This document shows, one piece after another, positions 1-64,000 of a stretch of 64,000 nt of DNA. The DNA is from Roseivirga sp. E12 (lineage in GTDB: Bacteria; Bacteroidota; Bacteroidia; Cytophagales; Cyclobacteriaceae): NCBI RefSeq assembly GCF_017592825.1, contig NZ_JAGFMD010000001.1, positions 1,550,001 through 1,614,000 of the forward strand, written 5' to 3'. Both the position numbers and the translations under genes were made by a program. Every line of letters begins with the position of its first letter. Positions within the stretch are counted from its first letter, which is position 1. Under the pieces are notes generated by a model. The model saw only the letters and a program-made list of their open reading frames with translations. It was not told the origin of the DNA and did no database searches.

Positions 1-1
1 A

Positions 2-703
2 GCACAAAGTATTTATGAGCAACCAGAGCAACTTAAAGAAGCTATTCTAGAAAAGGACAGCCAATTCTGGCAAGCCTATAACCAATGTAATGTCGATAAA
101 ATGGTCTCCTTCCTAACGGATGACCTAGAATTCTACCACGATAAGAATGGCCTCACAAAAGGCCTCGCAGATTTCAAAAAAGCACTAACTGAAGGACTCT
201 GCGCTAATGGGTCACAACTCAACAGGCAAGTCAAAGAAGGTTCAGTAGAAGTATTTCCTTTAAAAGGCATTGGGGCTATAATAAGCGGAGAACACTACTT
301 TTTTATTGGCGATAGACCTGACGGACTGGCCAAATTCACCCATGTCTGGAATTTACAAGATGGTATCTGGAAAATGTCTCGGGTCTTAAGCTATGACCAT
401 CAACCTGTGCCTTATGAAAACAAGCACACTGCAATTACACTAGATGACAAGGTGCTGGCAAAATACACTGGCAACTATACTGCTCCTCAGACAGGCAAGG
501 TACTTTTCACTAAGCACGATGGTCAGTTGCAAATGACAGCTGGTCCGATGGAGTTAATTCTGAAACCCGAAAAAGAGAACCTCTTCTTTCATGAACAAAG
601 CAGTCTTACTTTCGAGTTTGTCAGCAATGATAAGTCAGAGATTATTAAAGTGATCATTCGCGAAAATGGTCAAGTGGTGGAAGAAGCAAAACGAGAGAAG
701 TAA
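2..703 (+). CDS. NTF2-like (SnoaL/DUF4440-type) protein, 5'-truncated by window edge
   Basis: The reading frame is open from base 2, so the true start lies before the window; the first in-frame ATG at 101 is internal. The first part (tryptophan-rich, around codons 18-110) resembles the cone-shaped NTF2-like fold of DUF4440/SnoaL proteins, with a typical FWQAYNQCN-like first helix and a HVWNLQDGIWKM strand pair. The last 80 residues (from the KYTGNY motif) look like the small beta domain often attached to such proteins in Bacteroidota (DUF3471-like). No catalytic residues can be assigned, so function is unknown. It precedes ggt on the same strand with a 47-base gap. The family call is moderately sure. 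Confidence 0.65.
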   Translation, partial: AQSIYEQPEQLKEAILEKDSQFWQAYNQCNVDKMVSFLTDDLEFYHDKNGLTKGLADFKKALTEGLCANGSQLNRQVKEGSVEVFPLKGIGAIISGEHYFFIGDRPDGLAKFTHVWNLQDGIWKMSRVLSYDHQPVPYENKHTAITLDDKVLAKYTGNYTAPQTGKVLFTKHDGQLQMTAGPMELILKPEKENLFFHEQSSLTFEFVSNDKSEIIKVIIRENGQVVEEAKREK

Positions 704-750
704 GGCTATTTTCGATATCTTTATTCATTCTCAAGTCTAAAGCTATCGCT

Positions 751-2388
751 ATGCTCAAAAGAGTCTTCCTTTTTTCCTTACTGTCATTAGCAATTTTATC
801 ATGTAAGCCTGAAGAGCAGGAAAGCACACTTATTGGTAGTGTTGCTTCTGCTCATCCTCTGGCTACACAGGCGGGATTGGAGATTCTGGAAAATGGCGGC
901 AATGCCTTTGATGCAGCAATTGCAGTCGCATCAACACTGAATGTTGTCGAACCGATGATGTCTGGCATGGGAGGCTATGGAACAATCTTGGTCTATGATG
1001 TGGAGACAGATGCGGTCCGGTTTCTGAATGCCAGTGGCAGGTTTCCAGTCAATACCAATACGGACTTGATGAGGGCCCCCACTCCCGACTTTATGGTGAA
1101 TAGGACGGGACCAAAATCCATTTCTACTCCAGGGAACTTAAATGCCTGGACCGCCATGCACAAAAGCTATGGATCTGTGGAATGGAATGAGCTCTTTACC
1201 TCAGCCATTGACAGAGCAGAGAATGGCTTTACTATCGGTGGTGCAACGGCCAGTCAAATACAAAGGGCCTTTGACGACTTTTCCACATACTCTCAAGGAT
1301 TTTATGGTAAGGATGGAAGAGCGCTCCAGGAAGGCGAGCAATTAGTACAAGTAGATTTAGCAAACACTTTTAAACGCATTGCTAAGGAGGGTGCTAAACC
1401 CTTCTATCATGGTGACATTGCTACAGCCATTGACAAAGAGATGCAGCGAGTCGGTAGCTTTCTATCGCTAGAAGACCTAAAGCAAAATCAGGCTGAATGG
1501 TGGGAGCCTTACAAGTTCAAATACAGGGGTTACGATGTCTATACAGCATCTCTCCCTGCTAACTCCTTCCCTGCCTTTGTAAACCTTGGCATGATGCAGG
1601 AAGTTGAAGAGCAAGGTTTAGCACATAACTCTACTAAATACCTCCACCTCTTTGCGGAGATGACTAAGGAGTCATATAAGTCTCGACTTGCCTACTCTTT
1701 TGATCCAGAAGTCAGAGAGGCTCCCATTGATAGTATTTTATCCAAACCAGTTCTCAACGCGATGACTGCTGCAATTGATAGGGATAAAGCTTCGGAATTT
1801 GTTCTTCCTTTTGCTCCTGAGAGTAAGAATACCACCCACTTTACCATCATTGATAAATGGGGAAATATTGTGAGTGCTACCCAAACTTTGGGCAACCTAT
1901 TCGGAAGTCGAGTGATGGTAGAAGGCACCGGGGTTTGGCTCAATAACTCTATGGCTTACGCCACCTATGAACCAAAAGGAAACCCCATGGATGCATTTCC
2001 AGGGAGACATAAGCTTTCAGGAGACTGCCCTATTATCATTATGAAGGGTGGAGCACCGTTTGCGGCATTAGGCACACCAGGAGGACATACCATTACTCAG
2101 AACGTTCCACAGATTATCTTCAACCTAATTGACTTTAACATGGGCATGCAGGAGGCCATTGATGCTCCGAAGCTTGTCTTTGCAGAGCCTGATAGGATTA
2201 TTGTTGATCCAGGATTGCCTGAAGAGATTGTCAATGCACTAAAGGCAAAAGGTCATAACGTGATGACAAGAACCATTGGCAATGCTACAGGAATTAAAAT
2301 TCTCCGCGATGGTCAAGGAGAAACTAGTGGCTTTGACACAGGAATTGATAATCGTGGCAAAGGAAGGTCAGCTGTTATCGACAGATAG
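751..2388 (+). CDS. ggt: Gamma-glutamyltransferase family lipoprotein
   Basis: The 545-residue protein matches gamma-glutamyltranspeptidase along its length. Residues 1-18 form a lipoprotein signal with lipobox Cys18, so it is probably anchored outside the inner membrane. The family cleaves itself just before a Thr that becomes the N-terminal nucleophile of the small subunit. Here the motif TTHFTIID places it at Thr361, giving a ~360-residue large and ~185-residue small chain. Other family blocks are visible: ENGGNAFDAAIA near the N-terminus, the LNNSM block, and GTPGGH. The oxyanion-hole pair, usually two adjacent serines in an LSSMSP-type block, reads LSGDCP, so one serine is replaced. Expected role: hydrolysis or transfer of gamma-glutamyl groups from glutathione-like peptides in the periplasm. 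Confidence 0.93.
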   Translation: MLKRVFLFSLLSLAILSCKPEEQESTLIGSVASAHPLATQAGLEILENGGNAFDAAIAVASTLNVVEPMMSGMGGYGTILVYDVETDAVRFLNASGRFPVNTNTDLMRAPTPDFMVNRTGPKSISTPGNLNAWTAMHKSYGSVEWNELFTSAIDRAENGFTIGGATASQIQRAFDDFSTYSQGFYGKDGRALQEGEQLVQVDLANTFKRIAKEGAKPFYHGDIATAIDKEMQRVGSFLSLEDLKQNQAEWWEPYKFKYRGYDVYTASLPANSFPAFVNLGMMQEVEEQGLAHNSTKYLHLFAEMTKESYKSRLAYSFDPEVREAPIDSILSKPVLNAMTAAIDRDKASEFVLPFAPESKNTTHFTIIDKWGNIVSATQTLGNLFGSRVMVEGTGVWLNNSMAYATYEPKGNPMDAFPGRHKLSGDCPIIIMKGGAPFAALGTPGGHTITQNVPQIIFNLIDFNMGMQEAIDAPKLVFAEPDRIIVDPGLPEEIVNALKAKGHNVMTRTIGNATGIKILRDGQGETSGFDTGIDNRGKGRSAVIDR

Positions 2389-2393
2389 TAGGC

Positions 2394-3089
2394 CTATTTT
2401 TGATCTAATTCCGTGTTTATCTGCTCGGTAAGGCTCGCTATACTCTCCTTGGACTGCATGTAAGAAGCAATCAGGAAGTTTCGCCAGCTATCAATTTCTC
2501 TGAAGATCATCATGATCTCGGTATCTGGTCTTTGACCATACTGCTTGGTAAATATGATTCGGCTTGCTTCAACCTTCATATGGTTTTTAAAGTGCTTATT
2601 GAGTATTGAAAAGTAGTTTTGGTGAAACTGAGCTGGCCTATACTGTTCTTCCAGCTTTTCAAGAATCTCGTATTCGAAGTCATAAAGTCTCACGATATCA
2701 TTCCGTAAGTCTTCATTGGTTATGATCTCTAAGCCCTTCGACTTTAAGGTCTCATAAGCCGTGGTATTCGTAATGGACAGGTAGTCTCTATGAAGGCGCT
2801 CGTAAAAGAAACCCAGAGAATCTAAACTGACTTGCTCACCACCACAGTATCTCTGAAAAAGATTGACCGCCTTAAGGCCCATTTGATGCCCATTAATGTT
2901 ATTCTGAACATCGGAAAGGTCTGTCGCCAACTCGACTTTCAATTCAGCCAAAATCTTTTGCTCGGTGATTCTATCCTTCCTCACATCATTCCAGTGACTA
3001 GCCAGGAAGGCAATGGTCACCCCAAGGAAGATTGAGAATATCTCTAAAATGAAATAGTAAAGACTCGAATCTCTTTTTTTTCTACCCAT
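2394..3089 (-). CDS. DUF6090-like single-pass membrane protein
   Basis: This 231-residue protein has a basic N-terminus (GRKKRDS), one hydrophobic segment at about residues 12-31, then a mostly helical, charged soluble part. The layout and the LRNDIVRLYDFEY-type block resemble DUF6090 proteins of Bacteroidota, whose function is unknown. It converges on ggt with only 5 bases between stop codons. Downstream of carboxypeptidase S10 on the same strand with 11 bases between, it could be cotranscribed with it. I see no enzymatic motif. Confidence 0.6.
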   Translation of the reverse strand: MGRKKRDSSLYYFILEIFSIFLGVTIAFLASHWNDVRKDRITEQKILAELKVELATDLSDVQNNINGHQMGLKAVNLFQRYCGGEQVSLDSLGFFYERLHRDYLSITNTTAYETLKSKGLEIITNEDLRNDIVRLYDFEYEILEKLEEQYRPAQFHQNYFSILNKHFKNHMKVEASRIIFTKQYGQRPDTEIMMIFREIDSWRNFLIASYMQSKESIASLTEQINTELDQK

Positions 3090-3100
3090 GGCTCTAAACT

Positions 3101-4600
3101 TTAGTTGGACTCTATAAATGCACGGATATCCTTAGCCAATTGTTCAAAGGCTGGCCAATGATTGTACATCATATGCCCTCCTTCATAATAGGTGAACTGA
3201 ACTCTATCCATTGGTATGGAGTTTCTGGAAAATGTTATCTCAGCATCAAAATATGGCGTGATAAGGTCGTAGTAACCTGAGGCAACCAGCACTTTCATTT
3301 TGTCATTTCTACGCATAGCACTCGCCAGTCTCCGAGATGTTTTCACATACATAGGCTCTCCTCTGCTTCCCCAGTCCCAGGGGCTTACTCTTCCGCTAGT
3401 CAAGTAAGGAGTATCCATTTTAATCCTCAGGTCATTTCTAAAATAGTGATTAAGAGCGGCTGTATAAGCAGCAGAAACTTTATATCCTGATGGATCACCT
3501 AACTCGGGTGAGTCAGCTGTATCATCCGGATCATCACCGAAGTATCGACCATCTAGCGTTCCAATCGCCAAGCCTTGGTCTCTCAGTAGTTCTTTCTTAA
3601 ACCTGGCCATCAAAACTCTGTTGTTGGCTCGCTTAATAAATGCTTCTCCCAAACCAGTGAAATAGGCTAGTCTTTCGGTTATCACATCCTTTTCGGCCTG
3701 AGACATAAAGTCCCCTTTGTACAGTGCAGACACATAATCGCCATAAGCAAAGTCACGCGCTTCTTGGGCAAAAGCTTCGATGGTTTTTCCCTGGCCGGCT
3801 TTTTTATGATACCAGGCAGTAGTTGCCATACTTGGCAAATAGGTGATGTAAGACCTGATGTTGTCATTGATCGAAGTAGAACCCTGATAATCCAAGGCCT
3901 GAGAAATGAGTATTAAACCATTAAGGGCCATATTCTGACCATTACCTTCCAAGGCCTGTGCTACAGCAGCAGCCCTTGTCGTTCCATAGCTTTCTCCAGC
4001 GATATATTTTGGTGACATCCATCGGTTGTTCTCAGTCACCCACTGTCTCATAAAGTTGGCTATAGACTGAGCATCTTGATTGAGCCCCCAATATTCCTTG
4101 CCCTCTCCTTTGCCAATAAGTTTACTGTAACCCGTGCCGATGGGATCAACAAATACCAAGTCTGTAATGTCTAAAAGAGCCTCCTTATTGACTTCCAAGT
4201 TGTATGGAGCTCCACCATCATCTTCTTTAGCTTCGCTGTCTACTCGGATAACTTTTGGACCAAAAAAGCCCATATGCAGCCACATGGATGCTGAACCAGG
4301 GCCGCCATTGAAAACAAATGTCACTGGACGTGTGGTGGGGTCAAACTTCTTATCAGGATCTGATTTGGTATAAGCAACTGACCACATTGAACCGGTTGGT
4401 TCTCCCTTAGCATTTTTCAGGTGCATTTCGCTTCCTAAAACGTCATACCTCATTTTCTTCCCTCCAAACTCTCCATTGTGATGGGTCAGAAATCTTTTGG
4501 GTTCAGGAATTGGCTCAGTCTTTGAATCTTCTTGTCCGCTGAGGGTAATAGAGACACCTACAAATAGTAGGATACAAATAAGACCTTTGATTGATTTCAT
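3101..4600 (-). CDS. Peptidase S10 (serine carboxypeptidase) family protein
   Basis: A 499-residue secreted alpha/beta-hydrolase of the serine carboxypeptidase family. A signal peptide spans about residues 1-21. The FNGGPGSAS block (residues 98-105) is the family signature for oxyanion and substrate carboxylate binding. The catalytic triad is visible: Ser204 in GESYG, Asp445 in GYYDLITP and His476 in EGGHMMY. The family removes C-terminal residues from peptides, usually at acidic pH; several bacterial members are large periplasmic forms like this one. The gene begins 78 bases after the isomerase-like gene on the same strand, so it may have its own promoter. Family call is firm; substrate unknown. 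Confidence 0.92.
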   Translation of the reverse strand: MKSIKGLICILLFVGVSITLSGQEDSKTEPIPEPKRFLTHHNGEFGGKKMRYDVLGSEMHLKNAKGEPTGSMWSVAYTKSDPDKKFDPTTRPVTFVFNGGPGSASMWLHMGFFGPKVIRVDSEAKEDDGGAPYNLEVNKEALLDITDLVFVDPIGTGYSKLIGKGEGKEYWGLNQDAQSIANFMRQWVTENNRWMSPKYIAGESYGTTRAAAVAQALEGNGQNMALNGLILISQALDYQGSTSINDNIRSYITYLPSMATTAWYHKKAGQGKTIEAFAQEARDFAYGDYVSALYKGDFMSQAEKDVITERLAYFTGLGEAFIKRANNRVLMARFKKELLRDQGLAIGTLDGRYFGDDPDDTADSPELGDPSGYKVSAAYTAALNHYFRNDLRIKMDTPYLTSGRVSPWDWGSRGEPMYVKTSRRLASAMRRNDKMKVLVASGYYDLITPYFDAEITFSRNSIPMDRVQFTYYEGGHMMYNHWPAFEQLAKDIRAFIESN

Positions 4601-4678
4601 ACGATTATTGGGTCGATGGTTGAAAGTTGAATTTAGGGAATTTCAACAATGCACATTAACCGTTCAGCAAGAAAAGGA

Positions 4679-5587
4679 TTAAAGGTATTTCTGAAGGTGC
4701 TCCTTGAAATAGGCTGCACTATCGGCAATACTCTTCATTGAGTTCTCTGCAAAGTTTCCACCTTGTTCCAGAAAATAGTACTGAAGACCTGACTTGTCTA
4801 TTTGTGAAAGCATTTGACCGTAATCTATTGATCCATTCCCCAACTCAGAATAATCTCTAGTAACCTTGTCCATATCTTTGATGTGCCACATTACAAAGCG
4901 ATCGGGTTGCTTATTCACCAATTCAATAGGACTCAACTCTGAGGAATGAACTGCCCAGTACAAATCCAGTTGAAGCTTTACTAAGTCTGATTCTGTCTGG
5001 TTAAAGATAATGTCATAGCCCTGCTCTCCATCATGATCGATAAACTCGAAGTCATGGTTGTGATAGGCAAAACCCAGGCCTGCTTTGGTAACACGCTCTC
5101 CGATCACATTGAGCAATTCTGACAGTTTTTTGAAATTCTCAATGGTTCTGAAATCAGGATGCAGCCAAGGCCAAGTAATATAGTCTTGACCAGTAGCATC
5201 GGCTCCTTTAATGCAGCTATCCACATAGCGCATCATTTCATCATTAGACTTATCGAAGTAGTTGGAGAAGTCGTAATGCCCACTTGAGGTACTAAGACCT
5301 ATGTCGTCCAGCGCATTTTTAAACTCCTTTGACTTAAAACCATAAAACTCGTCTGTTTCAGGTTCGTAACCATAGGTCTCTAGGTCTTCATAGCCCATCT
5401 GTTTTGCCTGCTTTAAACTCTCTAATGGGCTTTCAGCCATAGCATCTCTAATGGTAAAGAGCTGGAGCCCCATCTTATACTTTTTGGTAGTGTCCAGTTG
5501 ACAGCTTGATAATGGCAGCATAACTCCTGATGCGAGTATGGCTGATTTATAGAGGAAGTCTCTGCGGCTAGTAGGCTCTGATTTCAT
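4679..5587 (-). CDS. Sugar phosphate isomerase/epimerase-like TIM-barrel protein, Tat-type signal
   Basis: A 302-residue protein of the xylose-isomerase-like TIM-barrel superfamily (AP_endonuc_2). The start carries a twin-arginine motif (SRRDFL, Arg8-Arg9), a hydrophobic stretch and a lipobox-like Cys29, suggesting export as a folded, metal-containing lipoprotein. Barrel features include KMGLQLFTIRD at the first strand, YHNHDFEF with candidate metal ligands, LDLYWAVHS and MWHIKDMD. Related secreted proteins in Bacteroidota are annotated only as sugar phosphate isomerase/epimerase, and the substrate is not known. There is no sugar-utilisation cluster around it to narrow the role. Confidence 0.85.
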   Translation of the reverse strand: MKSEPTSRRDFLYKSAILASGVMLPLSSCQLDTTKKYKMGLQLFTIRDAMAESPLESLKQAKQMGYEDLETYGYEPETDEFYGFKSKEFKNALDDIGLSTSSGHYDFSNYFDKSNDEMMRYVDSCIKGADATGQDYITWPWLHPDFRTIENFKKLSELLNVIGERVTKAGLGFAYHNHDFEFIDHDGEQGYDIIFNQTESDLVKLQLDLYWAVHSSELSPIELVNKQPDRFVMWHIKDMDKVTRDYSELGNGSIDYGQMLSQIDKSGLQYYFLEQGGNFAENSMKSIADSAAYFKEHLQKYL

Positions 5588-5687
5588 TTATAGGACAGTG
5601 ATGTAACGTGATGATTCACTATCCAATTAGGGCAATTCTTATGATTAAATAAAAGCAAATGCTCTAGAGTTCTCAGGTAACACTCTG

Positions 5688-6089
5688 TTAAGTCGTCTTC
5701 ATTGCCTTTTTAATGTGGCCCTGATACTCCATGGCACAGACAATGTTTCCTTCGGTATCATTAAACTTTATAATCCAACCCACATGCGGTATCTCTGTTT
5801 TGGGCATTAGTATTTCCCCCCCAGCATCGACCACCAGTTCCGCAGTTTCATCAACATTATCTACCGAAATGCTGCATTCAAAACCGATGACCTTTTGGTT
5901 TGTTAGTTGATACTTCCTGTCCTGCAAAGCACCTATTAGTTGGCCATCACTCTCTGGATTCGAATTAATCTGAGCAAAATCATTTGAACCATACTGGTTG
6001 AAGCCCCAATTGAAAACCCTGTTATAGAATACCTGTGCTCTGTCTATATCTTCCGTGAAAATTGCAAAGTGGCTTAGTTTATTATCCAT
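5688..6089 (-). CDS. VOC family (glyoxalase/bleomycin-resistance fold) protein
   Basis: A 133-residue single-domain vicinal-oxygen-chelate protein. It begins with the usual LSHFAIFTEDIDRAQVFYNRVFNW block, has a central IGFECSISVDNVDE strand and ends in WIIKFNDTEGNIVCAMEY, which is the typical closing beta-strand pair of the family. Such proteins bind a metal with His/Glu residues and act as lyases, dioxygenases or drug-binding proteins; nothing here decides which. It is the last gene of a three-gene run (araC-type regulator, NTF2-like lipoprotein, VOC), with a single base between it and the preceding stop codon. Confidence 0.85.
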   Translation of the reverse strand: MDNKLSHFAIFTEDIDRAQVFYNRVFNWGFNQYGSNDFAQINSNPESDGQLIGALQDRKYQLTNQKVIGFECSISVDNVDETAELVVDAGGEILMPKTEIPHVGWIIKFNDTEGNIVCAMEYQGHIKKAMKTT

Positions 6090-6090
6090 G

Positions 6091-6576
6091 TTACCCTCTC
6101 TCTTTTTTGGTTGAACTATGACCCACTAAAAAACGCCACACGCCTTCTTCCTTTTGCATAAGGATGGTCATGGCACCATTGATCTCAAAACCACCGCCTG
6201 AAGACATGGTCAAAGCTTGTTCGTATTCCGCATAGAATAGAGCAGTGGATTTGCCCGTGACCTCTACACGCGTTTCTAGCACATCCATCTTACTTGACGA
6301 AAGCATACCCACCAGACCGTTCAGCGATGCAGCAAGGGCCTCTTTATTAGCATACTGAACCTTGCCATCTTCAACCCAATAGAAACGTTCATCATCTGAA
6401 TAGAAGTCTGAAAGTGCTTGCCCATCTAGGCTGTTCATATTTCCTACAAACGCATCAAAACGTTGCTGTATCTCGTTGGTCAAGGCCTCTGTGTCAAAAT
6501 CAGATATGGCTTTTGGTCCGCAAGATGCTAGGGCCATTATCAGCAGCAGGAGTAAGCTGGTTTTTATATATTTCAT
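6091..6576 (-). CDS. NTF2-like (SnoaL/DUF4440-type) lipoprotein
   Basis: This 161-residue protein starts with a clear lipoprotein signal ending at Cys19 (ALASC). The mature part reads as an NTF2-like fold: a first helix with EIQQRFDAFVGNMNSLD, an FYSDDERFYWVEDGKV strand pair, and a terminal GVWRFLVGHSST. Members of this group are often periplasmic ligand-binding or isomerase-like proteins. It sits one base after the AraC-type regulator and one base before the VOC gene, so the three are almost certainly cotranscribed, and the regulator may control its own operon. Confidence 0.75.
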   Translation of the reverse strand: MKYIKTSLLLLLIMALASCGPKAISDFDTEALTNEIQQRFDAFVGNMNSLDGQALSDFYSDDERFYWVEDGKVQYANKEALAASLNGLVGMLSSSKMDVLETRVEVTGKSTALFYAEYEQALTMSSGGGFEINGAMTILMQKEEGVWRFLVGHSSTKKERG

Positions 6577-6577
6577 A

Positions 6578-7447
6578 TTATATCTCTATTACTTTTTTGA
6601 CTGTATTGCCTTGCCAATCATCTCTTATTTCAGTCCTAAGGGTATGAACATTCCCTTCGGTACAGGCAACTATTTTAAATTCTTTTCCAAATGTCTCCAC
6701 TTTGCTCGGGGCAATTCCTAAGACATCTTTGTATGACTTGGTCATATGCGCTCCATCCCAAAAACCTGCATCAATTGCACTTTGAGATACTTGCTTACCA
6801 TTGAGTACCATGTTTAGTGAATCAACTACACGCATCCATTGTATAAAATGCTGAATGGGCTGCCCAACCTCCTTCTTGAATAGGTGCCTAAGCCTACTTT
6901 CAGAAAGACAGACATCCGAGGCCACTTCCCCAACCTTGAAAGATCTATTTGCATTTCGACTGATAAATTCCAGCGCTTTTGCCACACGACTATCCAATGG
7001 TTTAGTGCTCTTCGACACAATCAATTGGTCGAGTATGGTATGGCAGGCCTTGAGCAAGCTCTCACAATCACTATTAAGCAGGAGCCTTTTGAAAAAATCG
7101 TTACTCAAGTTTCTCAGCAACTTACCTGGCAATGGGCACATCTTTTTTTCTACTAAGTATTTCTTGTCAAGTGACTTTGCATATTCACTTTCAGCGTCTA
7201 GATAGATAAACAGTTGTATGCTGTCGTTGCTATCCAATTGGTGTAAATGGTTTGCCCCGATTAAAGCGGCATTGTATGCAGTCCATTCGGAGTCGGCATC
7301 TTTCAACAAAAAGCTTTTGTCCATGTCAAAGACCAACTGTAAGGTATTGTGTGTATGAGGATCTGTATGAAATGATGCTCCCCAAAACATACTTATGCCA
7401 TTCCAGACATAGAGTGCCGAGGTATTGCCTTCATTTCCTTTTTTCAT
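6578..7447 (-). CDS. AraC family transcriptional regulator
   Basis: A 289-residue regulator with a C-terminal AraC-type DNA-binding domain at about residues 155-252. The two helix-turn-helix units are visible: KVGEVASDVCLSESRLRHLFKKEVGQPIQHFIQWMRV and then SQSAIDAGFWDGAHMTKSYKDVLGIAPSKV. The N-terminal half is cupin-like (HTDPHTHNTLQLVF), probably the effector-sensing part. It leads the operon with the NTF2-like lipoprotein and the VOC protein. A perfect 8-bp inverted repeat lies 12-34 bases upstream of its start, suggesting autoregulation. Confidence 0.9.
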   Translation of the reverse strand: MKKGNEGNTSALYVWNGISMFWGASFHTDPHTHNTLQLVFDMDKSFLLKDADSEWTAYNAALIGANHLHQLDSNDSIQLFIYLDAESEYAKSLDKKYLVEKKMCPLPGKLLRNLSNDFFKRLLLNSDCESLLKACHTILDQLIVSKSTKPLDSRVAKALEFISRNANRSFKVGEVASDVCLSESRLRHLFKKEVGQPIQHFIQWMRVVDSLNMVLNGKQVSQSAIDAGFWDGAHMTKSYKDVLGIAPSKVETFGKEFKIVACTEGNVHTLRTEIRDDWQGNTVKKVIEI

Positions 7448-7458
7448 ACCGAGAGATT

Positions 7459-7481
7459 AGAATCTCAAGGTACGAGATTCT
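7459..7481. promoter_or_regulatory. Perfect 8-bp inverted repeat upstream of araC-type gene (candidate operator)
   Basis: AGAATCTC at 7459-7466 and GAGATTCT at 7474-7481 are exact reverse complements around a 7-base spacer. A further GAGATT at 7453-7458 overlaps as an extra half-site. The position, just before the start codon of the minus-strand AraC regulator at 7447, fits an autoregulatory operator or a 5'-UTR hairpin. Binding is inferred, not shown. Confidence 0.45.
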
Positions 7482-7620
7482 GCAGCATCCTATTTGTACG
7501 AAACGACTGTTTTAACCAATGAAATATACGCCTGTCTCATTTCAGCAAACCATTCTTTCAACTTTTTTTATCAACTCATGCAACCCTGAGCACCCATTCG
7601 AATCTATTAGTTACTAAAAA

Positions 7621-7659
7621 GTAGAACATATTAAATATCAATCCGTATATTTGTTCTAC
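7621..7659 (+). promoter_or_regulatory. Candidate PadR operator and promoter of the first permease block
   Basis: GTAGAACA at 7621-7628 and TGTTCTAC at 7652-7659 are a perfect 8-bp inverted repeat with a 23-base AT-rich spacer. TATATTTG at 7646-7653 matches the Bacteroidota -7 promoter consensus TAnnTTTG and overlaps the right arm. No convincing -33 TTG element was found. The start codon of the PadR gene is at 7678. The arrangement fits a repressor site covering the promoter. Confidence 0.45.
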
Positions 7660-7677
7660 AATCTAGTAACATACATT

Positions 7678-8022
7678 ATGAAGGAGACAAAATTAGGAGA
7701 CTTCGAAGAGACCATTCTTCTGCTAGTAGGCATACTTGACAAGGAAGCATACGCCTTTAAAATTGCAGAAGAGTTTGAAGCTCAAACAGACAGAGCAGTA
7801 TCCATTGGTGCTGTTCATTCTACATTAAACAGGTTGGGTGATAAGGGTTTTCTTACCTCAGAAATGGGTGCTTCTACGGCTGAACGCGGTGGAAGAAGAA
7901 AGAGAATCTACACCATCACAGCCTCTGGTCAGAGGGCCTTGCAAGAATCAAGAGACTTTAAAATCTCTCTATGGGACCAGTTCCCATCCTTGGCAGGTGG
8001 TAATCTCAATTTCAACATATGA
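7678..8022 (+). CDS. PadR family transcriptional regulator (block 1)
   Basis: A 114-residue winged-helix regulator of the PadR family. I choose ATG 7678 (MKETKLGDFEETILLL) rather than the in-frame ATG at 7651, because PadR proteins begin right before the LG-F-E-ILLL helix and the upstream codons overlap the likely promoter. Hallmarks are IGAVHSTLNRLGDKGFL (recognition helix and wing) and GGRRKRIYTITASG. It precedes five permeases on the same strand. PadR proteins are usually ligand-responsive repressors of nearby membrane transport genes, and control of the downstream array is inferred from position. Confidence 0.9.
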   Translation: MKETKLGDFEETILLLVGILDKEAYAFKIAEEFEAQTDRAVSIGAVHSTLNRLGDKGFLTSEMGASTAERGGRRKRIYTITASGQRALQESRDFKISLWDQFPSLAGGNLNFNI

Positions 8023-8024
8023 TT

Positions 8025-8064
8025 TCCTCCTTAGGAGAAGGTGCCCGAAGGGCGGAGGAGGTAT
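8025..8064 (+). repeat. Intergenic GC-rich repeat, copy A (before permease 1)
   Basis: The stretch TCCTCC-TTAGGAGAAG-GTGCCCGAAGGGCGGAGGAGG has a self-complementary core (GCCCGAAGGGC) and pyrimidine/purine arms (TCCTCC and GGAGGA). A close copy is found at 18636-18675, before permease 5. It looks like one of the short dispersed, hairpin-forming intergenic repeats common in Bacteroidota genomes. Confidence 0.7.
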
Positions 8065-8076
8065 TACCACCCCCTA

Positions 8077-8092
8077 CCCCCGCCAGCGGGGG
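8077..8092 (+). repeat. GC-rich hairpin just before permease 1 start
   Basis: CCCCCGC at 8077-8083 pairs perfectly with GCGGGGG at 8086-8092 around a 2-base loop. It ends only 6 bases before the ATG at 8099, where a ribosome would bind, so it may lower translation of permease 1. It is also consistent with being part of the dispersed repeat at 8025-8064. Confidence 0.5.
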
Positions 8093-8098
8093 ACAAAA

Positions 8099-10726
8099 AT
8101 GAAAAACGACAATCAACATATCGCCCCTCCCAGACTTGCAGAAAAACTGCTACTTCTTTTTCTAAAAGAAGACTTAGCAGAGGAAGTTTTGGGCGATTTG
8201 GATGAGAAGTTCTACTCTCAGTTAGACAGACACTCTCAAGTAAAAGCAAAACGAAACTATTGGTATCAAGTGGTGAACTACATGCGCCCCTTTGCCTTCA
8301 AATATTTCAGGTCAAAACTCTTTAACAACAACGGTATGATAAAGCACAACTTCAAAATCAGCTATCGTCAAATGCTGAGAAATAAAGCTTACTCTTTTAT
8401 TAATATATCAGGCCTTGCCATAGGTCTAGTGGTTGCCATGCTCATCGGTTTATGGGTTCAGGACGAGCTAGCGTTCAACAAGTCTCATAGCAATTATGAA
8501 ACCACGTACCAGCTCCTGCGACACGAGAAGGAAGATGGGGAGACGTACACCAACAATGCCTTGGTCACAGCCATGGGCACCTATATCAGCACGAATTACC
8601 CTGACATGGTCGAAAATACGGTGATTTCTCGAGCCAGGACCCAAAATAGGGTAATTGGTAATGGTGATAATAAATACAGACAAGTTGGACACTTTATGCA
8701 AGCAGGTGCTCCTGCCATGCTTGGTCTTGAAATGATTAGAGGAACTCATGATGGCTTGACCGACATGAGCTCCATTCTACTCTCAGAGTCTTTTGCCAAA
8801 AGGCTTTTCGGAGACGAGGATCCAATGAACAAACTAGTCAAAATGGATGCTGGAGCCGATCTAATGGTGACCGGTGTCTATAAAGACATTCCCAACAACT
8901 CAAAATTCTCAGAAGGCAAGTACTTTGCTAGAATTGAATGGATAATAGGCCCAGACAACATGAATATATGGGAAAACTATAACGTCAACATCTATATTCA
9001 ACTCAAGCCCAATGTAAAGCCCGAAGCGCTTAATGTGCTCATCAACGAGGCTTTCCAACCCAACTTAAATGACTACGCCAGATCAACTGAAATGGAGTTC
9101 TTCCTTCATCCTATGAAAGACTGGCACCTAAATTCAGAATGGAAAGACGGTCAGCCGGTTAGAAGTCAGGCTATGAATTTTGTTTGGCTGTATGGCGTAA
9201 TTGGTCTTTTCGTCCTAGTTCTGGCATGCATTAACTTCATGAACCTTAGTACAGCTCGATCGGAAAAAAGAGCTAAGGAAGTGGGCATCAGAAAAACACT
9301 GGGCTCTCTTAGAAAGCAGCTGATTGCCCAGTTCTACATCGAATCTTTCCTATATAGTCTCCTGGCATTCGGTTTATCATTACTACTACTCTTTGCCTTG
9401 CTCCCTTGGTTCAATGGCGTATCAGGCAAAGAGATTTCGGCACCATGGCAAAGCACCCAGTTTTGGTTATTAACCAGTGGGTTTGTTGTATTGACTTCAC
9501 TACTATCCGGATCTTACCCAGCCTTCTACTTATCTTCTTTCAAACCTATTAAGGCTCTAAAAGGAGTCCTTACCGGAGGTAAAAGAGCTTCTATCCCTAG
9601 AAAAGTATTAGTGGTCTTCCAATTCACTATATCAATTGCACTGATCATTGGGACAATAACAGTGAACAATCAAATTCAAACAGCCAAGCAAAGACCAGTC
9701 GGCTATTCGCCAGAAGGGATGCTTTCGATAAGACCCGCCTCGCCTAACTTAATCTCTAAAAGAAAAGTGATTAAGGAGGAGTTATTGAAGACAGGAATGG
9801 CTGTTGCAGTCGGAAATTCTAATTACCCAGTAACAAGTACATTGGGCTGGAACCCAGGCTTCACTTGGGAAGGCATGGACCCGAACTTCACCAAATCATT
9901 CAACACCATTAGCATATCACATGGGTATGGCGATGCTGTCGGCATGAAATTCATTGCTGGAAGAGATTTTTCTGAGGAACTCGAAACCGACAACAGAGCC
10001 ATCATCATTAATCGCTCGGCCATGGAGGCCATGAAGTTAGAAAACCCAGTGGGCACCACTGTTACTTACAACCCTAGCTGGAGAGAAGCCCGTACCTACA
10101 CTATCATTGGAGTTGTGGAAGACATGATCAAGGGTTCTCCTTTCGATCAGACTTCGCTATCGGTAATGTTCCTCGATGAAGGTTTCATGCAATGGTTATA
10201 CATTCGACTCAACCCTGATGTTAGCGCAAGCCAATCCCTTCCGGTAATAGAAAAGGCTTTCAGCGAAGTCTTCCCTGAGGCACCATTTGACTACACTTTT
10301 GCTGATGATGATTACAATGCGAAGTTTGAAGAAGAGCAGCGTATTAGTAGCCTGGCTCAGTTCTTCAGCATCTTAGCCGTATTCATAAGCTCTCTTGGTT
10401 TGTTTGGCTTAGCCTCATATGTGGCAGAACAAAGAACCAAAGAAATTGGAATTAGAAAAGTACTTGGCGCCAGCGTCACTACACTTTGGAGGCTGCTATC
10501 GAAAGATTTCGCACTTCTAGTGCTTTTATCCTGTGTGATATCAATACCGCTGTCCTACTCTGTTTTAGACGGCTGGCTTCAAGGCTATGCAGTAAAAACC
10601 GAGTTATACTGGTGGATTTTTGCCGCGGGTGCCCTTGGTGGACTACTAATCACAATTGTTACGGTAAGTTTTCAGGCACTTAAGGCCGCGGTGGCAAACC
10701 CTGTAAAATCATTAAGAACTGAATAG
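8099..10726 (+). CDS. Permease 1: prefix-domain MacB/FtsX-type permease
   Basis: 875 residues from ATG 8099 (the frame is open farther upstream but that part overlaps padR). Residues 1-75 form the small cytoplasmic permease-prefix domain (PPRLAEKLLLLFLKEDLAEEVLGDLDEKF). Then come two MacB-like modules: TM1 at about 99-120, a large periplasmic domain to about 355, three TM segments (about 360-383, 413-433, 455-475), a new TM near 507, a second periplasmic domain and three terminal TMs. The FtsX coupling blocks KEVGIRKTLGS and KEIGIRKVLGA occur after TM2 and TM6. It lacks an ATPase domain, and no ATPase gene is nearby. Closest relative in the window is permease 5. Substrate unknown; export of peptides or lipids, or mechanical signalling, are family possibilities. 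Confidence 0.9.
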   Translation: MKNDNQHIAPPRLAEKLLLLFLKEDLAEEVLGDLDEKFYSQLDRHSQVKAKRNYWYQVVNYMRPFAFKYFRSKLFNNNGMIKHNFKISYRQMLRNKAYSFINISGLAIGLVVAMLIGLWVQDELAFNKSHSNYETTYQLLRHEKEDGETYTNNALVTAMGTYISTNYPDMVENTVISRARTQNRVIGNGDNKYRQVGHFMQAGAPAMLGLEMIRGTHDGLTDMSSILLSESFAKRLFGDEDPMNKLVKMDAGADLMVTGVYKDIPNNSKFSEGKYFARIEWIIGPDNMNIWENYNVNIYIQLKPNVKPEALNVLINEAFQPNLNDYARSTEMEFFLHPMKDWHLNSEWKDGQPVRSQAMNFVWLYGVIGLFVLVLACINFMNLSTARSEKRAKEVGIRKTLGSLRKQLIAQFYIESFLYSLLAFGLSLLLLFALLPWFNGVSGKEISAPWQSTQFWLLTSGFVVLTSLLSGSYPAFYLSSFKPIKALKGVLTGGKRASIPRKVLVVFQFTISIALIIGTITVNNQIQTAKQRPVGYSPEGMLSIRPASPNLISKRKVIKEELLKTGMAVAVGNSNYPVTSTLGWNPGFTWEGMDPNFTKSFNTISISHGYGDAVGMKFIAGRDFSEELETDNRAIIINRSAMEAMKLENPVGTTVTYNPSWREARTYTIIGVVEDMIKGSPFDQTSLSVMFLDEGFMQWLYIRLNPDVSASQSLPVIEKAFSEVFPEAPFDYTFADDDYNAKFEEEQRISSLAQFFSILAVFISSLGLFGLASYVAEQRTKEIGIRKVLGASVTTLWRLLSKDFALLVLLSCVISIPLSYSVLDGWLQGYAVKTELYWWIFAAGALGGLLITIVTVSFQALKAAVANPVKSLRTE

Positions 10727-10778
10727 CAATAGAAATATCGCTCCTCCCTGGATTGCCAAAAAACTCCTTCTATGGTTC

Positions 10779-13379
10779 TTGAAAAGTGAACTTGCAGAAG
10801 AGGTTTTAGGCGACTTGGATGAGAAGTTCTACAAGGTTCTTGAAGAAAAAGGACATCGTGGAGCACGGAAAATTTATTGGCTTCAGGTCATGAAATACTT
10901 CAGACCTTTTGCCATCAAAAAAACAAGACTCAGGTTACCCAAAATAGCAACCATGCAAAGACATTATCTTAAGATTTCATGGCGAAACTTACTTCGTGAC
11001 AAAGCTTTCTCATCTATTAAAATTGGAGGTTTCGCTGTCGGTATAGCAGCATGCATCCTCATCTCATTATACATCAATCACGAGTTGAGCTATGACAAGC
11101 ACTATCAAGATCAGGAAAGCATTTATCGAATAGCCAACAACTATCAAAGTGAGGAATACTCCGAGATGTGGACCAACCTCGAAGGACCATTCAAGCCTGT
11201 CTTGGAGGGTAATATCCCGGAAATCGATCTTGTAGCACGAGTCGTACTTTGGAGGTGGGGGAAAGTTGGGGAAAACCATATCCGTCCATCCAACACACTT
11301 AACAACATATACGAAGGTGGTTTCTTCTATTCCGACCCTGAGTTATTCGAAATACTTGAGGTACCCATGGTCTATGGCAGCCAAAAGGAGGCATTGAACG
11401 CCCCAAATAGCATTGCCATTTCTAAATCAAAGGCAGACAAATACTTTCCTAATGAAAACCCTGTGGGAAAGCAGCTCATACTCAATGATGATACAGAAAG
11501 AGCCTATACCATTGGTGGGGTATTTGAAGATTTCGTTTCAACCTCTCACCTCCAAGGTGATTTCATCATGACTTTGAAAGACCGTAAGTCTGGTCCAGGT
11601 ACTTCGGGTTGGTGTTGCACCAACTATAATTTTTACGTCAAGCTAACGCCTAATGCAAGCAAGACAGCCATAGAGCAAAAATTAACCAATGTCAGGGACA
11701 CTTATATCATGGACAAATACAGGGAAATTGGTAAAAATGGTTTAGACGACTTACAAAAACATCAATCTTACTATCTACAACCTGTTCAAGACATCTATTT
11801 GAATAAACAGAATATTGGTGACAATATGACTCATGGCTCTCACGACCTGGTTTGGATTTTTGGCGGAGTTGCTCTGACCATTCTCTTACTGGCCTGTTTA
11901 AACTTCATCAACCTTTCTACTGCAAAATCTATCAAAAGAGCCAAAGAAGTTGGCTTAAGAAAAGTCGTGGGCTCACAACGGTCTGGTTTAATCGTTCAGC
12001 ACTTAACTGAATCATCGTTTTACAGCCTTTTATCTGTGGTTTTAGGCACTTTGATTGCCTGGGGTCTGATGCCTTTATTCAATAAAATTTCGGCAGAAGC
12101 TTTAGTCATTCCTTGGACCTCTTGGTGGTTTGCCCCCACCCTTTTGTCCGGAGCCCTATTGATTGGTTTTCTTTCAGGTATTTACCCTGCCTTCTACCTC
12201 TCCAAGTTTAATCCCATTGAGGTTTTAAAAGGCAAGGCCAGCAGTGGCGCAAGCACTTCTTTCTTCAGAAATAGCATGGTCGTCTTTCAGTTTACGGTAA
12301 CTGTAATTCTAATCATTGCTGCCATTGTTACACAGAAGCAGTTCCAACACTTCATGAACAAGTCTCTGGGTTTTGAAAAAGAACAAGTCGTAAACATACT
12401 CGGATTAAATAGCCTAAAGGAAAATGAAAGGGAGGTTTTTAAGGAAGAACTAGAGCGGATAACGGCAATTCAAAGTACGAGTTTGGGCGACTACCTACCC
12501 GTAGAAGGTGGACGTAACACTAATTTTGGCTTCGAATTGGTTGAAAAGAAGGGCTTGGAAGAAGGTTTCGAGGCAGCCCGATGGATGGTTGACGAAAACT
12601 ATTTAGAGACCATGGGTATGGAATTAGTCAGTGGTAGAAATTTCACCGATCAATCCCTGGACGAAACATCGATCATCATTAATGAAAGTATGGCACATCA
12701 ATTCGGCCTTGACGACCCTATTGATACCCAAGTGGTAGATATGTTTGATGGTACTTATCGCATCATTGGAGTTGTCAAAGACTTTTATTTTGAGTCATTG
12801 ACCAGTACAGTCCGACCTTTGGCAATGGTGCGTGGTAAGGGAAGAGAAACAATTTCCATAAAGTTAAATTCATCTAATATAGAACAGACTTTAGCTGCTG
12901 TCAATTCGATCTGGGAAGGATTTAAACCCAACCAGCCCATCAGATATAGCTTTATGAACCAGCGCTTTCAACGCATGTATGAAGATCTGATTAAGGCCAA
13001 AACCCTCTTGATCATTTTCTCCATTCTATCTGTCACGATTGCCTGCCTTGGGTTATTCGCTTTATCTGCATATTCCGTAGAACAGCGAATTAAAGAAGTC
13101 AGTGTACGAAAAGTACTTGGAGCAAGTGCCCAAATGATTTTCAAATTGCTCGCTGGAGATTTCATCAAATTGATATTAATATCAATAGCCGTTGCAATTC
13201 CAGTGGGATGGTTGCTCATGGATGAGTTACTAGGCGACATGACCAATCGCATCAGTCTATCATGGACCGTTTTTGCTTTGGCATCGCTAATGGCACTTGT
13301 CATTGCCATCATTACGGTAAGCTTTGAATCAATCAAAGCAGCACTTATAAATCCTGCTACAAGATTAAGGTCTGAGTGA
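10779..13379 (+). CDS. Permease 2: prefix-domain MacB/FtsX-type permease, start codon uncertain
   Basis: The listed start is TTG 10779, which gives 866 residues, but the conserved prefix motif (IAPPWIAKKLLLWFLK) is encoded in frame from about 10734. Between the in-frame stop at 10713-10715 and 10779 there is no ATG, GTG or TTG; the only near-cognate options are CTG 10719, ATC 10737 and ATT 10752. CTG 10719 would overlap the end of permease 1 and give a prefix of normal length. The rest is intact: TM near residue 70-90, periplasmic domain, KEVGLRKVVGS and KEVSVRKVLGA coupling blocks, and the usual 4+4 TM layout. Its stop codon overlaps the GTG of permease 3. Confidence 0.82.
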   Translation: MKSELAEEVLGDLDEKFYKVLEEKGHRGARKIYWLQVMKYFRPFAIKKTRLRLPKIATMQRHYLKISWRNLLRDKAFSSIKIGGFAVGIAACILISLYINHELSYDKHYQDQESIYRIANNYQSEEYSEMWTNLEGPFKPVLEGNIPEIDLVARVVLWRWGKVGENHIRPSNTLNNIYEGGFFYSDPELFEILEVPMVYGSQKEALNAPNSIAISKSKADKYFPNENPVGKQLILNDDTERAYTIGGVFEDFVSTSHLQGDFIMTLKDRKSGPGTSGWCCTNYNFYVKLTPNASKTAIEQKLTNVRDTYIMDKYREIGKNGLDDLQKHQSYYLQPVQDIYLNKQNIGDNMTHGSHDLVWIFGGVALTILLLACLNFINLSTAKSIKRAKEVGLRKVVGSQRSGLIVQHLTESSFYSLLSVVLGTLIAWGLMPLFNKISAEALVIPWTSWWFAPTLLSGALLIGFLSGIYPAFYLSKFNPIEVLKGKASSGASTSFFRNSMVVFQFTVTVILIIAAIVTQKQFQHFMNKSLGFEKEQVVNILGLNSLKENEREVFKEELERITAIQSTSLGDYLPVEGGRNTNFGFELVEKKGLEEGFEAARWMVDENYLETMGMELVSGRNFTDQSLDETSIIINESMAHQFGLDDPIDTQVVDMFDGTYRIIGVVKDFYFESLTSTVRPLAMVRGKGRETISIKLNSSNIEQTLAAVNSIWEGFKPNQPIRYSFMNQRFQRMYEDLIKAKTLLIIFSILSVTIACLGLFALSAYSVEQRIKEVSVRKVLGASAQMIFKLLAGDFIKLILISIAVAIPVGWLLMDELLGDMTNRISLSWTVFALASLMALVIAIITVSFESIKAALINPATRLRSE

Positions 13380-16003
13380 GCCGAGGCAAAGACCATATCA
13401 CCCCTCCTAGATTAGCAGAAAAACTACTACTGTGGTTTCTCAAAGATGAGTTAGCAGAAGAGGTCCTAGGTGATCTGGAAGAAAAATTCAAGGATATTCT
13501 GAAAACTAATGGCCTCAGAAAAGCCAACAGAAATTACTGTTATCAAGTATTCAAATATTTAAGACCATTCGCCCTAAAGCGAATAAGATCAAAACGGATT
13601 AACAACACTATGTACATCAATCATACCAAGGTTGCTCTTCGCAGTCTATCTAGAAACAAGCTTTTCACCTTCATAAATATTACAGGAATGGCCATTGGAA
13701 TGTCTGTGGCTCTCCTCATTATCAACCTCGTTTTTGATGCACTCAAATTCGATCAATTTCATACTAAAAAAGATCGCATATATAGAGTATTAAGCACACC
13801 AAAACATATTGGTCATGCCTGGGATGAAAATGCTACTGCTCCTGCCCCCCTAGCTTCTTTTCTCGAAACTGATATACCTGGTATTGAGGAAGTAGTGCGT
13901 ATTAGGAGACGTTTTTCTGGTAGAGTTAAGAAGGAAGATGGAAGCCTCTTTGCGCAAGGCATTTATGCTGATGACAGCTTTTTCAAGGTCTTCTCTTTCG
14001 GCTTACTTCAGGGCAACCCCGAGACTGCTCTACAAAATCCATACGACCTGGTTCTTACACAGACTCTCGCAGAAAAACTCAGGCCGGGAGAAGACCTTAT
14101 GGGACAAGTCCTTACAATTCCTGATAGAGGTGAGTTTCTTGTGACTGGAATTGTAGAAGATCCTCCAGCGCATTCTCATATGAAATTTGAGTTAATCACA
14201 TCTTTCAAGACAGTCAAACCACTGGAGGAAAAAGAATTAATCTTTGCCAGTTCAGAGAATTGGGAAGATTTCAACACGAGCTATGTCTACTTTCTTGTAA
14301 AGGACACCGAGCAAATCATGGCAGTCGAGAATCGACTGAATGAAATGAGCATAAGTCAGTATGCCTCCAATGAGCGTCTTGAAGTTTCTTTCAGTACACA
14401 GAACATTACTTCAATTGTTCCGGGGAAAGATCTCAACAATCAAATTGGAGCTGAACTGATACCCCTTCCAATCATAATTCTGTCAATTATTGCTATAGCC
14501 ATTGTTCTCTCAGCATGCTTTAATTATACCAACCTTAGCATTGCCAGAGCAATGAGGAGATCAAAAGAAATCGGGGTTCGCAAAATTGTTGGTAGCTCGA
14601 AAAGTCAAATCTTCATCCAGTTTTCTGTCGAAACAGTTGTGATGACAATCTTGTCTGTTTTCTTTTCAACACTTCTCTTTCTTGTTATCAAGCCTCTTTT
14701 CATCACGAGCATACCTAGAATTGATTTAATAATGGAGTTCAATACTTCTCCTGTTCTGATGCTCTACTTCTTACTGTTTGCAGTAGTCATTGGCTTGGTC
14801 TCAGGACTATTTCCAGCACTATTTTTTTCAAGGCTTAAACCACTAAATGCTCTGAGAAGCAACGGTTCGATAAGGCTCTTCTCACATATCAAAGTTAGGA
14901 AAGCATTGATTGTTCTTCAGTTCAGCCTGTCAGTGCTATTTCTAATCGCTATGAATGTAGTGTTCAAACAATATAGATATGCCATGGCTTACGATATGGG
15001 ATTCAAAGAGGAAAACATTCTCAATCTATCTCTTAACGGCAATGATCACGAGCGTCTCATCGCGGAACTTGAGAAAATACCTGAGATAAGTCAATTATCT
15101 GGTTCATCAGCAGTACCAGGTACAACTGCCAGCAATACTACCATGGTTAAGAGTTCTAATGGGGTTGATTCGGTCAGGGTCAACTTTCTATCAGTGAACC
15201 CCAATTTCATGGACATCCACAACCTCAAACTTATTTCAGGAGAGGTGTATCCAGCAAACCAGCAAAATGAAATACTGAATAAGATGCTGGTTAATGAGGA
15301 GTTTGCTCACGTTCATGGTTATAATGAGGTAAATGATATTATTGGTGAAGTCTTTTACATGAACCAATCCCTTCTTACTGTTACCGGAGTATTAGAGGAC
15401 TTTAATTTTCAGACGATCGAGGAGCCAATCAGGCCATTGATTCTTTTTGATTCACCAAGTAATTATGAATTTCTAAACTTGAATGTTCAGGCATCGGATC
15501 TGCCAAATGTCTTTGACAAAATCGAAAAGGCTTGGACTGCAGTAGATGAAGAGACCGAACTTGAGTTAAAGTTTCTAGATCAGGAACTAGAAGAGTCTAA
15601 TGCCTTTTTAATGATTTTCGTTAGAGTCTTCGGCTTCTTAGGGCTCGTTGCTGTGAGTATTGCCTGTCTTGGACTTTTGGGCATGGCAGTGTTTACAGCA
15701 GAAACAAGGGTTAAAGAAATAGGCATTCGAAAAGCCATTGGTGCCAGTGTAAATCAGCTCATTTATACACTATCCAAAAGCTATCTATTCTTAATTATAA
15801 TCTCTGGGTTTGTTGGTGGCACATTGGCCTACATACTGCTTCAAAAAGTCATTCTACCAGAAATTCATCATCATGTAAATGTTGGATTCTTCGAGTTTGC
15901 CATAGCTATTGGCATGCTCTTTTTGTTGGCCCTATTGGCAATAGGTTCTCAAACTTGGAGAGCGGCAAGCAGAAATCCTTCCGAATCTTTAAGAAGTGAA
16001 TAG
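13376..16003 (+). CDS. Permease 3: prefix-domain MacB/FtsX-type permease
   Basis: 875 residues starting at GTG 13376, whose last two bases overlap the TGA of permease 2 (GTGA), so translation is probably coupled. The prefix domain (HITPPRLAEKLLLWFLKDELAEEVLGDLEEKF region) is almost identical at DNA level to permease 4. The remainder is more diverged than in the other members: MAIGMSVALLIINLVFDALKFDQF in TM1, then FNYTNLSIARAMRRSKEIGVRKIVGS and KEIGIRKAIGA blocks. The two-module 4+4 TM architecture is kept. Its diverged body with a conserved prefix suggests recombination of the 5' end. Confidence 0.88.
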   Translation: MSRGKDHITPPRLAEKLLLWFLKDELAEEVLGDLEEKFKDILKTNGLRKANRNYCYQVFKYLRPFALKRIRSKRINNTMYINHTKVALRSLSRNKLFTFINITGMAIGMSVALLIINLVFDALKFDQFHTKKDRIYRVLSTPKHIGHAWDENATAPAPLASFLETDIPGIEEVVRIRRRFSGRVKKEDGSLFAQGIYADDSFFKVFSFGLLQGNPETALQNPYDLVLTQTLAEKLRPGEDLMGQVLTIPDRGEFLVTGIVEDPPAHSHMKFELITSFKTVKPLEEKELIFASSENWEDFNTSYVYFLVKDTEQIMAVENRLNEMSISQYASNERLEVSFSTQNITSIVPGKDLNNQIGAELIPLPIIILSIIAIAIVLSACFNYTNLSIARAMRRSKEIGVRKIVGSSKSQIFIQFSVETVVMTILSVFFSTLLFLVIKPLFITSIPRIDLIMEFNTSPVLMLYFLLFAVVIGLVSGLFPALFFSRLKPLNALRSNGSIRLFSHIKVRKALIVLQFSLSVLFLIAMNVVFKQYRYAMAYDMGFKEENILNLSLNGNDHERLIAELEKIPEISQLSGSSAVPGTTASNTTMVKSSNGVDSVRVNFLSVNPNFMDIHNLKLISGEVYPANQQNEILNKMLVNEEFAHVHGYNEVNDIIGEVFYMNQSLLTVTGVLEDFNFQTIEEPIRPLILFDSPSNYEFLNLNVQASDLPNVFDKIEKAWTAVDEETELELKFLDQELEESNAFLMIFVRVFGFLGLVAVSIACLGLLGMAVFTAETRVKEIGIRKAIGASVNQLIYTLSKSYLFLIIISGFVGGTLAYILLQKVILPEIHHHVNVGFFEFAIAIGMLFLLALLAIGSQTWRAASRNPSESLRSE
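13394..13490 (+). repeat. 97-bp near-identical tract, copy in permease 3
   Basis: Bases 13394-13490 match 16028-16124 in permease 4 at 96 of 97 positions by eye (one C/T difference). The tract encodes the prefix-domain helices. Downstream identity falls sharply, pointing to local gene conversion or a recent mosaic event. Confidence 0.85.
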
Positions 16004-16009
16004 CATCCG

Positions 16010-18619
16010 GTGAAGAAAAACCCATCTCATATCACCCCTCCTAGATTAGCAGAAAAACTACTACTGTGGTTTCTCAAAGATGAGTTAGCAGAAGAGGTCT
16101 TAGGTGATCTGGAAGAAAAATTCAGCTCAACGATTATCACAAAATCGGTAAGTCGAGCAAAAAGAAATTATTGGTATCAGGTCTTGAAGTACATCAGACC
16201 TTTTGCCTTGAAGCATAACCGGTCAATCAACTCAAATCAAACAGCCATGTTTAAACACAACATTTTAATATCCTTCAGAAGCTTCAAGCGCTTCAAAACC
16301 ACTTTTGGCATCAACCTCCTTGGACTTGCCACTGGTTTAGCAAGTGCATTATTAATTTACCTCTGGGTAAATGACGAATTGAATGTAGATAACTTCAATG
16401 AAAAAGATAGTCAGCGTCATGTCCAGATAATATATAGTTATCCCACCTCCGGAACCATCCAAACTGAACTCAATGGGGCCCCCAACCCCCTATTTGAGGC
16501 ACTGGCTGAAGAAATGCCGGAAGTAGAGTACGCTGTACCAGTGGTTATAGACCCTTATTACAAAGGTGTTCTTTCTGCTGGTGACAACAGTGCACGAGCA
16601 CAATTTCAATTTATTGGGAATGGCTATTTCAATATATTTCCTGGCGACTTTATCCACGGCAACAAGCACAAAATACTATCAGACAAAGGAGAGGTTGCTA
16701 TTTCCGAAAAACTAGCCTTGAGTTTATTTCAATCTACGGAAAAGGCCATGGGCCAACTAGTAGAATTAAAGAATGAAGGTTATGGTGGCTCATACCTGGT
16801 TTCGGGAGTTTTTAAATCAAGCCCCAATTCTTCAACTGCCTCTGACGCTTTATTTAGCTACGAACTCTTTCGAAATCCCGAAATGATGAAATGGTATAAC
16901 GGTGGCACCCAAGCACATTTAGTACTCAAAGAAGGTGTCGACCTAGACCAGTTCAATGCTAAAATCAAGGATTTTTTGAAAACAGTATGGAAGAATTCTA
17001 ATTTCATTCTGTACGCTCAACCCTATTCTGAAGGATACCTCTATGGAAATTACGAACAAGGAATACCAGTGGCCGGTAGAATCATTTATGTAAGACTCTT
17101 TTCCATTATCGCTCTCTTTGTATTGGCCATTGCCTGTATCAACTATATGAATTTTTCGACTGCCAAGGCATCTAGAAGAATCAAAGAGATTGGTGTAAAA
17201 AAGGCGATTGGTGTAGGACGAAAATCATTGATTATTCAATATTTCAGTGAGTCTCTGTTTATGGCATTCCTCTCCTTAATCATAGCCATAGGTATAGCTT
17301 TTCTTCTCCTGCCACAATTCAATGAGATTACCGGAAAGCAATTAACATTTAATCTGGGCAGCGATGCTATACTTTCTATTCTCGGAATCACGGCATTCAC
17401 AGGGCTAATATCAGGCATTTACCCTGCTCTTTTGCTCTCTGGCTTCAACCCTGTTGTGGCATTGAAGGGAAAGTTAAAAAGCGAGATAAAAGGCGTATGG
17501 CTACGTAAAGGACTTGTCGTCTTTCAATTCGCCATATCAGTCATACTCATAGTATCTGTAATCGTCATTTACAAACAGGTAGAGTTTATCCAGACGACTA
17601 ATCTGGGCTACAACAAAGACCATATCATCACTTTTGCCAAAGAAGGAAAACTCCAAAAAGACGCCCAAGCATTCTTTACAGAGGTCAAAAATATTCCTGG
17701 GGTAGTAAATGCCTCGCAAATGAATGGTGAACTTCCTGGCAGAATTGGTTTTTCACAAGGATTCAAGTGGGAAGGCATGAGCGAAGAAGATAAAAATTTA
17801 AGATTCCACATTATTAGTGGAGGCTACGATCTGATCGACCTGCTTGGGATAAGGCTTAAAGAAGGGCGTGATTTTTCACGTGACTTCCCGACAGACAAAG
17901 ATGCCTACATCTTGAATGAAACAGCCCTTAAAATGACCAAGTTAGAAAATCCGATTGGTCAAAAATTTGGGAATTTTAACCCAAATGCCAGAACGAAAGA
18001 GATCATAGGTGTGGTAGAAAATTTTCATTTTCAGTCCTTACAAGAAGAAATCAGGCCGCTCTTTTTTCGCTTAAGTGATCAAGCAGAAAAATTCGTTGTG
18101 AAAATACAAGCAGGCACCGAAAGAGAAACCATCTCACGGATTGAAGAGCTCTATGAAGGTTTGAACGAAGGCTATCCCTTTGAGTACAAGTTTTTGGACG
18201 ATGACTATCAGGCACTTTATGCTTCAGAAGAACGTATCTCAGTACTTTCCAAATATTTTGCAGGCATAGCCATTGCTATTTCTTGTCTGGGCTTATTGGC
18301 CTTAACAGCATTTAGCACACAAAGGAGGTTTAAGGAAATTGCGATCAGAAAGGTCTTAGGCTCCAGTGGGACGGATATTGTCAGGCTTCTTTCTCAAGAC
18401 TTTATCCGCTTAGTATTTCTAGCTATCCTAATCGCACTGCCAGTAAGTTACTACCTCATGAAAAATTGGCTCAATGACTTTGCATTCCGAATTGGGTTGG
18501 ACCCAATGTATTTCGTCATAGCGGGAGTACTTATGATGGTTGTGGCTTGGCTTACAATCATGACACAGACGGCCAAATCAGCCAAAGTGAATGTCACAGA
18601 AAGTTTGAGAAGCGAATAG
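16010..18619 (+). CDS. Permease 4: prefix-domain MacB/FtsX-type permease
   Basis: 869 residues from GTG 16010, six bases after permease 3. The prefix domain comes first, then a conserved Met at 16247 and TM1 (GLATGLASALLIYLWVNDEL). Coupling blocks are KEIGVKKAIGVGRKS in the first module and KEIAIRKVLGSSGTD in the second. The sequence of the first periplasmic domain and the C-terminal QRRFKEIAIRK region is closest to permease 6, which lies in the other block. This argues that the blocks exchanged or shared members. No ATPase is encoded with it. Confidence 0.9.
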   Translation: MKKNPSHITPPRLAEKLLLWFLKDELAEEVLGDLEEKFSSTIITKSVSRAKRNYWYQVLKYIRPFALKHNRSINSNQTAMFKHNILISFRSFKRFKTTFGINLLGLATGLASALLIYLWVNDELNVDNFNEKDSQRHVQIIYSYPTSGTIQTELNGAPNPLFEALAEEMPEVEYAVPVVIDPYYKGVLSAGDNSARAQFQFIGNGYFNIFPGDFIHGNKHKILSDKGEVAISEKLALSLFQSTEKAMGQLVELKNEGYGGSYLVSGVFKSSPNSSTASDALFSYELFRNPEMMKWYNGGTQAHLVLKEGVDLDQFNAKIKDFLKTVWKNSNFILYAQPYSEGYLYGNYEQGIPVAGRIIYVRLFSIIALFVLAIACINYMNFSTAKASRRIKEIGVKKAIGVGRKSLIIQYFSESLFMAFLSLIIAIGIAFLLLPQFNEITGKQLTFNLGSDAILSILGITAFTGLISGIYPALLLSGFNPVVALKGKLKSEIKGVWLRKGLVVFQFAISVILIVSVIVIYKQVEFIQTTNLGYNKDHIITFAKEGKLQKDAQAFFTEVKNIPGVVNASQMNGELPGRIGFSQGFKWEGMSEEDKNLRFHIISGGYDLIDLLGIRLKEGRDFSRDFPTDKDAYILNETALKMTKLENPIGQKFGNFNPNARTKEIIGVVENFHFQSLQEEIRPLFFRLSDQAEKFVVKIQAGTERETISRIEELYEGLNEGYPFEYKFLDDDYQALYASEERISVLSKYFAGIAIAISCLGLLALTAFSTQRRFKEIAIRKVLGSSGTDIVRLLSQDFIRLVFLAILIALPVSYYLMKNWLNDFAFRIGLDPMYFVIAGVLMMVVAWLTIMTQTAKSAKVNVTESLRSE
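16028..16124 (+). repeat. 97-bp near-identical tract, copy in permease 4
   Basis: Partner of 13394-13490; a single mismatch over 97 bases. It begins 18 bases after the GTG start and covers the prefix helices. Confidence 0.85.
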
Positions 18620-18635
18620 ATTGAGCACTGGCCTG

Positions 18636-18675
18636 TCCTCCTTTGGAGGAGGTGCCCAAAGGGCGGAGGAGGAAT
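18636..18675 (+). repeat. Intergenic GC-rich repeat, copy B (before permease 5)
   Basis: TCCTCC-TTTGGAGGAG-GTGCCCAAAGGGCGGAGGAGG closely matches copy A at 8025-8064. It is followed at 18686-18706 by CTCCCTCAGGATGACG, resembling one arm of the CGTCAT-type repeat found whole at 21353-21450. The 92-base gap between permeases 4 and 5 is therefore mostly repeat sequence. Confidence 0.7.
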
Positions 18676-18711
18676 TCCAGTCGCTCCTCTCCCTCAGGAT
18701 GACGAAAAACG

Positions 18712-21339
18712 ATGAAAAGGAATAACAGCCATATCACCCCACCAAAACTAGCTGAGAAGCTATTGCTCTGGTTTCTCAAAGATGAATTGGCAGAAGAAGT
18801 ACAAGGTGATTTGGATGAAAAGTTTTTCCTCACATTAAAAAGTCGCTCCAGATTTAAGGCAAAAAGAAATTACTGGTTGCAGGTATTAAACTATATAAGA
18901 CCCTTCGCCTCCAAGAAAACATTGTTCAACCACTCAAATCACAACATCATGCTTAGACACAATCTGTTAATCGGGTATCGTAACCTACTTAAGCACAAAG
19001 CCTATTCCTTCATCAATATCGGAGGTCTGGTATTGGGTATGACCGTGGCACTTCTTATTGGCCTCTGGGTAAATGACGAACTCTCTTACAACAAATATCA
19101 TGACAAGTATGACAGGATTGTTCAGGTAATGCACCAGCGAGAGAGAAGCAATGGGGAGGTGATGACCAATATGTCACAGGTAAGCCAATTAGGCCCTCAC
19201 TTAAAAGAAAATTTTGGTCATTTCTTTAAAGAGGTAGTAATGATGCCTTACAGAACCGAAGAATTGCTCCTATCCACTAATCGTAACACCTTCAACCAGA
19301 CTGGACGATTCATGCAAGAAGATGGGCCGTCATTGTTGGGGTTAAAAATGATACAAGGGACCTATGCTAGTCTTAAAGAAGTAAACTCAATTATGCTTAG
19401 TGAAAGCTTGGCAAAAAAACTATTCGGAGATGTTGACCCAATAGGAGAATTGGTTCAGTTTAAAGCAAAAACAGATCTTATTGTCACAGGTATTTACGAA
19501 GACATCCCCAAGAATTCAGCATTTAATGATGCTCACTTCATTTGTCCATTAAAACTCTCCTATGGCAACGATCCTGGTTTCTTCAAGTGGGATAATTACA
19601 ATACGGCTGTTTTCGGTGAATTACAGCCGGGAATTAAACACGAAGATGTTTCAACAGCAATTGAAGAAACCATGTTCCCACATATGGAGGGTGAAAGCAA
19701 GCCCCGAGCCTTTGTCATGCCAATGAAAGATTGGCATTTGAATTCTTATTATGAGAATGGTATCAAAAAAACCAGCCCTAGAATAAGAGTTATATGGATT
19801 TACAGTGCCATGGGCATCTTTGTGCTCCTATTGGCCTGTATCAATTTTATGAACCTAAGCACCGCCCGTTCTCAACAAAGAATGAAGGAGGTTGGAGTTC
19901 GAAAGGCGATTGGCTCGTTAAGAACACAGCTAACGAGACAATTTCTTTCAGAATCTTTTCTGTTTGTGTTCCTAGCCTTTGGACTCTCGCTGGTCTTGCT
20001 GGCAGCACTACTTCCTTGGTTTAACGATATTTCAGAGAAGAGTATTCAAGTGCCATTTGCCAACTCAAGCTTCTGGCTTTCTTCTCTTGCTTTTATCATT
20101 ATTACTGCGTTCCTGGCGGGTGCTTATCCTGCCTATTATCTGTCATCCTTTAGACCCATTCAGGCACTTAGAGGGTCCATCAAATTTGGTAAGGGAAGAA
20201 CCAAATTAAGACAAGTGTTGGTGGTTTTTCAGTTCACCATCAGCATCGCATTGATCATAGGCACTATTACTATCCACAATCAAACGCAGTTCGCTAAAAA
20301 CAGACCTGTCGGCTATAGTCAAGAAGGTTTGATTACCATAGAGTATCAAAATCAGCAATATGTGGGGATCTTTAACACGCTACAGACAGAGCTGAAAAAA
20401 ATGGGCATGGTTACTGAAATAGCCCAAGCCAATTATCCATTAACCAACACACGCGGACAAACTGGTGGATTTGATTGGACGGGCCTTGAAGAGGAAAGAG
20501 AAGTTATTTTCAATACAGTTTTTGTAAGACCTGAATATGGTAAAACAGTGGGCTGGTCAATTCTTCAAGGAAGAGACTTCGACCGAGAACTAGTATCTGA
20601 CATGCAGAACGGTGTCATTATCAGTGAATCCGCATTAAAAGTAATGAACCTTGAAGACCCAATTGGAAAGAAAATAAAAGCGAAAAACGGTTGGAATGGT
20701 AAAAACGAATACACCATCATTGGAGTGGCAAGTGATATGATTAAAGGATCTCCTTTTGAGGCGCCATTACCCGCTCTTCTTTTCCCAATTGAAGCTGACC
20801 TGGGTTATTTGTTCATTAGAGTTAACCCTCAGGTGAGTCTCTCAGAAGCCCTCCCAGAAATCGAAAATACCTGGCGTGAGTTAGCACCTACACATCCCTT
20901 TCTATATAGCTTTGTGGATGATGAATACGGCTTAAAATTCAAGGAAGAAGAGAGAATATCCAGTCTTGCTACCTTCTTCAGTGTTTTGACTATCCTTATC
21001 AGCACACTCGGCCTCTACGGACTAGCTTCCTTTGTTATGGAGCAACGAATTAAAGAAGTAGGCATCCGCAAGGTTTTAGGGGCAAGCCTACGAAACCTAT
21101 GGAAGCTTTTGTCAACTGATTTTGTCATTTTAATTGGCATTGCCTCCGCCATCGCAGTACCTATCTCCTATTCACCGTTGAGTCAATGGCTCGATTCCTA
21201 TGAATACAGTATTAGCCTGGAGTGGTGGATTTTTGCAGTTGCAATCTTTGGATCGTTAGCAGTCACCCTCATGATTGTAAGTATCCAGACTGTGCGTGCA
21301 GCCATGACCAACCCGTTGAAGTCATTAAGAACAGAGTAA
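18712..21339 (+). CDS. Permease 5: prefix-domain MacB/FtsX-type permease
   Basis: 875 residues from ATG 18712, the same length as permease 1 and its nearest paralogue here. Shared stretches include GRFMQEDGPSLLGLKMIQG versus GHFMQAGAPAMLGLEMIRG and the PMKDWHLNS block. The prefix reads HITPPKLAEKLLLWFLKDELAEEV. The first module has KEVGVRKAIGSLRTQ, and the second has KEVGIRKVLGASLRN, with the usual 4+4 TM layout. A 92-base repeat-filled gap separates it from permease 4, and the same repeat precedes permease 1, so gene and repeat may have been duplicated together. It ends block 1. Confidence 0.9.
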   Translation: MKRNNSHITPPKLAEKLLLWFLKDELAEEVQGDLDEKFFLTLKSRSRFKAKRNYWLQVLNYIRPFASKKTLFNHSNHNIMLRHNLLIGYRNLLKHKAYSFINIGGLVLGMTVALLIGLWVNDELSYNKYHDKYDRIVQVMHQRERSNGEVMTNMSQVSQLGPHLKENFGHFFKEVVMMPYRTEELLLSTNRNTFNQTGRFMQEDGPSLLGLKMIQGTYASLKEVNSIMLSESLAKKLFGDVDPIGELVQFKAKTDLIVTGIYEDIPKNSAFNDAHFICPLKLSYGNDPGFFKWDNYNTAVFGELQPGIKHEDVSTAIEETMFPHMEGESKPRAFVMPMKDWHLNSYYENGIKKTSPRIRVIWIYSAMGIFVLLLACINFMNLSTARSQQRMKEVGVRKAIGSLRTQLTRQFLSESFLFVFLAFGLSLVLLAALLPWFNDISEKSIQVPFANSSFWLSSLAFIIITAFLAGAYPAYYLSSFRPIQALRGSIKFGKGRTKLRQVLVVFQFTISIALIIGTITIHNQTQFAKNRPVGYSQEGLITIEYQNQQYVGIFNTLQTELKKMGMVTEIAQANYPLTNTRGQTGGFDWTGLEEEREVIFNTVFVRPEYGKTVGWSILQGRDFDRELVSDMQNGVIISESALKVMNLEDPIGKKIKAKNGWNGKNEYTIIGVASDMIKGSPFEAPLPALLFPIEADLGYLFIRVNPQVSLSEALPEIENTWRELAPTHPFLYSFVDDEYGLKFKEEERISSLATFFSVLTILISTLGLYGLASFVMEQRIKEVGIRKVLGASLRNLWKLLSTDFVILIGIASAIAVPISYSPLSQWLDSYEYSISLEWWIFAVAIFGSLAVTLMIVSIQTVRAAMTNPLKSLRTE

Positions 21340-21352
21340 CCCAAACCACAAC

Positions 21353-21450
21353 CGTCATTGTGAGGAAAGCACGACCGAAACGATGTCCTCAATGCTGAAC
21401 AATACTTGTCCGGCAGGCAGGAGGGTTGTTTCGCTTTGCTCACAATGACG
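21353..21450. repeat. 98-bp dispersed palindromic repeat (CGTCATTGTGAG type)
   Basis: CGTCATTGTGAG at 21353-21364 and CTCACAATGACG at 21439-21450 are exact 12-base inverted arms. The inside contains further partial complementarity (GAAAGC and GCTTT near the arms) and a CTTGTCCGGCAGGCAGG segment. It looks like a REP/MITE-type intergenic element, with no ORF. It separates the two permease blocks and might act as a transcription terminator or a processed RNA hairpin. Confidence 0.75.
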
Positions 21451-21511
21451 TAAAAAATCATACCCTCCTTTATTTCATGCAACCCTAAGAAATATTTCTT
21501 CTCTTTTCCGT

Positions 21512-21534
21512 AACATACTTTTTATTCGTATGTT
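21512..21534 (+). promoter_or_regulatory. Candidate PadR operator/promoter of the second permease block
   Basis: AACATAC at 21512-21518 and GTATGTT at 21528-21534 form a perfect 7-bp inverted repeat with a 9-base spacer. Outside it, CTCTTTTCCG on the left mirrors CCGAAAAAGAG on the right imperfectly, giving a dyad of about 45 bases. TATGTTTA at 21529-21536 is one base off the TAnnTTTG element. The PadR start is at 21555. The likely use is autorepression. Confidence 0.45.
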
Positions 21535-21554
21535 TATTCCGAAAAAGAGAATAA

Positions 21555-21893
21555 ATGAAAAAAATCACTTTAGGTGCCTTTGAAGAACTGGTACTCCTCA
21601 CGGCAGGTGTACTCCAGGACAATGCCTATGGCGTTACCATTAAACTGGAGCTTGAGCGTCAACTTAAGAAGAAAATAAGCCTTGGCTCTCTTTATTCAGC
21701 ACTACAACGATTAGAAGATAAAGGCTGGGTCAATTCCAGAATTGGCGGAATCACCGAAAAACAGGGCGGGCGAAGAAAGCAGTACTACGACATCACCAAA
21801 GAAGGGATGATGGCATTGGATGAAGTACGCGCTATGCGAAACGGTCTCTTCAACCGCCTGCCAAACGCTAAACTTGACCTGCTTAAATCATGA
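21555..21893 (+). CDS. PadR family transcriptional regulator (block 2)
   Basis: 112 residues, the same family as the regulator at 7678. It begins MKKITLGAFEELVLLTAGVL and has the winged-helix core SLGSLYSALQRLEDKGWV followed by GGRRKQYYDITKEG. It is clearly a paralogue but differs from block 1 in the effector half. Its TGA overlaps the ATG of permease 6 by four bases (ATGA), so regulator and permease are translationally coupled, a tighter linkage than in block 1. Confidence 0.92.
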   Translation: MKKITLGAFEELVLLTAGVLQDNAYGVTIKLELERQLKKKISLGSLYSALQRLEDKGWVNSRIGGITEKQGGRRKQYYDITKEGMMALDEVRAMRNGLFNRLPNAKLDLLKS

Positions 21894-24493
21894 GTCGAAA
21901 GAACAAAAGTCCACGACCACCACGGTTCGCCAAATGGTTACTAGAAAGTTTCTGCTCTTATGACTTCTTGTCAACAGCTCTATGGGACCTGGAAGAATTG
22001 TTTCATCATAACATAAAAGTCAAAGGACTCAGCAAAGCCAGATTCTTCTATACCATGGAAGTGTTAGGCATCATCATTCATCTTTTTTTCAAAGGAAAGA
22101 GTCAATACTCAACTAACAAAACAGCTATGTTAAAACACAACCTTTTAATCTCTATCCGAAGCTTTAAGCGCTTTAAAAGCACATTCCTTATCAATTTGTT
22201 CGGATTGGCCATTGGACTGGCTAGCGCACTGTTGATTTACCTCTGGGTAAATGACGAACTGCATATGGATCAGCTCGGTGAAAAGGATAGTGATAGGCAT
22301 TATCAAATTTTAGTCAATACGGCTCATCCTAGCGGAATTCAGACAAAGACGATGGCACCAACTCCTATGTCACAAGCGATGGCCTCTGAATTGCCAGAAA
22401 TTGATTATACAATACCTATTGTTAATGTAAAGTTCTACCAGGGCATATTATCGTATAAAAACCAATATGTACGAGCCCAACAACTTTTTGTTGGCAGCAG
22501 ATATTTTGATGTATTCCCATGCGATTTTGTCTCGGGAAACAAAGAAACTGCCTTTGATGATAAAAATGGCATTACTATATCAGAATCCATGGCAATCAGT
22601 TTGTTTGGAAATTCAGCCAACGCCATTGGTCAGACGGTTGACTTCAAAAGTGTAAACTTCAACGGACCCTACACAGTTTCCGGAGTATTCAGACCTGATA
22701 AAAACATCTCTTTAGACTTCGACATACTAATGAGTTTTGATCAGTTTCTTACTGCTCGTCCTGAAATGAAAAAATGGTATAACGGAGGAACTGAGACTCA
22801 CTTGGTATTGAAAGAGGGAGTGGACATCGAGCTGTTCAACTCGAAAATTAAAGACTACCTCCATACTAAAGAATTTCAGAGCAAATCACAGACGTTGTTT
22901 ATTCAAAAATACACTGACAGATACCTCTATGGACAGTACGTAAACGGAGAACCCACAGCAGGAAGGATGGTCAATGTTAGAATTTTTTCTCTTATAGCCA
23001 TAGTTGTACTAGTAATTGCCTGTATCAACTACATGAACCTTTCCACTGCACAGGCCTCTAGAAGAATCAAGGAGATTGGTATTAAAAAGGCAGTTGGGGC
23101 TCAACGTAGAAGCTTGGTCTACCAGCACTTTGCCGAATCCATATTCATGACCTCTCTTTCATTGATACTATCAGTCGGAATTGTACTCTTGCTATTGCCT
23201 AAATTCAACGAAATTACGGCTAAGGATTTATCCATTTTCGGAGCATCTGGAGTTATTCTACCCGTTTTAGGTATTACGTTATTGACAGGTCTAGTTTCAG
23301 GCATATATCCTGGAATTTATCTATCCGGTTTCAATACTGTATTGGCTTTGAAAGGAAAACTAAATCCTGGCTCTGGAGCTTTATCGTTGCGTAAAGTATT
23401 AGTAGTATTCCAGTTTATGATTTCGGCCACGTTAATTATTTCGGCCGTGGTGATTCATAGTCAAATCAATTTCGTTCAACAGTTTAATTTGGGCTATGAC
23501 ACCGAACACTTAATCTCATTCCAAAAAGAAGGTAAACTTCGTGACTCTCCGGAAATCTTTATACAAGAAGTCAAGAACATCCCCGGAGTCGCTAATGCTT
23601 CGAGTATGGGAGGAAATCTGGGCATTAAGGTTAGTTCACGTTATAATTTAGAATGGAAAGGTCAGAACCCTGACGACAAGGGTATCTGGTTCCATTTCGT
23701 TGATGGCGGATATGATATCGCTGAAATGTTGGGAGTTGAACTCAAATCCGGACGCCTCCTTTCCACAGATTTTCCATCTGATAAGAAAGCAATAGTAATT
23801 AATGAAACTGCGGCCGAAGTTCTTGGGTTTGACAATCCAATTGGAGAAAAGTTATATGTCGGGCCAGCGTATACAATTGTCGGTATAATCAAAGACTTCC
23901 ACTTTCAAGGAATGCATGAAAAAATCCAACCCTTCTTTTTTAGGCTTGACTCCGGTTCTCGAAACATCATGGTAAAGCTATCAGGAGATAATCAGGCCAA
24001 AACGTTGAAGAAGATAGAAGCATTGCATTCCTCTTTCAATCCTGGTTATCCCTTCGAATTTAGATTCATAGACGACAATTATCAAAAACTCTATGATGAG
24101 GAAAGAAGAATTTCTTCGTTGTCCGACTATTTTGCTATGGTCGCCATAGTCATCTCATGTCTAGGTCTTTTGGCCTTGACCGCTTTTAGTACGCAAAGAA
24201 GATTTAAGGAAATAGCCATACGAAAAGTACTTGGTTCTAAGAACTCGGGCATCATTCACTTGCTATCCAAAGAGTTCTTGATTCTAATAGCAATTGCGAT
24301 CACAGCTGCCCTCCCAATTGGCTATTACTTGATGAAAGATTGGCTAGATGGCTTTGCATTCAGAATAGACTTGCAGCCTTTCTACTTTATTCTTTCAGGC
24401 TTGATTATGCTCATTGTGGCATGGTTAACTATTGCAGCACAAACGGCCAAATCGGTCAAAATTAATATAACCGATAGTCTGAGGAGCGAATAA
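21890..24493 (+). CDS. Permease 6: MacB/FtsX-type permease with variant prefix
   Basis: 867 residues from ATG 21890, overlapping padR by four bases. The N-terminal prefix differs from that of permeases 1-5: PPRFAKWLLESFCSYDFLSTALWDLEELFHH, followed by a KARFFYTMEVLGIIIHLFFKG hydrophobic segment. A conserved Met (22127) then starts the MacB-like part, very similar to permease 4 (RSFKRFKSTF, IYLWVNDEL). Coupling blocks are KEIGIKKAVGAQRRS and KEIAIRKVLGSKNSG. The overall 4+4 TM layout is retained and no ATPase is present. The first 290 bases are near-identical to permease 7. Confidence 0.9.
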   Translation: MSRKNKSPRPPRFAKWLLESFCSYDFLSTALWDLEELFHHNIKVKGLSKARFFYTMEVLGIIIHLFFKGKSQYSTNKTAMLKHNLLISIRSFKRFKSTFLINLFGLAIGLASALLIYLWVNDELHMDQLGEKDSDRHYQILVNTAHPSGIQTKTMAPTPMSQAMASELPEIDYTIPIVNVKFYQGILSYKNQYVRAQQLFVGSRYFDVFPCDFVSGNKETAFDDKNGITISESMAISLFGNSANAIGQTVDFKSVNFNGPYTVSGVFRPDKNISLDFDILMSFDQFLTARPEMKKWYNGGTETHLVLKEGVDIELFNSKIKDYLHTKEFQSKSQTLFIQKYTDRYLYGQYVNGEPTAGRMVNVRIFSLIAIVVLVIACINYMNLSTAQASRRIKEIGIKKAVGAQRRSLVYQHFAESIFMTSLSLILSVGIVLLLLPKFNEITAKDLSIFGASGVILPVLGITLLTGLVSGIYPGIYLSGFNTVLALKGKLNPGSGALSLRKVLVVFQFMISATLIISAVVIHSQINFVQQFNLGYDTEHLISFQKEGKLRDSPEIFIQEVKNIPGVANASSMGGNLGIKVSSRYNLEWKGQNPDDKGIWFHFVDGGYDIAEMLGVELKSGRLLSTDFPSDKKAIVINETAAEVLGFDNPIGEKLYVGPAYTIVGIIKDFHFQGMHEKIQPFFFRLDSGSRNIMVKLSGDNQAKTLKKIEALHSSFNPGYPFEFRFIDDNYQKLYDEERRISSLSDYFAMVAIVISCLGLLALTAFSTQRRFKEIAIRKVLGSKNSGIIHLLSKEFLILIAIAITAALPIGYYLMKDWLDGFAFRIDLQPFYFILSGLIMLIVAWLTIAAQTAKSVKINITDSLRSE
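21914..22179 (+). repeat. 266-bp near-identical tract, copy in permease 6
   Basis: Aligned by eye with 24521-24786 in permease 7: no gaps and about 13 mismatches (roughly 95% identity). It spans the variant prefix and the first residues of the permease part. Identity then drops quickly, so the tract is a duplicated or converted 5' module. Confidence 0.85.
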
Positions 24494-24496
24494 ATC

Positions 24497-27100
24497 ATGG
24501 GCATAAAGCACAAAAATGCACGACCACCACGGTTCGCCAAATGGTTACTAAAAAGTTTCTGCTCTTATGACTTCTTGTCAACGGCTCTATGGGACCTGGA
24601 AGAATTGTTTCATCATAACATAAAAGTCAAAGGACTCAGCAAAGCCAGACTCTTCTATACCATGGAAGTATTTGGCATCATCATCCATCTTTTTTTTAAA
24701 GGCAAAAGTCAATACTCAACTAATAAAATTGCCATGTTAAAACACAACCTTTTAATCTCTATCCGAAGCTTTAAGCGCTTTAAAAGTACTTTCTTTATCA
24801 ACCTCATCGGACTGGCCACAGGGCTGGCCTCCACCCTGCTCATTTATTTATGGGTAGTTGATGAAATGTCGATAGACAAATTCCATGAAAAAGATGACCA
24901 AATCTATCAGGTCATGCGAAATCGAAACCAAAATGGCATAATAAACACCACTTCTACGATGCCCGGTCCGCTGGCAGAAGAACTGAGGACCAACTATCCG
25001 GAGGTTGAATCTGCCTCTATGATTTGGGCTCCAGAGTTTTTTGGCAGCAAAGGATACATCTCAATGGAAGACAAACAGATCAGGGCAAAAGCACAATACG
25101 TTGATGCTGGCTTTATGAAGATCATGTCAGTACCATTGGTCTCTGGTAATCCAAATGCCGCTTTGAAAAGCAAGACTGAAGTGCTCATCTCAGAATCTTT
25201 GGCTCAAAAAGTATTTGGAACGATCGACAATCTGATTGGTAAGACCCTCCATTGGAACGAGGGAAAAATGTCAGGAGACTACATGATCAGCGGGATTTTC
25301 GAAGACGTTCCTGATAATTCATCCATGCAATTCGACATGTTGCTGAACGCCAAAGTGATGATAGATGCTCGCAAATACATGGAGGAATGGGGCAATACCA
25401 ATCCCGATGTGGTTGTACTACTTAAAGAAGGCACCTCTGCGGATCAATTCGATGCCAAAATCACAAAGCTTATTCAAGCCAAGCGCCCCAAATCAAGTGG
25501 TACACTCTTCATCCAAAAGTTCTCAGATCGCTATCTCAAGGGCTCTTATGAGAACGGTACCGTCTCTGGTGGTAGAATAGTCTATGTGCGTCTTTTCTCC
25601 ATTGTTGCCATGATCATTCTCGCCATTGCATGTATCAACTTTATGAATCTGAGTACGGCAAAAGCGACCGGAAGGCTTAAAGAAATTGGTGTAAAAAAGG
25701 CGCTTGGTGCAAAAAGAAAAGCCCTCCTTACCCAGTATTACACGGAATCATTTTTGATGACAATTATAAGTATGGCCATGGCTCTGATTATGGCGCGGTC
25801 ACTTTTACCCCAATTCAGCCAAATCACTGGAAAAGCACTGAATATCAATTTCACATCCGAACTTGCTATAGGCATTGGGGTCATCCTATTATTCACAGGT
25901 TTACTAGCAGGAAGTTATCCGGCCCTCTATTTATCTCGACTAAAAACGACCGAATCATTAAAGGGGAAACTTGCGAAAAGTTTTAGCGAATTGCTCGTTC
26001 GTAAAGGGCTCGTTATTTTTCAATTTTCTGCCTCCATCATACTGATTTTCAGTGTATTAATAGTCTCCAAACAGATCGATTATATTCAAAACAAGAACCT
26101 TGGCTATAACCGCGAAAATATCGTCAAGTTCGACAATACTGGAATTGATGACTCTGCCTATCCCGGCTTTGTGTCATCTCTGGAGTCCATACCCGGAGTG
26201 CTTAGTACCGCATCAACCGGACATGACTTGACTGGTGATCACGGAAGTACCCGACTCAGTTGGCCTGGAAAAAAAACCGATGACAAGACCATGTTCATCA
26301 ATCTTGAAATGAGTCCTAGGTTTATCGAAACCATGGGAATAGAACTTGTGCAAGGTAGAACGTTCGAACGCGGCCGAATAAACGAAGACAAAAAAATTAT
26401 CTTCAATGAAACCGCCATTAAACAAATGGACCTTGAAGATCCTGTCGGTAAGATTATCAATCTATGGGGTCGTGAAAAAGAGATCATTGGAGTGGTCAAG
26501 GATTTTCATGCAGAGTCTCTTTATGAAACCATTCAACCCACCCTCATTCAGGCCTATCCTGTTTTAAATAGTACAATTGTCCGAATCCAGAAAGAGACCA
26601 TACCCAATACGCTTGCAAGCATTGAGGAGCGCTTCGAGGAGTTTAGCAATGGCTTGCCTTTTGAATTCAGCTTTATGGATTCAGATTATCAAGCGATGTA
26701 TCAAAGTGAAAAAAGGATCTCCTCCCTATCAAAGTTCTTTGCCATTGTAGCTGCCATAATTTCCTGCCTAGGGCTTCTGGGCTTAACCGCCTTTACAGCC
26801 GAAAAGCGCACTAAAGAAATCGGAATACGTAAAGTCTTAGGTTCAGGCAATTGGAAGATCGTGGGACTGTTATCATTAGACTTTGCAAAAATGGTGCTTG
26901 TCGCCCTAGTCATAGGCTTACCATTGAGCTACTTCATTGCTCAGGGCTGGTTGGAAAACTTCAAGTATAGTATCGCACTATCACCATGGCACTTTTTACT
27001 TTCAGGCTCAATAATAGTGGCCATTTCCTGGTTGACAGTGAGTTTTCAAACCTTTAAGGCTGCACGCACCAACCCTGTAGATGCCCTGCGATCGGAGTAA
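24497..27100 (+). CDS. Permease 7: MacB/FtsX-type permease with variant prefix
   Basis: 867 residues from ATG 24497, three bases after permease 6. The prefix (PPRFAKWLLKSFCSYDF) is nearly the same as in permease 6, yet the first periplasmic domain (YQVMRNRNQNGIINTTSTMPGPLAEEL) belongs to a different subgroup. Coupling blocks: KEIGVKKALGAKRKA and KEIGIRKVLGSGNWK. It ends the array and is followed by a strong hairpin at 27120-27173. As for its relatives, two modules of four TM segments flank large extracytoplasmic domains, and the partner ATPase, if any, is not in this window. Confidence 0.9.
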   Translation: MGIKHKNARPPRFAKWLLKSFCSYDFLSTALWDLEELFHHNIKVKGLSKARLFYTMEVFGIIIHLFFKGKSQYSTNKIAMLKHNLLISIRSFKRFKSTFFINLIGLATGLASTLLIYLWVVDEMSIDKFHEKDDQIYQVMRNRNQNGIINTTSTMPGPLAEELRTNYPEVESASMIWAPEFFGSKGYISMEDKQIRAKAQYVDAGFMKIMSVPLVSGNPNAALKSKTEVLISESLAQKVFGTIDNLIGKTLHWNEGKMSGDYMISGIFEDVPDNSSMQFDMLLNAKVMIDARKYMEEWGNTNPDVVVLLKEGTSADQFDAKITKLIQAKRPKSSGTLFIQKFSDRYLKGSYENGTVSGGRIVYVRLFSIVAMIILAIACINFMNLSTAKATGRLKEIGVKKALGAKRKALLTQYYTESFLMTIISMAMALIMARSLLPQFSQITGKALNINFTSELAIGIGVILLFTGLLAGSYPALYLSRLKTTESLKGKLAKSFSELLVRKGLVIFQFSASIILIFSVLIVSKQIDYIQNKNLGYNRENIVKFDNTGIDDSAYPGFVSSLESIPGVLSTASTGHDLTGDHGSTRLSWPGKKTDDKTMFINLEMSPRFIETMGIELVQGRTFERGRINEDKKIIFNETAIKQMDLEDPVGKIINLWGREKEIIGVVKDFHAESLYETIQPTLIQAYPVLNSTIVRIQKETIPNTLASIEERFEEFSNGLPFEFSFMDSDYQAMYQSEKRISSLSKFFAIVAAIISCLGLLGLTAFTAEKRTKEIGIRKVLGSGNWKIVGLLSLDFAKMVLVALVIGLPLSYFIAQGWLENFKYSIALSPWHFLLSGSIIVAISWLTVSFQTFKAARTNPVDALRSE
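24521..24786 (+). repeat. 266-bp near-identical tract, copy in permease 7
   Basis: Partner of 21914-22179, same length without gaps. The first base lies 24 bases after the start codon. Confidence 0.85.
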
Positions 27101-27114
27101 AACTATTGATAGAT

Positions 27115-27180
27115 AAAGAAAAGCGTCATGCTATTCTTTTGGAGTGGCCTCTAGAAGAGTTTCATGACGCTTTCTTATTA
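27115..27180 (+). terminator. Hairpin terminator after the permease array
   Basis: AAAGCGTCATG at 27120-27130 pairs exactly with CATGACGCTTT at 27163-27173, with partial pairing inside (CTATTCTT and AGAAGAG). A T-rich tail TTTCTTATTAT follows. It lies 20 bases after the stop of permease 7 and before the next gene at 27251. Confidence 0.7.
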
Positions 27181-27250
27181 TACCCCTCAAAGAATTTCAT
27201 TAGCATGTTTAAGGAAAGCTTCGCTTCTTTATGATATCAACCCTTAGACT

Positions 27251-28414
27251 ATGAAACTTTTTCTATTACGATTTAGCATGTCACTGGCATTGCTTGTGTC
27301 AATTTTTGCTTGTACTACTGAAACCAAAGACCTAAGCAATAGCTTCACAGTTTCCGGGAATATTACTGGACTCGACACAGAATTCATGTCCTACAGCTAT
27401 AGAGATGCTGATGGAAAAAGAGTCAGCGACTCTGTCTTTGTCAAAGACAACAAGTTCACATATACAGGCCAAATCGATGAGCCTACCCATATCATTTTCT
27501 GGCCAAATGTTGAAAGCACTATCAAGAGAACTGGAAGAGGCTATTACCCCGCAAAGTCCTCACAATTCGCATTTCTAGCCAGTCCTGGTGATGAGATTGT
27601 CTTTGAAGGAGAAATCACTGACTTCGTAAACGCCTACCCTACGGGAACCAAGGGTAATGATGAGCTAGCTGAGATCAACAAGAAAATTTTCCCGCTGATG
27701 AATCAATCCGTAAATATGCAATTGGAGATCAACAAGTTAGAAGAGTCCGACCCAAAGCGTGAAACGCTGCAGGCATCTATGGCTAAAATTGACAAAGAGG
27801 TGATCCAGGTTAAAAAAGACTTTGTAACCTCTAACCCATTGTCACAGGCCGCTGCTTGGTATCTGTCCGACATGATGATCCGCAGCCATGTTTCTCAGGA
27901 CGAGTCAATTGCCTTTTTCAAATCTCTAGACAACAGCTTGAGTGGATATCCTTTTTATCAAGCCGTGGCACAGCGTGTCGAAGGTATCGAGTCTACCAAG
28001 GTTGGCAAGATTATGCCAAACTTTACGACCAATGCTACCAATGATGGTGAAACATTCGAACTGAATAGTCTGAGAGGAAAGTATGTGTTGATAGACTTTT
28101 GGGGTACCTGGTGCGCTCCATGTATTGCTGAAATGCCGAAGGTTAAGGCGTATAAAGAGAAGTATGCTGACAAGCTTGTGATTCTTGGAGTGAACAGTGG
28201 TGATACCATGGAAAAGATACTCAAGTTTACTGAACCCAAATCTTATGACTGGACCCAAATCTTAGCTGCTAGTGGAGATCAAGACCTTGTTCTACAGCTG
28301 AATGTAGCTGGTTTTCCCACCAAGTTTATTCTAAGCCCAGAAGGTGAAATCCTTAATCGATTTGTCGGTGATACAGAAGAAGCTTTTGATGTTTTGGATG
28401 AGTTGTTAGACTAA
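27251..28414 (+). CDS. TlpA-like thioredoxin-fold lipoprotein with DUF4369 domain
   Basis: 387 residues. Lipoprotein signal with Cys21 (SIFAC). Residues of about 30-240 match the DUF4369 beta domain plus a helical linker typical of Bacteroidota thiol proteins (SGNITGLDTEF, KVTYTGQIDEP-like start). The C-terminal AhpC/TSA-Redoxin domain carries the active site WCAPC with Cys288 and Cys291, preceded by GKYVLIDFWGT. Expected role: periplasmic membrane-anchored thiol-disulfide reductase that keeps cysteines of cytochromes or other exported proteins reduced. It ends two bases from the convergent DUF6155-like gene. Confidence 0.92.
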   Translation: MKLFLLRFSMSLALLVSIFACTTETKDLSNSFTVSGNITGLDTEFMSYSYRDADGKRVSDSVFVKDNKFTYTGQIDEPTHIIFWPNVESTIKRTGRGYYPAKSSQFAFLASPGDEIVFEGEITDFVNAYPTGTKGNDELAEINKKIFPLMNQSVNMQLEINKLEESDPKRETLQASMAKIDKEVIQVKKDFVTSNPLSQAAAWYLSDMMIRSHVSQDESIAFFKSLDNSLSGYPFYQAVAQRVEGIESTKVGKIMPNFTTNATNDGETFELNSLRGKYVLIDFWGTWCAPCIAEMPKVKAYKEKYADKLVILGVNSGDTMEKILKFTEPKSYDWTQILAASGDQDLVLQLNVAGFPTKFILSPEGEILNRFVGDTEEAFDVLDELLD

Positions 28415-28416
28415 GC

Positions 28417-28923
28417 TCAGCTAGCCACTTTATCCTCTAGCCCCTCTGCATTAAACCATTCCTGATCCCAGGCGGTCTCGACAACAGCTCGGATGCGATC
28501 TTTAAATACGGCTCTCAAGCCATTCGATTCTATATGCGCTATGGCTTGATCGAAAGAGTTGAACATACTCTTGTAGAATGCGTCTTGGTTAATTCTTTTC
28601 TTCTGGTTGAATCTTTGAGCTGTCTCGAGATTAAAGAGCATCACCTCAGCAATCAAGGCAGGGTCTAATCCCAATAATAAGAATTGCTTTATATACTTCT
28701 GCGCCACGGACCTTCGGGCCCTTGGTTTTCTTCTCTTTAGTGGAAAGTACTCGTTAGCAATCTTCATTTTCGCCTCCTCAACCAGCTTGTCTTCTTTAGG
28801 ATTGAAGACAAAATTGTAGTAGGTCTGCACAGGTTTAAAGCGAGTGTATAAGTCTAAAACTTGATCCTCCAATTCCTGCTTATCCAATGACTGAAGATAC
28901 TTTACAAGCGCTCTTTTACTCAT
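28417..28923 (-). CDS. DUF6155-like protein
   Basis: 168-residue cytosolic, highly charged helical protein beginning SKRALVKYLQSLDKQELEDQVLDLYTRF. This first block and the FVFNPKED motif match the DUF6155 family known from Bacteroidota, whose function is not established. It has a basic patch (KRRKPRARRS) near residue 80 that could contact nucleic acid, though this is speculation. No operon partner is evident; its 5' side faces a 232-base intergenic region. Confidence 0.7.
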   Translation of the reverse strand: MSKRALVKYLQSLDKQELEDQVLDLYTRFKPVQTYYNFVFNPKEDKLVEEAKMKIANEYFPLKRRKPRARRSVAQKYIKQFLLLGLDPALIAEVMLFNLETAQRFNQKKRINQDAFYKSMFNSFDQAIAHIESNGLRAVFKDRIRAVVETAWDQEWFNAEGLEDKVAS

Positions 28924-29155
28924 ATCTCAAAATTATAGAAATCAATGGACCTATTTGCCTCCTCAAACAATGATATTTTCTGGAAACCATTGAAGATATT
29001 CTTAGATCAACGTATCGCTATTTAAAAACAGTAGCACCCGTAGAACACAACACTACCCCTACGGTAATCCTTGCATCTGAAATGGCAGATTGACCCTTAA
29101 ATTAAACCTTAATCAAAATCAACTGTCTTAATCAAGACCAACTCTTACAACTGCC

Positions 29156-30043
29156 ATGAAGAAGCTCTCTAAAGAAGAAATCGATCAAGAAGTATTCGAC
29201 TTATACGATGACTACGCTCATAATAAGATCGATAGAAGAAAATTCGTAGAAAAACTCTCTGTTTATGCCATTGGCGGATTAACGCTATCTTCTTTAATGA
29301 GCAGCATGATGCCTGATTACGAAACCACCAGGCTAATCAAGGAGGGTGACGAAAGGCTTACTTCGGATTACATCAATTATGACTCGCCAAACGGCGGTGG
29401 TAGCATAAAAGGATTACTTTCTAAGCCCACAGGCACAACGGGTAAAGTGCCTGGAGTGGTAGTGGTTCATGAAAACAGGGGTCTAAATCCCTATATCGAG
29501 GATGTGGGCAGAAGAACAGCTGTGGATGGTTTTATCTCTTTAGCTCCAGATGCCTTAACCCCTCTAGGCGGCTATCCTGGTACGGATGATGAAGGTAGAA
29601 CGATGCAACGTAAACGCGATCGTAATGAAATGCTGGAAGACTTTATTGCCGCCTATGATTACCTAATGAAGCACCCTGATTGTAATGGTAAAGTAGGGGT
29701 GGTAGGTTTCTGCTTTGGAGGCTGGATCTCTAATATGATGGCAGTAAGAATTCCTACTCTCTCGGCAGCGGTACCATTCTACGGTGGGCAACCTTCTGCA
29801 GAAGACACCGCTAAGATTAAGTCACCATTGATGCTTCAGTATGGTGGGTTAGATAAAAGAGTCAACGCAGGCTGGCCGGCTTTCGAAGAAGCACTCAAGG
29901 CCAATAATGTAGAACATCAGGCTTTTGTGTATGAAGGTGCCAATCATGGATTCCATAATAACACTACCCCTCGATATGACGAAGCGGCTGCAACGCTAGC
30001 TTGGGAAAGGACCATCGGTTTCTTCAAAGAAAAGCTCGTTTAG
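29156..30043 (+). CDS. Dienelactone hydrolase family protein with Tat-like leader
   Basis: 295 residues. The leader contains an RR motif (DRRKFVEKL) followed by a moderately hydrophobic stretch, suggesting Tat export. The hydrolase domain shows the dienelactone-hydrolase triad: Cys186 in GFCFGG, Asp233 in YGGLDKRV and His264 in ANHGFHN, and [11 protein letters not shown] near residue 100. Family members hydrolyse lactones or esters; the natural substrate is unknown here. The preceding 232-base region has a direct repeat CTTAATCAA at 29108-29116 and 29127-29135 that could be a regulator site. Confidence 0.9.
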
Positions 30044-30080
30044 AGGCTCATTTTTAACCGAATAGGAATGAGGTTCAAAA

Positions 30081-30126
30081 AAACCACTGGATAAATATGT
30101 CGTTTACCGAGTAAATCTGGTGGTTT
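30081..30126 (-). terminator. Candidate terminator between dienelactone hydrolase and GNAT genes
   Basis: AAACCAC at 30081-30087 pairs with GTGGTTT at 30120-30126, and an inner TTTAC/GTAAA stem lies between. On the minus strand the hairpin is followed by a run of T from bases 30083-30077, the pattern of a rho-independent terminator for minus-strand transcripts. It could also slow plus-strand reading. Confidence 0.4.
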
Positions 30127-30197
30127 ACCTAAGCTTAAACCTACGATTCATAACATCTGGTGATATTTGATCAACAACAGGTCAAAAATCAAAGGTT

Positions 30198-30314
30198 ATG
30201 AGAAAGCTATTACTTCTTATCGTATTGCTCCTTTTCGGGTTCTATCTTCAAAACCAGGCTGAAAAGGTAAATCAAGAACAGAATTATAAAACTGAAACCT
30301 CGCAGAGGAAATAG
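30198..30314 (+). CDS. Small hydrophobic peptide, 38 residues (possible)
   Basis: ATG at 30198 gives MRKLLLLIVLLLFGFYLQNQ followed by a polar tail of about 18 residues and a TAG at 30312. It looks like a signal peptide or single-pass membrane peptide: two basic residues, then a hydrophobic core of about 13 residues. It lies in the gap between the hydrolase and the minus-strand GNAT gene, with its end only 6 bases from the GNAT stop codon. Nothing else supports translation, so this is tentative. Confidence 0.35.
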   Translation: MRKLLLLIVLLLFGFYLQNQAEKVNQEQNYKTETSQRK

Positions 30315-30319
30315 AGAAA

Positions 30320-30802
30320 TTAAAGTCGTTGCCACATCACGTAACCATTGATTAACCCCTTGCTTGGGTGATCAAAAATCTCGGGCACCTCTCCTACTAT
30401 TTCGAAGCCTAGTCTTTGCCAAAGCCTTACAGCTCTTTCATTACTCTTTAACACTATGTTGAATTGCATTGACTTATAGCCTAAACGTCTGGCTTCCTGA
30501 ATGGAAAACTCCCCCATTTGATAGCCTATCCCTTGCCCTTCTGATGATGGATCAGTCATATATCCTGCATTGGCCACATGTGCGCCCATTCCAGGCTGGT
30601 TGTCTGCTATAAAGAATGTACCTACTAACTTATCGTTTATGACGGCTACATAGACGTGTTTCTTTCGATTACACCAAAAGGCCAACATCCGTTCTCTACT
30701 CGTATCTGGAGCAAAAACTAAGCTTTCACAGGTAGCAATTACTTGCTCGGTGATTCCCCAAATGGCCTCGTGATCATCTTTAGTAGCTTTTCTTATTTGC
30801 AT
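30320..30802 (-). CDS. GNAT family N-acetyltransferase
   Basis: 160 residues with the GNAT fold. MQIRKATKDDHEAIWGI is the first strand-helix unit, and VAVINDKLVGTFFIADNQ the central strands. The acetyl-CoA pyrophosphate loop appears as EGQGIGYQMG (Q/R-x-x-G-x-G/A), followed by NSNERAVRLWQRLGFEIVG-like motif B (LKSNERAVRLWQRLGF). Substrate cannot be read from sequence. It is 20 bases downstream of the Asp-box protein on the same strand and could be its operon partner. Confidence 0.9.
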   Translation of the reverse strand: MQIRKATKDDHEAIWGITEQVIATCESLVFAPDTSRERMLAFWCNRKKHVYVAVINDKLVGTFFIADNQPGMGAHVANAGYMTDPSSEGQGIGYQMGEFSIQEARRLGYKSMQFNIVLKSNERAVRLWQRLGFEIVGEVPEIFDHPSKGLINGYVMWQRL

Positions 30803-30822
30803 GATATTGCGATCAATCCGAA

Positions 30823-33800
30823 TTAGTCATTAAACCCCTTTACCAGCTCCAAGTTTAACCCTTCTACAAAAGTCTTGAAGGCGCTCCAATCATTGGTAAA
30901 GAATTCATTTACCTGCTCAACAAAAGGCTCTACCGCCTTCTTTGCATTTTCATAGGCAAATCGTTGCGGCTGAGTCACTGGCTTGTAACTGCTTTGCATT
31001 TTACCTCTAATATTTCCCAACTGACTTGAAATCAAGTCAGGATTTCTAGCCAATCCTTGCCCTCTCCGTGGTGCAGACACCATTCCGCGTAAATCCTTTA
31101 AGCTCTTCTTGACTTCCGTAACCTTATCTTTCAAATCTTTATTGTCCTTGTCAATGGCCAACACTTTATCAGCAATACTTGTGGCTTCATCAATGCGATC
31201 TACTGCCGCTGTTACTGATGATACCAAATCATAGTACTGGGTGATGAAACGTTGCTTTTCGTCAATTTCTGCTTGATCCCAAGGTTTTCGTGTATCTCTT
31301 AGCACACTAATTGGTTGACTTGAACTCGCATCTTTCATGGATAGCTTCACTTGATAAGTGCCTGGTAAAACATCATAGCCACTTGGTTTGGTCGCATTCG
31401 CACTGGTTGGCTTGCGAGAACCTGGCTGTCTAATTCCATCTGCTTCAAAACCCCAGTATACGCGGTTCACACCTTCCTCAGCATTATAAGTTCGAGTACG
31501 GATCGTCTTTCCCGTGGCATCTGCGACTTCCATGGTTACTTTACCTTTCTTCTGTGCATAGAAGCTTATGGCCGCATTGAAAGGCTTGTTCTGACCCATA
31601 AATAATCCATGCCCAGTACTCCTATACCCCCAATATGGTCCAATGATGGCATTGGTAGCATCTGGAATAGCAAAAGTATGGATCGTTTCTTCTTTGAGTT
31701 TTGCCACACCCAATTGAGCAGCTTCACGCAAGGGGCGAATGTCATCTAGAATCCACAATGCTCTACCGAAGGTGCCAATGATTAAGTCATGTTCTCTAGG
31801 GTGGATTTGTAAATCCATTGTCGGAACAGTTGGATACCCATGGGTCCATTTAGCCCAGCTTTTAGCGCCATCCATGGTAACATAAAGTCCACTTTCTGTG
31901 CCTAAAAACATTAGGTTAGGTTCTACCGGATCTTGAACTATAGACATAGCAAAGCCGAAGACATCTCCCTCATTTACAATTCTTTTCCACGATCTACCAT
32001 AATTTGTAGTCTGATAAACATAAGGGCTCCAATCGTCTCTTCTGTGCTCGTCAAACACCACGAAAGCTGTGCCAGCATCATAGGTGCTAGCTCTGATCTG
32101 CTGCACCCAGCTATTGGCAGGAAGCCCTGGGAACTTGCCTGCACTATTCGCCCAGTTTTCCCCGCCATCCCTTGTCAGTTGAACATTACCATCGTCTGTA
32201 CCTACCCAAATCATTCCCTGCGCCAGAGCACTTGGTTCTACTACCGTGATGGTGGTATGCATCTCAGCACCAGAGTTATCCAGATTCAGTTTACCACCAG
32301 TCTCCGCCTGCTTCTGTTTTTCAGGATCGTTTGTCGTCAGGTCTGGAGAAATTACCTCCCAAGTGTCTCCATGATCGGGGGACTTGAACAAATACTGTCC
32401 TCCGAGGTAGATTGTCTTTTTGTCGAATGGATCAATATTGACTCCAGCATTCCAGTTCCAGCGAATCCGTTCTCCATCTGGATGTTCTGGACGTATACCT
32501 ACCATTTCACCCGTCTTTCTATCGTAGCGCTGAATATTCGCCCCCTGGCTCAATGAATAGCCAAAACGAGTATCTAGTGGGTCTGGTACTACATCGAAGC
32601 CATCTCCACCGACAATTCTTTCCCAGTAACCATTACGAATTCCTCCTTGCTTCAAGAGTTGGCTTGGCCCCAACCAAGCTCCATTATCTTGCATTCCTCC
32701 CATTACATTGTAAGGCGTTTCCATGTCATAACTTACATGATAGAATTGGCCTATCGGCAGGTTTTCCATATAGTGCCAACTGCCTCCACGGTCTCTACTC
32801 ACTTCCATACCACCATCATTACCCAAAACCATAAAGTTCGGGTCATCTGGGTGCACATAAAACGCATGATTATCTACATGGATAAAGCCCGGGTTCACAA
32901 AAGTGCTAAAGCTCTTACCGCCATCTTCCGAAGAAGTAACTGTGGTATGAAGGGAATAGACTCTATTCTCGTTTTCAGGATCAGCATAAAGATCGGCATA
33001 GTAAAATGGTCTACTCCCAATACCGCTTTCTCCTTTATTAGAAACCCTTCTCCACTGATTACCACCATCGTCAGAGCGATAAATGGCATTCTCCTTCGAC
33101 TCTACATAGGCATAGATACGATCGGGCATTGATGGTGAGATGGCCAGACCTATTCTACCCAAGTCGCCTTTCGGCAGGCCATGCTCAGAAGTTTTTCTAT
33201 CCCAGTTTTCACCTCCATCATAAGAAATATAGATACCTGAGGCAGGCCCTCCAGAGTTGAAGAACCAAGGCCATCTACGATGCTCCCACATGGCTGCCAC
33301 TAACTTGTTGGGGTTACTAGGATCAATCACCAAATCGGCAATTCCTGCCCCTGGAATATCATAAAGTACTTTTCTCCAAGTTTTGCCACCATCTGTAGAT
33401 TTAAAAACTCCTCTTTCCTCATGTTCTGCCCATGGAGAGCCAATTGCACCTACCCAAACCGTATTCGGATCATCCGGGTGTACAATTAAACGATGTACAT
33501 TCTTGGTTTCTTTCAGTCCCATATGTTGCCAGGTACGGCCCGCATCGAGACTTTTATAAACTCCATACCCACCATTCAATGAGTTTCTTGGATTGCCTTC
33601 TCCTGTCCCCACCCAGATGGTGCTGGCATTTGAGGGATCGATGGTCACAACGCCTATGGATGCTACTTCTTCCTTATCGAAAAGCGGCTCCCAACTTGTT
33701 CCGCCACTTACAGACTTCCATAGGCCTCCTGAAGCCGTGCCGGCATAAATGATATTTCGGTTATGCCGAACTACATCAATGGAAGTGACTCTTCCTGACA

Positions 33801-33924
33801 TTCCTGCTGGTCCAATAGATCGAGGTTTCATCGTCTCGAAAATTGATAGGTCGGTCTGGGCTAAAGCCATGACAGAGGTGAATACTAGAAGTAGAAGTGA
33901 TTGAATTATTCTTCTGAAATACAT
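30823..33924 (-). CDS. Secreted BNR/Asp-box beta-propeller protein (VPS10/WD40-YVTN-like)
   Basis: 1033 residues from the ATG whose complement is at 33922-33924; the longer frame upstream is not coding. A signal peptide covers about residues 1-22 (ending MALAQ). About eleven Asp-box repeats of the S-x-D-x-G-x-x-W type follow, for example KSTDGGKTW, ISYDGGENW, RSDDGGNQW, KSPDHGDTW and LTRDGGENW, which build one or two beta-propellers. A C-terminal part of about 300 residues has FnIII-like strands and a lysine-rich coiled stretch. Related proteins are annotated as glycosyl hydrolase or sortilin-like, but Asp boxes alone do not show enzyme activity. It likely acts at the cell surface or periplasm. 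Confidence 0.88.
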   Translation of the reverse strand: MYFRRIIQSLLLLVFTSVMALAQTDLSIFETMKPRSIGPAGMSGRVTSIDVVRHNRNIIYAGTASGGLWKSVSGGTSWEPLFDKEEVASIGVVTIDPSNASTIWVGTGEGNPRNSLNGGYGVYKSLDAGRTWQHMGLKETKNVHRLIVHPDDPNTVWVGAIGSPWAEHEERGVFKSTDGGKTWRKVLYDIPGAGIADLVIDPSNPNKLVAAMWEHRRWPWFFNSGGPASGIYISYDGGENWDRKTSEHGLPKGDLGRIGLAISPSMPDRIYAYVESKENAIYRSDDGGNQWRRVSNKGESGIGSRPFYYADLYADPENENRVYSLHTTVTSSEDGGKSFSTFVNPGFIHVDNHAFYVHPDDPNFMVLGNDGGMEVSRDRGGSWHYMENLPIGQFYHVSYDMETPYNVMGGMQDNGAWLGPSQLLKQGGIRNGYWERIVGGDGFDVVPDPLDTRFGYSLSQGANIQRYDRKTGEMVGIRPEHPDGERIRWNWNAGVNIDPFDKKTIYLGGQYLFKSPDHGDTWEVISPDLTTNDPEKQKQAETGGKLNLDNSGAEMHTTITVVEPSALAQGMIWVGTDDGNVQLTRDGGENWANSAGKFPGLPANSWVQQIRASTYDAGTAFVVFDEHRRDDWSPYVYQTTNYGRSWKRIVNEGDVFGFAMSIVQDPVEPNLMFLGTESGLYVTMDGAKSWAKWTHGYPTVPTMDLQIHPREHDLIIGTFGRALWILDDIRPLREAAQLGVAKLKEETIHTFAIPDATNAIIGPYWGYRSTGHGLFMGQNKPFNAAISFYAQKKGKVTMEVADATGKTIRTRTYNAEEGVNRVYWGFEADGIRQPGSRKPTSANATKPSGYDVLPGTYQVKLSMKDASSSQPISVLRDTRKPWDQAEIDEKQRFITQYYDLVSSVTAAVDRIDEATSIADKVLAIDKDNKDLKDKVTEVKKSLKDLRGMVSAPRRGQGLARNPDLISSQLGNIRGKMQSSYKPVTQPQRFAYENAKKAVEPFVEQVNEFFTNDWSAFKTFVEGLNLELVKGFND

Positions 33925-34046
33925 GAGGTAAGATTTTGAATAGAACTCAATATAAATCAGGTTGAATGCATAACTATTCAAAATTCTGCCAACGGTAAAT
34001 TCTCCATACCATGAGAGATTATTAAAAAAGTTTCTAGTCTTGGAAC

Positions 34047-34063
34047 TATTCTTGTATATACAA
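34047..34063 (+). promoter_or_regulatory. Palindromic operator with -7 element before marR-type gene
   Basis: TTGTATATACAA at 34052-34063 is a perfect 12-base palindrome. It overlaps TATTCTTG at 34047-34054, one base off the TAnnTTTG promoter element, and lies 12-23 bases before the first ATG (34075). The layout fits autorepression by the MarR protein. Confidence 0.5.
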
Positions 34064-34074
34064 TAGTTGTACAC

Positions 34075-34503
34075 ATGTATATGGAAAATAAAACCTACTT
34101 CAGTGCCATTGTTGAAATCATAAAAACCGGACACTGGATTACCGATATGGTCTCTCAAGAGCTTAAGGAATATGATATTTCTGAACCTCAATTCAATGTA
34201 TTGAGGATTCTAAAAGGTCAAAAAGGAAAACCCATTACAGTTGAGGTCATAGCCAGTCTTATGATTCATAGGTCAAGCAATGTGACTCGGATAATAGATA
34301 AACTCCTGATACGAGGCTTGGTCAGCAGGCAAGAGTGCCAAACAAATCGCAGGAAAATGGATATCAACATCACGGCTGAGGGAATAGAGTTTCTGAAACT
34401 TCTTGACAAGAAAGTCACGGATTTCCATAAGCCAATGATGTCCAAAATCTCAGAAAAAGAAGCAAAGGACCTCACACGAATAATCAAGAAACTTAAAGAA
34501 TAA
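34075..34503 (+). CDS. MarR family transcriptional regulator
   Basis: 142-residue winged-helix repressor. Start could be ATG 34075 or ATG 34081 (M-ENKTYF); the two differ by two residues. Core motifs: DISEPQFNVLRILKGQKGKPITVEVIASLMIHRSSNVTRIIDKLLIRGLV, then the wing with CQTNRRKMDINIT. MarR proteins usually sense small phenolics or oxidants. The next gene, an FMN-dependent reductase, begins four bases after its stop, so the pair likely forms a redox-responsive operon, with the palindrome at 34052-34063 as its operator. Confidence 0.93.
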   Translation: MYMENKTYFSAIVEIIKTGHWITDMVSQELKEYDISEPQFNVLRILKGQKGKPITVEVIASLMIHRSSNVTRIIDKLLIRGLVSRQECQTNRRKMDINITAEGIEFLKLLDKKVTDFHKPMMSKISEKEAKDLTRIIKKLKE

Positions 34504-34507
34504 AATA

Positions 34508-35041
34508 ATGAAAATTGTAGCATTTGGAGCTAGCTCAAGTAGCAGTTCCATTAACCAAAAACTGGCAGTGTTTGCAGCTAATCAAATTGAAGGAGCATCG
34601 GTAAGCATACTTGATCTCAACGATTATGAAATGCCCATTTACAGCACAGACAAGGAAAAAGCAGCAGGAATTCCTCAATTAGCGAAGGACTTTAGACAGC
34701 ACCTTGCCGATGCAGATGGTATAATAATATCATTTGCGGAGCACAACGGTAGTTACTCTAGTGCATTCAAGAACGTTATGGATTGGAACAGCCGACTGGA
34801 TGGCAAAATTTGGTTGGACAAGCCTATGTTTATTATGGCCACTTCTCCAGGACCGCGTGGTGGGCAAACAGTCTTGAAGCAAGCATCACAAACTTTTCCA
34901 TACCAAGGAAGTGATGTTTCAGGAGAATTCTCTCTACCTTCCTTTAATCAGAACTTCTCAGATGAAGCCGGTATTACGGATGCATCTCTTAGAACGGAGT
35001 TTGAAAACCAACTAAACTCCTTTATATCAAAAGCCAGCTAA
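34508..35041 (+). CDS. NADPH-dependent FMN reductase family protein
   Basis: 177 residues of flavodoxin-like fold. The FMN phosphate loop is FGASSSSSSINQKLA (residues 5-19), and a second loop EHNGSYSSAFKNVMDW covers the flavin ring region, as in NAD(P)H quinone or azo reductases. The C-terminus has SPGPRGGQTV. Soluble enzyme for two-electron reduction of quinones, azo compounds or other electrophiles using NAD(P)H. It is directly downstream of marR; such pairs are often induced by the compounds the reductase detoxifies. Confidence 0.9.
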   Translation: MKIVAFGASSSSSSINQKLAVFAANQIEGASVSILDLNDYEMPIYSTDKEKAAGIPQLAKDFRQHLADADGIIISFAEHNGSYSSAFKNVMDWNSRLDGKIWLDKPMFIMATSPGPRGGQTVLKQASQTFPYQGSDVSGEFSLPSFNQNFSDEAGITDASLRTEFENQLNSFISKAS

Positions 35042-35069
35042 ATACTCAATCCTGAAGCAAGCGGTGCGC

Positions 35070-35996
35070 TTAGTTCGACAAAAATGAGCGCACCTTATTC
35101 AGGTAATCCTCTTTAGCCTCAACAAATGGAAAGTGGCCGGACTTTTGAACAATATATAACTCTGAATCTGCAAATGATTCGGCCATTCTATTAGCATGTA
35201 GGTCAACAGCCGGTTCGGTTTCTCCATACATGATTAATGTTGGTGTTTTTACTCCTACTAACTGATCATACAAGTCATAACCAACCATGTCGGCATTCAG
35301 ACTACCATACTTCTGGCTTCTTAAAATGAAGTCCTTGGGAATGTAAAGCTGAAGCTTCTCAATATTCGCTATGTCGTACATATGAACTTTGTAAGAGATC
35401 ATCATCATTTCCTGAATTGCCTCTGAAGGGTCCTCTGTCCTAAGTAGACCGCTGCTCGTGAGGTTATTGAGTTTGTCTTGGTCCTCTTTAGTTGTTTTTT
35501 GAGCCACCACCTGCGATTCGGCCTGCCAGTCTACTGCACTAGGCGCCATTGAGTTCGACAGGATCAGGTGATCAAGGTTTTGGTCATATTGAAGGGCATA
35601 CTTCATTGCAATCAGTCCACCCCAAGAATGCGCCAGCAAGTTGATTTTTGCCAAGCCTAGAGTCTCTCTTAGAATTTCGATGTCCTCTGCGAAACCATCC
35701 AAAGTCATTGTGGTAGCATCCACATTAAGAGAAGATTTACCAGCGGCTCGCTGGTCGTAAAAGATCAACTTATAGTCTTTCGAAAGTTCCTTGAAATGGG
35801 GAAGCAAATAGGAATGATCCAAAACGGGACCGCCATGAACTACCAACAAAGGTTCGCCATCTCCCATGGTTTTGTAGAAGACATCCGAGCCATTGATCTT
35901 TAAAGTACCTTCAATCACAGGCAGCCTGTCCACAGAACAACCGGTGATCAAAAACGCAAGAATTAAGGCGATACTACTGGATTTGAAGTTTATCAT
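35070..35996 (-). CDS. Alpha/beta hydrolase lipoprotein (proline iminopeptidase-like)
   Basis: 308 residues with lipobox Cys20 (LITGC). The hydrolase fold shows HGGP at residues 54-57 (oxyanion loop typical of prolyl aminopeptidases), Ser124 in AHSWGG, Asp265 in GETEPAVD and His288 in KSGHFPF. These form a plausible catalytic triad. Prolyl aminopeptidases and relatives remove N-terminal proline or hydrolyse small esters; the lipoprotein location suggests peptide trimming in the periplasm. The start overlaps the stop of the SUI1-like gene by four bases (ATGA). Confidence 0.9.
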
Positions 35997-36346
35997 CCTC
36001 CAACTCTTTTGGCCCTATAACCTTCTTTTTGAAGTATTTGAATCACTTTGTCTCGGTGATCACCTTGAATAAGTATTTCTCCATCTTTGGCCGAGCCGCC
36101 CACTCCACATTTTGATTTTAGGGTCTTACCTAAATCTTTAAGGTCATCATCGGTTCCGACAAAACCTTCCACCAGTGTCACTTGCTTTCCACCACGGCTC
36201 TTTTTATCGAGCATCACTTTTAGGTTCTGGTCGGAAGGGGCTAAAGTATCTTCCTCATTATCTCCTTCATAGTCATATGAATAGTCCGAGTTCGTAGAAT
36301 AAACTACTCCAGACCTTCCCTTATCACGGTTATTCTTTCTACCCAT
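35993..36346 (-). CDS. SUI1/eIF1-like translation factor family protein
   Basis: 117 residues. The C-terminal 70 are the SUI1/YciH fold: [51 protein letters not shown], including the conserved LK-K-CGVGGS and ILIQGDHR motifs. The N-terminal 40 residues are acidic and low in complexity. Bacterial members (E. coli YciH) bind the ribosome and may check translation initiation. It is translationally coupled to a peptidase-like lipoprotein, an unexpected partner. The hairpin at 36369-36400 isolates it from the stress protein gene upstream. Confidence 0.92.
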
Positions 36347-36368
36347 AAGACCAAAAGTACTAAAAACT

Positions 36369-36400
36369 AAAAGTCATTCAGTCAAAGACCGAATGACTTT
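36369..36400 (-). terminator. Terminator of universal stress protein gene
   Basis: AAAGTCATTC at 36370-36379 pairs with GAATGACTTT at 36391-36400 (10 bp, 11-base loop). Read on the minus strand, the hairpin is followed by TTTTAGTTTTTAG. It lies about 20 bases after the stop of the stress protein gene ending at 36422. Confidence 0.7.
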
Positions 36401-36421
36401 AGCGTCAGTTTCTGCAATGTT

Positions 36422-37276
36422 CTACTTTCTCCTCTTCTGGGAGAGCGTCCAGACGGGCACTTGGGCGTGGTTTACTAGGTCTTCTGCGATGCTTCCGCTG
36501 AGTAGGTGAAGAATCCCTGTTCTTCCGTGAGTACCCATTGCAATCATGCAAGCACCAAGATCTTCAGCAAAGTAGAGAATACCATCTTCTTCTGTTGCTT
36601 CATTGTAAATGCTAGTAGAGGCATTTGACAAATCATGCTTATCAATAAAGTTGCTGAACTCTTTCATCATTTGGCGCTGTGTACTGAAGTGGTTAGGTGT
36701 GTTGATCTTTACAAGGTGTAAAGTAGCACCAGTGACTTCTTGAATAATTTTTAATCGCTTTACCAGCTCTGTTTGCTCATCTTGGAGGTTACTGGCAAAA
36801 ACAATATTCTTGATCTCGCCAAGTTTAACTCGATCCTTTACGGTAATTACGGGGCATTTAGCATATCTCACCACCTTCTCAGTATTCGATCCGATCAGAA
36901 CTTCTTCCAGTCCGCTGGTACCCTTGGTTCCCATCACCAGAAGGTCTGCGTCATGATCTGCAATTACTTTCGAGATGCTTTCAAAAGCATTACCCATTTC
37001 CACGGCAGACTCGATTGACACATCCGCATAGCCTTCATTGTTAACAATCTCGCTTAAGCGCAGCTTCACTTGATCAATTAATTTCCTGACAATAAAAACT
37101 TCTTCTGCCGCATCATTTTCGGCTTCCCCCATGGTATTGAAAGAGAAGTCACGAAGGCCTTCAATTACATTAATCACCAATATTTTAGCACCAGATTTTC
37201 TGGCGATTTGAACTGCCAAATCAAGTGCATTATTAGCTTGAGAAGAAAAGTCGGTTGGGACAAGTATGGTTTTCAT
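36422..37276 (-). CDS. Universal stress protein, two tandem domains
   Basis: 284 residues built of two UspA domains. The first begins MKTILVPTDFSSQANNALDLAV and ends with GTKGTSGLEEVLIGSNTEKVV, an ATP-binding G-x-x-G-x(9)-G-S/T type loop. The second (about 145-284) ends GTHGRTGILHLLSGSIAEDLV, again with that loop. Tandem UspA proteins often accompany oxidative, hypoxic or starvation responses. Its promoter region carries a TGAC-N4-GTCA palindrome (37338-37349) shared with ccoNO and the second stress protein gene, so Crp/Fnr control under low oxygen is likely. Confidence 0.9.
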   Translation of the reverse strand: MKTILVPTDFSSQANNALDLAVQIARKSGAKILVINVIEGLRDFSFNTMGEAENDAAEEVFIVRKLIDQVKLRLSEIVNNEGYADVSIESAVEMGNAFESISKVIADHDADLLVMGTKGTSGLEEVLIGSNTEKVVRYAKCPVITVKDRVKLGEIKNIVFASNLQDEQTELVKRLKIIQEVTGATLHLVKINTPNHFSTQRQMMKEFSNFIDKHDLSNASTSIYNEATEEDGILYFAEDLGACMIAMGTHGRTGILHLLSGSIAEDLVNHAQVPVWTLSQKRRK

Positions 37277-37337
37277 AGCTTAAAAATTTAAGTGATTGAA
37301 CTATTGTCAAGTTGGTGAATTACATATTAAAAACACC

Positions 37338-37349
37338 TGACCAAAGTCA
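37338..37349 (-). promoter_or_regulatory. Fnr-like palindrome before stress protein gene (site 3)
   Basis: TGACCAAAGTCA, inverted halves TGAC/GTCA with 4-base spacer, 62 bases upstream of the ATG at 37276. A weak promoter element (complement of AAAATTTA, 37283-37290) has its centre 57 bases from the site centre. Same motif as the sites at 43163 and 49672. Confidence 0.5.
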
Positions 37350-37363
37350 TAAGTTCATAATTT

Positions 37364-38068
37364 CTATGGAGTCTCGCAGATAGTAATCTCGGAGGGATTA
37401 CCCACTTTGGGGCTCAGGTAGGGAATCCCCAAATTCATTCCCCTAACAATTAAGAGGATCGCAACGGTCAACACAATTTTTGGATATAGCTTATTAAAGC
37501 TGATGCCTTTTAGTGACTGAACTGACTTTTTGAAAACTGCCGCTCCCAACATCATCGGAATGGTTCCTAAACCAAAGAGTGCCATATATGCCATACTTCC
37601 CCCAATGGAAGTCATAGAAAGACTTGCGATGAGCGCTATATAGACTAAACCACATGGCAAGAGGCCATTGAATACGCCAAACATAAGTTGTGAGCTATAA
37701 CTCTTGCGAGCCAGCGTCTTTGAGAGTCCCTTCTTGATTTTTCGATTGAATTGATTTGAGAAGGAACTGAAGGCGCGAATACGACTACCCCAAATACTCA
37801 AAACCAAGCCAAGTATTAAGACCACCCCGGTAATCCATGAAATATGCTGTTGCCACCCAACCAAAGAGACTCCTTGACCGACAAGGCCCACGACTAAGCC
37901 AAGTAAGGCATATACCGATACACGACCGGCATTATAAATAAGCTTATTCAACCACCATTTGGCTCTTTTTTCTGGGTTTTCAGGAATGGCCCACAACAAA
38001 GGGGCACACATCCCCAAGCAGTGAAGACTGCCCAAAAAACCAAATACTATGGCAGTGGCAAGCAACAT
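37364..38068 (-). CDS. Sulfite exporter TauE/SafE-like membrane protein of the cbb3 cluster
   Basis: 234 residues with six predicted TM segments. It starts MLLATAIVFGFLGSLHCLGMCAPLLW; the HCLGMC motif with two cysteines and one histidine is found in copper-handling members associated with cbb3 oxidases (the group often named CcoA- or SafE-like, or linked to heavy-metal ATPases). A role in copper or heme delivery during oxidase assembly is inferred. The start overlaps the fixH stop by one base (TAATG), so it is the last gene of the operon. Confidence 0.82.
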   Translation of the reverse strand: MLLATAIVFGFLGSLHCLGMCAPLLWAIPENPEKRAKWWLNKLIYNAGRVSVYALLGLVVGLVGQGVSLVGWQQHISWITGVVLILGLVLSIWGSRIRAFSSFSNQFNRKIKKGLSKTLARKSYSSQLMFGVFNGLLPCGLVYIALIASLSMTSIGGSMAYMALFGLGTIPMMLGAAVFKKSVQSLKGISFNKLYPKIVLTVAILLIVRGMNLGIPYLSPKVGNPSEITICETP

Positions 38069-38508
38069 TAGATGACGAAAGCGATTTCTTTATAGTATTC
38101 TTTTTGACCATCTGCCCACTTAATCTTCACCTTCCAGGCGCCAACGGCAAATCTCGAAATGTCAACTATCATTTCTCCCGCTTCATTCAATTCTAATTCG
38201 AATTCCTTATCCAATTTGGCGGAGTTTGAACGGTAGAAGAGGACTTTTCCCTCCACCATATCTTTCTTCAATTGAATCGGGAATTTCAAGTCAGCCGTAA
38301 ACGCCCTTCGGTCGATATTAAATACTGGCTTTTCTATCAGTGAATCATGGTTCTTGATCCTTTGAATTTGATCTTCATAGGCCAACTCTTGCTCGTAGTA
38401 GTCTTCTTCAACCAAATAGAAATCAGTGTTGACACTCACGTAAACCAGTGTGAAAATCAAAGCAATAAACACTACGAATGATAGAATGATCTTTTTACCC
38501 CAATTCAT
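38068..38508 (-). CDS. ccoH: FixH/CcoH family assembly protein
   Basis: 146 residues with one N-terminal TM segment (residues about 7-26, IILSFVVFIALIFTLVYV) and a periplasmic beta domain. Residues YLVEEDYYEQELAYEDQIQRIKNHDSL match the conserved FixH N-terminus (YY-x-x-x-L-x-Y-x-x-x-I). FixH/CcoH is needed for cbb3 oxidase assembly or stability and contacts CcoI. Two bases after ccoG and overlapping the next gene by one base. Confidence 0.9.
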   Translation of the reverse strand: MNWGKKIILSFVVFIALIFTLVYVSVNTDFYLVEEDYYEQELAYEDQIQRIKNHDSLIEKPVFNIDRRAFTADLKFPIQLKKDMVEGKVLFYRSNSAKLDKEFELELNEAGEMIVDISRFAVGAWKVKIKWADGQKEYYKEIAFVI

Positions 38509-38510
38509 AA

Positions 38511-39938
38511 TTAAAATTTTACTGGTCCAAGGAAATTTGTTTTCAACTCATCGATCACCACTTCGCCTGATCGCAATTCTAATACTATCCGGTTCTTTCG
38601 GTCATCTAGTTCTTCTGCTGGGATCTTGATGATAAAGACCCCAGCAAATTTAGATTTGGCAGCCAAGTTAATTGTACCGCCACCTGCTTTTTCAATGGTC
38701 GCATTCGGCATGTCCTTAATGGTCACTTCTAAATTCATACCTTCAGCAGTCTTATTGAGGAACTGGATGTTATAAATATTCTGAATGCGTCCATCATCCA
38801 ACTTTTGAAAGATCATTCCTGGCGCCCTCAATACTGTGGCCTCCACATCGGCACGTCCTGAGACAAAAACTGTTAGTAAGATGATCAGTACGGACAGTAC
38901 ACCCGTATACCCCGCAACTCGAGGCGTGAAGATTTTCTGTCGCCCCTCCTCTACCGCGGTAGCCGATGTAGGCCTTATCAAACCTGTCGGCTTGCCGATC
39001 TTAGTCATTACATCATCGCATGCATCGATACAAGCTGTACAATTAACACACTCTAACTGGGTACCATTACGAATATCGATCCCAGTAGGACATACGTGAA
39101 CACATAGCTTGCAATCTATGCAATCGCCCTTCTCTTTTTGTGGTTCTGCTTTCTTAAGCTTACCTCTAGGCTCACCCCTAATCCAATCGTACATCACTGC
39201 CATTGAATTCTTGACCAAGAGCACTCCTTGCAGGCGGCCATAAGGACAAATAGCAATACAAGCCTGTTCTCTGAGATAAGCGAAAACAGCATAAAAAACT
39301 CCGCTAAAGGCAATCAACCCAATGAACCCTGCCAGATTCTCGCTTGGAGATTTAGTGACAATCTCTTTGACTTCCTCAATACCAATAAGGTAAGCCATTG
39401 CCGTGTGGCCGATCAGCACAGCGATCACGATATAGATAGAATGTTTTAAGAGTCGCTTTCGAATCTTCTCGGCATTCCATGGCATCTTTTTAAGCTTGCG
39501 CTGCTGCCCGGCATCGCCATCAATAAGGTATTCTATCTTTCTAAATACCATTTCCATAAAAAGCGTTTGAGGGCAGGCCCATCCACACCACACTCGGCCA
39601 AATACCACAGTAAATAGAATGATAAAGACGAAGAAAGTAATGGCAATCAGCGTCAGAATAAAGAAATCCTGGGGCCAGAATACGGCCCCAAGGATTGAGA
39701 ATTTGCGCTCAAAAACGTTGAGCAATAAGAAAGGCTCTCCTCCAATTTTAATAAAGGGTCCGGCAAAAAGGATCGATAAAAGAACAATAGTTACAATGAC
39801 TCTTTTGTTGTGATACCTACCCTTGGGCTTCTTAGGGTAAATCCAGATGCGTTTACCCTTTTCATCCACGGTGGCTATAGCATCACGAAACTGTTCATCG
39901 TAATGGTATAAGTCCTTGATTTTACTATCCTCAGCCAT
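38511..39938 (-). CDS. ccoG: Cytochrome c oxidase accessory protein CcoG (FixG/RdxA-like)
   Basis: 475 residues, multi-TM with two ferredoxin-type [4Fe-4S] clusters. Visible: N-terminal TM segments, the GRVWCGWACPQTLFMEMVFR polyferredoxin-type motif, EQACIAICPYGRLQG, then the clusters CIDCKLCVHVCPTGID and CVNCTACIDACDDVM. The C-terminal 130 residues form an Ig-like periplasmic domain. CcoG reduces Cu(II) to Cu(I) for the CcoN copper centre in studied bacteria. It follows ccoP by 18 bases. Confidence 0.96.
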   Translation of the reverse strand: MAEDSKIKDLYHYDEQFRDAIATVDEKGKRIWIYPKKPKGRYHNKRVIVTIVLLSILFAGPFIKIGGEPFLLLNVFERKFSILGAVFWPQDFFILTLIAITFFVFIILFTVVFGRVWCGWACPQTLFMEMVFRKIEYLIDGDAGQQRKLKKMPWNAEKIRKRLLKHSIYIVIAVLIGHTAMAYLIGIEEVKEIVTKSPSENLAGFIGLIAFSGVFYAVFAYLREQACIAICPYGRLQGVLLVKNSMAVMYDWIRGEPRGKLKKAEPQKEKGDCIDCKLCVHVCPTGIDIRNGTQLECVNCTACIDACDDVMTKIGKPTGLIRPTSATAVEEGRQKIFTPRVAGYTGVLSVLIILLTVFVSGRADVEATVLRAPGMIFQKLDDGRIQNIYNIQFLNKTAEGMNLEVTIKDMPNATIEKAGGGTINLAAKSKFAGVFIIKIPAEELDDRKNRIVLELRSGEVVIDELKTNFLGPVKF

Positions 39939-39956
39939 CCCTACGTTCTCTCCCTT

Positions 39957-40748
39957 TTAGTTCTCAGGTGTGTACAACTCTCCGTCAGGGCCTAAAGCTC
40001 CTGGAGGGTTAGTACCTTGTAAACTCATTACATAGGAAGTCACATTTCTAAGTTTGATCGGGTTCAATTGAGACTCCCAAGGAATCATTGCTGTCCCTTG
40101 GACTCCATTTTTGATCACCTTGTAAACATCTGATACACTACCACCATTTCTCCAGTACTCATCCGTCAGGTTTGGTCCTGCTAGACCTCCTCCGTCAGCC
40201 TTGTGGCAAATGGCACATTGGGCTTCGAAAAACGCCTGACCATCAGCTAACTCTGTCGGATCAGTAGATTGTGTTACCGTGTTCTCGTCAAAGTCAAAGA
40301 CCAAATCGGCTTCATTCTTGGCTTTTAGGGCAGCCGCCTCAGCCATCTCCATCTCGTATTGTTCTTCTTGTAATGGAGAGCTTTGGAACACGTGGAAGAT
40401 CAGAATATAGATAACACCATACACAATGGTCAGATAGAAAAGCCCTTTCCACCAAGGTGGCAAGTGGTTATCCAACTCTTTGATACCATCATAATCATGA
40501 TCAAGTAGAATGGCTTCTTCCTCTTCAAGAGGCTTTAGGGCATTCCATTTATCCCATAGGCTGGCAAACATGCTTGGTTTTGCCGATTCTGCTGCTAACG
40601 CCTCCTCGCTCATCCCTTGCCTCATAAAGGTTTTGAGCAATTGGAGCACATAAACTGCGACAACCAATACCAATAGTGCCACTACAATGACTAATCCAAA
40701 GGTGATGTAGATCATCATTTCTTGACTAAAAAGTGTTGAATTATCCAT
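39957..40748 (-). CDS. ccoP: cbb3-type cytochrome c oxidase subunit III (CcoP), single-heme form
   Basis: 263 residues from the ATG at 40746-40748 (MDNSTLFSQ); an upstream in-frame ATG lies inside ccoQ. One TM near residues 10-33, the CcoP anchor motif DGIKELDNHLPPWWKGLF with a second TM, and a cytochrome c domain with CAICH and a distal Met in the GTAMIPW region. Typical proteobacterial CcoP has two heme c motifs; here only one is visible, as often seen in Bacteroidota. It shuttles electrons to CcoO and CcoN. The gene overlaps ccoQ by eight bases. Confidence 0.93.
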   Translation of the reverse strand: MDNSTLFSQEMMIYITFGLVIVVALLVLVVAVYVLQLLKTFMRQGMSEEALAAESAKPSMFASLWDKWNALKPLEEEEAILLDHDYDGIKELDNHLPPWWKGLFYLTIVYGVIYILIFHVFQSSPLQEEQYEMEMAEAAALKAKNEADLVFDFDENTVTQSTDPTELADGQAFFEAQCAICHKADGGGLAGPNLTDEYWRNGGSVSDVYKVIKNGVQGTAMIPWESQLNPIKLRNVTSYVMSLQGTNPPGALGPDGELYTPEN

Positions 40749-40950
40749 GATTCTGATGTTTAGAGTTAGATACACTATTGATTCCATCCTGATCTTCGAT
40801 CAAAGGTAGTTTTGCCATATGCTTGATATAGCCCTTGTTGATCTTGAACACATAGATGATCAAGCCAATGAAGAAGACAAAGAATATGGTCAGCGAAATG
40901 ATAGGCCAGATCGCGACATTTTCAACTTGTTCGAAATATTGTTTAAACAT
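40741..40950 (-). CDS. ccoQ: CcoQ-like small oxidase subunit
   Basis: 69 residues: a short N-terminus, one TM segment (IISLTIFFVFFIGLIIYVF) and a basic/polar tail, fitting the small CcoQ subunit of cbb3 oxidases. Sequence is too short for firm family proof; position between ccoNO and ccoP (3 bases after ccoNO, overlapping ccoP by 8) is the main evidence. Confidence 0.8.
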   Translation of the reverse strand: MFKQYFEQVENVAIWPIISLTIFFVFFIGLIIYVFKINKGYIKHMAKLPLIEDQDGINSVSNSKHQNHG

Positions 40951-40953
40951 GGC

Positions 40954-43080
40954 TTATTGGTTTTGGGCTACAGGTTTAACTTTAATATCAGTACCTAATC
41001 GCTGCAGATAGGCAATCAATGCCACAATCTCAGCCGTCTCTGGAATATCTACATCAAAGCTTTTCAGGTCAGCAACAATCCCTTGTGCTTGCTTCTTCAA
41101 ATCTTGATTCGCGATGTCTTCATACCCTTCGGCATACGGAACGCCAACTGTTCTCAAGGCCTTGATCTTACCCGCAGTACGATCTGGATTGATCTGGTCT
41201 TCATACAACCACGGATATGGTGGCATAATCGATCCAGGCGAAGTGGAAGTTGGATCTAGCATGTGGTTGAAATGCCACACATTATTATAGGCTCCTCCTA
41301 CCCTATGCAAATCTGGTCCGGTTCGCTTAGACCCCCATAAGTGTGGATGATCATAGACAAACTCTCCTGCTTTAGAATATTCACCTTTGTAACGCTCGGT
41401 CTCAGATCGGAACGGCCTTACCATCTGAGAATGACAGTTGTTACAGCCTTCTCTGATGTAGATATCTCTACCGTGGAGTTCTAGCGGAGTATATGGCTTG
41501 ACACTCGCAATGGTCGGTATATTGGATTTGATTAAGAAAGTCGGAACCATCTCTACAACTCCTCCAATTACAATGGCCACTAAAACGAGGGTAGTGAAAA
41601 TGACTGGCTTGCGCTCCAGGCGATTGTGCCAGTAACCTCCAATAATCTTTTTCTTCTCTAAAGCAGGTGCTTCAGCAGCCTCATTTGCCACGAAGCTTCC
41701 TTTCTTGGCAGTTCTGATGAGGTTCACGGCCATAATGATTACACCGGAAAAGTATAGAAGACCTCCAACGGCACGCATCATATAGAGCGGTACAATTTGA
41801 GTAACTGTCTCCAGGAAGTTCGGATACTCGAGGAAGCCTTCGGCATTGAAGTTCTTCCACATTAAGCTTTGCACAACACCGGCAGTGTACATTGGCAATG
41901 CATAAACAATGATACCTAACGTACCTAACCAGAAGTGTAGATTGGCTGCCTTCGTAGACCATAGTTTGGTGCCCCACATTTTTGGTACTAACCAATACAG
42001 CATACCAAAGATCATAAAACCATTCCATCCCAAACCACCAACATGAACATGGGCAACAATCCAATCTGTAAAGTGTGCAATAGCATTAACACTCTTAATG
42101 GATAGCAGTGGCCCCTCGAGCGTTGACATACCATAAGCAGTAACTGCCACCACCATGAATTTTAATACTGGATCTTCTCTCACACGGTCCCATGCACCTC
42201 GAAGTGTAAGAAGACCGTTGAGCATACCACCCCAAGATGGTGCGATAAGCATGATTGAGAATACTACTCCAAGAGACTGCGCCCAGTTAGGTAATGAGGT
42301 GTAAAGCAAATGGTGAGGTCCTGCCCAGATATAGATGAAAATGAGCGACCAGAAGTGGATAATCGACAGCTTATATGAGTATACTGGCCGATTAGCCGCC
42401 TTGGGTAAGAAATAGTACATCAACCCAAGGAATGGCGTAGTCAGGAAGAATGCCACAGCGTTGTGACCATACCACCATTGCACTAATGCATCTTGAACAC
42501 CTGCGTACCATGAATAACTTTTAAATAGCGTCACTGGAATCTCAAATGAGTTAACCAAGTGAAGCACTGCAACCGTCACAAATGTGGCTATGTAGAACCA
42601 AATGGCTACATACATATGTCGCTCTCTTCTCTTGAGGATGGTTCCAATCATGTTGATGCCGAAGACCACCCAGATGACGGTAATCGCAATATCGATCGGC
42701 CACTCAAGCTCAGCATATTCCTTAGAAGTAGTGAGACCAAGAGGTAATGTAATGGCTGCAGCCAAAATGATTAATTGCCATCCCCAGAAGTGGATATAAC
42801 TGAGTGTGTCACTGAACATGCGCGTCTTCAACAAGCGCTGCATGGAGTAGTACACCCCAGCAAACATGGCATTACCCACAAAGGCAAAAATCACTGCATT
42901 GGTATGCAGTGGCCTTATTCTACCAAAAGTGGTATAGGGAATTCCAAAATTCAATTGAGGCAGGAACAATTGAGTAGCTATCAGAAGGCCGACCAGCATA
43001 CCAATGATCCCGAAAATGACAGTTGCGATAGAGAAGTACTTAACAATTTTATTGTCGTACTCAAATTTTTCTATTTCCAT
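40954..43080 (-). CDS. ccoNO: Fused cbb3 oxidase subunit I/II (CcoNO)
   Basis: 708 residues. Residues 1 to about 480 are CcoN: 12 TM segments with the heme-copper histidines in RPLHTNAV, WWYGHNAV, GPHHLLYT and HVHVGGLGW. A lysine-rich linker (EKKKIIGGYWHNRLERKP) leads to a TM-anchored CcoO domain with a single heme c motif CNNCH followed by SQMVRPFRSE and the DLHRVGG block. CcoN and CcoO are separate in proteobacteria; the fusion is common in Bacteroidota. It reduces O2 with high affinity and pumps protons. Promoter region: palindrome at 43163-43174. Confidence 0.96.
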   Translation of the reverse strand: MEIEKFEYDNKIVKYFSIATVIFGIIGMLVGLLIATQLFLPQLNFGIPYTTFGRIRPLHTNAVIFAFVGNAMFAGVYYSMQRLLKTRMFSDTLSYIHFWGWQLIILAAAITLPLGLTTSKEYAELEWPIDIAITVIWVVFGINMIGTILKRRERHMYVAIWFYIATFVTVAVLHLVNSFEIPVTLFKSYSWYAGVQDALVQWWYGHNAVAFFLTTPFLGLMYYFLPKAANRPVYSYKLSIIHFWSLIFIYIWAGPHHLLYTSLPNWAQSLGVVFSIMLIAPSWGGMLNGLLTLRGAWDRVREDPVLKFMVVAVTAYGMSTLEGPLLSIKSVNAIAHFTDWIVAHVHVGGLGWNGFMIFGMLYWLVPKMWGTKLWSTKAANLHFWLGTLGIIVYALPMYTAGVVQSLMWKNFNAEGFLEYPNFLETVTQIVPLYMMRAVGGLLYFSGVIIMAVNLIRTAKKGSFVANEAAEAPALEKKKIIGGYWHNRLERKPVIFTTLVLVAIVIGGVVEMVPTFLIKSNIPTIASVKPYTPLELHGRDIYIREGCNNCHSQMVRPFRSETERYKGEYSKAGEFVYDHPHLWGSKRTGPDLHRVGGAYNNVWHFNHMLDPTSTSPGSIMPPYPWLYEDQINPDRTAGKIKALRTVGVPYAEGYEDIANQDLKKQAQGIVADLKSFDVDIPETAEIVALIAYLQRLGTDIKVKPVAQNQ

Positions 43081-43162
43081 AGTCGCTTTGGGTTCTTTAA
43101 AATTTAGACCGAAGGTAATTGCGACTATGAGGAGATGACCTGACCCGTATTAGTTAAAAAAC

Positions 43163-43174
43163 TGATTTAAGTCA
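43163..43174 (-). promoter_or_regulatory. Fnr-like palindrome before ccoNO (site 2)
   Basis: TGATTTAAGTCA: halves TGAT/GTCA with 4-base spacer, 83 bases from the ccoNO ATG. A -7-like element (complement of CGAAGGTA, 43110-43117) has its centre exactly 55 bases from the site centre. The same distance is found at site 1 (49672), which fits activation from about -62. Confidence 0.55.
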
Positions 43175-43275
43175 TGTTTTATGAAGCGCCTTTAATCTGG
43201 CAAGTAAAGCCCATATTCAAACGGGATAACGTAGCCTGTTTGGCATGCTCATTTCTCACAAGAAACTGATTGAAC

Positions 43276-43575
43276 TCAGGACAAAAACCTGGCGCTAAGG
43301 CGATCAAAGGAGGCTTCCGCTACTTTGAGTAAAGCCTCTTCATTCCAGAAATCTGTATTGTAGGCTTGCTCCAGGCCTTCTGCATAAGCATGCAGCCAAA
43401 GGAGATCTGGTTCCTTCTTTTGATCGTACATCAGGTCAGCAATGACGGACATTAAGTCAAGGGATTGATCAAAATGAAAATTGATCTGAGCCATCCTGTG
43501 GATGATTTGCTGAAACCGATAATCTTCTACAAGGAGTCTGATAATTAGGGCTTGCTTGTCAATTGGTGTGTGCAT
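43276..43575 (-). CDS. Hypothetical protein, 99 residues
   Basis: No recognised family. The protein is mostly helical and soluble, begins MHTPIDKQALIIRLLVEDYRFQQII and has several aromatic residues in QKKEPDLLWLHAYAEGLEQAYNTDFWNEEALL, a look reminiscent of small Bacteroidota proteins with a four-helix fold. It lies upstream of ccoNO on the same strand but is separated by 195 bases containing the oxidase promoter, and faces away from the HTH gene at 43691. Function unknown. Confidence 0.7.
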   Translation of the reverse strand: MHTPIDKQALIIRLLVEDYRFQQIIHRMAQINFHFDQSLDLMSVIADLMYDQKKEPDLLWLHAYAEGLEQAYNTDFWNEEALLKVAEASFDRLSARFLS

Positions 43576-43658
43576 AAAATTAGAGTAAACAGAAACGCAA
43601 TATTCTCTCTTTGCATTTCTTTCTATATTGAAAACAATTTCTTACCAGCTATACTAAA

Positions 43659-43684
43659 ATACAATATTATTTGTATAATTACAA
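43659..43684 (+). promoter_or_regulatory. Triple TTGTAT/ATACAA half-sites before HTH gene
   Basis: ATACAA at 43659-43664, TTGTAT at 43671-43676 and TACAA at 43680-43684 form two overlapping inverted pairs. They end 6 bases before the ATG at 43691, fitting autoregulation by the CI-like HTH protein. Confidence 0.4.
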
Positions 43685-43690
43685 AATAGT

Positions 43691-44113
43691 ATGTCAAAAG
43701 AATCTACTTTTTTTGAAAGGCTTTTATCCTATTCACAGTCTAAGGGTGTAAAGAATGTAAGTGCACTTTCTGAGGCATTGGGATATGATAAACCGGAGAA
43801 GCTCTATCGGCTTAAAAGGGACCCTAGTGCGCGACCATCTTTCGATGTATTGGCCGGGATTACAAAATTGTTTGAAGATCTAAATTTACGCTGGCTCATT
43901 ACGGGTGATGGTGAGAGAGAGTTAGTCGAATCTTCCCAGGCTTTGCCCAATATGGTTGAAGAACCACAATCCATCTATGTCACAAAATCTCAGGCACAAA
44001 GAAAGCTACTCAAGGAAAAAGAGCGATTGATTAAGCAACAGCAAGAAACCATTAGTGCGTTGCAAGAAGCCTACGGATTGCTCAAGCACAGACTTGAAGA
44101 AGGCAAAAAGTAA
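43691..44113 (+). CDS. CI-like helix-turn-helix transcriptional regulator
   Basis: 140 residues. Residues 1-75 form an XRE/CI-type HTH: FFERLLSYSQSKGVKNVSALSEALGYDKPEKLYRLKRDPSARPSFDVLAGITKLFEDLNLRWLITGDG. The phrase F-x-DLNLRWL(I/L)TG-x-G is typical of short Bacteroidota phage-repressor-like proteins. The last 50 residues are a coiled coil rich in Q/E/K, probably for oligomerisation; no peptidase domain (as in LexA/CI) is present. It divides the two cbb3 operons and is divergent from the 99-residue hypothetical gene. Confidence 0.88.
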   Translation: MSKESTFFERLLSYSQSKGVKNVSALSEALGYDKPEKLYRLKRDPSARPSFDVLAGITKLFEDLNLRWLITGDGERELVESSQALPNMVEEPQSIYVTKSQAQRKLLKEKERLIKQQQETISALQEAYGLLKHRLEEGKK

Positions 44114-44309
44114 AACCTACTAGTCTTTTAGGCGTCCATTTACAGACGTAGCCTGTTCATTTCTGGCCATCTATAAAGTCCATTTTATCTCAGTTATTCA
44201 CTGAATTACCATATATCAATTTTTGAGACCATCAATCCCAATTAGAAGCAATAGGCACACTTATTGAGCCCTATGAAGTAGTCAAATTTTAACATAAAAC
44301 TCAAAAACA

Positions 44310-44891
44310 ATGAAAAAAGCAGTACTACTCCTGGCAATGACTTTAGTAAGTTCATTTGCCTTTGGCCAAATTCAAAAAGGTGACATCCAGTTGGGTGGCA
44401 ACTTGAGATATTCAAAAACAGATGGCCCTGGGTTTGAAGCATCAGTATTTCAACTAACCCCTAGGGCGGCATTATTCTTAAATGATAATACAAGTATTGG
44501 TCTAAGCCTTGGCTACTCCAGTACCACCACTAATCAAGGCGCTGGTGACAATTCAACAGACACCTTTACCTTCGGAGCATTTGCTCGGTTTCATAAAAAT
44601 GTAGCGGATCGATTCTACCTCTTCTTGCAACCAGACATCAGCTTTGGTATAGGAACTCAGGAGAATCCCAACTTTGCTAGTGATTTTGATGTCAGCACTT
44701 TCAATTTCAACATTGTACCGGGAGTACTCTATTTCATATCGGACAAGATTGCAATGGAGATGAACATGGGTGGCATTTTCTATGGCACCAATAAGACAGA
44801 AGGTAACGGCTTAGACCAATCCGTAGATAACTACGGCTTAAACTTCAACCTCACCAACATAACCATAGGCGCAAGCATCTACTTAAGATAG
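44310..44891 (+). CDS. Outer membrane beta-barrel protein, 193 residues
   Basis: Signal peptide of about 20 residues (MKKAVLLLAMTLVSSFAFGQ) followed by alternating amphipathic strands: GDIQLGGNLRYSKT, FEASVFQLTPRAALFLNDNTSIGLSLGYSSTTT, TFTFGAFARFHKN, FYLFLQPDISFGIG, TFNFNIVPGVLYFISDKIAMEMNMGG and ITIGASIYLR. This is the OmpW/OmpX-like small eight-strand barrel pattern (outer membrane protein beta-barrel domain). Function unknown: adhesion, sensing or stability. A strong terminator at 44898-44936 follows directly. Confidence 0.9.
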   Translation: MKKAVLLLAMTLVSSFAFGQIQKGDIQLGGNLRYSKTDGPGFEASVFQLTPRAALFLNDNTSIGLSLGYSSTTTNQGAGDNSTDTFTFGAFARFHKNVADRFYLFLQPDISFGIGTQENPNFASDFDVSTFNFNIVPGVLYFISDKIAMEMNMGGIFYGTNKTEGNGLDQSVDNYGLNFNLTNITIGASIYLR

Positions 44892-44897
44892 TCACTG

Positions 44898-44936
44898 AGG
44901 TTTTCAGTCAAATTGCTTGGCTGAAAACCTTTTTTC
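44898..44936 (+). terminator. Strong hairpin terminator after barrel gene, overlapping hemN end
   Basis: AGGTTTTCAG at 44898-44907 pairs exactly with CTGAAAACCT at 44921-44930, followed by TTTTTT at 44931-44936. The right arm lies in the last codons of minus-strand hemN, whose stop is at 44908-44910. The hairpin also faces minus-strand readout and may be bidirectional. Confidence 0.8.
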
Positions 44937-46263
44937 CATTTTGCTTGCCGAAATTAGGGTCGAAAAGGGCGCATATATTTCTCAGAAACTGAGTTCCCGT
45001 TGAAGTTACCTCAAAGCCCTCTGAAGTTTTCTCCAACAGTCCATCCGCGATCAAATCTTCCAATTGTTCTCGCTGCTCTAGGTAAAGTTTCAAAGCGTCT
45101 TTCGTGGTTATTTTCTGTTCACAAGCCACCGCCAGCAATTTGCGCTTGATCTTCCTATCTTCTGCTGTCATAATATGGCCCTTGACTATCGGTAGTTCTC
45201 CCTTATCTAAATGCATCAAGTAGCCCTTCACCGACTTTGCGTTTTGGGCATAGCCTAGGCCAGTGTCAGATATGGATGAAACACCCAGACCAATGAGTAG
45301 CTCACTATTACTGGTCGTATATCCCATGAAGTTTCGATGCAGTCGACCTTCCTCAAAGGCTTTTACCAAGCTGTCTTTGGGCAAGGCGAAATGATCCATT
45401 CCAATAGGCAAATAACCACTTTGGCGGAGTAGATCTTGACCAAGCACATTTAATTTTCGCTTCATTGACGGGCTCGGAAGATCAGCTTCCGAATACGCTC
45501 GCTGGCCCGGTCTTTTCCATGGCACATGGGCATAGGAATAAAATGCAATTCGATCGGGGTTCAGCATCTTAACCTTTTGAATAGTGTTTATGATGGAAGC
45601 CTCATTTTGGAAGGGCAATCCATAGATCAAGTCGAAATTGACAGACTCATATCCTAATGACCTCGCCCATTCAGTCACCTCTGTTACTTGATCCAAAGGT
45701 TGAATTCTGTTAATGGCTTGCTGAACCTTGTGGTCAAAGTCTTGAATACCGAAACTCACTCTTGAAAAGCCAACTTCCTTCAGCACCTTCAAATGCTCAT
45801 AAGTCGTGTTGTTCGGGTGTCCCTCAAAACTGAACTCATAACCTGGTAGCAATTCCACAGAGGCAACAATCTCTTCGATTAGGAACTTAAGGTTATCGGC
45901 TGCAAAGAAAGTGGGTGTACCTCCACCCAGATGAATTTCTTTCAACTTTGGTTTCTGGCCAAAGGTCTTTAAATACATCTTCCATTCCTTCAACAGTGCT
46001 TTAATATATGGGTACTCAACCTGATGGTTCACGGAGATGTGCGTATTGCAACCGCAATAAGTACATAAGCTTTCACAATAGGGCAAATGAATATAGAGAC
46101 TGAGTCCTTCATCATTGTTTGCTACAAAACTGTCAGAAAGCTTTGTTAAGTATTCCTCTTTAGAAAATGCCTCTAGTTGCCAGTCTGGCACTGTCGGATA
46201 GCTAGTATAACGCGGTACAGGCTTGTCATATTTAGCAATTAAGTCTTCCTCTAATTTCCCCAT
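44908..46263 (-). CDS. hemN: Oxygen-independent coproporphyrinogen III oxidase (HemN)
   Basis: 451 residues, radical SAM enzyme. The cluster motif is Cys63-X3-Cys67-X2-Cys70 with the adjacent Cys72 (YCESLCTYCGCN), as in E. coli HemN. Glycine-rich LKEIHLGGGTPTFF, SFEGHPNNTTYEHLKVL and YGLPFQNEASI follow. It oxidatively decarboxylates two propionate chains of coproporphyrinogen III using two SAM molecules, giving heme without oxygen. It is last in the usp-ccoI-ccoS-hemN operon, two bases after ccoS, so heme supply is tied to oxidase assembly under low oxygen. Confidence 0.96.
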   Translation of the reverse strand: MGKLEEDLIAKYDKPVPRYTSYPTVPDWQLEAFSKEEYLTKLSDSFVANNDEGLSLYIHLPYCESLCTYCGCNTHISVNHQVEYPYIKALLKEWKMYLKTFGQKPKLKEIHLGGGTPTFFAADNLKFLIEEIVASVELLPGYEFSFEGHPNNTTYEHLKVLKEVGFSRVSFGIQDFDHKVQQAINRIQPLDQVTEVTEWARSLGYESVNFDLIYGLPFQNEASIINTIQKVKMLNPDRIAFYSYAHVPWKRPGQRAYSEADLPSPSMKRKLNVLGQDLLRQSGYLPIGMDHFALPKDSLVKAFEEGRLHRNFMGYTTSNSELLIGLGVSSISDTGLGYAQNAKSVKGYLMHLDKGELPIVKGHIMTAEDRKIKRKLLAVACEQKITTKDALKLYLEQREQLEDLIADGLLEKTSEGFEVTSTGTQFLRNICALFDPNFGKQNGKKVFSQAI

Positions 46264-46265
46264 TT

Positions 46266-46421
46266 CTATTTCTTCTTTTTGACTTTGTCTTCGAAAAGCA
46301 TTCGTACGGATGGTGAGTAAGTATCATCATACTGACCTGACTTTACAGCCCAGAAAAAGGCCCCCAGAAAGACTACAGCAACTACAATACTTGTGATAAT
46401 TAAGACGAGGATCACCGACAT
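46266..46421 (-). CDS. ccoS: cbb3 oxidase maturation protein CcoS
   Basis: A 51-residue protein: one TM segment (VILVLIITSIVVAVVFLGAFFWAV), then KSGQYDDTYSPSVRMLFED and a lysine-rich tail. The pattern F-W-x-x-x-SGQYDD is the CcoS signature. CcoS is needed for cofactor insertion into CcoN. Its ATG shares one base with the ccoI stop (TAATG), and hemN begins two bases later. Confidence 0.95.
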   Translation of the reverse strand: MSVILVLIITSIVVAVVFLGAFFWAVKSGQYDDTYSPSVRMLFEDKVKKKK

Positions 46422-48823
46422 TACAACCTCAGTTTATGTGAAAGAATCTTGACGAAAAAAGTGGTCAATACCACCACTGATATACTACTTAATGGCATAA
46501 GAATAGCCGCCACTAAAGGAGTTAACCAGCCCGCTACTGCTATGCTCAAACCGACAATATTGTAAGCCAGACTCAAAAAGAAACTAGCATAGATTACATG
46601 CTTGCTGCGTTTAGCCAGATCAATTATCGCATCGAGCCTATGGAAAGTATCAGCATGCATAATCGCATCGCAGGCAGGTGAGAAGTTTGAGATATCTTCG
46701 GACACCGCCATGCCCACATCACTCTGCTTCAAAGCGCCTGCGTCATTGAGGCCGTCACCGACCATCATCACCGACTGACCTGCCGATTGCATCGCTTTGA
46801 TGGTGTTCAGCTTATCATCCGGCTTTTGCGAAAAGTGCATCGGAGTACTGGCAGGAAAGAGTTTAGCTAAGTTTTGACGCTCAGCGTCAGAATCTCCTGA
46901 GAGTATCGCCAACTTAAATTTCTCTTTGAGTTGTTGAATAACACCCCTTAAACCACCTCTGTAAACATTCCGAATAACGAATCTTCCTCGTTGCGAACCT
47001 CCCAACTTAAGATATACATAAGAAGCTGAGTGATTAGTCTGTGCATCATTAAAATCCACAAAACGGGATGATCCGAGCTTAACTTCTACCCCACTCACCA
47101 CTGCCTGAATGCCCTGACCCACATGCTCAGTAAATGATTCAATGACATACTTCCCACTATCGGTTCCCTCTAGATATGATTTTACAAATCGACTTAAGGG
47201 ATGCGTACTACTCGAGACCGCGGCAAAAACGAGTTGCTTTTCAGCTAAGGTGAGTCCCTCGCCTTCAAAGCTCAAATCTCTTTCGGACGCGTTCGTGATG
47301 GTTCCTGTTTTATCAAAGACTATGGTGTCGATCTTCTGCAACCTTTCGACTACATCAGCATTTTTGAGATAAACCTTGTTCCTTCCTAATACTCTTAAAA
47401 TACTACCTGTTGTGAAAGGTGTAGACAAGGCCAAGGCGCAAGGGCAAGCGACAATAAGTACTGAACAGAATACCAACCAGGTCTTAGAAGGGTCGGTAAC
47501 CTGCCAGAAAATAGCGGCCATCACCGAAATCGCGATAATGGTAATCGTGAAATACTGACTGACACGATCCACCAGCCGTGTATGTTCTTTTTCCTTTTTG
47601 AAGGCCTCATTATTCCAGAGGCTGGTTAAATAACTTTGTGAGACAGGTTTTTGGACAATAAACCTGGCCTGCTTTCCGGAAAGCTTCCCTCCTGCAAACA
47701 CATACTGGCCTTTCGCCTTTTCTACGGCCGCAGATTCTCCCGTAACGAAGCTATAGTCGATATAGACTTTATCTTCAATCAATATGGCATCTGCAGGAAT
47801 CAACTCGCCATTTCTGATCAAGACTTCATCTCCTTTGACAATTTCTTGCACGGCAATTGAAGAAAATGCTTCTCCTCTCTTGGTCTGAATAGCCAGAGGA
47901 AAATAGCTCTTATAATCCCTCTCAAAAGACAGCGCATCGTAGGTTCTGTTTTGAAACCATTTACCAATCAACAAGAAGAAGATTAGCCCCACTAAAGAAT
48001 CGAAGTAGCCTGGGCCAATATCGAATGTGACTTCATAGACACTCCTCAAAAAAAGCACGATCACGCCTAGAGCGATCGGAACGTCAATATTTGCAAACCG
48101 TTGTTTGAGACTCTTGAATGCTGAAACAAAGTACTCACTGCCTGAATAGAAAACGACAGGAATAGCCAATAGCAAGTTGAGCCAACGGAAGGTTTGCTGA
48201 TATGACTGCTCTAGTGCAGAAATCCCCAGATAGTCAGGAAAACTCAACAACATCACATTGCCGAAACAGAATCCTGCAATACCCAATTTGACTAGGAGGC
48301 TTTTATTGAAGGTTCTCTCCGGGCCTTTCTCATCTGCCTGCTCTAAATTAACAACTGGCGTATAACCAATTCTGTCCAGTAACTCGGCAAGTTTGCGCAG
48401 CGAAAAATCGCCCACTTTATAGTTTATGGTAAGCTTGCGTTGACTAAAGTTTGTAGTGGAATTCATAATGGCAGGCTCAAGTCTCGAAAGATGTTCGAGA
48501 AGCCAGATACAACTACTGCAGTGAATGTTCGGAATCAATAAGGTCACTCTCTCTTGCTCCTGATCGGCATACTCGAGTAATTGTCTGCTGACATCCTGAT
48601 TATCGAGAAAGTCAAAAAGAGTATTCTTCTCTATCTTTTGGGTGACCCCAGGAGTGGACTCTAAGCTATAATAATCACACAGGTCATTTTCGCTCAGTAC
48701 CTCAAAAACCGTCTTGCAGCCATTGCAGCAGAAAGACTTTTCTTCGTGCACTATCTTATCTGAGGCACATTCGTCCCCACAATGATAACAAACCGTTTTT
48801 TGGGCTATCTCTTCTGCTACCAT
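46421..48823 (-). CDS. ccoI: Copper-translocating P-type ATPase CcoI
   Basis: 800 residues. The N-terminus has CYHCGDECAS and a cysteine cluster (FCCNGCKTVFEVL), then an HMA-type domain with the ICxxC-like variant NIHCSSCIWLLEHL. The P1B ATPase core shows TM segments, the transport motif CPC at residues 460-462, the phosphorylated Asp504 in DKTGT, the HP motif (STHPLSRF) and GDGLND. CcoI imports or exports Cu(I) for the CcoN copper B site; the FixI subgroup is diagnosed by the cysteine-rich N-terminus and neighbours. One base of overlap with ccoS and 3 bases after usp. Confidence 0.95.
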   Translation of the reverse strand: MVAEEIAQKTVCYHCGDECASDKIVHEEKSFCCNGCKTVFEVLSENDLCDYYSLESTPGVTQKIEKNTLFDFLDNQDVSRQLLEYADQEQERVTLLIPNIHCSSCIWLLEHLSRLEPAIMNSTTNFSQRKLTINYKVGDFSLRKLAELLDRIGYTPVVNLEQADEKGPERTFNKSLLVKLGIAGFCFGNVMLLSFPDYLGISALEQSYQQTFRWLNLLLAIPVVFYSGSEYFVSAFKSLKQRFANIDVPIALGVIVLFLRSVYEVTFDIGPGYFDSLVGLIFFLLIGKWFQNRTYDALSFERDYKSYFPLAIQTKRGEAFSSIAVQEIVKGDEVLIRNGELIPADAILIEDKVYIDYSFVTGESAAVEKAKGQYVFAGGKLSGKQARFIVQKPVSQSYLTSLWNNEAFKKEKEHTRLVDRVSQYFTITIIAISVMAAIFWQVTDPSKTWLVFCSVLIVACPCALALSTPFTTGSILRVLGRNKVYLKNADVVERLQKIDTIVFDKTGTITNASERDLSFEGEGLTLAEKQLVFAAVSSSTHPLSRFVKSYLEGTDSGKYVIESFTEHVGQGIQAVVSGVEVKLGSSRFVDFNDAQTNHSASYVYLKLGGSQRGRFVIRNVYRGGLRGVIQQLKEKFKLAILSGDSDAERQNLAKLFPASTPMHFSQKPDDKLNTIKAMQSAGQSVMMVGDGLNDAGALKQSDVGMAVSEDISNFSPACDAIMHADTFHRLDAIIDLAKRSKHVIYASFFLSLAYNIVGLSIAVAGWLTPLVAAILMPLSSISVVVLTTFFVKILSHKLRL

Positions 48824-48826
48824 GGT

Positions 48827-49594
48827 CTAACCCTTAAAGAGAAAAGTTGGTGACTCAAGAATTTTTTCACCAGATATTTCACCATCCTTAATACCTAACA
48901 TCAAGAAGGGTTTATGACTATTATAGACTACCTTTTCGGTTAGGCTATCAAAAATATCTCCCTGAATTAGTTGCACTCCGATATTGTCAAAAAATAACTT
49001 GAGATAATCTATGAACACTTTTTCTGCTTCTACATCATATCCTCCAGAGGGCTGACTCACCAAAACAGAAAGTGGCAAGTCTCTTAATGACGGATCGAAA
49101 AGGTTTAAAAAGTCCTTGACCATTTTTACCGAATCCATCGAGCCATCATGGTAAACTACGAGGTTCTCAATTTCCCAATCATGAGGTAACAACATCACAG
49201 GGCATTTCACAGAAGCTAATATCTCATCGACCACATGTACCTCAGAATCTTTAAAGGCATTCTGCTCTAATATTAATAGGTCAAATACCGTACTTAGCCG
49301 TGATAACTTTTGATCATCTATCCTTCCTTTGATCCATTCAAAGTCTAGATTAAATTCTTCTGCTTTGTGCTCTAAAATGGATTCAACTTCATAACTATCA
49401 ACGAGATCATCCAACTGAGTACTGGCCGATTGGACACCTCCCTTGATGGTGACTAAGCTCTGACTCTGATAGTTGTAGGGAGAGAAGGCCGAAACGTACT
49501 TCCTGTGCGTCTTATTCAAGAGTTTCAACATATCTTCGATAAGATTGTCAAAACCATCAGTCGCATTTGTGGCTAGGAGTATTTTATGTTTCAA
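48827..49594 (-). CDS. Universal stress protein, cbb3-linked
   Basis: I choose the TTG at 49592-49594 (M-KHKILLATNATDGFD) because the UspA fold begins there; the longer frame starts at a TTG at 49621, inside the predicted promoter. The resulting 255 residues contain two Usp halves: HKILLATNATDGFDNLIEDML, VKCPVMLLPHDWEIENLVVYHDGSMDSVKMVKDFLN, and a C-terminal part with KPFLMLGIKDGE. ATP-binding loops are degenerate, so it may not bind ATP. It heads the ccoI-ccoS-hemN operon, with a palindromic site at 49672-49683. Confidence 0.8.
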   Translation of the reverse strand: MKHKILLATNATDGFDNLIEDMLKLLNKTHRKYVSAFSPYNYQSQSLVTIKGGVQSASTQLDDLVDSYEVESILEHKAEEFNLDFEWIKGRIDDQKLSRLSTVFDLLILEQNAFKDSEVHVVDEILASVKCPVMLLPHDWEIENLVVYHDGSMDSVKMVKDFLNLFDPSLRDLPLSVLVSQPSGGYDVEAEKVFIDYLKLFFDNIGVQLIQGDIFDSLTEKVVYNSHKPFLMLGIKDGEISGEKILESPTFLFKG

Positions 49595-49618
49595 GACCTT
49601 TAATTCTAAGTATTGAAT

Positions 49619-49626
49619 CAAAAGTA
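49619..49626 (-). promoter_or_regulatory. -7 promoter element of the usp-ccoI-ccoS-hemN operon
   Basis: On the minus strand TACTTTTG, an exact match to the Bacteroidota TAnnTTTG element. Its centre is 55 bases from the centre of the palindrome at 49672-49683, and it implies a transcript starting about 20 bases before the TTG start at 49594. Confidence 0.5.
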
Positions 49627-49671
49627 CTTGAGCTAGGAAGGAGGGCTATTGATGGGTATCAGAGAAAAACA

Positions 49672-49683
49672 TGATAAAAGTCA
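49672..49683 (-). promoter_or_regulatory. Fnr-like palindrome before usp-ccoI operon (site 1)
   Basis: TGATAAAAGTCA, halves TGAT/GTCA, embedded in ATGATAAAAGTCATG. Located between the Crp/Fnr gene (stop at 49687) and the stress protein gene. Same half-site pattern as sites 2 and 3. Confidence 0.55.
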
Positions 49684-49686
49684 TGT

Positions 49687-50409
49687 TTATCCATAGAAGT
49701 CCGCCTCGTGAACCAATTTCTGAGAGTCGATTACCTTGATTTTCTTGCCTTCCAAACCTATCAAACCATCGGATTTGAATTCGGAAAGCAGTCTGATCAC
49801 CGTTTCGGTAGCGGTACCGACAATATTGGCTAGATCTTCTCTGGAGAGCGCTATATCAATTAAGTCGCTGCCTTCACCTTCCATGCCGTAAGTTTCCTTC
49901 AGCATTAGAATAGTAGCCGCTAAACGCTCTCTCACCGACTTTTGCGCAAGCTGAGCCAGTTTATCTTCCATTACACCCAGCTCATGACAAACGGCCTTCA
50001 TAAGCTTACTGAAGAAAGCTGGATTCTTATTAAGAATAGTCAGGAAATCACTTTTTGGAATAAAGCAAATGGCTGCTTGCTCAATCACTGCTGCTGAGGC
50101 TCCGTAGAACTCCTCGCTCAGTAGAGACCTATATCCAAGAAAATCTCCAGGTTGGGCAATAAAAAGAATCTGCTCCTTACCATTTGAGCCCATTTTATAC
50201 ACCTTAACCTTACCATAGTTGATACAAAAAATCCCCATTGGTCGGGTTCCTTCGTAGAAAAGGTTTTGGCCTTTCTTATAAGTCACGCAAGACTTATGAG
50301 CAGAAAGAATACTCAAATCTTCATCAGGCAAGTCTGCAAAGTGAGAGTCAGCACGCGATTTGCAAAACTGACACTGAACATTCAATTGACTTGATTTATT
50401 AAGACTCAT
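49687..50409 (-). CDS. Crp/Fnr family transcriptional regulator
   Basis: 240 residues. N-terminal cysteines Cys13-X2-Cys16 (CQFC), a cyclic-nucleotide-binding-like jelly-roll (YKKGQNLFYEGTRPMGIFCINYGKVKVYK), Cys115 in AICFIP at the position matching E. coli FNR Cys122, and a C-terminal winged helix with recognition helix TATETVIRLLSEFKSDGLI. E. coli FNR also has ET-x-x-R here, which reads TTGAT half-sites. The third N-terminal ligand of the FNR cluster (Cys29) is not at the usual distance, Cys41 being the next; so an Fe-S cluster is possible but not proven. Likely activator of the cbb3 operons. Confidence 0.92.
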   Translation of the reverse strand: MSLNKSSQLNVQCQFCKSRADSHFADLPDEDLSILSAHKSCVTYKKGQNLFYEGTRPMGIFCINYGKVKVYKMGSNGKEQILFIAQPGDFLGYRSLLSEEFYGASAAVIEQAAICFIPKSDFLTILNKNPAFFSKLMKAVCHELGVMEDKLAQLAQKSVRERLAATILMLKETYGMEGEGSDLIDIALSREDLANIVGTATETVIRLLSEFKSDGLIGLEGKKIKVIDSQKLVHEADFYG

Positions 50410-50472
50410 AGAATGGATTTTCTACTAAAGTAGTCCACACTTGGTCAACCTCAAAATTTTTAGGCAGAAGTA

Positions 50473-51363
50473 TTATAAGAGATTCCCTACACCGAAAAGA
50501 ACAACGAAAAGCAAAGTAGACAATGCCATTTGCTTTAAAAATGGATCGAGTTCTGAGGCTTTATGTTTTGTATATACTGCCTTTGCATTGACTAGCAAAA
50601 GCGGCAAACTTAACACGAACAGAAACTGGGTGATAGCTACGTAGTTTAGTACAACATATGCCATAGCTGCTACAAAGCCTGAGAAAAGAAGAAACCAATG
50701 ATACCTGACGGCCGAGGCTCTGCCCAGCCGAACGGGGATGGAACGCTTACCCGCCTTTACATCAGATTCAATATCGCGGATATTATTTACGTTTAGCACG
50801 GCTACTGAAAAGAACCCTACAGAAATAGCCGGAAGTATATAGTTCATACTTACTGACTGTTCATATAGAAAAGCACTTCCCATAACAGCCACAAAACCGA
50901 AGAATATAAGAACACTGATATCTCCAAGACCTGCATAGCCATAAGGACGATAACCTGCGGTGTACGTGATGGCAGCAATGATTGCCAAGGCGCCAATCCC
51001 TAGGAACAAGTTAAAGTTGAAAGTTAGCCAACCAAAGGCGACATAGATCAAAGCAATCCCACTAGCCAATGAAAGCAGGACAAATATGACAATAGCCATT
51101 TTCATTGCTTCTTTACTAATCGCACCTGTTTGAACGGCACGTGAAGGTCCCTCTCTTTCAACACTATCTGCTCCATGAATGGAATCGCCATAGTCGTTGG
51201 CCAAATTGGAGAGCACTTGAAGAAAAATGGTAGTTAAGGCACACAAGCCGAAAACTAAACCATTGAAAGCACCTGCTGCCGCTGCCAAGAAAGCTCCCAT
51301 TCCGATGGAAGCTAATGCTAAGGGCAAAGTCCTTAGCCTGAATGCTGCTATCCAATTTTTCAT
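50473..51363 (-). CDS. menA: 1,4-dihydroxy-2-naphthoate polyprenyltransferase (MenA)
   Basis: 296 residues with about nine TM segments, UbiA superfamily. First prenyl diphosphate motif NLANDYGDSIHGAD (with the DHNA-type SVEREGPSRAVQTGAIS continuation) and second NVNNIRDIESDVKAGKRSIPVRLG. The enzyme joins DHNA with polyprenyl diphosphate to make demethylmenaquinone, the quinone of the respiratory chain in these bacteria, so it serves the oxidase region next door. The frame starts at the base right after the argS stop (51364), so the two genes abut. Confidence 0.95.
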   Translation of the reverse strand: MKNWIAAFRLRTLPLALASIGMGAFLAAAAGAFNGLVFGLCALTTIFLQVLSNLANDYGDSIHGADSVEREGPSRAVQTGAISKEAMKMAIVIFVLLSLASGIALIYVAFGWLTFNFNLFLGIGALAIIAAITYTAGYRPYGYAGLGDISVLIFFGFVAVMGSAFLYEQSVSMNYILPAISVGFFSVAVLNVNNIRDIESDVKAGKRSIPVRLGRASAVRYHWFLLFSGFVAAMAYVVLNYVAITQFLFVLSLPLLLVNAKAVYTKHKASELDPFLKQMALSTLLFVVLFGVGNLL

Positions 51364-53166
51364 TTACATTCTGTCAGGCACATTAATGCCCAACAAACCC
51401 ATGCTTAGTTTAATTGTTTGTGCTGTAAGTGCAGAAAGAGCCACTCTAAATTGTTGTAGGGTCTTGTCCGACTCGTTGAAAATAGAGAGCTCAGCATAGA
51501 AACGATTATAATCCTTTGCGAGATCATAAATGTATTGTGCCATCACTGCTGGAGAGTATGTATCAGCTGCGATTTTCAACTTTTCAGGATACTGACCTAA
51601 AGCATAAATTAAATCCTTTTCCATCTGATGGATGTCTTTGACCTCTTCGAAATTCACATTGTCAACACTCACACCCAATTGATTTGCCTTCCTTAGAATA
51701 GAGCTAATTCGGGCATGCGTATACTGAATAAATGGCCCTGTATTTCCTTGAAATTCAATAGACTCCTCAGGATTGAAAAGCATCCGCTTACGGGGATCTA
51801 CCTTCAAAAGGAAGTACTTTATAGCGCCCAAACCAAGCATCTCATATAGTTCACTGGCTTGCTCAGGAGAAAACCCATCAATCTTACCAAGCTCTTCGGT
51901 TCTTGATTGAGCAGTATTTGCCATCTCCTTCATTAAATCATCCGCATCAACAACGGTTCCTTCTCTGGACTTCATCTTTCCGGAAGGCAGGTCTACCATC
52001 CCATAAGAGAGGTGGTAGCATGAAGAAGCCCAATCGTAGCCAAGCTTTTTGAGAATTAGGAAGAGCACTTTGAAGTGATACTCCTGCTCATTACCAACTG
52101 TATAAATCAGTTGACTCAAGCCTGGATAATCGTCAAAACGCATCAAGGCTGTACCAATATCCTGGGTCATGTAAACCGAAGTACCGTCACTACGAAGCAA
52201 TAGTTTCTCGTCAAGCCCTTCGTCTGTCAGGTCGACCCAAACGGAACCATCTTCTTTTTTGAAGAAAACACCCTTTTCGAGTCCTTCCATCACGCGATCG
52301 CGCCCTATCAAATAGGTATCGCTCTCATAGTAGAGTTGATCGAAATCAACTCCCATTTTTTCATAGGTGGTATTGAAACCTTCATAAACCCAGCCATTCA
52401 TTTTCTCCCAGAGGGCATAGACTTCTGGGTCTTTGGCTTCCCACTTTTTAAGCATTGCCTGAGCCTCTAAGAGAATAGGCGCTTCTTTTTCGGCATGTTC
52501 CTTCTGAAAACCTTTGCCCATCAATTCGGCTACTTCTGCCTTGAAAGCCTTATCAAAAGCCACATAGTACTTCCCAACAAGGTGATCTCCTTTGAGGCCA
52601 GAAGACTCGGGTGTTTCCCCTTCTCCATATTTCAGCCAAGCCAACATGGATTTACAGATATGAATACCGCGATCGTTGATGATTTGCACTTTATGCACCT
52701 CATTACCCGCGGCTTTCAAAATTCTTGATACCGAATTACCCAGAAAATTATTACGAAGATGCCCTAAGTGCAGTGGCTTGTTAGTATTCGGGGATGAATA
52801 TTCAACCACAACAGTTCGACCTGTAGGCTCAACGGCAAACAATGGCGATGCTTCAATATCATCTCCATTGAACATTTGGGCAAAACTTTCTACTTGCGAT
52901 GCTTCTGAAATAGAAATATTCAAAAAGCCTTTTACCGTGTTGAATGCAGAGACAACATTGGTATGATCTACCAGATAAGCTCCAATTTCATTGCCTGTTT
53001 CTTCAGGGTTTTTCTTCGAAAATCTGGCAAAAGGAAAAGTGACAAAAGTGTATGTTCCTTCAAACTCTTTACGTGTAGGCTGCAAGCCTATTTCATCAGC
53101 TGCCACGTCATGGCTATATAATGCTTTCAAGGCGTCAGAAACACCTTGCTTAATCTGTTCTTCCAT
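51364..53166 (-). CDS. argS: Arginyl-tRNA synthetase
   Basis: 600 residues, class I aminoacyl-tRNA synthetase. The ArgS N-terminal domain (Add-1) is at residues 1-90, the HIGH-like motif is HLGH within SSPNTNKPLHLGHLRNN, and the KMSK-like signature reads GKMKSREG, both typical of ArgS. The C-terminal DALR anticodon-binding domain ends INVPDRM. Charges tRNA-Arg. It begins 3 bases after arginase on the same strand, an unusual pairing of arginine use and breakdown. Confidence 0.97.
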   Translation of the reverse strand: MEEQIKQGVSDALKALYSHDVAADEIGLQPTRKEFEGTYTFVTFPFARFSKKNPEETGNEIGAYLVDHTNVVSAFNTVKGFLNISISEASQVESFAQMFNGDDIEASPLFAVEPTGRTVVVEYSSPNTNKPLHLGHLRNNFLGNSVSRILKAAGNEVHKVQIINDRGIHICKSMLAWLKYGEGETPESSGLKGDHLVGKYYVAFDKAFKAEVAELMGKGFQKEHAEKEAPILLEAQAMLKKWEAKDPEVYALWEKMNGWVYEGFNTTYEKMGVDFDQLYYESDTYLIGRDRVMEGLEKGVFFKKEDGSVWVDLTDEGLDEKLLLRSDGTSVYMTQDIGTALMRFDDYPGLSQLIYTVGNEQEYHFKVLFLILKKLGYDWASSCYHLSYGMVDLPSGKMKSREGTVVDADDLMKEMANTAQSRTEELGKIDGFSPEQASELYEMLGLGAIKYFLLKVDPRKRMLFNPEESIEFQGNTGPFIQYTHARISSILRKANQLGVSVDNVNFEEVKDIHQMEKDLIYALGQYPEKLKIAADTYSPAVMAQYIYDLAKDYNRFYAELSIFNESDKTLQQFRVALSALTAQTIKLSMGLLGINVPDRM

Positions 53167-53169
53167 TAA

Positions 53170-54120
53170 CTAGAAATTCTTAATCAGAGAGTCGGTTGTA
53201 GCTTCGAGAATATCAAAAGCACTCTCCGCCATCCGGTTTTCAGTGTCCAAAGTTGGGTTCACCTCGACAATTTCCCAACAACAAACTCTTTTATCTTTTA
53301 TCAACTCTCTATTCAGGTCAAAAGCCTGCTCTTTTGTGAGCCCATTGGCGACTGGGGTTCCAGTACCCATAGAGATAGATGTATCTAGACTGTCTACATC
53401 AAATGAGATATAGATTTGGTCACAATCCTTAAGGACTTCCATGGCCTCCTTTGCAACTGTTTCAACACCTTTTTCTTTTACCTCTTCTGTCGTAAAGTTT
53501 CTAATACCATGCTCTTGGATGATATGATCTTCAGGGGCTTCGGTGTCTCTGACACCAATAAAGACGACATCGCTGGGTGATATTTTCGGCCCTCTGCCTC
53601 CAATTTTCTTAATTCGCTCCCATAAAGCTTCCGTCTCTTCCTCTACGTCATTGACCTCGCAGGCTTCATTGTCCATGGCAGTAACCATGGCTAAAGGCAT
53701 GCCATGCATATTGCCGGATGGTGTCGTATAAGGAGAATGAAAATCAGCATGGGCATCTATCCAGATAACCCCGAGTCGTTTTTCTGGGTCAGCTTGCTTA
53801 ATACCACAGATAGTACCTGCAGCTGTGGAGTGATCACCTGCCAAAACAATTGGAAAGAGTTGCTCACTTCTTAAGTCAGCGATGGTATCACATACTCTAT
53901 TAAGCATTGTAAATACACCTTCACCGTACTTGGCAAAGTCAAATTGTGAATCGCCAAAAAGTAATTGATTCTCATCTTTTACGCTTACAGGCTCAAAACG
54001 CATAAAGAAATTCGAATGTCTCTTAATACTCGCAATCTTAAGTGCATCTATTCCCATGCTCGCTCCGCGGGTGCCTGCGGCAAGTTCAGATCTCACTTCT
54101 ACCAGTCTAATTTTCCTCAT
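53170..54120 (-). CDS. rocF: Arginase
   Basis: 316 residues, ureohydrolase family. Manganese ligands are in GDHSTAAGT, DAHADFHSP (two Asp and one His) and SFDVDSLD. The stretch PSGNMHGMPLAMV and GTGTPVANGLT closely match arginases rather than agmatinases or formimidoylglutamases. It hydrolyses arginine to ornithine and urea. It is divergent from the arginine decarboxylase gene across a 194-base promoter region, so the two arginine-consuming genes may share control. Confidence 0.92.
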   Translation of the reverse strand: MRKIRLVEVRSELAAGTRGASMGIDALKIASIKRHSNFFMRFEPVSVKDENQLLFGDSQFDFAKYGEGVFTMLNRVCDTIADLRSEQLFPIVLAGDHSTAAGTICGIKQADPEKRLGVIWIDAHADFHSPYTTPSGNMHGMPLAMVTAMDNEACEVNDVEEETEALWERIKKIGGRGPKISPSDVVFIGVRDTEAPEDHIIQEHGIRNFTTEEVKEKGVETVAKEAMEVLKDCDQIYISFDVDSLDTSISMGTGTPVANGLTKEQAFDLNRELIKDKRVCCWEIVEVNPTLDTENRMAESAFDILEATTDSLIKNF

Positions 54121-54314
54121 CCTTTAAAGTTTTCTTACTATTCTACAAGGTACATTTTTGACTTGGTAAAAGTGAAAATTTATCGGCACTTCATGCACGA
54201 CCTTATTAATAAATTCTTTTGCTGGAAATTTTGGTTAATATTTTCCAACCTACCTGTGTTTAGAATTGATGAATTGTTGTAATATTTGCGCACCTTTTTT
54301 AATTCTTATACCAA

Positions 54315-55700
54315 GTGAAAAGCTACTTTGATCTAATAGACCAGACCTTCGAGTTTCCCACTGAAGAATTCAAAGTCAATGGAAAGTATCTCGAATTCCA
54401 TGGAATTCCTCTCCATGAAGTCATCAAGGAGCATGGAACTCCTTTAAAAATTACATACATCCCGAAAATTGCCGAGAACATTCAGCGGGCTAAGAAGTGG
54501 TTTGGCGATGCTATCGAAAAGCATAAGTACCAAGGAGGTTACACCTATTGCTATTGCACCAAGTCTTCTCATTTTGAATTTGTACTTGACGAGGTTTTGG
54601 ACAATGATTGCCACATTGAAACCTCCTCTGCTTTTGACCTTCAGATTGTAAAAAGCCTCTATAGAAAGGGCAAAATTGACAAAGACGCCTTGGTGGTTTG
54701 CAATGGCTTTAAACGTCCATTATATGTCCAGTACATTCAGGATTTAGTCAATGATGGCTTTACCAATTGCATCCCAATTCTGGATAACCTCAACGAGCTA
54801 GATCAATATAAAGGCAGGATAGAAAAAGATTTTCAAATTGGGATTAGAGTGGCTGCTGACGAAGAGCCAAATTTCGAATTCTATACTTCACGGCTAGGCA
54901 TTCGGTACAGCGATATAAATGCGCTCTACACAGATCAAATCAAAGGAAGCAATGCCAAGCTGAAAATGCTGCATTTTTTCATTAACACTGGCATCAAAGA
55001 CACTGCATACTACTGGAGTGAATTAAGTCGGTTCATGTACAAGTACTGTGAACTTAAGAAGATTTGCCCTGAGCTAGACACCATAGACATTGGCGGTGGT
55101 TTTCCGATCAAAACCTCCTTAACGTTCGAGTACGATTACGCCTATATGGTGGATCAAATCATTGAAAACATCAAATGGATCTGCAACAAGAGTAATGTGC
55201 CAATGCCCAATATCATCACTGAGTTTGGCTCATTTACAGTAGGCGAAAGTGGTGCCATTATTTATTCAGTGCTTGACCAAAAGCTCCAGAATGACAAAGA
55301 GCTCTGGTACATGGTGGACGGATCTTTTATTACAAGCCTACCAGATGCATGGGGAATGAACCAGAAATTCGTTCTACTGGCTATAAATAAATGGGATCAC
55401 CCTTTCCAGAAGATTAATATGGGTGGATTGACTTGTGACAGCATGGATTATTACAATTCAGAGGCACATTCTTCGGAGTTATTCATGCCCTTAATTGAAG
55501 AGGATGAGAATCTGTATGTTGGCTTTTTCCATACCGGGGCTTATCAAGATTCTCTTGGCGGATATGGCGGCATTCAGCACTGCCTAATCCCAGCGCCTAA
55601 GCACGTACTTATTGATAAGGACGAAAACGGAAAATTAGTCACAACGGTCTTTGCTGAAGAGCAAAACCATAATGATATGTTGAACATTTTAGGGTACTAA
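54315..55700 (+). CDS. speA: Arginine decarboxylase, short Bacteroidota form
   Basis: 461 residues from GTG 54315. Fold III PLP enzyme: PLP lysine Lys83 in YCTKSSHF, glycine-rich TIDIGGGFPIK, and Cys374 in TCDSMD, which supplies the second-subunit active-site residue (as in CDSxD of diaminopimelate/ornithine/arginine decarboxylases). It decarboxylates arginine to agmatine, first step of spermidine synthesis. It lacks the long insertions of the E. coli biosynthetic enzyme. The arginine assignment rests on overall resemblance and neighbours and is not read from the active site. Confidence 0.85.
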   Translation: MKSYFDLIDQTFEFPTEEFKVNGKYLEFHGIPLHEVIKEHGTPLKITYIPKIAENIQRAKKWFGDAIEKHKYQGGYTYCYCTKSSHFEFVLDEVLDNDCHIETSSAFDLQIVKSLYRKGKIDKDALVVCNGFKRPLYVQYIQDLVNDGFTNCIPILDNLNELDQYKGRIEKDFQIGIRVAADEEPNFEFYTSRLGIRYSDINALYTDQIKGSNAKLKMLHFFINTGIKDTAYYWSELSRFMYKYCELKKICPELDTIDIGGGFPIKTSLTFEYDYAYMVDQIIENIKWICNKSNVPMPNIITEFGSFTVGESGAIIYSVLDQKLQNDKELWYMVDGSFITSLPDAWGMNQKFVLLAINKWDHPFQKINMGGLTCDSMDYYNSEAHSSELFMPLIEEDENLYVGFFHTGAYQDSLGGYGGIQHCLIPAPKHVLIDKDENGKLVTTVFAEEQNHNDMLNILGY

Positions 55701-55706
55701 ACTTCC

Positions 55707-56048
55707 CTACAACAGGGATTTGACAGTTTCTGGAGGCCTGCCAATTACCGCCTTATCTCCTTTGATGACTATTGGTCTTTCAATAAGCTTCGGGTTAGCA
55801 ACCATAGCTTCTATCCACTCACTATCCGACAAGGTTTTCCCTTTGAACTGTTCTTTATAGATGTCCTCTCCTTTTCTGATCAGGTCAATCGGCTTAATGT
55901 CTAGCTTTTGAACAACCTCTTCAAGCGCTGCTCTTGATGGTACATCTTTTAGGTACTCAATGATCTCTACTTGTGTATCTGAGTCTTGAATGATTTGAAG
56001 AGTCTCTCTGCTCTTACTACATCGAGGGTTGTGAAGAATCTGTAGCAT
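55707..56048 (-). CDS. ArsC/Spx-like thioredoxin-fold protein
   Basis: 113 residues. NPRCSKSRETLQII with Cys10 in the glutaredoxin-type ArsC position, and the C-terminal ERPIVIKGDKAVIGRPPE block, both typical of the ArsC/YffB family. True glutaredoxin-dependent arsenate reductases carry Arg residues near Cys10; the RPP(E) block matches them. No ars operon is nearby, so a YffB-like role is equally possible. It ends 6 bases from the arginine decarboxylase stop. Confidence 0.88.
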   Translation of the reverse strand: MLQILHNPRCSKSRETLQIIQDSDTQVEIIEYLKDVPSRAALEEVVQKLDIKPIDLIRKGEDIYKEQFKGKTLSDSEWIEAMVANPKLIERPIVIKGDKAVIGRPPETVKSLL

Positions 56049-56058
56049 GCTTATTTAA

Positions 56059-56436
56059 TTAGCCTAAACCGCGGTCTGAAACGACATAGGTTCCTTTACC
56101 ATTACAATTTGGGCATGGCACTCCGCCCACAATTTCACCTGACCCGCTACAATAATAGCAAGTCACGGATTTCGTATGGATCTCTTGATGTCTGACGATT
56201 GGTGGTGGTAGAACTTCTTCTCTTGCGGCTTTTCTCTTTTCGAATGAGAGATTAATGGCAGTCACATTGAGCAACTCAGGGTACTTGTCAATCATTGCTT
56301 CAATATTCACGAACTCTTCATCTATGCCATCTTGCTCAACGACCCATTTCCTTCCAAATTTCGCGTAATACGCCTGCTTTCCGTTATAGGAATGTACCTT
56401 TCTTGATTTCATCTTATAAGACCCGTGTTTTGCCAA
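56059..56436 (-). CDS. Small protein with DnaJ-like CxxC zinc motif
   Basis: 125 residues. The C-terminal third has two CxxC pairs, Cys93-X2-Cys96 (CYYCSGSG) and Cys108-X2-Cys111 (CPNCNGKG), the CxxCxGxG pattern of DnaJ zinc fingers. The N-terminal part is basic and unrelated to DnaJ (KMKSRKVHSYNGKQAYYAKFGRKW). Probably binds zinc; perhaps contacts RNA or unfolded protein. Not recognised as any named family. It is 10 bases upstream of arsC-like and may be cotranscribed. Confidence 0.72.
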   Translation of the reverse strand: MAKHGSYKMKSRKVHSYNGKQAYYAKFGRKWVVEQDGIDEEFVNIEAMIDKYPELLNVTAINLSFEKRKAAREEVLPPPIVRHQEIHTKSVTCYYCSGSGEIVGGVPCPNCNGKGTYVVSDRGLG

Positions 56437-56527
56437 TTTGCGTACTACCGCAATACAAAGATAAAAAAGTTTAAATAGCTCGAAAATTTCAATTTTATTT
56501 CAATTTTAGTGTCAGAAAACTATATAC

Positions 56528-57427
56528 ATGAAGCAAGTCCAAATAAGTGAGCACCTTACCATTTCCAATATTGTTCATGGTATGTGGCGCCTGACAGAGT
56601 GGGGGTTTACACAAGATCAACTGATTAATTTTGTAGAACAATGCCTTGAACTTGGTATAGATACCTTCGACCATGCTGATATTTACGGAGATTATATGGT
56701 AGAGGAAGCCTTCGGCAATGCACTCGGCACGGTTCCTGACCTCAATAAACGGCTAAAGATTATAACCAAGTGTGGTATAAAGCTCCTTTCCGAAAATCGA
56801 CCGGATCATTATATCAAACACTATGACACCAGTTATGAGCACATCGTCTGGTCAGTAGACAACTCTCTCAAAAAACTCAAAAGAGATAATATAGACATCC
56901 TTCTGATTCATAGACCTGACCCGTTCAGCGACCCTAATGAAATCGCTCGAGCATTTTCTGAATTGAAAGAATCCGGTAAGGTTAGCGAGTTTGGAGTGTC
57001 CAACTATCTACCGGGTCAGTTCGATAACCTGCAAGCACACCTTGACTTCCCCTTGGTTACCAACCAAGTAGAAATTTCGGTAGCAGCACTACAAGAATTT
57101 GATAATGGCACCATAGACCTCTGTCAGGAAGTAGGAATTCCTCCTATGGCCTGGTCGCCCCTATCTGGTGGTAGTATTTTCAATGGGGAAACTCACAGAT
57201 TCTTGACCATTAGAAATGTATTACACAAGATTAGCGATGAGTACGGTGTCACCATCGATCAAATAATGTACGCATGGCTATTGAAACACCCTGCGAATAT
57301 CATTCCGCTAGTTGGTTCAGGAAAGATAGAAAGAGTAAAAGCTGCAGTAACTTCATTGGACATTGACCTTACAAGACAACAATGGTTCGAGCTCTGGGTA
57401 GCTTCAAAAGGAGAAAATGTACCATAG
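56528..57427 (+). CDS. Aldo/keto reductase
   Basis: 299 residues, TIM-barrel NADPH oxidoreductase. The catalytic tetrad is visible: Asp48 and Tyr53 in TFDHADIYG, Lys81 in IITKCG and His128 in LLIHRP. It most resembles the E. coli YdhF group (FTQDQLINFVEQCLELGIDTFDHAD start). Reduces carbonyl compounds; substrate unknown. The YfiT-like gene follows by 15 bases, so the two likely form a detoxification operon with the VOC gene. Confidence 0.93.
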   Translation: MKQVQISEHLTISNIVHGMWRLTEWGFTQDQLINFVEQCLELGIDTFDHADIYGDYMVEEAFGNALGTVPDLNKRLKIITKCGIKLLSENRPDHYIKHYDTSYEHIVWSVDNSLKKLKRDNIDILLIHRPDPFSDPNEIARAFSELKESGKVSEFGVSNYLPGQFDNLQAHLDFPLVTNQVEISVAALQEFDNGTIDLCQEVGIPPMAWSPLSGGSIFNGETHRFLTIRNVLHKISDEYGVTIDQIMYAWLLKHPANIIPLVGSGKIERVKAAVTSLDIDLTRQQWFELWVASKGENVP

Positions 57428-57442
57428 CATAAAAACAAAAGC

Positions 57443-57970
57443 ATGAATAACCTAAGCTTCCCTATTGGCGAGTTTACAGCGCCCTCAGTTATTGATCAAA
57501 GTCAAATTGACCAATGGATTAAAGAAATAGCTGAGTTGCCTGAATTGATGGAGTCGGCCGTGAGAGACCTGACCGAAGGTCAGTTAGACACTCCTTATAG
57601 ACCTGATGGCTGGACAGTTCGTCAAGTTGTACATCACGTACCTGATAGTCACATTGGTAGTTATTGCCGGTTTCACTGGGCACTTACCGAGGACAACCCT
57701 ATAATCAAAGCATATGATGAAAAGGCTTTTGCCAACCTGCCTTATCACAATGAATTACCAATAGAGATCTCCTTGTCATTACTGAAAGCCTTACATGCCC
57801 GATGGGTAGTCCTTTTGAGAAATATGACCAAAGAAGACCTAGAGAAAACTTTCTTGCACCCTGAAACCAAGGCTGTCAATGTGCTTAAAGAAGTAATTGG
57901 TATGTACGCATGGCACGGAAAACATCACCTTGAGCATATTCTAGCACTAAAAAGGCGAATGAACTGGTAA
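57443..57970 (+). CDS. YfiT family bacillithiol transferase-like protein (DinB superfamily)
   Basis: 175 residues, four-helix DinB/YfiT fold. The signature YRPDGWTVRQVVHHVPDSH (His64, His65, His70) and the late YAWHGKHHLEHIL block (His161 and His162 near the end) supply the likely metal triad. YfiT proteins are proposed metal-dependent thiol-S-transferases that attach bacillithiol to electrophiles. Position between aldo/keto reductase and VOC proteins supports a role in electrophile detoxification. Confidence 0.92.
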   Translation: MNNLSFPIGEFTAPSVIDQSQIDQWIKEIAELPELMESAVRDLTEGQLDTPYRPDGWTVRQVVHHVPDSHIGSYCRFHWALTEDNPIIKAYDEKAFANLPYHNELPIEISLSLLKALHARWVVLLRNMTKEDLEKTFLHPETKAVNVLKEVIGMYAWHGKHHLEHILALKRRMNW

Positions 57971-58028
57971 ATCATACTAAAGTATTACCCATAATTCTAG
58001 CCAATCCTCTTCCTTTAAAAGAAAAACT

Positions 58029-58412
58029 ATGAGCGACAAAGACGAAAGTATCTACGGAACCATCGGTTGGATAGACCTGACTGTTCCTAATGCAGAAGAC
58101 GTAAAAGACTTTTATGCAGAGGTAACAGGCTGGAAGCCTGAGCCGGTTTCAATGGGTGATTACAACGACTATAGTATGACAGCCAATGGGCAACCAAAAG
58201 CGGGAGTTTGTCATAAAACCGGACCTAATAAAGACATCCCATCGCAGTGGATGATATATATCAATGTCCCTGACCTAGATAAAAGTGTTGCGGCTGTTGA
58301 AAAGAAAGGTGGAAAACTTCTTTCAGAGATTAAGTCAATGGGTTCTTATGGTAGAACTTGCTATATCGAAGATCCAGGCGGAGCTGTCTGTGCACTTTTC
58401 GAACCTGCATAG
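58029..58412 (+). CDS. VOC family protein
   Basis: 127 residues: IYGTIGWIDLTVPNAEDVKDFYAEVTGWKPEPV first half, MIYINVPDLDKSVAAVEKKGGKLL second half and an EDPGGAVCALFEP ending. The two halves form the paired beta-alpha-beta-beta-beta motifs of glyoxalase/dioxygenase folds. Gene is 58 bases after the YfiT-like gene. Substrate unknown; glyoxalase-like use of bacillithiol adducts is possible given the neighbours. Confidence 0.88.
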   Translation: MSDKDESIYGTIGWIDLTVPNAEDVKDFYAEVTGWKPEPVSMGDYNDYSMTANGQPKAGVCHKTGPNKDIPSQWMIYINVPDLDKSVAAVEKKGGKLLSEIKSMGSYGRTCYIEDPGGAVCALFEPA

Positions 58413-58463
58413 CGAGACAAGCTTTTCAGCTTTGCTGAAATCATTTATCTTAGAGCCAATACA

Positions 58464-59273
58464 ATGCTCCACATGAAAAAATTGGCTCTGGTTTTCTTCT
58501 TTAATATCGCTTGGGCAATTCCAAATACTGAGCCTTCCATACCTGATCAAGACAGTCCTTACATGTGTGCAGCCAATACTTTGGCAATGAACACTAGGCT
58601 TTGTATTGACATTACAGAAGTACCAGGTTATATGTATAAAGACTACTTGGCTACTGCTGCTGAAAGTGATGGTGAACAATCTGCTGAATTCAGAGAGAGA
58701 ATTCCAGACTTCAGCAAGTGGGAAGCGGTTTTTGAAAAACTTGATGCAAAAGCCATAGAAGAAAAATTCTTCGAGACTGATGAGTTTGCATTGATGCCCA
58801 TAGTCGGTATCAGCCGACAGCAAGCCGAAGACTTTTGTGTTTGGAGGACAAAAATGTTCGAAGCTGAGCTGGCAAAAATGTCTAAGAGAGAAAGGGCTCA
58901 GTTCCCGAAGAAGTTCAGGTTCAGACTCCCAACTGCCAGTGAATGGTCAAGAATGCGATTTCTGGCGCTAGAGAAAGCCATGTTAAAGCGACTGGATAAG
59001 ATTGCTAATGGGAACCTTAAGGCTTTCAAGTTTTCAAAGTCCAAGATCATGCAGAACAATGAAAAAGTATCTCATATCTATGAATCCAAAGATTCGAAGG
59101 TTGGCTTCTTTAATCTATTCGATAACGTAGCAGAGATGACGAGCGAGGAAGGTATTGCCGTGGGTGGCAGTTGGTATGGTCCTAATGAGAAGGCCAACTA
59201 CCAACAAACTTTCGAATATACGTCTCCCGAAGCATGGCTAGGGCTCAGGTGCATCTTTGAAATTATCGATTAG
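58464..59273 (+). CDS. SUMF1/formylglycine-generating-enzyme-domain protein
   Basis: 269 residues with a signal peptide of about 20 residues (start ATG 58464 or 58473). The domain begins at IDITEVPGYMYKDYL and shows the FGE-sulfatase path: PIVGISRQQAEDFCVWR, FRFRLPTASEWSRMRF, GFFNLFDNVAEMTSE, GIAVGGSWYGPN and WLGLRCIFE. It resembles the short GldJ/GldK-like scaffolds of Bacteroidota more than catalytic FGE; the paired active-site cysteines near GSW-x(n)-GFR of true FGE are not evident. The gene converges on DUF819 and overlaps its stop by four bases. Confidence 0.85.
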   Translation: MLHMKKLALVFFFNIAWAIPNTEPSIPDQDSPYMCAANTLAMNTRLCIDITEVPGYMYKDYLATAAESDGEQSAEFRERIPDFSKWEAVFEKLDAKAIEEKFFETDEFALMPIVGISRQQAEDFCVWRTKMFEAELAKMSKRERAQFPKKFRFRLPTASEWSRMRFLALEKAMLKRLDKIANGNLKAFKFSKSKIMQNNEKVSHIYESKDSKVGFFNLFDNVAEMTSEEGIAVGGSWYGPNEKANYQQTFEYTSPEAWLGLRCIFEIID

Positions 59274-60418
59274 ACAATCCCCACCACCAAGAAACCTAAG
59301 TAAGTACCAACTCCTGTCCCCAACGCACCAGCTAGTATTGCCGGCAGCACCAAGTCTGAACGCTTAAAAGTATTTGCTAAAGCCAATGCTGTGCTTGACC
59401 CTCCGATATTCGCTTGCGAGGCGATGGCTACAATGGCCCAATCCAGTTTAAAGACTATGCCGCACAGAATAATTATGAAGCCATGCACTAATACTATTGC
59501 TCCAGTGAATACTAGTATATCTATTGCATCGGCACCCACCTCTGCCAGAGCGGTTATCTCACAGAAAGCACCGACCACCACTAAGAACAAATAGACCGAA
59601 AACATACCTAAAAGCTTGGCTCCAGGTATGCGTTTGATAAAATCCGTCTGTGCCAAAACCAGAGCTATGGTAGTCAATATAAGAATCGAGGGTACTCCAA
59701 AACCCTGCGTTTTCGCCCAATCTGAAAGCCAATCGGAAACAAACAAAGCGGTTAGGACAATGGCTATCAGCAAGCCCAGATTTAAAGGGGAAAGCTCTTC
59801 TTTATCAGAATGGGCTGTGGTCTTCAATGCGTTTTTCGAAATGGTCTCGGGGTTGTTTCTAAGCTTTCGCATAAATGCGGGTAAGCTCAATGTTACCAAC
59901 ATCCATATTGTAGTCATGATGTTATCAGCCACTACAATTCCCGTAAAGATTGCACCTTCCTTCGCCATTCCATATTCTAAGGCAATGGCATTAAAATTGG
60001 CGCTTCCACCGGTATATGTACCCGTCATCATACCTGCAATGGCGGCATAATTTTCTCCGAAAACGTCTTGGTAGTCGATGAATTGAAGTGCAGCAGTGAC
60101 GCCCAGCATTGTACCTAAAGCTCCTGCCCCAAAAGCAATCAGCATCGGCATTCCAGCTTGTCGTAGCTCTTTTAAGTTTACACCCAATAGCAAAAAGAAA
60201 ATACTAGCAGGTGCCACATATTGAAATATTGAGTCGTAGACCGGGCTTGCATTTGAGGCAGAAGGTATCATACCAAAATTCGCTGCAATGGCCCCTAGAA
60301 GGATGACCAAAAGTGAACTACTTAGATGTTTAAGTTTAGTGTACTTGCATAACCATTCGCTCAGAAATATCAGGAAACACAGGAAAGCAAGAATGTAAAC
60401 AGGCTGCTGGATATTCAT
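59270..60418 (-). CDS. DUF819 family membrane protein
   Basis: 382 residues with about ten TM segments; the first is YILAFLCFLIFLSEWLC. Conserved blocks include LGVNLKELRQAG, MTGTYTGGSANFNAIA (substrate-facing, glycine-rich) and IASQANIGGSSTALALA. These are hallmarks of DUF819 (YjcL-like) transporters, whose substrate is unknown. The overlap of its stop with the SUMF1-domain gene is four bases; the 58-base gap to the two-component operon on the same strand suggests separate transcription. Confidence 0.9.
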   Translation of the reverse strand: MNIQQPVYILAFLCFLIFLSEWLCKYTKLKHLSSSLLVILLGAIAANFGMIPSASNASPVYDSIFQYVAPASIFFLLLGVNLKELRQAGMPMLIAFGAGALGTMLGVTAALQFIDYQDVFGENYAAIAGMMTGTYTGGSANFNAIALEYGMAKEGAIFTGIVVADNIMTTIWMLVTLSLPAFMRKLRNNPETISKNALKTTAHSDKEELSPLNLGLLIAIVLTALFVSDWLSDWAKTQGFGVPSILILTTIALVLAQTDFIKRIPGAKLLGMFSVYLFLVVVGAFCEITALAEVGADAIDILVFTGAIVLVHGFIIILCGIVFKLDWAIVAIASQANIGGSSTALALANTFKRSDLVLPAILAGALGTGVGTYLGFLVVGIV

Positions 60419-60476
60419 GAGCTCAGAAGTTATAATAAAAAGCTAGTCGCTCCAACTTTCATAACTCACCAAAGTC

Positions 60477-61166
60477 TTATCCGTTGCTCAGGGCGCTAAG
60501 AACTCGCTCTCGGTATGACTGCCCTATAGCCACCATATGCTCTCCAATTTTAATCTGGTTCCCCTCGATGTACTCAAACTTGGTCTTATTGATGATATAC
60601 GACTTGTGCGTTCTCACGAATTGGTCATCTGGCAAATCAGTCAGAATACCTTTCATTGTAGTTGTGACAATCAATGTTCTATCCACTAAATGAACTTTGA
60701 CATAATCCCCCAGCGCTTCGCAGTAAAGGATATTCTCAAAAGGCGTTCGATACATCTTTTTATCTGCTTTGAGCAAGATATAATCTTGTTCGGGGTCTTG
60801 CGTTTTTGTGGTACTCAACTTGGTCTTCACCTTGTTAATCGCTTGAACGAATCTTTCAAAAGCGATCGGTTTCATTAAGTAATCCACTGCACTCAGCTCA
60901 AAACCTTCCACTGCAAACTCGGGGTATGCCGTAGTAAAAATCACTTCTGGCTTTTGATTTAGTGATTTGTAGAAATTAATCCCGGAAAGCTTCGGCATAT
61001 TGATATCCAAAAAGAGAAGATCGACAGTCTCGTTGGCAAGTATTTCCATTGCAGCGAAAGCATCCTTGCATTCCCCCACTAATGTCAAATCAGGATGATC
61101 GTTGGTGAAGGTCTTTAGTACATTTCGAGATAACGGTTCGTCATCTATAATCAAGCATCTAATCAT
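60477..61166 (-). CDS. LytTR family response regulator
   Basis: 229 residues. Receiver domain with acidic pocket DDEP (residues 8-11), phosphorylatable Asp54 in LFLDINMP and Lys in LMKPI. LytTR DNA-binding domain at about 128-225 (KKMYRTPFENILYCEALGDYVKVHL, FVRTHKSYIIN). Its start overlaps the histidine kinase stop by four bases, so it is the cognate partner of that kinase. Confidence 0.95.
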   Translation of the reverse strand: MIRCLIIDDEPLSRNVLKTFTNDHPDLTLVGECKDAFAAMEILANETVDLLFLDINMPKLSGINFYKSLNQKPEVIFTTAYPEFAVEGFELSAVDYLMKPIAFERFVQAINKVKTKLSTTKTQDPEQDYILLKADKKMYRTPFENILYCEALGDYVKVHLVDRTLIVTTTMKGILTDLPDDQFVRTHKSYIINKTKFEYIEGNQIKIGEHMVAIGQSYRERVLSALSNG

Positions 61167-62173
61167 TGGATCGTTAGTTTCACTTCAAATACGCTATCCG
61201 TCTCATTGACTTCAAAAATGTGTTTACCGGGATAGATAAGAGCAAGTCTTCGTTTCACATTCTCCAGACCAATACCTCCATACTTTCCTTCTTCCATATC
61301 ATCCACTTGACCTTTGTTGTTCTTTAAGGTCAATTCAATTCCCTTACTAAGATCGAGTTGCAGATCGATGAATCCGTCATCAGAAACACCTTTAACGCCA
61401 TGTTTAAAGCTATTTTCAATCAAAGGAAAAAAGAGCAAGGGTGCTATTTGTTTATCTGCCGGATCGCCAGAAATATTGAAAGTCACCTTGGTGCTTTGAT
61501 CAGCCCGAAGTTTCTGCAGTTCGATATAATTTTCAAGCATCTCAAGTTCTTTGCTCAATTCCACTTTATCGTCACCCACCTCATAGAGCATATACCTAAG
61601 CAAATTCGATAATTCTAGGACAGTCTCAGCTGTCTGATCACTTTGGCTTAATGCCAATGAATAAATGCTATTCAAACTATTGAAGAGAAAATGAGGGTTG
61701 ACTTGAGACTTTAGCGAGTTAAGTTCTATAGACAGTTTCTCTTTTTCCACCCTTTGCAATTGATACCAAGATTTCGAGAGTTTGAACAGCGTGGTCAGCA
61801 CGAGGTAGATGAGAAAAACAGTGACCAATACCTCATAATCGGTAAAGGAAACCATATAATACTCTGTTGGGAGCAGTGGTAACAAAACCTCAAAAGTGAG
61901 CTCATGCAACCCATAGGTCGCTTGCATAAGCACTATCGCTAAGAAACCATACTGGAGATACTTGCCTTTCTGAAGAAATCGTGGAACAAGAACCGCCAGA
62001 TTTATATATACCAGAAAGAAAAGTGGGATATGAAAAAGGCAGGAATAGAAGAAGTCGATGAACTTAAAAAAATTGGAAATAGAGAAGTAATCTCCAATTG
62101 CATAAATGGACAACACCCAGAAGACCGGGTGCTGTAACCATTTTGAGTTTATGATCTTGTAGAAGATTCTCAT
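61163..62173 (-). CDS. LytS-like sensor histidine kinase
   Basis: 336 residues. Four TM segments at the N-terminus (about 15-130), then His161 in NPHFLFNSLNSI, the His_kinase (PF06580-type) motif, and a GHKL ATPase with PLLFFPLIENSFKHGV and YGGIGLENVKRRL. Signals are unknown; the short extracellular loops suggest sensing within the membrane. Its stop is coupled to lytTR, and the lipoprotein gene before it overlaps by four bases. Confidence 0.95.
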   Translation of the reverse strand: MRIFYKIINSKWLQHPVFWVLSIYAIGDYFSISNFFKFIDFFYSCLFHIPLFFLVYINLAVLVPRFLQKGKYLQYGFLAIVLMQATYGLHELTFEVLLPLLPTEYYMVSFTDYEVLVTVFLIYLVLTTLFKLSKSWYQLQRVEKEKLSIELNSLKSQVNPHFLFNSLNSIYSLALSQSDQTAETVLELSNLLRYMLYEVGDDKVELSKELEMLENYIELQKLRADQSTKVTFNISGDPADKQIAPLLFFPLIENSFKHGVKGVSDDGFIDLQLDLSKGIELTLKNNKGQVDDMEEGKYGGIGLENVKRRLALIYPGKHIFEVNETDSVFEVKLTIQ

Positions 62174-63054
62174 CCTGAAATTTTGCTGTAAGTATCAACA
62201 GATTCGAAAACCGACTCATCGTCAGAGTAGCGTTCTAAAAACTTCTGTATCTCCTTGGGTTGTGCAGTGATCAGGATAGTTCCATCAACATTCTCATGTC
62301 TTAGTCTGACCAAATTACTTTTGAACAGATCGGAAAGTTTTTCCAGATCAAATAGCGTAAGATTTAGCTTTTCGCTTGTCACATCCATTTTCATAAAAGT
62401 GTGAACTGGAAAAAGGTTCTCGCCAAAACCACCACTAGAGTACTCAGGCAGTGGATACAAGTCGAGAAAGTAGTCTTCTCCTATACGAACGATATGTGCT
62501 TGGTAAACAAACCTTTCATCATCATCCACAAAGGTCATTTTGTAACTCTCGTCTTTCACTATATAAGCTGTTCCTTGAAACTTAGTCTCTACTTTTTTAA
62601 GACTCTCATTAAGCTTCTTTATCCCTTCGCTGAGTGGACTCAGAGATTTTTCAACGTGGTTTTTCTCCTTACCTCCCCCTATGAGAGTATCATAGTGGGC
62701 TATTATAGCATCACGATCCGTGATCTTGACACCATTCCTTGTTATAGAGATTGAATCTCCCGATTTAATCGACCATCCATTGCCTGAGATGGAATCCGTA
62801 TACTCACTTTCTACAGTAATCATTTGGCCATCCCTAATAGGCTCACCATCATGCAAAACTGCCTCGTTCTCTGTCATTCTTTCAAACGTGATATGATCGT
62901 CCTCGTCATCTCCGCTTTGCCATGTACCTTCTAGTTCAGGCAAGTACACCAAGGTGTCGGGGGTATAAATGGGAAATAAGGAGTAAACAACACAGGAACT
63001 CATGCAAACCATCAATAAGCTAAATGCTACGAGTACTTTAATTTTTCTTTTCAT
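62170..63054 (-). CDS. Lipoprotein linked to the two-component system
   Basis: 294 residues from the ATG at 63052-63054. Lipobox Cys21 (MSSC). The mature part begins VVYSLFPIYTPDTLVYLPELEGTW and is rich in aspartate/glutamate, without a recognised family. Since its stop overlaps the kinase start by four bases, it is likely part of the signalling system, perhaps an envelope sensor or accessory. A longer frame upstream (to 63120) is not used because the signal peptide starts here. Confidence 0.8.
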   Translation of the reverse strand: MKRKIKVLVAFSLLMVCMSSCVVYSLFPIYTPDTLVYLPELEGTWQSGDDEDDHITFERMTENEAVLHDGEPIRDGQMITVESEYTDSISGNGWSIKSGDSISITRNGVKITDRDAIIAHYDTLIGGGKEKNHVEKSLSPLSEGIKKLNESLKKVETKFQGTAYIVKDESYKMTFVDDDERFVYQAHIVRIGEDYFLDLYPLPEYSSGGFGENLFPVHTFMKMDVTSEKLNLTLFDLEKLSDLFKSNLVRLRHENVDGTILITAQPKEIQKFLERYSDDESVFESVDTYSKISG

Positions 63055-63252
63055 GACTTTAGATTTTATATTTTGAGTTTTTGATGACTCAAATGTGCAG
63101 GCTAAGTCGCACCTGCTCAAATTTTATCGGTGAACGCGATCATTTTCCGGTTGAACAAGATATTTAATTCTTTTTGGATGCCAACAAGCACAAGTATCGC
63201 TAATTCGATAACCTCCGCAATCATTATGGAGTATAAAGTCATATTTACTTTT

Positions 63253-64000
63253 ATGAAGACCAAAACCCTCTTTGCCTTAGTACTCCTCTTTACCTGTATA
63301 ACCTTTATTCAAGGACAAAACAGGGACATAACGATCGGGCAAACTCTAAAAATCAAATCCGAGGCTTTCAACGAGGAAAGGGCCCTGAGCATTTTCTTAC
63401 CTGATGATTACGAAAGCTCAACAAAAGACTACCCTGTACTTTATTTATTAGATGGACAAAACTGGTTCTCGTATGCGGTTAGCATAAACCAATTGATGAG
63501 CCGATATGACTATGTACCTAAGTTCATCATTGTCGGTATCGAAACTAGCGACTCACCCCGCTTTGGTTTCTTTGCCAATTCAGGTAAGCTAGTTGACTTC
63601 TTGGAAAAAGATGTGATTACATATGTAGATGATAACTATCGCACAAATGACGACCGAATGCTCTTCGGATGGCAATTCGCAGCAGCCTTCACGGTTGAAA
63701 CGATGATTAGAAAACCGGAATTATTCAAGGCCTACTTTGCTGCTAGCCCTATCCCATTAAACGATCAGCGATTAGATGCTTTTTCAAAGCTGTTAAGCTC
63801 CAAGCCGGAGCTTGATCAAACGCTCTTGTTCACCACTTCACTCAATGAGAATGGTGTCGAAGCGAACGTACAACGCCTAGCAAGCATTATTGAAGACAAA
63901 GCTCCCACGCATTTTTCCTGGGAATACAAGGTCATGAAAAACGAAGAACTTCCTGCATTAGGCCATACAACCACTCCACTGGGAACCATCTATCACGGAC
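63253..64000 (+). CDS. Esterase-like alpha/beta hydrolase, 3'-truncated by window edge
   Basis: 249 codons are in the window from ATG 63253; the rest is beyond it. Signal peptide of about 21 residues. The fold is of the Esterase D family found often in Bacteroidota (YPVLYLLDGQNWF, KFIIVGIETSD, FLEKDVITYVDDNYRT). The usual nucleophile elbow G-x-S-x-G is replaced by GWQFA (residues 139-143), with Gln141 where Ser should be. The His region GHTTTPLGTIYHG near the end is conserved. It may be inactive as an esterase. Confidence 0.8.
   Translation, partial: MKTKTLFALVLLFTCITFIQGQNRDITIGQTLKIKSEAFNEERALSIFLPDDYESSTKDYPVLYLLDGQNWFSYAVSINQLMSRYDYVPKFIIVGIETSDSPRFGFFANSGKLVDFLEKDVITYVDDNYRTNDDRMLFGWQFAAAFTVETMIRKPELFKAYFAASPIPLNDQRLDAFSKLLSSKPELDQTLLFTTSLNENGVEANVQRLASIIEDKAPTHFSWEYKVMKNEELPALGHTTTPLGTIYHG

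Follow-up and report, generated by a model that had tools for sequence, protein, structure and literature searches.

In the window analysed here, a stretch of 64,000 nucleotides from Roseivirga sp. E12, seven duplicated MacB/FtsX permeases, each with a prefix at the N-terminus, are encoded on the + strand from 8099 to 27100 and fall into two PadR-headed blocks (Table 1). Pfam matches confirmed the layout given in a preliminary description of this DNA, namely two-module permeases in one orientation with PadR genes at 7678 and 21555 heading the blocks. Both PadRs exceed the PF03551 gathering cut-off of 27 bits, and MacB_PCD and FtsX each match two stretches in all seven permeases, except that the permease at 16010 has one MacB_PCD stretch. 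An AlphaFold2 model of permease 3 has a pLDDT of 86.6 and a pTM of 0.78. The size range originally given, 866-875 residues, holds for six permeases and probably fails for permease 2, which the open reading frame list starts at 10779 (866 aa). Upstream of this position the same frame encodes a complete prefix but contains no ATG, GTG or TTG, and translation probably starts at the CTG at 10719, overlapping the preceding stop. A stop/start overlap also joins PadR 2 to permease 6. The array was correctly described as having no ATPase gene, in that none of the 41 genome matches to PF00005 listed at E<=1e-8 falls inside the window. The two prefix types described earlier are instead two subtypes of one family; all seven permeases, in order, match perm_prefix_2 (NCBIfam NF038404, cut-off 35 bits) with 67, 54, 75, 71, 67, 44 and 41 bits.

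Table 1. Genes and putative operators of the two PadR-headed blocks (window positions)
Feature	Position	Strand	Details
Putative operator of PadR 1	7612..7668	+	arms TACTAAAAAGTAGAACA (7612-7628) and TGTTCTACAATCTAGTA (7652-7668), 14/17 paired
PadR 1, head of block A	7678..8022	+	PF03551 40.5 bits; ATG at 7678
Permease 1, 875 aa	8099..10726	+	prefix 8126-8302
Permease 2, 886 aa if CTG start	10719..13379	+	prefix 10743-10925; CTG start probable
Permease 3, 875 aa	13376..16003	+	prefix 13403-13582
Permease 4, 869 aa	16010..18619	+	prefix 16037-16219
Permease 5, 875 aa	18712..21339	+	prefix 18739-18918; last of block A
Putative operator of PadR 2	21494..21556	+	arms ATTTCTTCTCTTTTCCG (21494-21510) and CGAAAAAGAGAATAAAT (21540-21556), 15/17 paired
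PadR 2, head of block B	21555..21893	+	PF03551 47.1 bits
Permease 6, 867 aa	21890..24493	+	prefix 21917-22090
Permease 7, 867 aa	24497..27100	+	prefix 24524-24694

Just upstream of each window PadR lies an inverted repeat with 17-bp arms, a putative operator. For PadR 1, a repeat scan reports this repeat shifted outwards by two bases (14/17), both arms are kept with at most 1-2 changes in four aligned relatives (L159, L161, L162 and L163), and the core pattern is found once genome-wide. For PadR 2, the second arm overlaps the start codon; similar blocks are present in L162 and L163, and the unit at C11:1483062-1486012 has the same geometry with similar arms. Across the genome, repeats with at least 14 of 17 positions paired precede 12 of 44 PadR heads, none of 55 prefix-less permeases and 4 of 440 shuffles (9/44, 1/55 and 0/132 with uncorrected starts). 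No single short-spacer operator common to all PadRs was found, the commonest dyad being shared by at most 8 of the 44 heads and an ATGT-N-ACAT dyad occurring, in that search, at only one. Computational footprinting points to long arms that differ in sequence from PadR to PadR, with spacers outside the range of the short-spacer search.

Co-occurrence of prefix and PadR

The genome encodes at least 114 duplicated permeases, and the window array therefore samples an expansion that spans the genome. All 63 candidates of the prefix search were scored, giving the same 57 permeases as the local set, 55 of which exceed the perm_prefix_2 cut-off. The total of 114 and the 57 permeases without perm_prefix_2 are lower bounds because scores cover 150 of the 208 MacB_PCD candidates. 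The number of permeases in one place, earlier called striking, does mean that no other prefix-type array in the genome is as large, but eight permeases each are present in two arrays of the prefix-less type (C2:69-88 kb and C11:762-781 kb). A first look at the genus gave 7 to 251 candidates per genome, a proxy count that stands at 124 for Roseivirga sp. E12 compared with 114 counted. Among 118 genomes across the phylum, a prefix_2 match was found in Roseivirga sp. E12 alone at E<=1e-20, a strict threshold that leaves weaker matches out of the count. One account of duplicated orphan permeases (PMC11573002) presents them as large families whose function it describes as unknown, with 28 and 33 copies in two Dyadobacter genomes.

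All 57 prefix permeases lie in PadR-headed same-strand units, 44 in number, while of 55 permeases that lack an N-terminal extension of domain size (body from residue 2-34), 54 do not and one does; two further PadR-headed permeases start with stretches of a different kind, about 80-100 residues long. The same division is seen in other genomes, where 39 of 39 traceable prefix permeases are PadR-headed and 39 of 40 traceable prefix-less ones are not, after 24 + 26 permeases cut by locus ends were set aside. The main result here, that PadR and prefix go together as a single module, is absent from the preliminary description.

Prefix identity follows the unit. Within units, prefixes are 0.617 identical and bodies 0.332 (20 pairs), compared with 0.286 and 0.285 between units (1576 pairs), and the within-unit mean was reached in 0 of 2000 label shuffles. 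Non-leading permeases have their own leader as the nearest of 44 in 13 of 13 cases by prefix, including permease 5, some 11 kb from its PadR, but in only 5 of 13 by body. Permeases 6 and 7 are 93% identical in the prefix region and 41% in the body. Likewise, PadR 2 is 75% identical to the PadR at C11:1485674, and the putative operators are similar; the leader prefixes are 64% identical and the bodies 28%. The partial Mantel correlation of PadR with prefix given body is 0.377 (0/2000 permutations), and that of PadR with body given prefix 0.158 (122/2000); in 15 units of other genomes the values are 0.854 (0/2000) and 0.094 (327/2000), with the proviso that the permutations assume independent units, an assumption that relatedness between units violates, most of all for the orthologous Roseivirga loci among the 15. 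On the body tree the prefix is scattered, requiring 33 changes versus 37.7 +/- 2.8 when shuffled (74 of 1000 shuffles at 33 or fewer), a rough count because it derives from a FastTree of distant paralogues. The excess is not universal, being absent in two of three pairs of unit C11:837. By these sequence comparisons, prefix identity is tracking the PadR and not the transporter body.

Because PadR is physically linked to the 5' end of the first permease gene, part of the PadR-prefix correlation could come from linkage alone, although linkage does not readily account for the matching prefixes of later permeases. A fuller version of this argument, which we regard as unlikely, is that PadR and the permease 5' end are co-inherited and homogenised by recombination between tandem copies, the prefix making no contact with PadR. 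Homogenisation fits the fourfold-site identity of 0.51 in prefixes (244 sites) versus 0.29 in bodies (2147 sites) over the 20 within-unit pairs, and the prefix values of 0.89 in block B and 0.67 in C11:1154 show that recent exchange therefore contributes; in several within-unit pairs the similar tract extends past the prefix into the first membrane helix. It fits less well with block A, where 7 of 10 pairs combine prefix amino acid identities of 0.59-0.75 with fourfold identities of 0.22-0.46 (0.71-0.75 in the other three), figures that are rough because they rest on 7-16 fourfold sites each, but that are as expected of older, selected similarity. Nor does it explain why every prefix found here, and every one traceable in other genomes, has a PadR (57/57 and 39/39), and it is opposed by the consistent match of distant non-leading prefixes to their own leader. 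That the prefix travels with the neighbouring PadR while bodies are swapped suggests instead that it is a plug between transporter and repressor. Such matching is seen for PadR and prefix in general; for the putative operator, some of the units show it.

The body of permease 4 suggests that the prefix is separable. From residue 80 on, it is 63% identical to a prefix-less relative in a Flavobacteriaceae array (L165) that includes two MacB-type ATPases, suggestive of a body that belongs to an ATPase-driven family. Relatives with adjacent ATPases, which according to the preliminary description would mark these as ordinary ABC systems, thus exist in part, but this does not make the Roseivirga array ordinary.

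Relation to known PadR-linked and transport systems

ADOP permeases (TIGR03434), which are acidobacterial according to the family name and description, are linked to PadR. The likeness drawn earlier to this group stands as far as the duplicated MacB/FtsX layout, the PadR link, the large paralogous family and the absence of an adjacent ATPase are concerned. All seven permeases match TIGR03434, but at 250.7-304.3 bits compared with a cut-off of 622.3, and the window PadRs reach 35 and 46 of the 102 bits required by TIGR03433. Given these sub-cut-off scores, and nearest named relatives in Roseivirga (Bacteroidota), the acidobacterial reading was dropped and the term denotes resemblance, not membership.

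A parallel is also offered by HAAS-PadR pairs (HAAS corresponding to DUF1700/DUF1048), described as a PadR gene adjoining that of a membrane protein that begins with a three-helix domain; HAAS fusions to FtsX/MacB_PCD permeases are on record, and release of PadR by the sensor has been proposed (Ravi et al. 2024, PMC11237479). Here, too, PadR genes adjoin genes for membrane proteins with an N-terminal helical domain, and on the best reading operator, PadR and prefix would, by analogy, work like the published pair. In profile comparison, however, hhalign detects no similarity between perm_prefix_2 and perm_prefix_1 (probability 1.3%), the latter being, as we infer, of HAAS type. A prefix_1 profile including the prefix_1-like L103 matches three HAAS-like sequences (L100, L132 and L094) with an hhalign probability of 87%, although the HAAS-like and prefix_1-like labels were assigned by eye, Pfam shows neither, and L103 matches NCBIfam perm_prefix_1 below cut-off (20.4 of 30 bits). 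No perm_prefix_1 match was found in the Roseivirga sp. E12 genome at E<=1e-4. Pfam detects no family in the window prefixes, but it cannot decide HAAS kinship, because it is equally silent on two prefix_1 examples and two of the by-eye HAAS-like proteins. The prefix model is of modest quality (pLDDT 75.6, pTM 0.58) and has no significant PDB match; its three-helix layout, in which the third helix contains a proline, leaves room for remote kinship with HAAS. In Listeria, the PadR repressor LltR autoregulates an operon with the membrane protein Lmo0600, expression of which rises about 100-150-fold in the mutant (Hauf et al. 2019, PMC6624303). The pairing of a PadR gene with a membrane-protein gene is similar, but Lmo0600 is described there as a DUF1700 protein and not as a MacB/FtsX permease. 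The literature searched yielded neither the term 'permease prefix domain' nor PadR together with Roseivirga.

The closest solved folds to the full permease model are YbbAP (9ge6; E 1.5e-21, TM 0.47 of query), MacB, LolCDE and BceAB, none of which is known to have a PadR-linked prefix. The DarB profile of the darobactin exporter DarBCD (NF038008/NF038010/NF038007) is matched over nearly its whole length by four of the seven permeases and in part by the other three.

A candidate ATPase in trans and a model for the units

The preliminary description proposed either a shared ATPase elsewhere or a sensor function, and suggested a genome search for a matching ATPase. The best candidate is an operon without a permease, C22:258957-262405, with a TolC gene and genes whose best NCBIfam hits are DarD, for the ATPase gene at C22:260412, and DarC. 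As in the darobactin system, DarC-like, DarD-like and TolC genes share one operon; the permease, by contrast, is encoded apart, and many permeases would correspond to each ATPase. All scores fall short of the curated Dar cut-offs (102-172 of 700 for the permeases, 285 of 375 for the ATPase and 147 of 450 for the adaptor). Of 13 genomes in the genus, 12 carry the operon, Roseivirga sp. E12 included, and in none of these 12 does a permease of this family lie within 1.5 kb on either side of its ATPase; elsewhere in the order, outside the genus, one adjoins the best-matching ATPase in only three of six genomes. Other MacB-type ATPases, at C33:249281 (adjoining one prefix-less permease) and C34:9072, could be alternative partners.

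A test of adjacency, scored on 27 ABC open frames that lie in the stretches analysed and were chosen from the 41 PF00005 matches listed, finds no ABC ATPase gene on the same strand within 6 kb of any of the 57 prefix permeases, three of which have one on the opposite strand. This would suit a prefix that docks the ATPase or localises the permease, with PadR linkage as a by-product, but prefix-less permeases lack an ATPase as well (1 of 57 has one within that distance on its strand), the coupling motif is kept to a similar degree whether permeases have a prefix, lack one or adjoin an ATPase, and the presence of the prefix follows PadR, not the ATPase. We consider such a role highly improbable. 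The view that the permeases are membrane sensors only, working without ATPase or transport, is also improbable, if less so. It would account for at least 114 permeases facing three ATPases with similarity to the candidate at E<=1e-60. Against it, coupling-loop residues E398, G400, K403, G406, E781, K786 and G789 are kept in 89-100% of the 57 prefix permeases (G783 in 61%), and prefix-less relatives adjoin ATPases in L165, L182 and L184. Of the two possibilities raised earlier, therefore, a shared ATPase in trans is plausible, given the conserved coupling motif and the permease-less operon, and pure sensors are probably not what these proteins are. Many permeases may be powered by one ATPase encoded elsewhere, on the basis of genomic complementarity.

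We favour, at somewhat better than even odds, autoregulated export or sensing units in which the prefix contacts PadR, cassettes stay matched while bodies are exchanged, and an ATPase is shared in trans. The small PadR would bind the inverted repeat that surrounds the promoter and start of its own gene, repressing that gene and the permeases behind it. Each permease is a fused pair of MacB-type half-transporters, with the helical prefix presumably cytosolic and, in this model, serving as PadR-contact domain. A substrate or envelope signal, sensed by the periplasmic MacB_PCD domains or through the transport cycle, would alter the prefix's hold on PadR and derepress the unit, as in the HAAS-PadR proposal. 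Operator, PadR and prefix would remain matched as a portable cassette behind which bodies are swapped, and the permeases would borrow a common MacB/DarD-type ATPase, adaptor and TolC, the candidate being C22:258957-262405. More tentatively, and with doubt prevailing, perm_prefix_2 might be a second PadR-transducing class distinct from HAAS, with dozens of insulated circuits docking permease heads on a common DarC-DarD-TolC chassis.

The puzzle of the orphan permeases becomes two testable claims: a unit-specific prefix that contacts the repressor, and one permease-less ATPase-adaptor-TolC operon that powers many heads. If these are true, a single genome would hold about 44 parallel membrane-sensor circuits, which would be useful for studies of specificity and as modular biosensors.

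Layout and predicted structure of the array

The two PadR-headed blocks lie in tandem (see table), and the preliminary description of seven permeases in two such blocks without a local ATPase was borne out: all seven proteins matched MacB_PCD and FtsX in profile searches, all seven carried the NCBIfam domain perm_prefix_2 (hereafter the prefix) above its cut-off at the N-terminus, and none of the 41 ABC ATPase matches listed for the genome fell inside the window. The ORF list truncates permease 2, whose complete prefix is encoded upstream of 10779; the start is probably a CTG at 10719 that overlaps the preceding stop codon, and a later start would cut into the prefix. The closest named loci to permease 4 are Roseivirga or Cyclobacteriaceae records (70–87% identity), which places the host in the Bacteroidota.

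Coordinates of features in the window and elsewhere in the genome
Feature	Location	Strand	Description
PadR 1 (block A)	7678–8022	+	heads block A
Permeases 1–5 (block A)	8099–21339	+	five permeases, tandem
PadR 2 (block B)	21555–21893	+	heads block B
Permeases 6–7 (block B)	21890–27100	+	two permeases, tandem
Operon	C22:258957–262405		TolC, ATPase C22:260412 (best NCBIfam hit DarD), adaptor (best hit DarC)
NtrC-type gene	C22:263463		adjoins the DarC-DarD-TolC-like operon
L142	C34:9072–9806		MacB-type ATPase gene
L130	C34:218502–221306		PadR and 821-aa gene
L132	C35:116023–117008		PadR and 194-aa gene
L094	C11:1139317–1140371		PadR and 229-aa gene
Prefix-less arrays	C2:69–88 kb; C11:393–410 kb; C11:762–781 kb		7–8 duplicated permeases each, by NtrC-type sigma-54 regulators

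From an alignment of 63 sequences (window and relatives), AlphaFold2 gave a confident full-length model of a duplicated MacB-type permease (pLDDT 86.6, pTM 0.78), to which YbbAP, MacB, LolCDE and BceAB are the nearest solved folds. The prefix forms three helices in this model (residues 12–21, 24–45 and 47–61), preceding the first membrane helix; modelled alone, it again gave three helices at moderate confidence, the third extending to residue 77, and had no significant match in the PDB by fold or by profile.

Linkage of prefix and PadR across the genome

The array accounts for two of 44 units, which together form a system of a partly known type. The genome encodes at least 114 full-length duplicated permeases; 57 possess the prefix, and every one of these lies inside one of 44 same-strand PadR-headed units, most with stop/start overlap. 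Among the 57 permeases lacking perm_prefix_2, the transporter body starts at residue 2–34 in 55, of which 54 stand outside any PadR unit and one (C33:18006) trails such a unit; the other two have different N-terminal stretches and a PadR. These two (L100:4692–7322 and L103:6801–9500) look HAAS-like and perm_prefix_1-like by eye, scoring below curated cut-offs or unmatched. When all 49 PadR matches were used to build a profile model, the 44 prefix-unit PadRs scored 108–158 bits and six others 51–86, the PadRs of the L100 and L103 permeases scoring lower than the prefix set. Three further PadR genes (L130, L132 and L094) are each closely followed by one gene outside this permease family; the partners at L132 and L094 are HAAS-like by eye, without a Pfam match.

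In loci from other genomes, excluding 50 permeases cut by locus ends, prefix permeases were PadR-headed in 39 of 39 traceable cases, and prefix-less permeases were not in 39 of 40. In this genome, NtrC-type regulators adjoin six prefix-less sites holding 28 permeases, adjacency being taken from coordinates, and NtrC-type sigma-54 regulators beside prefix-less arrays amount to a second mode of regulation for bodies of this type. The loci of the tabulated NtrC arrays are L071, L072, L079, L080, L088 and L089.

Covariation, putative operators and exchange

Between units, prefix and body are equally divergent (identity 0.286 vs 0.285, 1576 pairs), and their distances are uncorrelated among the 44 leaders, the first permeases of each unit (r 0.022). 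Within units, prefix identity is 0.617 vs 0.332 for the body (20 pairs), and exceeds it in 18 of 20 pairs vs 762 of 1576 other pairs. For all 13 non-leading permeases the nearest of the 44 leader prefixes was that of their own leader, whereas by body this held for 5 of 13. PadR distance correlated with prefix distance when body was controlled (0.377; 0/2000 permutations) but weakly with body distance when prefix was controlled (0.158; 122/2000), and in 19 of 44 units the nearest PadR went with the nearest prefix, against 3 for the nearest body. Fifteen units of other genomes, some mutually orthologous, gave 0.854 (0/2000) for PadR-prefix vs 0.094 (327/2000) for PadR-body. On the body tree the prefix requires 33 changes vs 37.7 ± 2.8 for shuffled labels (74/1000 at or below 33), and prefix presence therefore hardly tracks body kinship. 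In sliding comparisons of co-operonic pairs, likeness drops between about residues 70 and 130, so that the first membrane helix belongs to the shared tract in several pairs.

Upstream of PadR 1, two blocks common to four aligned relatives form an inverted repeat (17-bp arms, 23-base spacer); similar blocks precede PadR 2 in two relatives (17-bp arms, 29-base spacer). With start codons reassigned in all units, putative operators with at least 14/17 paired positions were found in 12 of 44 units; of the 55 regions upstream of prefix-less permeases none reached this level, and of 440 shuffles 4 did. The arms lie near −60 and −20 in all but one of these 12 units. The core pattern of PadR 1 has a single occurrence in the genome, whereas the PadR 2 pattern has three: block B, a unit with a 75% identical PadR, and one other place. 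The second of these shares the putative operator and 64% prefix identity with block B but just 28% body identity; the two are, judged from sequence, the same cassette on different transporters.

Fourfold-site identity of the block B prefixes is 0.89 (19 sites), indicating recent exchange there. In block A (7–16 sites, thus few, per pair), seven of ten prefix pairs combine amino-acid identity of 0.59–0.75 with fourfold identity of 0.22–0.46, and the other three reach 0.71–0.75 at fourfold sites; bodies average 0.29 over all pairs. Exchange and selection both seem to be at work on the prefixes.

A candidate ATPase and relation to known systems

Coupling motifs are similarly conserved in prefix, prefix-less and ATPase-adjacent permeases, and the DarB profile (DarB, DarC and DarD being darobactin exporter parts) matched four of the seven window permeases over nearly the full profile. 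A Flavobacteriaceae record (L165) encodes a prefix-less body 63% identical to that of permease 4, within an array that includes two MacB-type ATPases; their best matches among the ABC frames analysed from the genome are C22:260412 (67%) and C33:249281 (65%). The preliminary description had proposed a shared ATPase elsewhere, or a sensor role; the genome search gave the former a candidate, C22:260412, in an operon where no permease of the duplicated MacB/FtsX family was found; the second ATPase, C33:249281, is adjoined by a prefix-less permease. Thirteen genomes of the genus (this one included) were compared: 12 have an orthologue of C22:260412 with adaptor and TolC adjacent, and in none of them did the 1.5 kb on each side of it contain an FtsX permease of the duplicated family; the remaining genome (G009, 84% complete) has no better than a 46% match to the ATPase. 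Six genomes from elsewhere in the order divide evenly: in three (L245–L247) such a permease adjoins the best ATPase match, in the other three none does. Each of the 12 genomes with the orthologue has three or four matches to C22:260412 at E ≤ 1e-60, irrespective of permease load (43–251 first-look candidates). These data support, but do not prove, one ATPase serving many permeases. L142, beside which no such permease was detected, is another candidate partner.

HAAS-PadR signalling pairs, FtsX/MacB_PCD fusions among them, are already published (PMC11237479). The prefix occupies the same genomic place and likely works in the same way; profile comparison found no similarity between perm_prefix_2 and perm_prefix_1, but Pfam names neither type, and the prefix may still be a remote HAAS. 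The system is a Bacteroidota counterpart of the acidobacterial duplicated orphan permeases (ADOP; TIGR03434), with scores below the ADOP cut-off. The novelty lies in evidence for a portable cassette made up of the prefix, PadR and, in some units, the putative operator, distinct from the transporter body, together with a concrete candidate, the C22 ATPase operon, for the engine that these permeases may share.
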